Assembly: GCA_018985235.1 (NCBI GenBank)
Contig: JADGIG010000083.1
Span: forward strand, 1 to 22,354
Source: Sanchytrium tribonematis
Lineage: Eukaryota; Sanchytriomycota; Sanchytriomycetes; Sanchytriales; Sanchytriaceae
Length of the DNA stretch: 22,354 nt
Direction: 5' to 3'
The notes below the pieces were generated by a model. The model was not told the origin of the DNA, ran no database searches, and saw nothing but the letters and a program-made list of their open reading frames with translations. The position numbers and the translations under genes were made by a program. Positions 1 to 22,354 of the stretch are shown here, piece by piece. Positions within the stretch are counted from its first letter, which is position 1, and each line of letters begins with the position of its first letter.

Positions 1-559
1 ACAAAAAAACAAAATTGTAACCAGAAAAGAAGAACTTTTAAAAGATGCGAGCGTGGGAACTCCAGACATTGGTAGACCTTTCAAATTATTTAATTGCAAA
101 AAAAACGTAGAATCGTCTAGTAATGATTATCTCGGGAAATTGCAAATATTATATTTTGGCTTCACATCTTGTCCTGATATATGCCCAGAGGAACTTGAAA
201 AATTGTCCAAGTCCCTAGACTTATTGAAAAGTCAAGGAATAGACGTTGATAAGGAGATCCAGCCGATATTCATTACTTGTGATCCTAATAGAGATGATTG
301 TTCTACTATTAATGAATATCTTGATGAATTTGATCAACTGTACATTGGTTTTAGAAGCGACTTTGATGCTATCAAAAAAGTGGCAAAAGATTTTCGTGTG
401 TACATGTCAACTCCACGACCAGAAGAAATGACGGAAGATTACCTAGTAGACCATTCAATATTTTTTTACATTATGGACCGAGAAGGTAAGTTTGCGGACG
501 TCCTGGGTAGAAACCTTACTGTAGATACAATGGCAGCTAAAATAAAAAACTTATTGTAA
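1..559 (+). CDS. SCO1: SCO1/SCO2-type copper chaperone of cytochrome c oxidase, 5' partial
   Basis: SCO proteins are inner-membrane thioredoxin-fold metallochaperones of the mitochondrial intermembrane space that deliver copper to the CuA site of Cox2. The frame is open from base 2 to the TAA at 557-559, so the N-terminus (presequence and membrane anchor) lies outside the window; the GTG at 53 is not a start. Seen here are the copper-binding CPDIC motif (bases 170-184) after YFGFTS, then PIFITCDP, and the third ligand histidine in YLVDHSIFFY near bases 445-470, followed by DREGKF and GRN. Spacing matches SCO1 from yeast and animals. It converges on the MIA40 gene with only 15 bp between stop codons. 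Family assignment is certain; SCO1 versus SCO2 cannot be separated. Confidence 0.95.
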   Translation, partial: QKNKIVTRKEELLKDASVGTPDIGRPFKLFNCKKNVESSSNDYLGKLQILYFGFTSCPDICPEELEKLSKSLDLLKSQGIDVDKEIQPIFITCDPNRDDCSTINEYLDEFDQLYIGFRSDFDAIKKVAKDFRVYMSTPRPEEMTEDYLVDHSIFFYIMDREGKFADVLGRNLTVDTMAAKIKNLL

Positions 560-574
560 TTAGTTTCATTTGCT

Positions 575-859
575 TTATTCTATGTAATCGCTGTATAAGT
601 CTGGATATTGTGAAAAGCAAGATTGCATTTCCTGAAATAAATTAACACAATCAGCACCCTTTTGCTCATCTTTGCTGTATATAAAGCATTTAAATGCAGC
701 TTTGAATTTATTGCCACAAGGTGGTTTGACCATTGGCGCTATACACGGACATTCCCAGTCAATCTCCTGAGTGATAGGGTCTACAGCTTGTGGAGGGACT
801 GCGTCTTCTTTAGTCAAAAATGTTAATTCATGATTGTCGATTTTTTTGGAGAATGACAT
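575..859 (-). CDS. MIA40: MIA40/CHCHD4 intermembrane-space oxidoreductase
   Basis: MIA40 is the disulfide-relay import receptor of the mitochondrial intermembrane space; it oxidises twin-CX9C and CX3C substrates and is recycled by Erv1/ALR. The 94-aa product has the redox-active CPC (C37, C39) in DWECPC and two CX9C segments (C48-C58 and C71-C81). The frame is open upstream to a TTG at 916, but the first ATG is at 859 and lies 25 bp from the divergent neighbour's ATG, so 859 is preferred. The protein has no N-terminal membrane anchor, unlike the long S. cerevisiae protein, so it resembles the short soluble animal CHCHD4. It sits tail-to-tail with SCO1, another cytochrome-oxidase biogenesis factor; this may be coincidental. 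Confidence 0.93.
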   Translation of the reverse strand: MSFSKKIDNHELTFLTKEDAVPPQAVDPITQEIDWECPCIAPMVKPPCGNKFKAAFKCFIYSKDEQKGADCVNLFQEMQSCFSQYPDLYSDYIE

Positions 860-884
860 TCCTTTGGAAGGAGAGTTTTGTACA

Positions 885-1559
885 ATGCTTGAAAATTCAA
901 CCCAGGTAGTGAACAAAAACGCTGTCCCTTCTATAAGAGAGTTCTTATCTGCTTTATTACAGAACTTTTATTATGAAAAATGTTCGTTTAAATATGAGCC
1001 GCAAGAGTTTCGACTGCTCAAATGCGAGTGCAAGAATTTTTGTGTTGAGAGGCAAGAAAACGTTTCTTTTATTTTGGACTACTATAGGTACGATCGCCAA
1101 GCACTTCATGATTTTATTAAGTTTATCTATGAACTCGAAAAAATTACATTAACCTCAGATAAAATTTACTACCATTACGTTGAAGTTGCCTTATTTTGGG
1201 CATACCAGCTTTACATTTACAGCCCAGAAGACTCACTAAGTGTGCTTAATTATTTAGAAGCACAAAAAATTTACGGCGATATATATTGTGACTTTTCTGT
1301 ACTTTGCCAGGCCTTTTCCTTAGGATCGAAATGGATCAAAGCAGGCATCGTTAGTCAGTTTGATGAAAAACTTTGGAATTTGACTGCATTAATTTGCTAT
1401 TTGTTAGGAAGGGAAAGTCATGGTACTACTAAATTAAAATACTTTCAATTGTCGGAGAGTTATTTTGGTCATTTACGAATTTATTCCTCGGACGAAAATT
1501 ACCAAGAATGGTCTGATTATCTAAATAATCTGCTTTTAGATAGTGGTGAACTTAATTAG
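885..1559 (+). CDS. Unrecognised 224-aa protein
   Basis: A complete ORF starts at the first ATG (885) and ends with TAG (1557-1559). I do not recognise the family. The product is rich in Tyr, Phe, Leu and Glu and looks mostly helical. A cysteine-bearing stretch (LLKCECKNFC) lies around residues 46-55, and an aromatic helical stretch (VALFWAYQLYIY) near the middle. It has no clear signal peptide or membrane segment. Coding status is supported by length, by an ATG just 25 bp from the divergent MIA40 ATG, and by a base composition like its neighbours. The frame is open upstream of 885 through a TTG at 834, but that part is antisense to MIA40 and is probably not coding. Function unknown. Confidence 0.7.
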   Translation: MLENSTQVVNKNAVPSIREFLSALLQNFYYEKCSFKYEPQEFRLLKCECKNFCVERQENVSFILDYYRYDRQALHDFIKFIYELEKITLTSDKIYYHYVEVALFWAYQLYIYSPEDSLSVLNYLEAQKIYGDIYCDFSVLCQAFSLGSKWIKAGIVSQFDEKLWNLTALICYLLGRESHGTTKLKYFQLSESYFGHLRIYSSDENYQEWSDYLNNLLLDSGELN

Positions 1560-1612
1560 TAAACACGATAATTATTAATACGAATCACCATATTATTTTT
1601 GAAACAACTTAC

Positions 1613-1876
1613 ATGAATTGGTTGGAAAACATTGATTGGGAAAAAATTCAGGGCGAAAGTTCAACCTCAGCAGAATTTGATAGTATATTTTTAAATACTG
1701 CCAATTTAGAGAAATATGCAAGATACATTGATTTCGCCACTACAGTTCTAAACAGGACGAACCCAAATGATATTTATAGGTACGAGCAATATATTCGGAG
1801 AGAAAATGCTTTAATTGATGAGCAATTTGAAAAAATTAAGAATAAAGACGCTGTTCAAAGCCTAATAAACAAATAA
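1613..1876 (+). CDS. Unrecognised small 87-aa protein
   Basis: A complete ORF from ATG 1613 to TAA 1876 lies between two larger genes on the same strand, 53 bp after the previous stop and 53 bp before the INTS3 ATG. The N-terminal third is acidic and Ser-rich (ENIDWEKIQGESSTSAEFD). The rest is charged and helix-prone, with likely coiled-coil character (YEQYIRRENALIDEQFEKI). No signal peptide, membrane segment or cysteine motif is visible. The size and shape would fit a small subunit of a larger complex, but I cannot name one. No 19-20-nt intron joining it to the next gene could be found, so it is treated as separate. Confidence 0.55.
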   Translation: MNWLENIDWEKIQGESSTSAEFDSIFLNTANLEKYARYIDFATTVLNRTNPNDIYRYEQYIRRENALIDEQFEKIKNKDAVQSLINK

Positions 1877-1929
1877 TTTGCTTGGTATTGTTTGATAAAT
1901 TTGCTTATTCTTCTTGGTTTCTCCTTAAA

Positions 1930-4096
1930 ATGAGTGTGTCAATATTGACAATCAATCTAGTTCGAAAAGAAATTCCTGTTGAGGCAGAATTGCGAAAATC
2001 ATATTACTCAATACTGCCTAATATTGATAAGCTTGCCAATTTGAATTTAAATAAGAAAGAATGTCTCAGTGGCTTACTTTATTCCATTTTATTGGACTTT
2101 AATTCGATTTCTTGGAATTCTTTTCTTCATTTTTACAAATTTTATTCCCCAGAGAAGCCGCTTCTGAAATTAGCTCAACATTTCGCCGATCTATCCTCTA
2201 CAAGCAAGTCAAATTTATTGAATAGTTTGTACGAATTGGGAAAATTAAATTTCAAGATTGATAAAATAGTAATATATTTAGTGAGGTATTTTGACGAAAA
2301 TGATGTGTTTTCTTTCTTGCTCAACGTCCGGCTTCACTTGAGTGACCAGAAAGTAGTTGCCGTTTTACTTTTCAATTTAATCAAAAAAAGACACAGCCTC
2401 CAAATTAATGAAAACGATCGAGCCCAACTCAATTCATGGATTTCCAATCTGGAAAACGATCCACAAATCTTAAAATATTTAGGACGTGAATTGTATAGTC
2501 TAACAAACATTTTTTCTACAAATCATCTCAAAGAATTCACATTTGAGGAGCAAAGAAAATCAATTGATCCAATATTTTACTCTTTGCAAATGCCAATTTT
2601 TCTTGAAGATAAAATTAAATTTTTACTTTTTCGGGTACAATTAAATGGTGGTACTATGCACTTGCAGTGGTTGGTAACCCAATTCAATAAGTTGAGTTTA
2701 GATTTGTTAAAATGTGCAATTAGGTACATTTGCTGCTACATACATCCACCCAATGATATCTTGGCTAGCCCTGTGATTCAGAGGTATATATTTTTTACCG
2801 AGCTGCATGATAATCTGATTTCTTCCCAACAGCGACATGTTTTAAATGATTCCATAATTTATGACTTGTTTTTCTACAAATCAGGGGAAATAATGAATAT
2901 CGAACCGGTAGCTTTGATGCTATTTCCAGGAGACTTAGCAAAGATTGAAATTGCAAATGAATTGTGGAAAACATTGAATTCGGCTATTGCGAAATTGACT
3001 TTGAATCAAGCCGGTAGTTTAAATGCCTTAAAACTGGCTCTTACGGAAGTATTGCAATTACAGGTTATATCTCAAAGTCGTTTAGAACGCAGTTTGACTC
3101 TCATGAAAAAGAAATGGGGTGTTTTGTACAAAAATATAATCAACAACAATATCAAGATCACAAATCAGATTGATTTGGAGGAGGATGATCTTTATGAGAC
3201 AAAAAGTGAAAAAGCCACCCCTCTGAATAGTCTTCAAAATGATGAAAACTCAAGTAAGGCTAGAGTTTTTATGAACGCAATGAACAAAATAGTGTCGTCA
3301 GAATCAAAACTGAATCAAGAAACAAAAGAATTGCACTTGTTTGATATGTTTAAAAAGTTCATTTTGTCTGTTGATGAATCCACCATTAAATCCTGCTTCG
3401 ATGATATCAACTTTAATTTAAAGTCATTTAAAAAGCCGCCACATATCTTTTACAAGGCATTTTTAGAAGAAGAAATTAAAAATCCTCAACTTGAAATCAT
3501 ATTCAATTCATTTTCATTCGCAAGCGCCGATTATTGTCTTTATAGAATAGCTAACTTAAACGTTGCAGATTTCATAAGTCGCACACCTATTGCATTAATT
3601 TTGAAATCTCTTCATTATCTTTTAGATGAAAAGCCCTTGAATATGTTCAATGACTTTTTATTAGCCTTAATAGTAAATGGAGCAAAAATTAGGTGGAATT
3701 TAATTGAACAATTTGTCAATCCTTTACTGAACTGTAAAATTAGAAATTACGTGTATTGTGAGAATTTGCCTTTGTTTACATCAGAGTTCAATATTAGTTT
3801 TTTAAAAAATGATTCCGCATCTAAATATATGATTTGTGACTTGGTATTTGCAGAAATCAAGCTTCTTCGAGCATTTAATTATCTGATCAAGTGCGTCAAA
3901 TTTTGGTTGGAATGTACCGGTAGTTTTATTTAAATTAGACATTGTTTTCGAATCGAAGTTACTGGAATGCATTTTTGATATAAATCTCAGCCAAGATTTC
4001 GTGAATCAGTTAAATGCGGTCCTGGAATCTCACCCTGATAAAAAGTACAAGATTCAACATATAATATTACAATTTCGTAAATTCGAAGCAAATTAG
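1930..4096 (+). CDS. INTS3: Integrator complex subunit 3 (INTS3/SOSS-A) homologue
   Basis: CDS is join(1930..3919,3939..4096), 715 aa. INTS3 is a helical-repeat scaffold that in animals serves both the Integrator complex (snRNA 3' processing, RNA polymerase II termination) and the SOSS single-stranded-DNA complex. The call rests on a block at about residues 260-326 that follows animal INTS3 closely from memory: LKCAIRYICCYIHPPNDIL, a conserved Arg, then LNDSIIYDLFFY and IMNIEP. In human INTS3 the same order reads CDLIRYIC..HP.NE.LSSD, then LALFYDWLFF and IMNIEPA. The remainder is divergent and all-helical, shorter than the roughly 1040-aa human protein. ATG 1930 is the first ATG; the open frame before it starts with TTG. 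Without the 19-nt intron the frame would stop at 3933; splicing restores 52 more codons. It converges on PDK1, 20 bp away. Confidence 0.75.
3920..3938 (+). other. 19-nt spliceosomal intron in INTS3
   Basis: GTAGTTTTATTTAAATTAG, phase 1 (splits a GAC codon). Retention gives a stop at 3931-3933. Removal joins the upstream frame to an otherwise unexplained open frame running to 4096. This site is supported by frame rescue and by matching the homology-proven introns, not by a conserved junction sequence. Confidence 0.8.
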
Positions 4097-4116
4097 GTTA
4101 ATATATAACAAGCAAT

Positions 4117-5654
4117 TTATTTGTGTAAAGTATTGGGATTTGCCAACATTTTAACAGTTCGAATTGATTCAACCCAAGTGTCAGCGTTCCCACTTTGATC
4201 TATCAAATGGTATGTTCTTTTGGGGGTATTGACCATGAAAGTGGTTTTGTTTTTAGTTTCGGGTTCAATGTCATCTGTCCAGGGTATCAATCCTTTTAAA
4301 GTCAATTCTCCAATTGTTTTTTGCTCCACCTCTCCACTATCGTCATCACTGTCACTTTTTTCTTTTTTCATATCCATTGTAGATTTCGAATTTTTATTTG
4401 TGGTTGATTCATTGATTATTTTCTTTGAATCTGCTTTCATTATCAATGCATTGCCTTTAAAATACATAAATCTGGGCAAATCAGTTAGAACAAACCACCT
4501 CTTTCTGGGAACAAGACCCTTTTTCTTATACAAAACACCCATTTTAATAATCCTTTCTTCTGGTTTCAAAAAGTCAGAAACTAACAGGACAGATTGATCG
4601 GATATATTAGAGAGCAATTTAGAAGGGTCAGTTTCGGTGGTATTAACCGAGGCTGTACTCCTCATTGAGGTACGCGACAAAGTACTAAAAGACGTTCGAC
4701 TTTTTCTTTTTGGTGGATCTAAATTCGTACCAATAGAGTCTTCATTTTCAACGTCATCCACTTTCAAAGGATGAAAAGGGGGCGGCGTCTTTAAATAAAG
4801 TTCTTTCCATTTGATGCTTCTGAAAAAGTCCATCGTGACCAATTCTTCATACCCAGCTCTATTTGGGGGCTCTAGAACTATTAATTTTGACGTCACTTGC
4901 TTTACTTTATCAGGAAAATCTAGAGGAAGTGTATATTGAAGCTTAGAAACTTTTTGGAAAGTTTGGTAATCGTTTGGGCCCTTAAAGGGAGGTTTTTGAG
5001 TAATCATCTGTATCATTATGCATCCAATAGCCCAAAAATCGCTTTTCTCGGATGCTTCTTTTTCACCTAAAACCTCTGGACTACATCAAAAATAATTTAC
5101 CTTACATACTCTGCTGTGCCAACAAAAGATTTAGTCCTTGTGCCGTCTGTACCGTCTTCTTCCTTTCTATCTAAAATTTTAGCTGTACCGTAGTCCGTCA
5201 GCTTTATGTGATTACTTGTGGAAAGTAAAATATTTTCCGGCTTTATATCTCTATGCAAAATTTTCATACTATGCAGGTAGTTGACACCTTCAATCAATTC
5301 TGCTGCATAAAATTGAACAGCATCCAGTGAGAAAGTACCTTCTTTGATACTTTTGAGTAAATCTCCTGGACATAACTCTAAACAAAAATACAAATTATTT
5401 TGATCTTGAAATGTATAAAACAATTTGACTATAAATGGGTGATCGCACATATTCAGTACATCCTTTTCTATGGTTACATATTTGACCTTGCGCTCTTTGA
5501 TTATATGTCTCTTATCAAGTACCTTTATAGCAAATTGTTTTCCAGTTGCTTTTTCTTTAGCGAGAAATACTGTGGAATAGCTGCCCTCTCCAAGAACGTC
5601 GTTCATCTCGAAGTCTTCCTGAGTTTTTTTCGCTTCATCTTTAGTAACTGACAT
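4117..5654 (-). CDS. PDPK1: PDK1-type protein kinase with C-terminal PH domain
   Basis: CDS is complement(join(4117..5080,5101..5654)), 505 aa. PDK1 (Pkh in yeasts) phosphorylates the activation loops of AGC kinases such as Akt/PKB and S6K. The kinase domain lies at about residues 14-275: glycine loop GEGSYSTV (22-29), Lys44, alpha-C Glu63, HRD (134-136), Asn141, and activation-loop SFVGTAEYVSPE with Ser176 equivalent to human Ser241. The magnesium motif is DYG (154-156) instead of DFG. A Ser/Thr-rich linker leads to a PH domain at about 360-500 (MGVLYKKKG, RKRWFVLT, FMVNTPKRTYHL). S. cerevisiae Pkh1/2 lack an obvious PH domain, so this layout is closer to animal PDK1. The ATG at 5654 is the first in frame. 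A 20-nt intron interrupts the EYVSPE motif. Confidence 0.93.
5081..5100 (-). other. 20-nt spliceosomal intron in PDK1
   Basis: On the minus strand GTAAATTATTTTTGATGTAG, phase 2 (AG|T). Removal restores GTAEYV-S-PE, the invariant activation-loop/P+1 motif. Retention stops translation after two codons. Confidence 0.95.
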
Positions 5655-5733
5655 GAAAAATTTCCGACCGTGTTTCAAACTTTGAGAAATTTAGTTACGG
5701 TTTAGCCTACGGCATTTTAAATTAATCTGAGAT

Positions 5734-6930
5734 TTATTTAAATAATTTCGACACACTCAAATTTTGTTCGCTATCTTTCTTCATAATCTTGGTAACAGCC
5801 ATTTCGAAATCTTCTTGAGAAACATGAATTCTTCTCTCTCTTAAGGCGTACATACCGGCTTCTGTACAAACACCTTTAACTTCTGCTCCACTGCAGCCTG
5901 TCATTAAACCAGCAACTTTTCTGAGGTTAATGCCTCTTTGCAAGTTCATTTTACGCGAGTGGATTTTTAAAATGTCTAGTCTAGCGTCCTCAGAAGGAGG
6001 AGGAAATTCAATTTTACGATCGATTCTGCCAGGTCTTAAAAGCGCAGAGTCGAGGATATCAATACCTAAGTAAATAAACAATAACGATTTGTTGCCATTA
6101 TAATCTTGATATTTTTTGTTTGTTCAAACCCATCCAGCTGATTTAGGAGCTCTAACATAGTTCTTTGCACTTCACTATCACCACTTCCATCTCCGCGGCT
6201 AGATCCAATGCTGTCTATTTCATCCATGAAAATAATTGAGGGCGCATGTTCTCTAGCCATGATAAATAACTCTCTTACCATTCTTGAACCTTCACCAATA
6301 TATTTCTGCACTAGTTCACTTCCACTAACTCTGATAAATCGACAATCTGTGTGATGTGCAACAGCTCTTGCAAGTAATGTCTAAATAAATATAAAATACT
6401 TTTCCGGTACCGGGAGGTCCATAAAGCAGTACACCTTTTGGTTGCTCTATACCTAAAGCTTCAAACAATTCGGGATGTTTAATAGGAAGTTCAATCACTT
6501 CTTTAATTTCTTTAATTTGTTGATCAAGACCGCCTATCATATCGTAAGATGCATCTGGCACTTTTTCTACCATCATGAGAGAAACAAGAGGATCTATTTT
6601 GTTGGGCAATATTTTATATAAGGAATAATTGTCATGTTTCAATGCAACTCTTGAGCTTGGGGCTAATTGTTTTCTGTCAACATCATCGTCAATCGTGACA
6701 AGATACTTACCATCAGGCTGTACTTTGATTAGAGCTTTATCATTTAAAATCTTGATGAACTCTCCTATATGTGCTGGAGGAGACTGCAAATGCTGATATT
6801 CTTCACCTAATAAGCGGACTTGGATGTTTAATAGGTTTCGTTGAGCTCTCAATCGCGCCAAATTGTTCTTTGCGCTATTAAGATTAAGCTCCAAATGTTG
6901 ATCTTGTCTCTCATAAACATTTGCAAGCAT
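5734..6930 (-). CDS. RPT6: 26S proteasome regulatory ATPase Rpt6 (PSMC5/S8)
   Basis: CDS is complement(join(5734..6065,6086..6380,6400..6930)), 385 aa. Rpt6 is one of six AAA ATPases in the proteasome base ring that unfold substrates and open the 20S gate. Seen: N-terminal coiled coil (about 5-50), OB-domain text [33 protein letters not shown], Walker A GPPGTGKT (171-178), pore-loop KYIGEG, Walker B IIFMDEID (226-233), and the second region of homology [11 protein letters not shown] with arginine fingers near 289 and 292. It ends SVSKLFK, like the Rpt6 terminus KLWK and without HbYX. The subtype is clear because [17 protein letters not shown] is Rpt6-specific. The N-terminus is about 20 residues shorter than human. 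Two tiny introns split it into three ORFs that could be misread as a pseudogene. ATG 6930 is the only good start. Confidence 0.97.
6066..6085 (-). other. 20-nt spliceosomal intron 2 in RPT6
   Basis: On the minus strand GTTATTGTTTATTTACTTAG, phase 1. Removal gives [19 protein letters not shown], exactly the conserved AAA sequence. It is the only one of the set starting GTT rather than GTA. Confidence 0.96.
6381..6399 (-). other. 19-nt spliceosomal intron 1 in RPT6
   Basis: On the minus strand GTATTTTATATTTATTTAG, phase 0, directly after the Walker A lysine. Removal gives [17 protein letters not shown], the invariant Rpt6 sequence. Confidence 0.97.
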
Positions 6931-6966
6931 TACAAAAGAAAAGTTTCAAAAATTAAAGAGTGAAAT

Positions 6967-7212
6967 TTATTCTTGAGCTTTTCGCAATCTTTTGACGATT
7001 TTGTTGACATTTATTTCCTGTGACATTGATTTGCATACTATATTACTGTATAATCTATAAATCCCGCTGAAATCGGTGCCTTTATAAATGTATACATCTT
7101 TTTTAGATTGAATCTTGATATAGCCCACAGTCCCTTTGAATTTGAGGAGCACCCTTGGATTTTCTAATGGTAAATCAAAATCTGTAATTTCTCTCAGTCG
7201 GATCGTAGGCAT
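6967..7212 (-). CDS. Small 81-aa protein, possible SRP9-like subunit
   Basis: A complete ORF from ATG 7212 to TAA 6967, 36 bp upstream of RPT6 on the same strand and 30 bp from the divergent PIG-M ATG. It has no membrane segment and a basic C-terminus (KIVKRLRKAQE). The central part, NPRVLLKFKGTVGYIKI, then VYIYKGTDFSGIYRLY and a C-terminal helix, follows the beta-beta-beta-alpha layout and several positions of SRP9 (VVLKY...G.L.VKV...C.VYKTD...). SRP9 pairs with SRP14 to form the Alu domain of the signal recognition particle, which pauses elongation. The resemblance was judged by eye and is weak at the N-terminus, so the name is tentative; the ORF itself is likely real. Confidence 0.6.
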   Translation of the reverse strand: MPTIRLREITDFDLPLENPRVLLKFKGTVGYIKIQSKKDVYIYKGTDFSGIYRLYSNIVCKSMSQEINVNKIVKRLRKAQE

Positions 7213-7242
7213 AGATTGTCCCTTTGTTGCAAATTTTACAAA

Positions 7243-8376
7243 ATGCTTGTAAGCTCAGTCACAAAGCGACTTTTCTATGGGTTTATTCTAAGACTTCTCT
7301 TATTCGTAATATCTCTGATATTGGATCAGTATCAAGTCAAATTCACTGATGTCGATTATTTTGTTTTCTCAGATGCAGCTAAATATGTTTACGAGGGAGC
7401 ATCGCCTTACAATAGGGCAACATACAGATACACGCCAATCCTTTCTTACATTCTAGTAGGAAACATCTGGAATCCGTACTTTGGAAAGCTGTTCTTTATA
7501 TTCTGCGATTTGATAGTTGCACTATTTATAGAGTTACAAGGCTTCGACTCCTCCTTATGGATTTTGAATCCTATCATCGCAATTATTTCAGTTAGAGGTA
7601 ACGCAGAATCTTTTGTTTCGGCAATTATCCTATTATTTCTGTATTTTCTTAAGAAAAATAACGTGGTGATTTCTGGTTTATTTTTTGGCTTTGCTTGCCA
7701 CGTTAAAATTTACCCAATTATATATGCGCCAGCAGCTCTAGTATATTTGAATCAAAGAAAAGGAACTTTATTAGATAATCTCAAGGGATGTCTTTCTGTG
7801 AATTCCATCAAATTTTTTATATCATCAGCTTCGGTTTTTCTTGGACTTTTGAGTTTATTTTATAGGTGCTATGGTTACGAGTTTCTTTACGAAACCTATT
7901 TATACCATGTCGTTCGTAAAGATCATCGACACAATTTTTCAATCTATTTTTATCCACTTTACCTATCCAATGGCTCAAATATGGAACAAATGCTTTCTCT
8001 TGTGGGATTTTTTCCACAATTTGTGCTAGTTGGTTTGATAGGATTAAGGTATGGGGCATTTATTTACGATGTGGTGTTTCTCCAAACAATATTATTCGTC
8101 GCCCTCAACAAAGTGATGACATCACAATACCTTATTTGGTATCTTTGTTTCTTACCCTTTTGCTACAAGAAAATTATCAGAGTGAGACAAAAATGGTATA
8201 TATTATTAAATTGGGTAGTCTCTCAATTATTTTGGTTATATAATGCATATCTATTAGAGTTTAAAGGAAATCCTACATTTATATATTTATGGGCTTCCAG
8301 CATATGTTTTAGTTTTAGTCATATATGGTTTGTATACAACTTCATGGACCTCTTGAATAAATCCAAGATCCAATAA
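7243..8376 (+). CDS. GPI14: GPI mannosyltransferase 1 (PIG-M/Gpi14)
   Basis: PIG-M adds the first mannose to glucosamine-acyl-phosphatidylinositol in the ER lumen, using dolichol-phosphate mannose. The 377-aa product begins with a hydrophobic segment (FILRLLLFVISLIL) and carries the catalytic DxD region TDVDYFVFSDA with EGASPYNRATYRYTP, followed by FGKLFFIFCDL, LNPI, RGNAESF and HVKIYPIIYAP, all PIG-M hallmarks. Many membrane spans follow, with the conserved RHNFSIYFYPLYL and MTSQYLIWYLCFLPF motifs. ATG 7243 is the first ATG in the frame. The gene ends 1 bp from the stop codon of the convergent F-box-like gene, so its 3' UTR must run into that gene. Confidence 0.95.
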   Translation: MLVSSVTKRLFYGFILRLLLFVISLILDQYQVKFTDVDYFVFSDAAKYVYEGASPYNRATYRYTPILSYILVGNIWNPYFGKLFFIFCDLIVALFIELQGFDSSLWILNPIIAIISVRGNAESFVSAIILLFLYFLKKNNVVISGLFFGFACHVKIYPIIYAPAALVYLNQRKGTLLDNLKGCLSVNSIKFFISSASVFLGLLSLFYRCYGYEFLYETYLYHVVRKDHRHNFSIYFYPLYLSNGSNMEQMLSLVGFFPQFVLVGLIGLRYGAFIYDVVFLQTILFVALNKVMTSQYLIWYLCFLPFCYKKIIRVRQKWYILLNWVVSQLFWLYNAYLLEFKGNPTFIYLWASSICFSFSHIWFVYNFMDLLNKSKIQ

Positions 8377-8377
8377 A

Positions 8378-9511
8378 CTAATATTTTTTGAGTATTTCCA
8401 GCTCTTTCGCGCAACTTTCGAGTGCAAGCTCATACAAATCCAGATTTAAATAGGACCCTAAACTCGCCATCAATTTCTTAAATTCATATATCTCCATTTC
8501 ATCTGAAGGAGGACTTATTGCAAAGTACTCTTTTCCAGATCGTACTGCATATTTTGGTTTCTGCTTTGTAGGATAATTTCTCATTTCAAACCATTCGCTA
8601 CTTTCTGGAAATATGTATAATCTATAGTTTTTACAATTGAATCGTAAGAAATTAATCGCAGCGTTTAAATTGCTAGTTTGTGGGACTGTGTGAAATTCAA
8701 TATTGCAATCTTTGACACAGTAAGCTGGCAAACAAAAATTATCTTTGGTGATAATGAGACTTAGTTTGGACAATTTTATAGGGTATTGAACTGCGTTTGT
8801 GATGGAGACCGATTGGACATTGGGAAACATTGAATAATCATTATTGTCTTTTATCACCAAGTCTTCAAATGTTTTTAAATTTGGAAATGTTTTAGCTATT
8901 GCAACATAAAAATCTGGCGTGCTTGAATACTGAATGACAACGGTGTTGACACAGTATATGGGCGGAGATAGTGTCTTAAAATCAGGCTCTGATAAAAAAT
9001 CAATTTTAACGCTAATTTCGACTGGTATAAGTCGCAATTCCTGAAAGAATTCTCTGGTATATACATCAAAATTTAAGACTTCTATACTCTTCAAACCTTT
9101 CATGTTAGCTCTAATTCTCGAAAGTAAAATTGCCACAGAGTTGGACATAATGCGGCTGAAATACTCCTGATGCAATTTGACATGGACGCAGTTTTTCAGT
9201 CTTTCAAACGGTAAAATAAATAAATAAGTATTATCCTTGCCCAAGGTTAAATCTAGCTGTGTAATCCATGTAGAATACGAAAAAAAATTGATATCAAAGT
9301 AGAGAGGCACACCATAAATATTAGACCCGATATTATAAGATAACTTTAATTTGGAATAGAGTTTTCTTTTTAAATATATTTCCGTCAAGGCCTTATTGAG
9401 CATAAACGGTGATGCTAAGGCAGACCGTGACTCTTTTCTATCCACTTTATAAGGATCCGTCTTATATTCCATTAAGATTTTGCTGATAATTTCAACTGGT
9501 AATTTTACCAT
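8378..9511 (-). CDS. F-box-like protein of unknown target, 377 aa
   Basis: A complete ORF from ATG 9511 to TAG 8378. The N-terminus VKLPVEIISKILMEY reads like the first helix of an F-box (LP.EI...IL), which would recruit Skp1 of an SCF ubiquitin ligase. The remainder alternates strands and helices with leucine-rich but irregular spacing (LKNCVHVKLH, LKSIEVLNFDVY, FPNLKTFEDL, FPNVQSVSI, LSKLSLII), suggestive of degenerate leucine-rich repeats. I cannot name an orthologue. The F-box match is only the first ten or so residues, so the call is tentative, but length and intact frame make the gene itself secure. It converges on PIG-M with 1 bp between stops and diverges from SmB across 36 bp. Confidence 0.7.
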   Translation of the reverse strand: MVKLPVEIISKILMEYKTDPYKVDRKESRSALASPFMLNKALTEIYLKRKLYSKLKLSYNIGSNIYGVPLYFDINFFSYSTWITQLDLTLGKDNTYLFILPFERLKNCVHVKLHQEYFSRIMSNSVAILLSRIRANMKGLKSIEVLNFDVYTREFFQELRLIPVEISVKIDFLSEPDFKTLSPPIYCVNTVVIQYSSTPDFYVAIAKTFPNLKTFEDLVIKDNNDYSMFPNVQSVSITNAVQYPIKLSKLSLIITKDNFCLPAYCVKDCNIEFHTVPQTSNLNAAINFLRFNCKNYRLYIFPESSEWFEMRNYPTKQKPKYAVRSGKEYFAISPPSDEMEIYEFKKLMASLGSYLNLDLYELALESCAKELEILKKY

Positions 9512-9515
9512 GTTC

Positions 9516-9532
9516 CGGAGTATAAATCTCCG
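9516..9532. promoter_or_regulatory. TATA-like box within a short inverted repeat in a bidirectional promoter
   Basis: The 36-bp space between the F-box-like gene and SmB contains CGGAGTATAAATCTCCG: perfect 5-bp arms flanking TATAAAT (9521-9527). The TATAAAT is 27 bp before the SmB ATG, a spacing that would put the transcription start close to the ATG. Role inferred; no other promoter shows the same arms. Confidence 0.35.
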
Positions 9533-9547
9533 TGAAATCTATTTTTA

Positions 9548-9961
9548 ATGGTCAATGCAAAAAAATCAAAATTGGAACTTCTGATACGGCACAAAGTAGA
9601 ATTACACTTAGATGACCACAGAATACTCATAGGGCAATTACTGGCATACGACAGACACATGAATGTTGTTATCGAAGATTGTGAAGAGATACGAAAAAAA
9701 CAACGCAGACCTTTGGGATTGTTGGTTGTTCGTGGAGAACATGTTCAATCAGTACAATCAATCGCTCCTCCAGCAGCAGTTAAACAAAAACGAACTGCAA
9801 TGAATATTAGTGGTATTGTACCTGTAAAAGATATGGCTGACAGACCTCCTCCGATTCAAGGTCATTTAAATGCGCCAGTTGCACCTGCCTCCGGTGCTCC
9901 CAAGATGCCGCCAGTAATAGTAGGTGCCAATGCACCGAAAGCTCCCATGGCGCCAAAATAA
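9548..9961 (+). CDS. SMB1: Small nuclear ribonucleoprotein SmB/B'
   Basis: SmB is one of seven Sm proteins forming the ring on U1, U2, U4 and U5 snRNAs. The 137-aa product has the Sm1 motif (HLDDHRILIGQLLAYDRHMN..I.DC.E) and the Sm2 motif (LGLLVVRGEHVQSV), with the SmB-type RRPLGLLVVRGE wording that separates it from other Sm proteins. The linker between the motifs is short. The tail is Pro/Ala-rich (RPPPIQGHLNAP, MPPVIVGANAP) but lacks the repeated PPPGMR motifs of animal SmB. The ATG at 9548 is preceded by a short AT-rich promoter shared with the divergent F-box-like gene. It converges on bL31m with 50 bp between stops. Confidence 0.94.
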   Translation: MVNAKKSKLELLIRHKVELHLDDHRILIGQLLAYDRHMNVVIEDCEEIRKKQRRPLGLLVVRGEHVQSVQSIAPPAAVKQKRTAMNISGIVPVKDMADRPPPIQGHLNAPVAPASGAPKMPPVIVGANAPKAPMAPK

Positions 9962-10011
9962 AATTTTACCATCGCTATTTTGTATTATTTATTGTTATAG
10001 TATATCAAAAA

Positions 10012-10218
10012 TTAACCAAAAACGTCTATGTCACCATATTTGTCTTCAAATTCTTTGGCTTTGCTACTCTTGGTAGCCTTTAACAGAGGGTTGTATAGAG
10101 TGCTGTTGAACATATCCGTCGCCGATTTGATGTCTCTATTTAGCGTGGTCAACATTGTAATTTTTCTGCCATTGCTTAGTGTGACAGCCCTCCGAACAGT
10201 TGGTAAAATCAATTTCAT
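10012..10218 (-). CDS. MRPL36: Mitochondrial large-subunit ribosomal protein bL31m
   Basis: The 68-aa product matches fungal mitochondrial bL31 (Mrpl36 type): VTLSNGRKITMLTTL, then a D..N..L.NPL stretch, ending in a short charged helix KEFEDKYG. It is a structural component of the mitochondrial large ribosomal subunit. There are no zinc-binding cysteines, as expected for the mitochondrial form. The short basic N-terminus (MKLILPTVRRAV) may act as the import signal. The ATG at 10218 is just 15 bp from the ATG of the divergent gene. The family match is from pattern memory over a small protein, so confidence is moderate to high. Confidence 0.75.
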   Translation of the reverse strand: MKLILPTVRRAVTLSNGRKITMLTTLNRDIKSATDMFNSTLYNPLLKATKSSKAKEFEDKYGDIDVFG

Positions 10219-10233
10219 AATTTTAAGGAGTAA

Positions 10234-10674
10234 ATGCTTTCAAGAAAACTTCGAGTTCAGATATCAAAGGAATTTGCGCAGGAAGTTGAGGGAAAAATAT
10301 TTCATTGGGAGCTTCCAGCTGTACCAGAGACCAAAGGATATCCAAATACCTTTATCAATCAACTGACGCTTAACTCGTCAGAAGTCAATTTGACAGAAAA
10401 AGACATCATCAAGGTCAAGGAGTTCCACGGCGGGCATTACAAGCATTTGATCCCGCCAAAACCTGAAATAAAGTCTGAAAGCGACAAGATACTTTACAAT
10501 GCGTGGACTGCAGTTGTTAAAAATAAGACCTATTCTGCAGAAAAAAAATCGGAAACATTAAATTTAATTCAAAGTACATTGAATGGGAAGGCTCCCCAAC
10601 CATTAAAAAAGGCTGGCGTTATTGCAGGCCAAGGATTGAAAAAATTTCTCAAAAATAAAGTAAAAACATCATAA
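10234..10674 (+). CDS. Unrecognised 146-aa protein, possibly mitochondrial
   Basis: A complete ORF from ATG 10234 to TAA 10674. The first 18 residues (MLSRKLRVQISKEFAQEV) are basic and could form an amphipathic targeting helix. The body contains IFHWELPAVPETKGYPN, a conserved-looking EFHGGHYKHLIPPKPE, and a lysine-rich C-terminal helix. Size, basic character and head-to-head pairing with bL31m (15 bp) make a mitochondrial ribosomal or assembly protein plausible, but that is inference; I cannot match a family. The stop codon overlaps the 3' end of convergent TATDN1 by 6 bp. Confidence 0.65.
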   Translation: MLSRKLRVQISKEFAQEVEGKIFHWELPAVPETKGYPNTFINQLTLNSSEVNLTEKDIIKVKEFHGGHYKHLIPPKPEIKSESDKILYNAWTAVVKNKTYSAEKKSETLNLIQSTLNGKAPQPLKKAGVIAGQGLKKFLKNKVKTS

Positions 10675-11664
10675 ACTCGTCATTATTGATTCTTCTTTTG
10701 TTTTGAATAAATTTTCGGCATTCTTAAAAGTCATAATGCTTAGTTCTTCTACTGAGATATTTTTTAATTGAGCGACGACTAGAAGAACCTTTATGATGTG
10801 GCAAGGCTCGCTTCTGTCCTTAATCATTTTCCCATAAGCAAATTTATCAGGTTTTGACACTACAAAATTTGAATCAAAAATAAAATCAGGAAATTTGTAT
10901 TCATCAAACACTCGTACAGGGCTCAATTTCGCCAATTCACCGTATTTGTTTTCTATCAAATTGAAGGAGGCATGACTTTTTTTGATTGAGCACCAAGGGC
11001 AGTCACTCTCTAGCAACAATTTTTCAAGAGGGATGACTTTAACGACGTCTAGGTTTTCTTCGGTTTTCAGCGAACATCCATTAACACCGATGTACAAACC
11101 CATGTCCACCAATTCTAACATCTCCGATTTGGTTCCGGTGAATGAATGAACTACACCACCCTTAAGAAATCTGATGTGTTTTTTTAATATTTTTATAAAA
11201 TCAGATGTGGAAGCGCGATTGTGCAAAAATAGTGGCAAGCTGAATTCCTTTGCCAGTTCCAATTGCATCTCAAATCCTCTTATCTGCGTCATTTTATCGC
11301 AAAACTCTAGTCTGTCATAGTCTAGACCCATTTCACCCAATGCCACTACTTTCTTGTCCGCAATTCCTTGTCGTATCAAGATTCTCATCCTGTTAATGTA
11401 GTCGTGTTTTTGTATTTCTGAAGATCTTGTAGGATGGCACCCCACCGTACTATAAAGCCCTTGATGCTTTTTTGCAATTTTGTATGCATTTCTGCTGTCT
11501 TCCAAATCACCTCCAGTAATAAGTTGACATTCCACACCTGCAGCTAATGCTCTCAACAAAACATTGTCAAGATCATCGTCGTGCTTTCTTTTCCCTCTAT
11601 ATATCCCGTTGAACATCATGTCCGTTAAGTTAGAACCAATCTCAAAGACCCGCAATCGTTTCAT
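10669..11664 (-). CDS. TATDN1: TatD-family deoxyribonuclease (TATDN1)
   Basis: TatD enzymes are metal-dependent TIM-barrel nucleases linked to DNA repair and apoptotic DNA degradation. The 331-aa product shows EIGSNLTDMMFNGIYRGKRKH at the N-terminus, the eukaryotic TATDN1 signature, then TGGDLEDS, STVGCHPTR, the metal-ligand GEMGLDYDR, FLHNR, GVVHSFTGT, NGCSLKTEEN and ESDCPWC. Relative to human TATDN1 there is an insertion of roughly 30 residues before DRSEPCHII. ATG 11664 is the first in-frame ATG (an upstream TTG is ignored). It lies 23 bp after the RPN2 stop on the same strand, and its TGA overlaps the convergent gene. Confidence 0.95.
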   Translation of the reverse strand: MKRLRVFEIGSNLTDMMFNGIYRGKRKHDDDLDNVLLRALAAGVECQLITGGDLEDSRNAYKIAKKHQGLYSTVGCHPTRSSEIQKHDYINRMRILIRQGIADKKVVALGEMGLDYDRLEFCDKMTQIRGFEMQLELAKEFSLPLFLHNRASTSDFIKILKKHIRFLKGGVVHSFTGTKSEMLELVDMGLYIGVNGCSLKTEENLDVVKVIPLEKLLLESDCPWCSIKKSHASFNLIENKYGELAKLSPVRVFDEYKFPDFIFDSNFVVSKPDKFAYGKMIKDRSEPCHIIKVLLVVAQLKNISVEELSIMTFKNAENLFKTKEESIMTSL

Positions 11665-11687
11665 TGTCAAATCAGAGTTTAAGATAT

Positions 11688-14394
11688 TTATTTGTCAAAT
11701 GGATTGTCAATTGACTCTGGAACTGGTCTCTCTTTCGTTGGATCTGTCAGTTCAAATGCTTTAGCACTTTGGTGGGCTTTTAACTCAAACAGTTCTTCTT
11801 TAGTTCCTGGCTGCAAGTCTTCCAATAATTGAATTCCGATGAGACCACTCACAGATTTCAAAGGTTGATATCTACTATTTTTGGCAATTTCGACATGTTT
11901 GACCTGTTGGGGAGTAACTCGGTGTAAGTTTTCCAGCTCAGAAAATTCAGGTTCATCCTCAACAATTTGAGATACCTCTTCGTTGTCTTCTTCAATGGGT
12001 TGGTCCTATATAAGTAGTGAATACGACTTCCATTGGGGAATTTACATTTGACTCTCTTCGCTTTTTGTCTTCTCTTGCCTTGTGTTTCTGGCTAACGGAT
12101 AACACTGCTGTCTTAATTTTATGATCGTCCTTTTTAGTTGGTTCTTTTGAACTAGGAGGATAATCGAACAAAGACGGTTTACATTTTGAAAGAATCTTAA
12201 ATTTTGGTATCTGAAGGTCTTTGTTTAAACCTATAAAAGCTGTTGGTGTAAAAGATAAAGAGAGAAACATAGTCAAGGGGTACCAATACCAATATTGCGT
12301 AAAGAGAGCCATTCCAACAATAGCAGACATATTCGAGTGGCCTGATCTTGACTGAAGACTAATGGTTGTATTTCTACCACCAGCATTTAAGATACCTTGT
12401 GCTAAAACTGCTCCAAATTTAGCCATGCTATTTTCACGCTTATCATTAGTGATTTTTTCGAAAAGCTTGACAACCTCCTCGTATTTTGGATTCTTTGAGT
12501 TTTGCTGCATCAAAATCATCCCTAAAGCAATTAAGGCGCCCTGTCTCACAAAATCAATTGAATCTTTTAATATTGGCATCAAAAGATCAATTGCTTTTTC
12601 GCTTCCGGTACCTGCGCATACAATACCAAGTGCAAGACACGATCCATAACGAACATTAGGATTATAACTTTCGGCCAATAATGATATGACTTCTGGAAAT
12701 GATTCTGGCTGCTTAAACATAAGAAAGCCTAAAGCAATGACAGCTGCCCTTCTAACGTCATCATTGACATCACTAACAGCAATGTGCAGTAGATGCTTGA
12801 CTGCCTTATTATCTGCAGTGCCAGCGTAAGCCATTCCAGTTGTAAAGGCACCAGAATATCTAAGAATTGGGTCCTTATCTTTTAGTAATTTCTCTATTGT
12901 TGCATCAGCAGCTTGCTCTCTACCATACATTATAAGTGCAATACCAACTGCAATACCTCTAATAATTTTTTCGTGTTGAGTGTCATGTGCATACTGAATA
13001 AGTTCATCTACTATTTTCTCCTTTCCACATCCAAGCATTAGCAAACCTATTGCTATAGCTGCAGCTTCACCTGCAATGGCAGAATCGCTAAATAATACCG
13101 ATCTTAAATCATTATAAACGCCTTCATCATTTGAGGCCATAAGTGCAAGACCTAAACCAAGGCAAGCACCATGCTGTAAAATATCATTCTGAGACTTTAA
13201 TTCTTTTCTAATTATTTCGCTAACATCTTTTCCGTGTTTAGCATGAATCAATCCGAGTGCGTAAAGTGATCCTGCTTCGCTATGAGACTGTGTGCTCACA
13301 CTTTCTTGTGGCAAATAAGGCTCTAAAATTTTAAGAGAGTTGCCAATTTGACCTTTATGTATCACACCAAGTGCGGCTGTGGCTGTAAATTTTGACCAAT
13401 TATTAGCTCTTGACAGCCATTCCAGGTTTTCCCTTAAAAATTGGTCATAAGTAGTTCCTGCAAACATAAATGCATTAGAAACACTCAAAGCGGTGTGGTG
13501 AATGGAATTTCTTGCGTCTAGAGAATCTTTTACGTTCTTGAGTATTTGTAAATCTCCTTTGTTGTTTCTGTACATAAATTCCAAGTAAAAAGACAAGCTC
13601 TTCTTCCCATTAAGAATATCTTTTAAGCTAGTGAAGGGAGATTCGATATCCATATCTGATTCGGGTACTGGTATCTCTTGCATCACTTTGTTAAGCAAAA
13701 ACTGGGAAGCTTCTTGTTCTAAGTCGAACGCGATTTGATATGCAGTAAGCAGGTCGTTTTCTTCAATTAATTTTATCAAAAGCTTGGATAATTCTAATGG
13801 TTTGTCTAAATGTAAATAACATTGAACTGCAGGAAAATAATCCTTGTTTGCCACAAATTCTAGCACAAGAAGCTCAAGAATCTTGTTTCTAAAATTGATA
13901 TCAGAGTCAAGTAATATTTCGAATATAATACCAAGAAACTCTTTGCCTTTTTCCACACAGCGTTTAACTAAAGATAAATTCTGAGCTTGAACAGCCATTC
14001 CTACTACTAACTCGACATATCCACTCTTAAAAGCATCGGCAATGATTTTCTCGATCATTTCGTTGAGAAGAGGATCTATCGATTGCTCGGTTTTACTCTG
14101 GGCAACAAAAGTCTCAACTGCGTTTTGAATGACGCTTTTGACATATAAGGACTGTTCATTAAGATTGGATTTGAGAGCATATTTCAACACTAGGTCAGGA
14201 ACTCCCAAATGAAAATAGATCTTTGAAATTAAGAGGGCCAAGTCATCATTTTTCGACGAAAGATACATCTTTTCTAAATTTGGAAGATGATCAGCCAATT
14301 CACTCCAGTATTGGTCTACCTGAGAATGTAACTCTTGAAGCGCGAATGGTGCGCAAGAATTTTCATTCAAAAGTGCAACTAGTCCAGCTGACAT
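11688..14394 (-). CDS. RPN2: 26S proteasome regulatory subunit Rpn2 (PSMD1)
   Basis: CDS is complement(join(11688..12005,12025..14394)), 895 aa. Rpn2 is the large PC-repeat scaffold of the proteasome base that holds Rpn13 and the ATPase ring. Seen: N-terminal AGLVALLNENSCAPFALQ (PSMD1-like), a helical rod, then a toroid of proteasome/cyclosome repeats at about 390-730 with the repeated pattern G..LALG....G (e.g. GACLGLGLALMAS, YGSCLALGIVCAG, GALIALGMILM). A basic KKDDHK...KARE segment follows. After the intron comes the conserved C-terminal RVTPQQVKHVEI...SRYQPLK, ending NPFDK. The upstream TTG at 14415 is ignored; ATG 14394 matches the family start. Without the intron the last ~105 residues would be lost. 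Confidence 0.96.
12006..12024 (-). other. 19-nt spliceosomal intron in RPN2
   Basis: On the minus strand GTATTCACTACTTATATAG, phase 0. Removal connects PMEV to DQPIEEDNEEV and the conserved Rpn2 C-terminus (RYQPLK). Retention stops 11 codons on. The internal ACTAC could serve as a branch site. Confidence 0.94.
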
Positions 14395-14450
14395 GTTACA
14401 AAAATTAATTTGCAATTACAATTTCAAAACAAAAAATTGTTCCGTTTATT

Positions 14451-16746
14451 TTACAATTTTGTGACTAGACCATCCGCAACAAAAACTTTGTTGTTATCCA
14501 TCAAAGCATTCAAATAGAACGAAATTTCGTCCCTTGAAAAATCACTCAAGTCGCTGTATGAACGATCTTTCAAATTTTTAACGGCCTCAAAAAAATCACT
14601 CTCTGGCATTTGCTCGCTATCTGCAAGAAAAGTGCTAATCATCTCAGTGAAAATCTCCAATCTAAATAAGTTAAGTATACCTTTCATATGATTCGGCATC
14701 TTCCGGGGCAGCAGCACCAGTAGAAGGCTTGTCTTTGCTTCTGGTTTTGTGAACAATTTCTTTTTCTTGTTCATCCAAATCCATTGCATCATTATCATCA
14801 TCGTTGTCATCACCACTATCAATATCGTCATCATCTGAAGCAGCCTGCTCTTGTTTTACCTTTTTAGTGGGCCTATGTTTTACTACTTCCTTAAAAAGTG
14901 ATAATTTTAGCATTTTAAATGCAGCCTCGGCATCCTTCTTATTTATAGTGTTCGAAAGTCTAGCTTTTGCAAAAGCTGTCGATAAACGAATCATAGTTTC
15001 TAAAGAACGAACAGTAACTGGTAATGTTTTCTTTTGGTTATAATTTGAATTTCTTAGATTTCCATATTTTTGAGTTATATATCTTGCAGCTTCATCCGAA
15101 AGAATCGGTTTAATGACTGAGCGAGCGTACCAAATATACTTCTTTAAAAATTCGCTGGACAAAACACGTACACCATTGACAGTAATAATGGATTCAACAA
15201 TTTCATCTTGGTTGTCTTTTGGCTCCATCATATAGTTCAAAGGCGTATCTTCCATCACCTGGCCCACTTCGTATTGGTCTGGGACAAATCTTCTGTTCTT
15301 TAAAACATGCGTTGCCAAATGGCTATCATGGACCTCATTAGGGCGATCAAGCATGATAAATAGCAAATCAAATCGACTCAGCAAACTATCAGGCAAATGT
15401 ATGTTTCGAGCAGGATCAATGCTTTCATCATAAAGCCCATATACAGGATTGGCAGCGGCAATCATTGAACAACGTGCATTTAAGGTGACGCATATTCCAG
15501 CTTTAGCAATTGTAATCGACTGTTGTTCCATCACTTCATGTATCGCTACTCTGTCAATATCGCTCATTTTGTCAAATTCGTCTAATAAAACATGTCCTTG
15601 ATCAGCTAAGACGCAAGCACCAGCCTCCAACGTTTTCTCACCGCTTTCCTGATCGTGCGATACCGCAGCTGTAAGACCAACTCCAGAGGCTCCTCTACCA
15701 GTGGTTGACACGCTCAATGGGGCAACTTTAGTTAGATATCGAAGCAATTGAGATTTTCCCACACTGGGATCCCCTACCATAAGTACGTTAATTGATCCTC
15801 TTAATCTTCCACCCTGGTTTAAATGTTTTTCAACTCCTCCTAATAAGCTCAAAAGCAAACCTTTTTTGACAATTTCATTTCCATAGATCGAAGGAGCAAT
15901 ACTTCTACTTAGCAATTCAACTACGTTTTTTTCTTCAGCAACCAATCGCTTCATTTCACTGATCTCGTCGGGCGACACTTTGGTAGAACTGGCAGTCTTA
16001 TTTAACAAATTGATATGCACCGCTACAATAGCCTTTTTAAAATTCCCCATCTTACCACCCATTGTGCGGTAGAATCCTACCACTTGAATTCTGTCACCAG
16101 GTTTTACACTATCACAGAGATGTCCAGATAACATCACATCGATAGACCTTGGAAGTTGACCAGCTGGCGTTAATTCCGGAATTTCTTGCACTATTAAAAA
16201 TTGGTGGTTTTCATATTGTGATAATCCCGGTTGCAGTTCCAACGCATCCCCAAATTTGTCATGCGTTGGAAGTGTAGTTGAAGTGGCAACTTCGTCATTG
16301 ATTCCATTCCCATCGTTGTACAATTTTTCAACTCTATTATTGTTAGAAGATATCTGCAAGCTTTTTTTCAACTTTGGCTTGGTTAATGCAGATTTGGTGA
16401 CAATGCAATCAACACAAACCATTTTGTTCAGTAAATTGCTACGTAATCCACGAGGTGTGACATGATGATCGGCCATTATTCCCATTAAGCCTACCATTTT
16501 CTTTTCGACTCCATAATTTGATGCAGATTCGTCCACTGCTCTACATAAGGATGGGTAGTATAAGACGGGTTGATTTAAAATCCCGTCCACAAGAACGTGA
16601 TTGTACTGTCTTAAATGTTCAAATGAGATAACTAAGGACTTTAGGTCTTTGTTTTGCAAACGGTCATTGTAAGTTCCCATTGGAAATGGTTGTTCTAAAA
16701 ATCTCACAAATTCCTGGTAAATTACATCACTTGCTTGTTCTTGCAT
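14451..16746 (-). CDS. MCM3: DNA replication licensing factor MCM3
   Basis: CDS is complement(join(14451..14661,14681..16746)), 758 aa. MCM3 is a subunit of the MCM2-7 replicative helicase. Seen: N-terminal HHVTPRGLRSNLLNKMVCVDCIVTK and PAGQLPRSIDV, typical of MCM3, with no zinc-finger cysteine set; MCM box with Walker A GDPSVGKS (325-332), Walker B VLLDEFDKM (387-394), sensor AAANPVYG, and arginine finger LLSRFD (R458). A strongly acidic Asp-rich linker (about 648-680) follows, then a winged-helix C-terminus reached only after splicing. Walker A has Gly where most MCM proteins have Ala (SVGKS for SVAKS), a common P-loop variant. ATG 16746 fits the family start. Confidence 0.96.
14662..14680 (-). 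other. 19-nt spliceosomal intron in MCM3
   Basis: On the minus strand GTATACTTAACTTATTTAG, phase 2 (AG|A). Removal extends DAESYER into LEIFTEMISTFL and the conserved MCM3 winged helix. Retention stops after three codons. TTAAC is a possible branch site, about 9 nt from the 3' end. Confidence 0.93.
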
Positions 16747-16857
16747 GTCTCAAGATGGCGACAACGAGGATAAAAAAATATACAAGATTTTTTATTTTTT
16801 AACAGCTAATATAAATTTAGACAATATAATTGCGCAACCACACACCAAAAAGAATAA

Positions 16858-17175
16858 TTATTCTTTAGAAGCTCCCAATCCAGTGTATTCCTGAGAATCA
16901 AATTTTTTCTTATCAAGTCTCACCTTTTTCGAAATGCCCAATTCGGCGTTCATCAATTCGGTTTCAAGTTTCTTCTGCTTTTTCTTTTTCTTTTTATCAA
17001 GTTTGTCCTGTTTTTCTTTGGAATACCATAGTAAATCTTTCCCTCTCCGAGTTGTAGTCTGTCTAGATGAAACTCCTAAATAATGCTCTCGTTCCGCATA
17101 TTCCACATTATCCCATTTAAATTGGTCTCGTCCGCCTCTAACGTTACTAGAGACTGCAAATTTATTTTCCTTCAT
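16858..17175 (-). CDS. MMTAG2: MMTAG2 (C1orf35-like) kinase-phosphorylation-domain protein
   Basis: The 105-aa product contains NVRGGRDQFKWDNV, EREHYLGVSS and RRGKDLLWYSK, matching the start of human multiple myeloma tumor-associated protein 2 (VRGGQDQFNWEDVK...RENYLG...GRDLTWYAK). A lysine-rich helix (KLDKKKKKKQKK) follows, then ELMNAELGISKK and a final GLGASKE that parallels the family's GLG motif. Members are small, basic, probably nuclear proteins of unknown biochemical function. ATG 17175 is 22 bp after the SNRNP40 stop on the same strand. The family is clear from the signature; function is not known. Confidence 0.85.
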   Translation of the reverse strand: MKENKFAVSSNVRGGRDQFKWDNVEYAEREHYLGVSSRQTTTRRGKDLLWYSKEKQDKLDKKKKKKQKKLETELMNAELGISKKVRLDKKKFDSQEYTGLGASKE

Positions 17176-17197
17176 TTGTTTGTTTCAGGGAGAAACA

Positions 17198-18055
17198 TCA
17201 GTCCATAATATTCAGCTCTCCAACCAGAATTTTTCCATCAAGAGAACAACTGATTAGGTTGCTGTCACTTATAAGCACCTGGGTCACGGAATCTACATGT
17301 CCGCCCAATGTATATATTAACTCCTGAGAGACTATTTCAAAAATATTCACATTTCCGACTGCGGTTCCACAAGCAACATAATGTCCACCATCACTTAAAT
17401 ACGGCCTAATAGAATTAAGTGTCAAGTTATTCATTGGATTATCGAAAACTGTTAAAAGCTTACAGCTTCCGCTATTTTCAACATTCCACAACTTAATGGT
17501 ATTATCAAGACTAGAACTGACCAGATGATTGTTGTTAAAGTGCAAGCCCAATATAGCATTATTATGTCCCACAGAATCAATTGATTTAAGCTGCCTTACA
17601 TCGTAAATTGTGATTTTACCGCTGGCATCACCAGCATAAATAAATTTGTCAAATTCTAGAGCCAAGATTTGAGAATTTGTTTTGATTTTATGTTCAAATG
17701 TTTTTGAACGCGAATCCCACAAAATCAAATTTTTATCATTTCCGCCACTTGCAATTAAATGGTCTTGACTTGCACAACCAAGTACAAAATTTTCATGGCC
17801 CTTGAAAGTTCGGATATGGTCACCTTCTATAGCCCAAAGTTTAAGCGTCATATCGGCCGAACTAGTCAATACTCTAGTTTCAATGTCATTTACAAAGCAA
17901 ATATCAGTTATTGCGTTATGATGAAATGTTTCTGCGAAAAAGATTTTTTGTTGATAATCAAACCAAAGAATTCCTCCGTTTTGCCTGCCAGACACCATTA
18001 CATCCCCATTATGTGCCATAGCGGTGACTGGATTTTGCAAGTCTATGGAATACAT
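17198..18055 (-). CDS. SNRNP40: WD40 protein, probable U5 snRNP 40K (SNRNP40)
   Basis: A 285-aa WD40 propeller with seven recognisable blades (e.g. SADMTLKLWAIEGDHIRTFKGHENFV, cut here at LKLW; SGGNDKNLILWDSRSK; SSLDNTIKLWNVE). SNRNP40 is a component of the U5 snRNP and Prp8 partner. Specific support comes from the tail: an extra loop before SIRPYLSDGGHYVACG, then IYTLGGHVDSVTQV, and a final blade ending CSLDGKILVGELN, which parallels ASSDKRLYMGEI in human SNRNP40. Blade wording NSQILALEFDKFIYAG parallels TYQVLAVTFN...ISGG. The N-terminus is shorter than human, with no extension before the first blade. WD40 identity is certain; the orthologue call is likely. Confidence 0.8.
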   Translation of the reverse strand: MYSIDLQNPVTAMAHNGDVMVSGRQNGGILWFDYQQKIFFAETFHHNAITDICFVNDIETRVLTSSADMTLKLWAIEGDHIRTFKGHENFVLGCASQDHLIASGGNDKNLILWDSRSKTFEHKIKTNSQILALEFDKFIYAGDASGKITIYDVRQLKSIDSVGHNNAILGLHFNNNHLVSSSLDNTIKLWNVENSGSCKLLTVFDNPMNNLTLNSIRPYLSDGGHYVACGTAVGNVNIFEIVSQELIYTLGGHVDSVTQVLISDSNLISCSLDGKILVGELNIMD

Positions 18056-18381
18056 TTCAAGGGGACAATATTCATTTTTACGCTTTAAATTAATTCTTTA
18101 AAGAAATATTTATCAATAAAGAAGACGCAAATCAATTACAATACTCAATTATGACTAATATTGAGATTGGCAACGTTCTAACAATAAATTGAAATTGTTT
18201 TGAACTCGAGGCTGAAAACAAATATGGATTAATAAAATAGTTCTATCTATATTGAGCATTTGATCACGTGTGTCGCAATTTAATTGCTGTAACATGGATA
18301 TCCTGAAATCTAAATCAAGGAGCATTTTAGATATCCCGCTTCTGGTGTAACCTCTATCTGTTGATTGATAACCCTTGCGAC
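18056..18381. other. Longest intergenic space, SNRNP40 to transporter
   Basis: This 326-bp divergent gap is roughly tenfold larger than the other head-to-head gaps. Apart from the candidate small gene it holds AT-rich sequence next to SNRNP40 (18056-18154), including a short out-of-frame upstream ORF, MNIVPLKCIP, that overlaps the SNRNP40 ATG. No tRNA, repeat or clear TATA box was seen. Confidence 0.5.
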
Positions 18382-18383
18382 AT
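18155..18383 (-). CDS. Candidate small 69-aa gene with one 19-nt intron
   Basis: The 326-bp space at 18056-18381 is the longest without a firm gene. On the minus strand an open frame ends at TAG 18155. One model is join of 18373-18383 (ATG TCG CAA GG) and 18155-18353, removing GTTATCAATCAACAGATAG; it gives 69 aa, helix-prone, with LDFRISMLQQLN and VQNNFNLLLERCQ. An intronless alternative starts at ATG 18325 (56 aa). The proposed intron has the right length and GT/TAG ends but lacks the T-rich body of the proven ones. The ATG would overlap the transporter ATG inside one CATG. No family recognised; it may be non-coding. Confidence 0.3.
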
Positions 18384-19741
18384 GGGAAAACAGATATTGA
18401 TAACCGCGATTGCAACAATCGGTGGATTTGTTTTTGGTAGTGATATTGGTCTTGTGAGTAAGATCCAAACATATCATTCCTTTAAAAAATTATTTCATTT
18501 ATCGACTGCTCAATTGGGTTTAATGGTGGCAATATTTTTATTAGGGTGTATGTTGTCCAGTTTAGGTTCGTCTTATCTGGCGGAAGCTTATGGTAGGAAG
18601 AAGTCAATCATAATTGGTGCTATTATTTTTACAGTTGGTATTGTGACTCAAATGTCTGCAGTCTCTGGCGTGAATGTTTTGATGTTAGGAAGGTTTTTTA
18701 CAGGTTTGGCTGTTGGAATTTTATCGACTATTGTGCCCATGTATTTATCCGAAGTGTCTGATCCAGAACAGCGAGGAATGTTGGTTAGTTGTCAGCAATT
18801 GGCAATTACTTTAGGAATTTTGGTTTCATTTCTTGCTGCTATGTGGACCGAGAATGTTAGTTTTTTTGGCATGGATGATTGGCAATCTGCAATTAGTTTG
18901 CAACTTGTCCCGGCTGCACTTCTTTTTGGTGGTATGTTGACACTGCCCGCTAGTCCAAGATGGCTTTTGTCCAAGCGACGACATGAAGATGCTAAAATCG
19001 CACTCTCAAAATTGAGAGGTACGAATTTCGCAAATGTAGAAGGGGAATATTATAAATTGAAATCTGACTCAGAAGCAGAAACTGAGCAGCTTTCCTGGGG
19101 TGCTGCTTTAAGTCAGTACAGAAGCAGAATCCTTATTGGAATCGTCATTCAAATGTTTCAACAGATATCTGGTATAAATGGCTTAATGTATTACAGCACT
19201 AAAATGTATACTCAGTTGCTGCCCGACTATGTTGACACTCTAGCTGCAGCTCAAAATATTTTGAACGTCGTTGCAACAATTCCTGCTTTATTTTTAGTCG
19301 ATAGACTTGGTCGTCGATCTCTGTTATTGGCAGGTAGTGCTGGTTGTGCTATTGGACTATTTATGACAGCAACTTCCATGTTGCTCCCGACACCTTATCC
19401 AGTTGTCGCAGTTATAGGAATATTTATTTTTGTTATTAATTTTGCTTATGCTATTGGCCCGCTTCCATGGGTATTTTATTTTAATTTAGGTTGTGTGCTC
19501 CGAAATTTTTCCGTCCTGCATTCGTTCAAAAGCAGTCGCAGCTAGTACAGCCTCGAACTGGATTTTTAATTTGATTGTTTCCTTTTCAGCTCCTATTTTA
19601 CTTGACTCTATCGGGCCTTACACATTTTATATTTTTAGCGGTGCTTGTTTAATTATGTACTTTTGGGTTCTAAGAACACTTCCGGAAACTAAAGGACTTA
19701 CGTTGGAACAAGTTGATAAATTATTATCAAAAGGGAAATAA
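18382..19741 (+). CDS. MFS sugar transporter (hexose-transporter type)
   Basis: CDS is join(18382..19470,19490..19741), 446 aa. This is a major-facilitator sugar porter with about 12 membrane spans, expected in the plasma membrane for sugar uptake. Signatures: IGGFVFGSDIG in span 1, EAYGRKKS after span 2, GRFFTGLAVGI, P.YLSEVSDPEQRG, LPASPRWLLSKRR (the usual PESPRWL with Ala for Glu), MFQQISGINGLMYYS, DRLGRRSLLL, GPLPWV-VCSEIFP across the splice junction, and the terminal PETKGLTLEQVDKLL. Substrate cannot be read from sequence; hexose is the likeliest. ATG 18382 starts just before span 1, so the N-tail is very short. Its last 115 bp are antisense to the end of PAN3. Confidence 0.95.
19471..19489 (+). 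other. 19-nt spliceosomal intron in the sugar transporter
   Basis: GTATTTTATTTTAATTTAG, phase 0, between GPLPW and VVCSEIFP, a universally conserved stretch of sugar porters. Retention shifts the frame and stops translation at 19545. Confidence 0.97.
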
Positions 19742-21031
19742 ATTTTTAATTCTTTTATTGATTTTTCTATTATTTCTCGCAGTTCATGATAGGACACAAT
19801 TAGTAAATTCCTTTCGTCTCTTGACATTAGCAAAATTTTATCCATGCTCCCAGAATCAAGCTAAATGAAGCAACATTACCTTGTTCAAATGAAAAAGTAG
19901 ATGATAAACGTCTAAAACTGGTTGCCCATGAGCGTCAACTTGGTGAAATAGGAAGTCGCGAAACAATTTTAGCAAATAATTTCCGCCATTCTCAGCCCAT
20001 CTCTCTGAATTCTTGTAATTAGATCTTTCATTTATAACACCTAATTTGAAGAGCACATTTGCAACTCTTTTACTCTCTTCTAACTTTGCAATCTGATCTT
20101 GATGGTTATTTATAATATTCGCTTGCAAATTTATTGTGCTGTACATATATGGGGCCGCTATATTGAGAATTTCGTCAATGCTGCGAAAATTGCCTTTAAC
20201 ACATTTACCTACAATATCCTTAATCCAAGTTTCTTTAATTTTATTTAACATTTCTGGTATATATTCAAGAAAGGGAATACTTTCATTAATAATCTGTAAA
20301 ATCATGAATCCAAATTGTATTAAATCATTTCTTTGCATTATATCAGTTGGTTTGTCAAAAATAATAGGGCCAATGCCGATTCCTCCTATTTTTATTAAAC
20401 CACTTTTGGTAGCAAATATTTTATATGGGTGGAGACAGCCTCCAAAATAAAGTTTTTTGCTGTGTACTTCTTTTATGCAACATAAAATTTGAAGTATAAT
20501 TTGTTGTATATGTATTTTTCTGGAAAATAAAGAATAGCCTTCGCAGAATTCATAAACCATATTCAAAGTGTAGGTATTATTGTTTATAGTAGTAAATCCT
20601 TCTTTAAGTTCTAAGCAAAAGCCACTTATTTTTGTACAATAAATTTGTGATTTGGCTACTCTTTCACCAATTGACTTTTCAATTTTGAGCTTATGGATAG
20701 CACATATTGATCCATTTACATAACTGTAATCTACTGCTGTGGGAGTTGTAAAGACTCCATTATCTTCTTCATAGCTATAAATCGTTTGACCGTAATGACC
20801 TACTTCAAATAAGACGGTCTCAAAATCAGTCAGATCATTGGAGTAATCATATTGTATCTCTTTCATAGGTGTCCGTAATGTAGGGATTATATTTTCGTCT
20901 ACATTCTGATACATTTTAAAGTGCTCAAATTTTGTTTCAAAATAATTTAATATTGGCTTCATTTGATTTAGCGAGTGTGGAAATTTCGATAGTATTATCC
21001 CACTGGGGAAGTATTTTAAAGAGCCCACCAT
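19627..21031 (-). CDS. PAN3: PAN2-PAN3 deadenylase subunit PAN3
   Basis: CDS is complement(join(19627..19860,19880..21031)), 461 aa. PAN3 is a pseudokinase that dimerises and tethers the PAN2 poly(A) nuclease to mRNA. Seen: pseudokinase region (IYSYEEDNGVFTTP to INESIPFLEYIP), coiled coil EESKRVANVLFKLGVINERSNY, and the C-terminal knob domain (RWAENGGNYLLKLFRDFLFHQV cut at LFRD; GQPVLDVYHLLFHLNK), then after the intron LDSGSMDKILLMSRDERNLLIVSYHELR. The frame is open to ATG 21133, but that stretch is antisense to TSR1, so ATG 21031 is preferred. No CCCH zinc finger or clear PAM2 motif remains at the N-terminus. About 38 C-terminal residues extend antisense into the transporter gene. Confidence 0.93.
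19861..19879 (-). other. 19-nt spliceosomal intron in PAN3
   Basis: On the minus strand GTAATGTTGCTTCATTTAG, phase 0. Removal joins HLNK to LDSGSMDKILLMSRDE, the conserved end of the PAN3 knob domain. Retention stops after seven codons. Confidence 0.95.
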
Positions 21032-21042
21032 GTTTTTAAAAA

Positions 21043-21048
21043 TATAAA
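21043..21048 (+). promoter_or_regulatory. TATA-like box upstream of TSR1
   Basis: TATAAA lies 28 bp before the TSR1 ATG in the 39-bp divergent gap to PAN3. The spacing is nearly the same as for SmB (27 bp), which would imply a very short 5' leader. In an AT-rich genome this could be chance. Confidence 0.25.
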
Positions 21049-21070
21049 CTAAAATTGCGGGGAAGGGATT

Positions 21071-22354
21071 ATGCAGTTGAAGCAGAAGAATAAAAAGCAC
21101 AAAACCAAAGGTAAATTTCAAAACACAAAGCATAATGTCAGCAAGTCAAATACTGTTGATAAAAAGCTATTGTTCAAAGACACTTTTGCTAGATTGCAGA
21201 ATATTAAACTAATTGGATATGTCGGAAGCACTAACGAATTTAAGTTAGAAGACTTAAAAATCGCAGCTGAAAAGCATGGTCTATTCCTTATTCATCCAGA
21301 ATACAACATATTGGACTATATTCAGATCTGTGATTACCTTATTGTACTAGATGTCGAAAATGATCTTAAACAATTAATAACTCATCAAGGTCATTCCAAT
21401 ATGTACTACTTTGGTCCCAAATCTAAAGAGAAACTTGGGAAGCACTGCCCTACGATTAAATTTTTAATGCAAAGTATTATCTCATCTGTTCCAAAATCTC
21501 ATTCGTATCTCAAAGATCGAGGTTATTGTGTCGTAGAAAATGTCAATTACAAAGCGGATGAAGAGATTTTAGAGTTGCAAGGTCTTTGTAGAGGACCGTG
21601 GAAAGCTGATCAATTATGCCATATTCCAAATTGTGGTGAATTTGAAATTTCAAATATTCGAACTTACGAAAGAAATGGAAATCAAATGATAGAAGACAAA
21701 ATTTTGGATCAAAGAACTGAAAACGGGGACCAAGTCATATATTTTAATGATTCTGTTAATGAAATGGATGACGTTAACATGGAGTTAATAGATTCGAAAG
21801 TAGTCAACACCGATGAAATGGAAGAAGATTCTGTTTCGTTTGATGAAGAAGAAGAGGAAGTAGTTCAAGATATGGAGTACAAGGATGGACTTACCGAAAC
21901 TGAAAGAAAATTGGAATACGATGAATTTCTCGAACGCACGAAACAGGAATTTGTAGACCAAACTGAATTTCCTGATGAAGAAAATGTGCCACTGGGCGTA
22001 CCAGCCCGAGAGTTATACAAAAATTTCAGAGGCCTTGAGTCCTTCAAAACAAGTCCCTGGAATCCATATGAGAATCTTCCAAGCGACTACCACCAACTTT
22101 TTGAATTTAAAGGGTTCAAGTTATTGAAAGCCAAGTTAAAAAAAGATCTGCAACTTGCTTTGGTGAAGGATCAATTTGTCACAATTTCCATAAAATTTCC
22201 CCAAAATTTGCTAGCTGGTTTGAAAGACAAGCTAGTTATCTGGAATCTTTGGCCCATGGAAACCAAAGTCACTACGGTCAATTTATCAATTTTACCGTGT
22301 CTTTCATACGACCCTGAATCCTTTCCTGTTAAAAGTGGTGATGAGATTATCGTG
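21071..22354 (+). CDS. TSR1: Ribosome maturation factor TSR1, 3' partial
   Basis: TSR1 is a GTPase-like but nucleotide-free factor that accompanies the pre-40S particle late in small-subunit assembly, related to BMS1. The frame opens at ATG 21071 and runs off the right edge (428 codons seen). Features: basic N-terminus MQLKQKNKKHKTKGKF; a G-domain-like fold lacking a P-loop, as expected for TSR1; the AARP2-type block ILELQGLCRGPWKADQLCHI followed by IPNCGEFEISNI; a long acidic region (DEEEEEVVQDME); and the hallmark YKNFRGLESFKTSPWNPYEN followed by LPSDYHQLFEF. The N-terminal domain is shorter than in yeast. The start is 39 bp from the preferred PAN3 start. Confidence 0.94.
   Translation, partial: MQLKQKNKKHKTKGKFQNTKHNVSKSNTVDKKLLFKDTFARLQNIKLIGYVGSTNEFKLEDLKIAAEKHGLFLIHPEYNILDYIQICDYLIVLDVENDLKQLITHQGHSNMYYFGPKSKEKLGKHCPTIKFLMQSIISSVPKSHSYLKDRGYCVVENVNYKADEEILELQGLCRGPWKADQLCHIPNCGEFEISNIRTYERNGNQMIEDKILDQRTENGDQVIYFNDSVNEMDDVNMELIDSKVVNTDEMEEDSVSFDEEEEEVVQDMEYKDGLTETERKLEYDEFLERTKQEFVDQTEFPDEENVPLGVPARELYKNFRGLESFKTSPWNPYENLPSDYHQLFEFKGFKLLKAKLKKDLQLALVKDQFVTISIKFPQNLLAGLKDKLVIWNLWPMETKVTTVNLSILPCLSYDPESFPVKSGDEIIV

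Follow-up and report, generated by a model that had tools for sequence, protein, structure and literature searches.

Our analysis of a window of 22,354 nucleotides (the whole stretch of DNA examined) from Sanchytrium tribonematis, extended to a larger sample of the genome, indicates that this fungus very probably carries ordinary U2-type introns that have shrunk to a single class of 19 nt (sometimes 20 nt) with a fixed-spacing plan. The eight introns proposed for the window by the first-pass annotation were all found at their coordinates (Table 1), and six are 19 nt and two are 20 nt long. The reported ends were also confirmed: seven begin with GTA and one with GTT, and all end with TAG (TTAG in six). 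GT...AG ends are thereby present in all eight, whereas the further introns described below have them by construction of the search. Neither 19 nor 20 is a multiple of three, and each excision fuses two open frames.

Table 1. Positions of the predicted introns and of the genes that contain them in the window.
Feature	Position	Strand	Presumed branch A	Support or remark
INTS3 gene, two exons	1930..4096	+		
INTS3 intron, 19 nt	3920..3938	+	3933	Frame continues into second exon
PDK1-like kinase gene, two exons	4117..5654	-		
PDK1 intron, 20 nt	5081..5100	-	5086	Homology
RPT6 (PSMC5) gene, three exons	5734..6930	-		
RPT6 second intron, 20 nt, GTT start	6066..6085	-	6071	Homology
RPT6 first intron, 19 nt	6381..6399	-	6386	Homology
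RPN2 (PSMD1) gene, two exons	11688..14394	-		
RPN2 intron, 19 nt	12006..12024	-	12011	Homology; length-free gene finder
MCM3 gene, two exons	14451..16746	-		
MCM3 intron, 19 nt	14662..14680	-	14667	Homology; relatives' read-through tails
Sugar transporter gene, two exons	18382..19741	+		Start approximate
Sugar transporter (MFS) intron, 19 nt	19471..19489	+	19484	Homology
PAN3 gene, two exons	19627..21145	-		5' limit approximate
PAN3 intron, 19 nt	19861..19879	-	19866	Homology

As had been claimed, homologues span seven of the eight junctions, the exception being that of INTS3. Both RPT6 junctions are covered in the alignment with PSMC5, which is free of gaps nearby, and homology spans the junctions of PDK1 (...VGTAEYVSPEVL...), PAN3 (...HLNKLDSGSMDKI...) and the transporter (...GPLPWVVCSEIFP...). 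The second exons of MCM3 and RPN2 match the full-length relatives P0004 and P0132, respectively, and the MCM3 protein records of two other relatives (P0002 and P0003) continue from the same intron position into unrelated read-through tails. The identity of the INTS3 protein is supported (E 7e-8), but the match stops short of the intron junction, the putative position of which was derived solely from the open frame. The PAN3 frame does not close until the stop at 19627, and its last part is antisense to the end of the transporter gene; the PAN3 protein used in the homology comparison ended at 19741, short of this stop.

Gene-finder runs bear out the proposal of a standard intron class of 19-20 nt for the 3.5% of the genome that was sampled (222,354 bases out of 6.34 Mb). 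With intron length left free, the gene finder called 43 introns, of which nine measure 19 nt and two 20 nt, while three decoy motif sets run through the same program yielded 0, 0 and 2 introns of 19-20 nt. Longer introns numbered 27 in the real run versus 27, 34 and 29 in the decoys. This finder undercounts, because only two of the eight window introns were recovered. A finder based on splice-site profiles, with 16 training introns and spacing free from 12 to 150 nt, recovered six of the eight and called 20 introns of 19 nt and four of 20 nt (decoys at 19-20 nt, 1 and 2); 11 of these 24 lie outside the training set. No introns were called at 12-18 nt or at 21 nt, although about half of any introns of 18 or 21 nt, those without an in-frame stop, escape detection. 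Two were called at 22-40 nt, and 15 at 41-150 nt versus 24 and 32 in the decoys. The intron-length histogram that the first-pass annotation had suggested as a check, run on these 222 kb, has its sole excess at 19-20 nt, other lengths being at about decoy level. Introns of this class are predicted by the profile-based finder in 23 of the 125 genes in the sample.

Simple motif counting was rejected as evidence for the 19-nt class because GTA...TAG segments are equally common at several other lengths (97 at 19 nt and 88-97 at 13, 25, 31 and 37 nt). A search for simple-repeat arrays that might cause this periodicity found none. When an A at position -6 was required, 50 segments were counted at 19 nt versus 32 or fewer at any other length. 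In a local frame test, the 20-nt count (two) was no higher than in decoys (0-3). Since detection requires frame disruption and undercounts, and since the calls include 15 introns of 41-150 nt, 19-20 nt could be merely the most easily seen class, with many longer introns missed by frame-based methods. We consider this unlikely, because long-intron calls do not exceed those of the decoys in either gene-finder run and Prp8, at 2239 aa, is encoded in a single open frame.

The single short class also has a fixed internal geometry. Among 18 introns gathered regardless of this base (two of which, L002 and L012, are weakly supported), all carry an A at the sixth base from the 3' end (-6); shuffled sequences reached at most 14 of 18, and none of 20,000 shuffles matched the observed value. 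In the 20-nt introns, the extra base sits upstream of this A. Because the A is fixed at -6, the presumed branch point and the 3' splice site would be approximately 5 nt apart. The first-pass annotation had seen no classical TACTAAC box. This is true of the exact box, which is found in none of the eight window introns, but a degenerate version, TAYTNAY, is present at a fixed place (-11 to -5) with the presumed branch A at -6. T occupies -8 and T or C occupies -9 in 17 of the 18 introns each, and A occupies -10 in 12. Pairing with the GUAGUA of U2 averages 4.44 of 6 positions versus 3.23 in shuffles, none of 5000 of which reached 4.44. A(-6) is the best or tied candidate for this pairing in 16 introns and the unique best in 10, while another A ties in six and pairs better in two. 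The latter cases, together with the lack of a branch signature that Irimia and Roy describe for other short-intron genomes (PMC2483917), would fit real introns in which the fixed A is a by-product of AT-rich ends and branching occurs elsewhere or at varying sites. However, the A varies no more than the terminal AG does, and the flanking bases follow TACTAAC. We therefore regard that reading as quite improbable and A(-6) as the presumed branch point.

The first-pass annotation had recommended an inventory of SF1/BBP, U2AF and U1 proteins. SF1 is present, its gene being itself interrupted by a 19-nt intron, and a U1 snRNA gene carries the 5' motif (ACUUACCU) with an Rfam score of 43.7 bits, under the 69.5-bit cut-off. 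The U2 snRNA gene has an intact GUAGUA, the U6 snRNA gene has ACAGAGA, and Prp8 is conserved. Slu7 was missed with PF11708 at first; the loss of this protein was considered and then dropped after another query recovered a shortened Slu7. The candidate is 138 aa long (113 and 148 aa in relatives), covers positions 2-100 of the 253 of PF11708, and scores 21.2 bits, below the Pfam cut-off of 27.9. Near the position of the Prp18-binding EIE motif of yeast Slu7, placed by eye, IEL residues occur in P0241 and no such residues in P0242 and P0243.

Because PF11708 missed a Slu7 that another query found, negative family searches mean little here. Prp18 was matched neither with PF02840 nor with a typed query, and U2AF2 was not found in family searches; these absences are unproven because the assembly is probably incomplete, and weak because Isy1, searched for in the same genome as a control, was likewise not convincingly found. 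Several candidates were rejected. A protein matching PF02840 has a Sec31-type SRA1 domain and is not Prp18, L026 fits SF-CC1/RBM39 far better than U2AF2 (199 versus 50 bits), L030 is a sorting-nexin-like ORF rather than Isy1 despite a score above the Pfam cut-off, and L028, considered as Slu7, resembles a retroelement fragment.

That the segments are not introns but reflect DNA-level elimination, translational bypassing or assembly errors is extremely unlikely: they have TA at both ends, as ciliate eliminated sequences do, but against this stand the GT...AG ends, the fixed branch-like A and the match to U2, the presence of U1, U2, U6, Prp8 and SF1 in the genome, and the protein records of two relatives, in which the MCM3 sequence gives way to an unrelated tail at the same position. 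Judging from these sequence features, we infer removal by splicing. An intron of this type would be tiled with almost no slack. Bases 1-6 (GTA, then T-rich) would serve U1 and then U6; after two bases, the seven-base TAYTNAY box would pair with the GUAGUA of U2, leaving the branch A(-6) bulged, and would be followed by one base and the TAG. A fixed spacing of approximately 5 nt downstream of the branch A, rather than a pyrimidine tract, would determine the 3' splice site, and the single tolerated extra base would fall upstream of the branch A, after the 5' site. Prp18-type measuring of the distance from the branch to the 3' site may have been lost or altered. In yeast, the shortest natural distance is 10 nt, or 7 nt with Prp18 deleted (PMC10711555); the presumed spacing of approximately 5 nt is thus below even the minimum reported for yeast lacking Prp18.

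Introns this short are known elsewhere, as the first-pass annotation had noted. The nucleomorph of Bigelowiella natans has many introns of 18-21 nt (PMC10245619), the same length range; it is, however, a remnant algal nucleus and not a fungal nuclear genome, and PMC2483917 reports no branch signature for it, in contrast to the evident box here. The rhizarians Mikrocytos mackini and P. canceri combine a reduced spliceosome with introns of 16-17 nt (PMC10245619), which are likewise very short and very uniform with conserved sequence. Among fungal relatives, microsporidia share short introns with a conserved TACTAAC-like box, but theirs are longer (13 introns with a mean of approximately 36 nt in Encephalitozoon cuniculi; PMC2483917). 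Further parallels are found in the heterotrich ciliate Stentor coeruleus, with introns of 15-16 nt and the branch A at position 10 of 15 or 11 of 16 (PMC9505925). By our count from these positions, its branch A is six bases from the end, like the presumed A(-6). Also shared are a narrow range of intron sizes, the GTA start, a conserved Prp8 and intact motifs in U1 and U2. In S. tribonematis, by contrast, the stretch from the 5' site to the presumed branch A is four bases longer, a TACTAAC-like box can be seen, the genome retains a reduced Slu7, and the lineage is fungal. In PMC9505925, Slu7 and Prp18 are not identified in Stentor and U2AF2 is listed as present, whereas U2AF2 was not found in our probably incomplete assembly. 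Since the geometry is the same and neither Slu7 nor Prp18 was identified there, the resemblance looks convergent.

The lineages with tiny introns most likely gain a new, fungal member. More tentatively, and with somewhat less than an even chance in our estimation, a whole fungal lineage may define the 3' site by spacing alone, having lost Prp18 and U2AF2 and kept only a core of Slu7, with Stentor having independently arrived at the same geometry and at the loss of Slu7 and Prp18. If so, loss of the Prp18 ruler would be a general requirement for tiny introns. In an MCM3 tree, the clade is on a long branch and its position was not resolved. The genome has a GC content of 35.2%, between those of the two sanchytrids. 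According to PMC8371127, sanchytrid proteins were predicted by taking open frames, with introns left unmodelled, as a result of which intron-bearing genes would be cut short or frame-shifted. The MCM3 record P0001 and the RPN2 record P0121 are damaged in this way, and similar damage is expected for genes like those 23 predicted to contain a 19-20 nt intron.

Among the matches listed in the open-licence literature, no report of 19-20 nt introns as the standard class of a fungus was found, in agreement with the first-pass annotation. Within the literature searched, this would be the first fungal genome of this kind. After Stentor, it would also be the second lineage, and an independent one, to have a nearly invariant A at the sixth base from the intron's end. 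Whether a minimum distance between the branch and the 3' site is imposed by Prp18 and Slu7 would thereby become testable by comparison.

The genome searched comprises 311 contigs (6,336,753 bases), with the window as contig C293. The eight introns that the first-pass annotation had placed in the window, six of 19 nt and two of 20 nt, were all confirmed at their coordinates, and each starts with GT and ends with TAG. As had been claimed, seven of the eight junctions are backed by homology. The spliced translations of RPT6 (both junctions), PDK1, PAN3 and the sugar transporter continue as conserved protein, and the MCM3 and RPN2 junctions are crossed by homology to the full-length relatives P0004 and P0132, respectively. 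The exception is INTS3, in which the protein was identified by homology and the junction is backed by the open frame alone. INTS3 itself is an Integrator subunit 3 homologue within a reduced fungal genome. Before it meets a stop, the PAN3 frame continues ∼38 codons further, on the strand opposite the transporter 3′ end; either two convergent genes overlap here, or there is another undetected gene boundary.

To obtain an intron-length histogram, we analysed 222,354 bases (3.5% of the genome searched; GC content, 35.2%), made up of the window and the opening 10 kb of each of 20 contigs. Long open frames served to train the gene finder, in which introns of 10–150 nt have equal cost and only GT...AG is required. 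Of the 43 introns called in this free-length run, 9 measure 19 nt, 2 measure 20 nt, 1 falls in the range 10–18 nt, 4 in 22–40 nt and 27 in 41–150 nt. Three decoy runs, in which another motif pair replaced GT...AG, yielded 39–43 calls, including 0, 0 and 2 of 19–20 nt and 27–34 of 41–150 nt. With a looser intron cost, 11 introns of 19–20 nt were called versus 1, 1 and 2 in the decoys. The free-length run recovered two of the eight window introns. A local frame test, run separately, detected 11 introns of 19 nt (1–4 in five decoys) and 2 of 20 nt (0–3 in decoys); one of the 11, within a TSR1-like ORF in the window, is apparently spurious.

When splice-site profiles built from 16 introns were added with the spacing left free, 20 introns of 19 nt and 4 of 20 nt were called and none of 12–18 or 21 nt, together with 2 of 22–40 nt and 15 of 41–150 nt (24 and 32 in the two decoys). 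These decoys gave one and two calls of 19–20 nt. Eleven of the 24 introns of 19–20 nt lie outside the training set, and six of the eight window introns were recovered. A looser setting recovered seven and called 22 introns of 19 nt, 5 of 20 nt, 1 of 21 nt, 5 of 22–40 nt (decoys, 26 and 9) and 29 of 41–150 nt (decoys, 86 and 64). Longer calls are thus at or below decoy level, which upholds, for the 3.5% sampled, the view that 19–20 nt is the standard class. The near-absence of 18- and 21-nt introns is fair rather than strong evidence, because frame-neutral introns are detectable only with an in-frame stop, in about half of cases. Simple scaling of the 24 introns roughly gives ∼680 of 19–20 nt in the genome searched. 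Among complete predicted genes of the sample, 18 of 23 such introns are located past the midpoint of the CDS. Intron-poor fungi usually show a 5′ bias, the reverse of this distribution; introns that follow a short first exon may escape the gene finder.

Raw motif counts were less simple. GTA...TAG pairs at 19 nt numbered 97 in the sample, and those at 13, 25, 31 and 37 nt numbered 88–97, with no excess at 16, 22, 28 or 34 nt. This periodicity counts against a simple motif argument for the 19-nt class; simple-repeat arrays were sought behind it in the sample and none was found. When an A was demanded at −6, the sixth base from the intron 3′ end, 50 pairs remained at 19 nt and at most 32 at any other length from 12 to 44 nt.

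The profile contains this A, and the profile run is therefore unusable as a test of it. We instead used 18 introns chosen regardless of A: the 8 window introns, an SF1 intron and the 9 further introns of 19–20 nt from the free-length run, with two weak ones (in contig starts L002 and L012) retained. All 18 have A at −6, whereas interior shuffles reached at most 14 at any single position (20,000 trials). The surrounding columns are T at −11 (12 introns), A at −10 (12), T/C at −9 (17), T at −8 (17), mainly T at −7 and T/C at −5 (16). Columns −11 to −5 thus make a degenerate TACTAAC, which refines the earlier remark that no classical branch box is visible. With A(−6) bulged, the introns pair with U2 GUAGUA at an average of 4.44 of 6 positions versus 3.23 in A-keeping shuffles, none of 5,000 of which reached 4.44; A(−6) is top or tied for pairing in 16 introns and sole top in 10. 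The three 20-nt introns again have A at −6, so that their extra base lies upstream of the A.

Locations of features described in the text (L024, L028 and L030 are loci in the genome searched)
Feature	Location	Length
SF1 intron	L024:1900-1918	19 nt
INTS3 homologue	window 1930-4096	
RPN2 and MCM3 region	window 11688-16746	
PAN3 antisense frame extension	window 19627-19741	
Zinc knuckle and protease motif	L028:1480-1794	
Isy1-like stretch in ORF	L030:622-3234	

A 19-nt intron would then be wholly taken by signals, with bases 1–6 serving U1 and U6, 9–15 serving U2 and 17–19 forming the 3′ site. Most simply, spacing from the branch would define the 3′ site, which would leave Slu7 and Prp18 with little role. 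By the convention of PMC10711555, the A-to-end distance is 5 nt. According to the excerpted text of that paper, natural branch-to-3′ site distances in budding yeast go no lower than 10 nt, and cells with a prp18 deletion use distances down to 7 nt; Prp18 is described as a ruler setting a minimum distance, Prp18 and Slu7 are both dispensable at short distance, and Cyanidioschyzon merolae is without either.

In the genome searched, U2 and U6 snRNAs are present with intact GUAGUA and ACAGAGA, and U1 is present with ACUUACCU at a score under the Rfam cut-off. Prp8 (2,239 aa) is encoded in one uninterrupted open frame and is well conserved over the last 962 residues, which were compared. Of the proteins in the suggested inventory, SF1 was found. 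SF1 has a KH domain above the Pfam cut-off and a helix-hairpin domain slightly below, and its gene itself has a 19-nt intron; U2AF2 was not found in these contigs, the best of 23 TIGR01642 matches, the one examined individually, being an RBM39-type protein. Slu7 was not detected by PF11708 in the genome search; a typed human query detected a 138-aa protein that keeps the zinc knuckle and the KRD, NFD, R.D.A.YL and AWE blocks and stops where the human sequence continues (21.2 bits against Pfam, positions 2–100 of 253, under the cut-off). Of its two relatives, one has 148 aa and the other, which carries the label PF11708, has 113 aa. Another zinc knuckle, at L028, is followed by a retroviral-type protease motif, an arrangement that suggests a degraded retroelement. 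Prp18 was not found with PF02840 or a typed query. These absences of Prp18 and U2AF2 are weak, because the control family Isy1 also gave no convincing match and the genome searched is possibly partial: all 29 contigs sized are at least 10,309 bp, and it may be limited to contigs >10 kb, which would make up perhaps 60% of the whole assembly. An Isy1-like stretch (33.6 bits, above the Pfam cut-off) lies within a sorting-nexin-like ORF at L030.

According to excerpts of PMC8371127, both sanchytrid genomes (GC, 36.27 and 34.64%) were assembled with SPAdes, and proteins were taken from open frames by TransDecoder, without introns. The MCM3 and RPN2 records of this genome (P0001 and P0121) read through the introns into short false tails. 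Matches 78% (MCM3, P0003) and 63% (RPN2, P0122) identical are co-located on EukProt NODE_16_length_41655, from an apparent second assembly, as in the window; this neighbourhood is therefore conserved. MCM3 records P0002 and P0003 end shortly past the splice position with unrelated tails. Back-translation by eye of these tails (...DR-YLILT-stop in P0003) is consistent with an intron in the corresponding place, of 19 nt in P0003 and 20 nt in P0002, each with A at −6; the tail of RPN2 record P0122 is likewise readable as an intron, that of P0123 not clearly. Introns common to relatives are only a lead, drawn from protein tails rather than DNA by a by-eye method that misread the SF1 intron. A further MCM3 record, P0005, filed under the moray eel Gymnothorax javanicus, outscores every named fungal record against the MCM3 of the window, although it grouped with animals in the MCM3 tree.

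The nucleomorph and shorter heterotrich precedents cited at first pass are in print: excerpts of PMC10245619 give intron classes of 18–21 nt in the chlorarachniophyte nucleomorph, 15–16 nt in heterotrich ciliates and 16–17 nt in mikrocytids. Among the open-licence papers listed for short introns of fungi in general, of Cryptomycota and of sanchytrids, no fungal case was recognised by title or abstract opening, in agreement with the claimed lack of a fungal precedent. In the excerpted text of PMC9505925, the branch A of Stentor is at position 10 of 15-nt and 11 of 16-nt introns, and Slu7 and Prp18 were not identified. The Stentor A is thus also at −6, as in the window introns, and we infer that the same intron shape evolved twice, in Stentor and in this genome. 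Tiny introns of this kind are already known; what appears to be new is the fungal case, with the fixed geometry of its branch site and its reduced Slu7.
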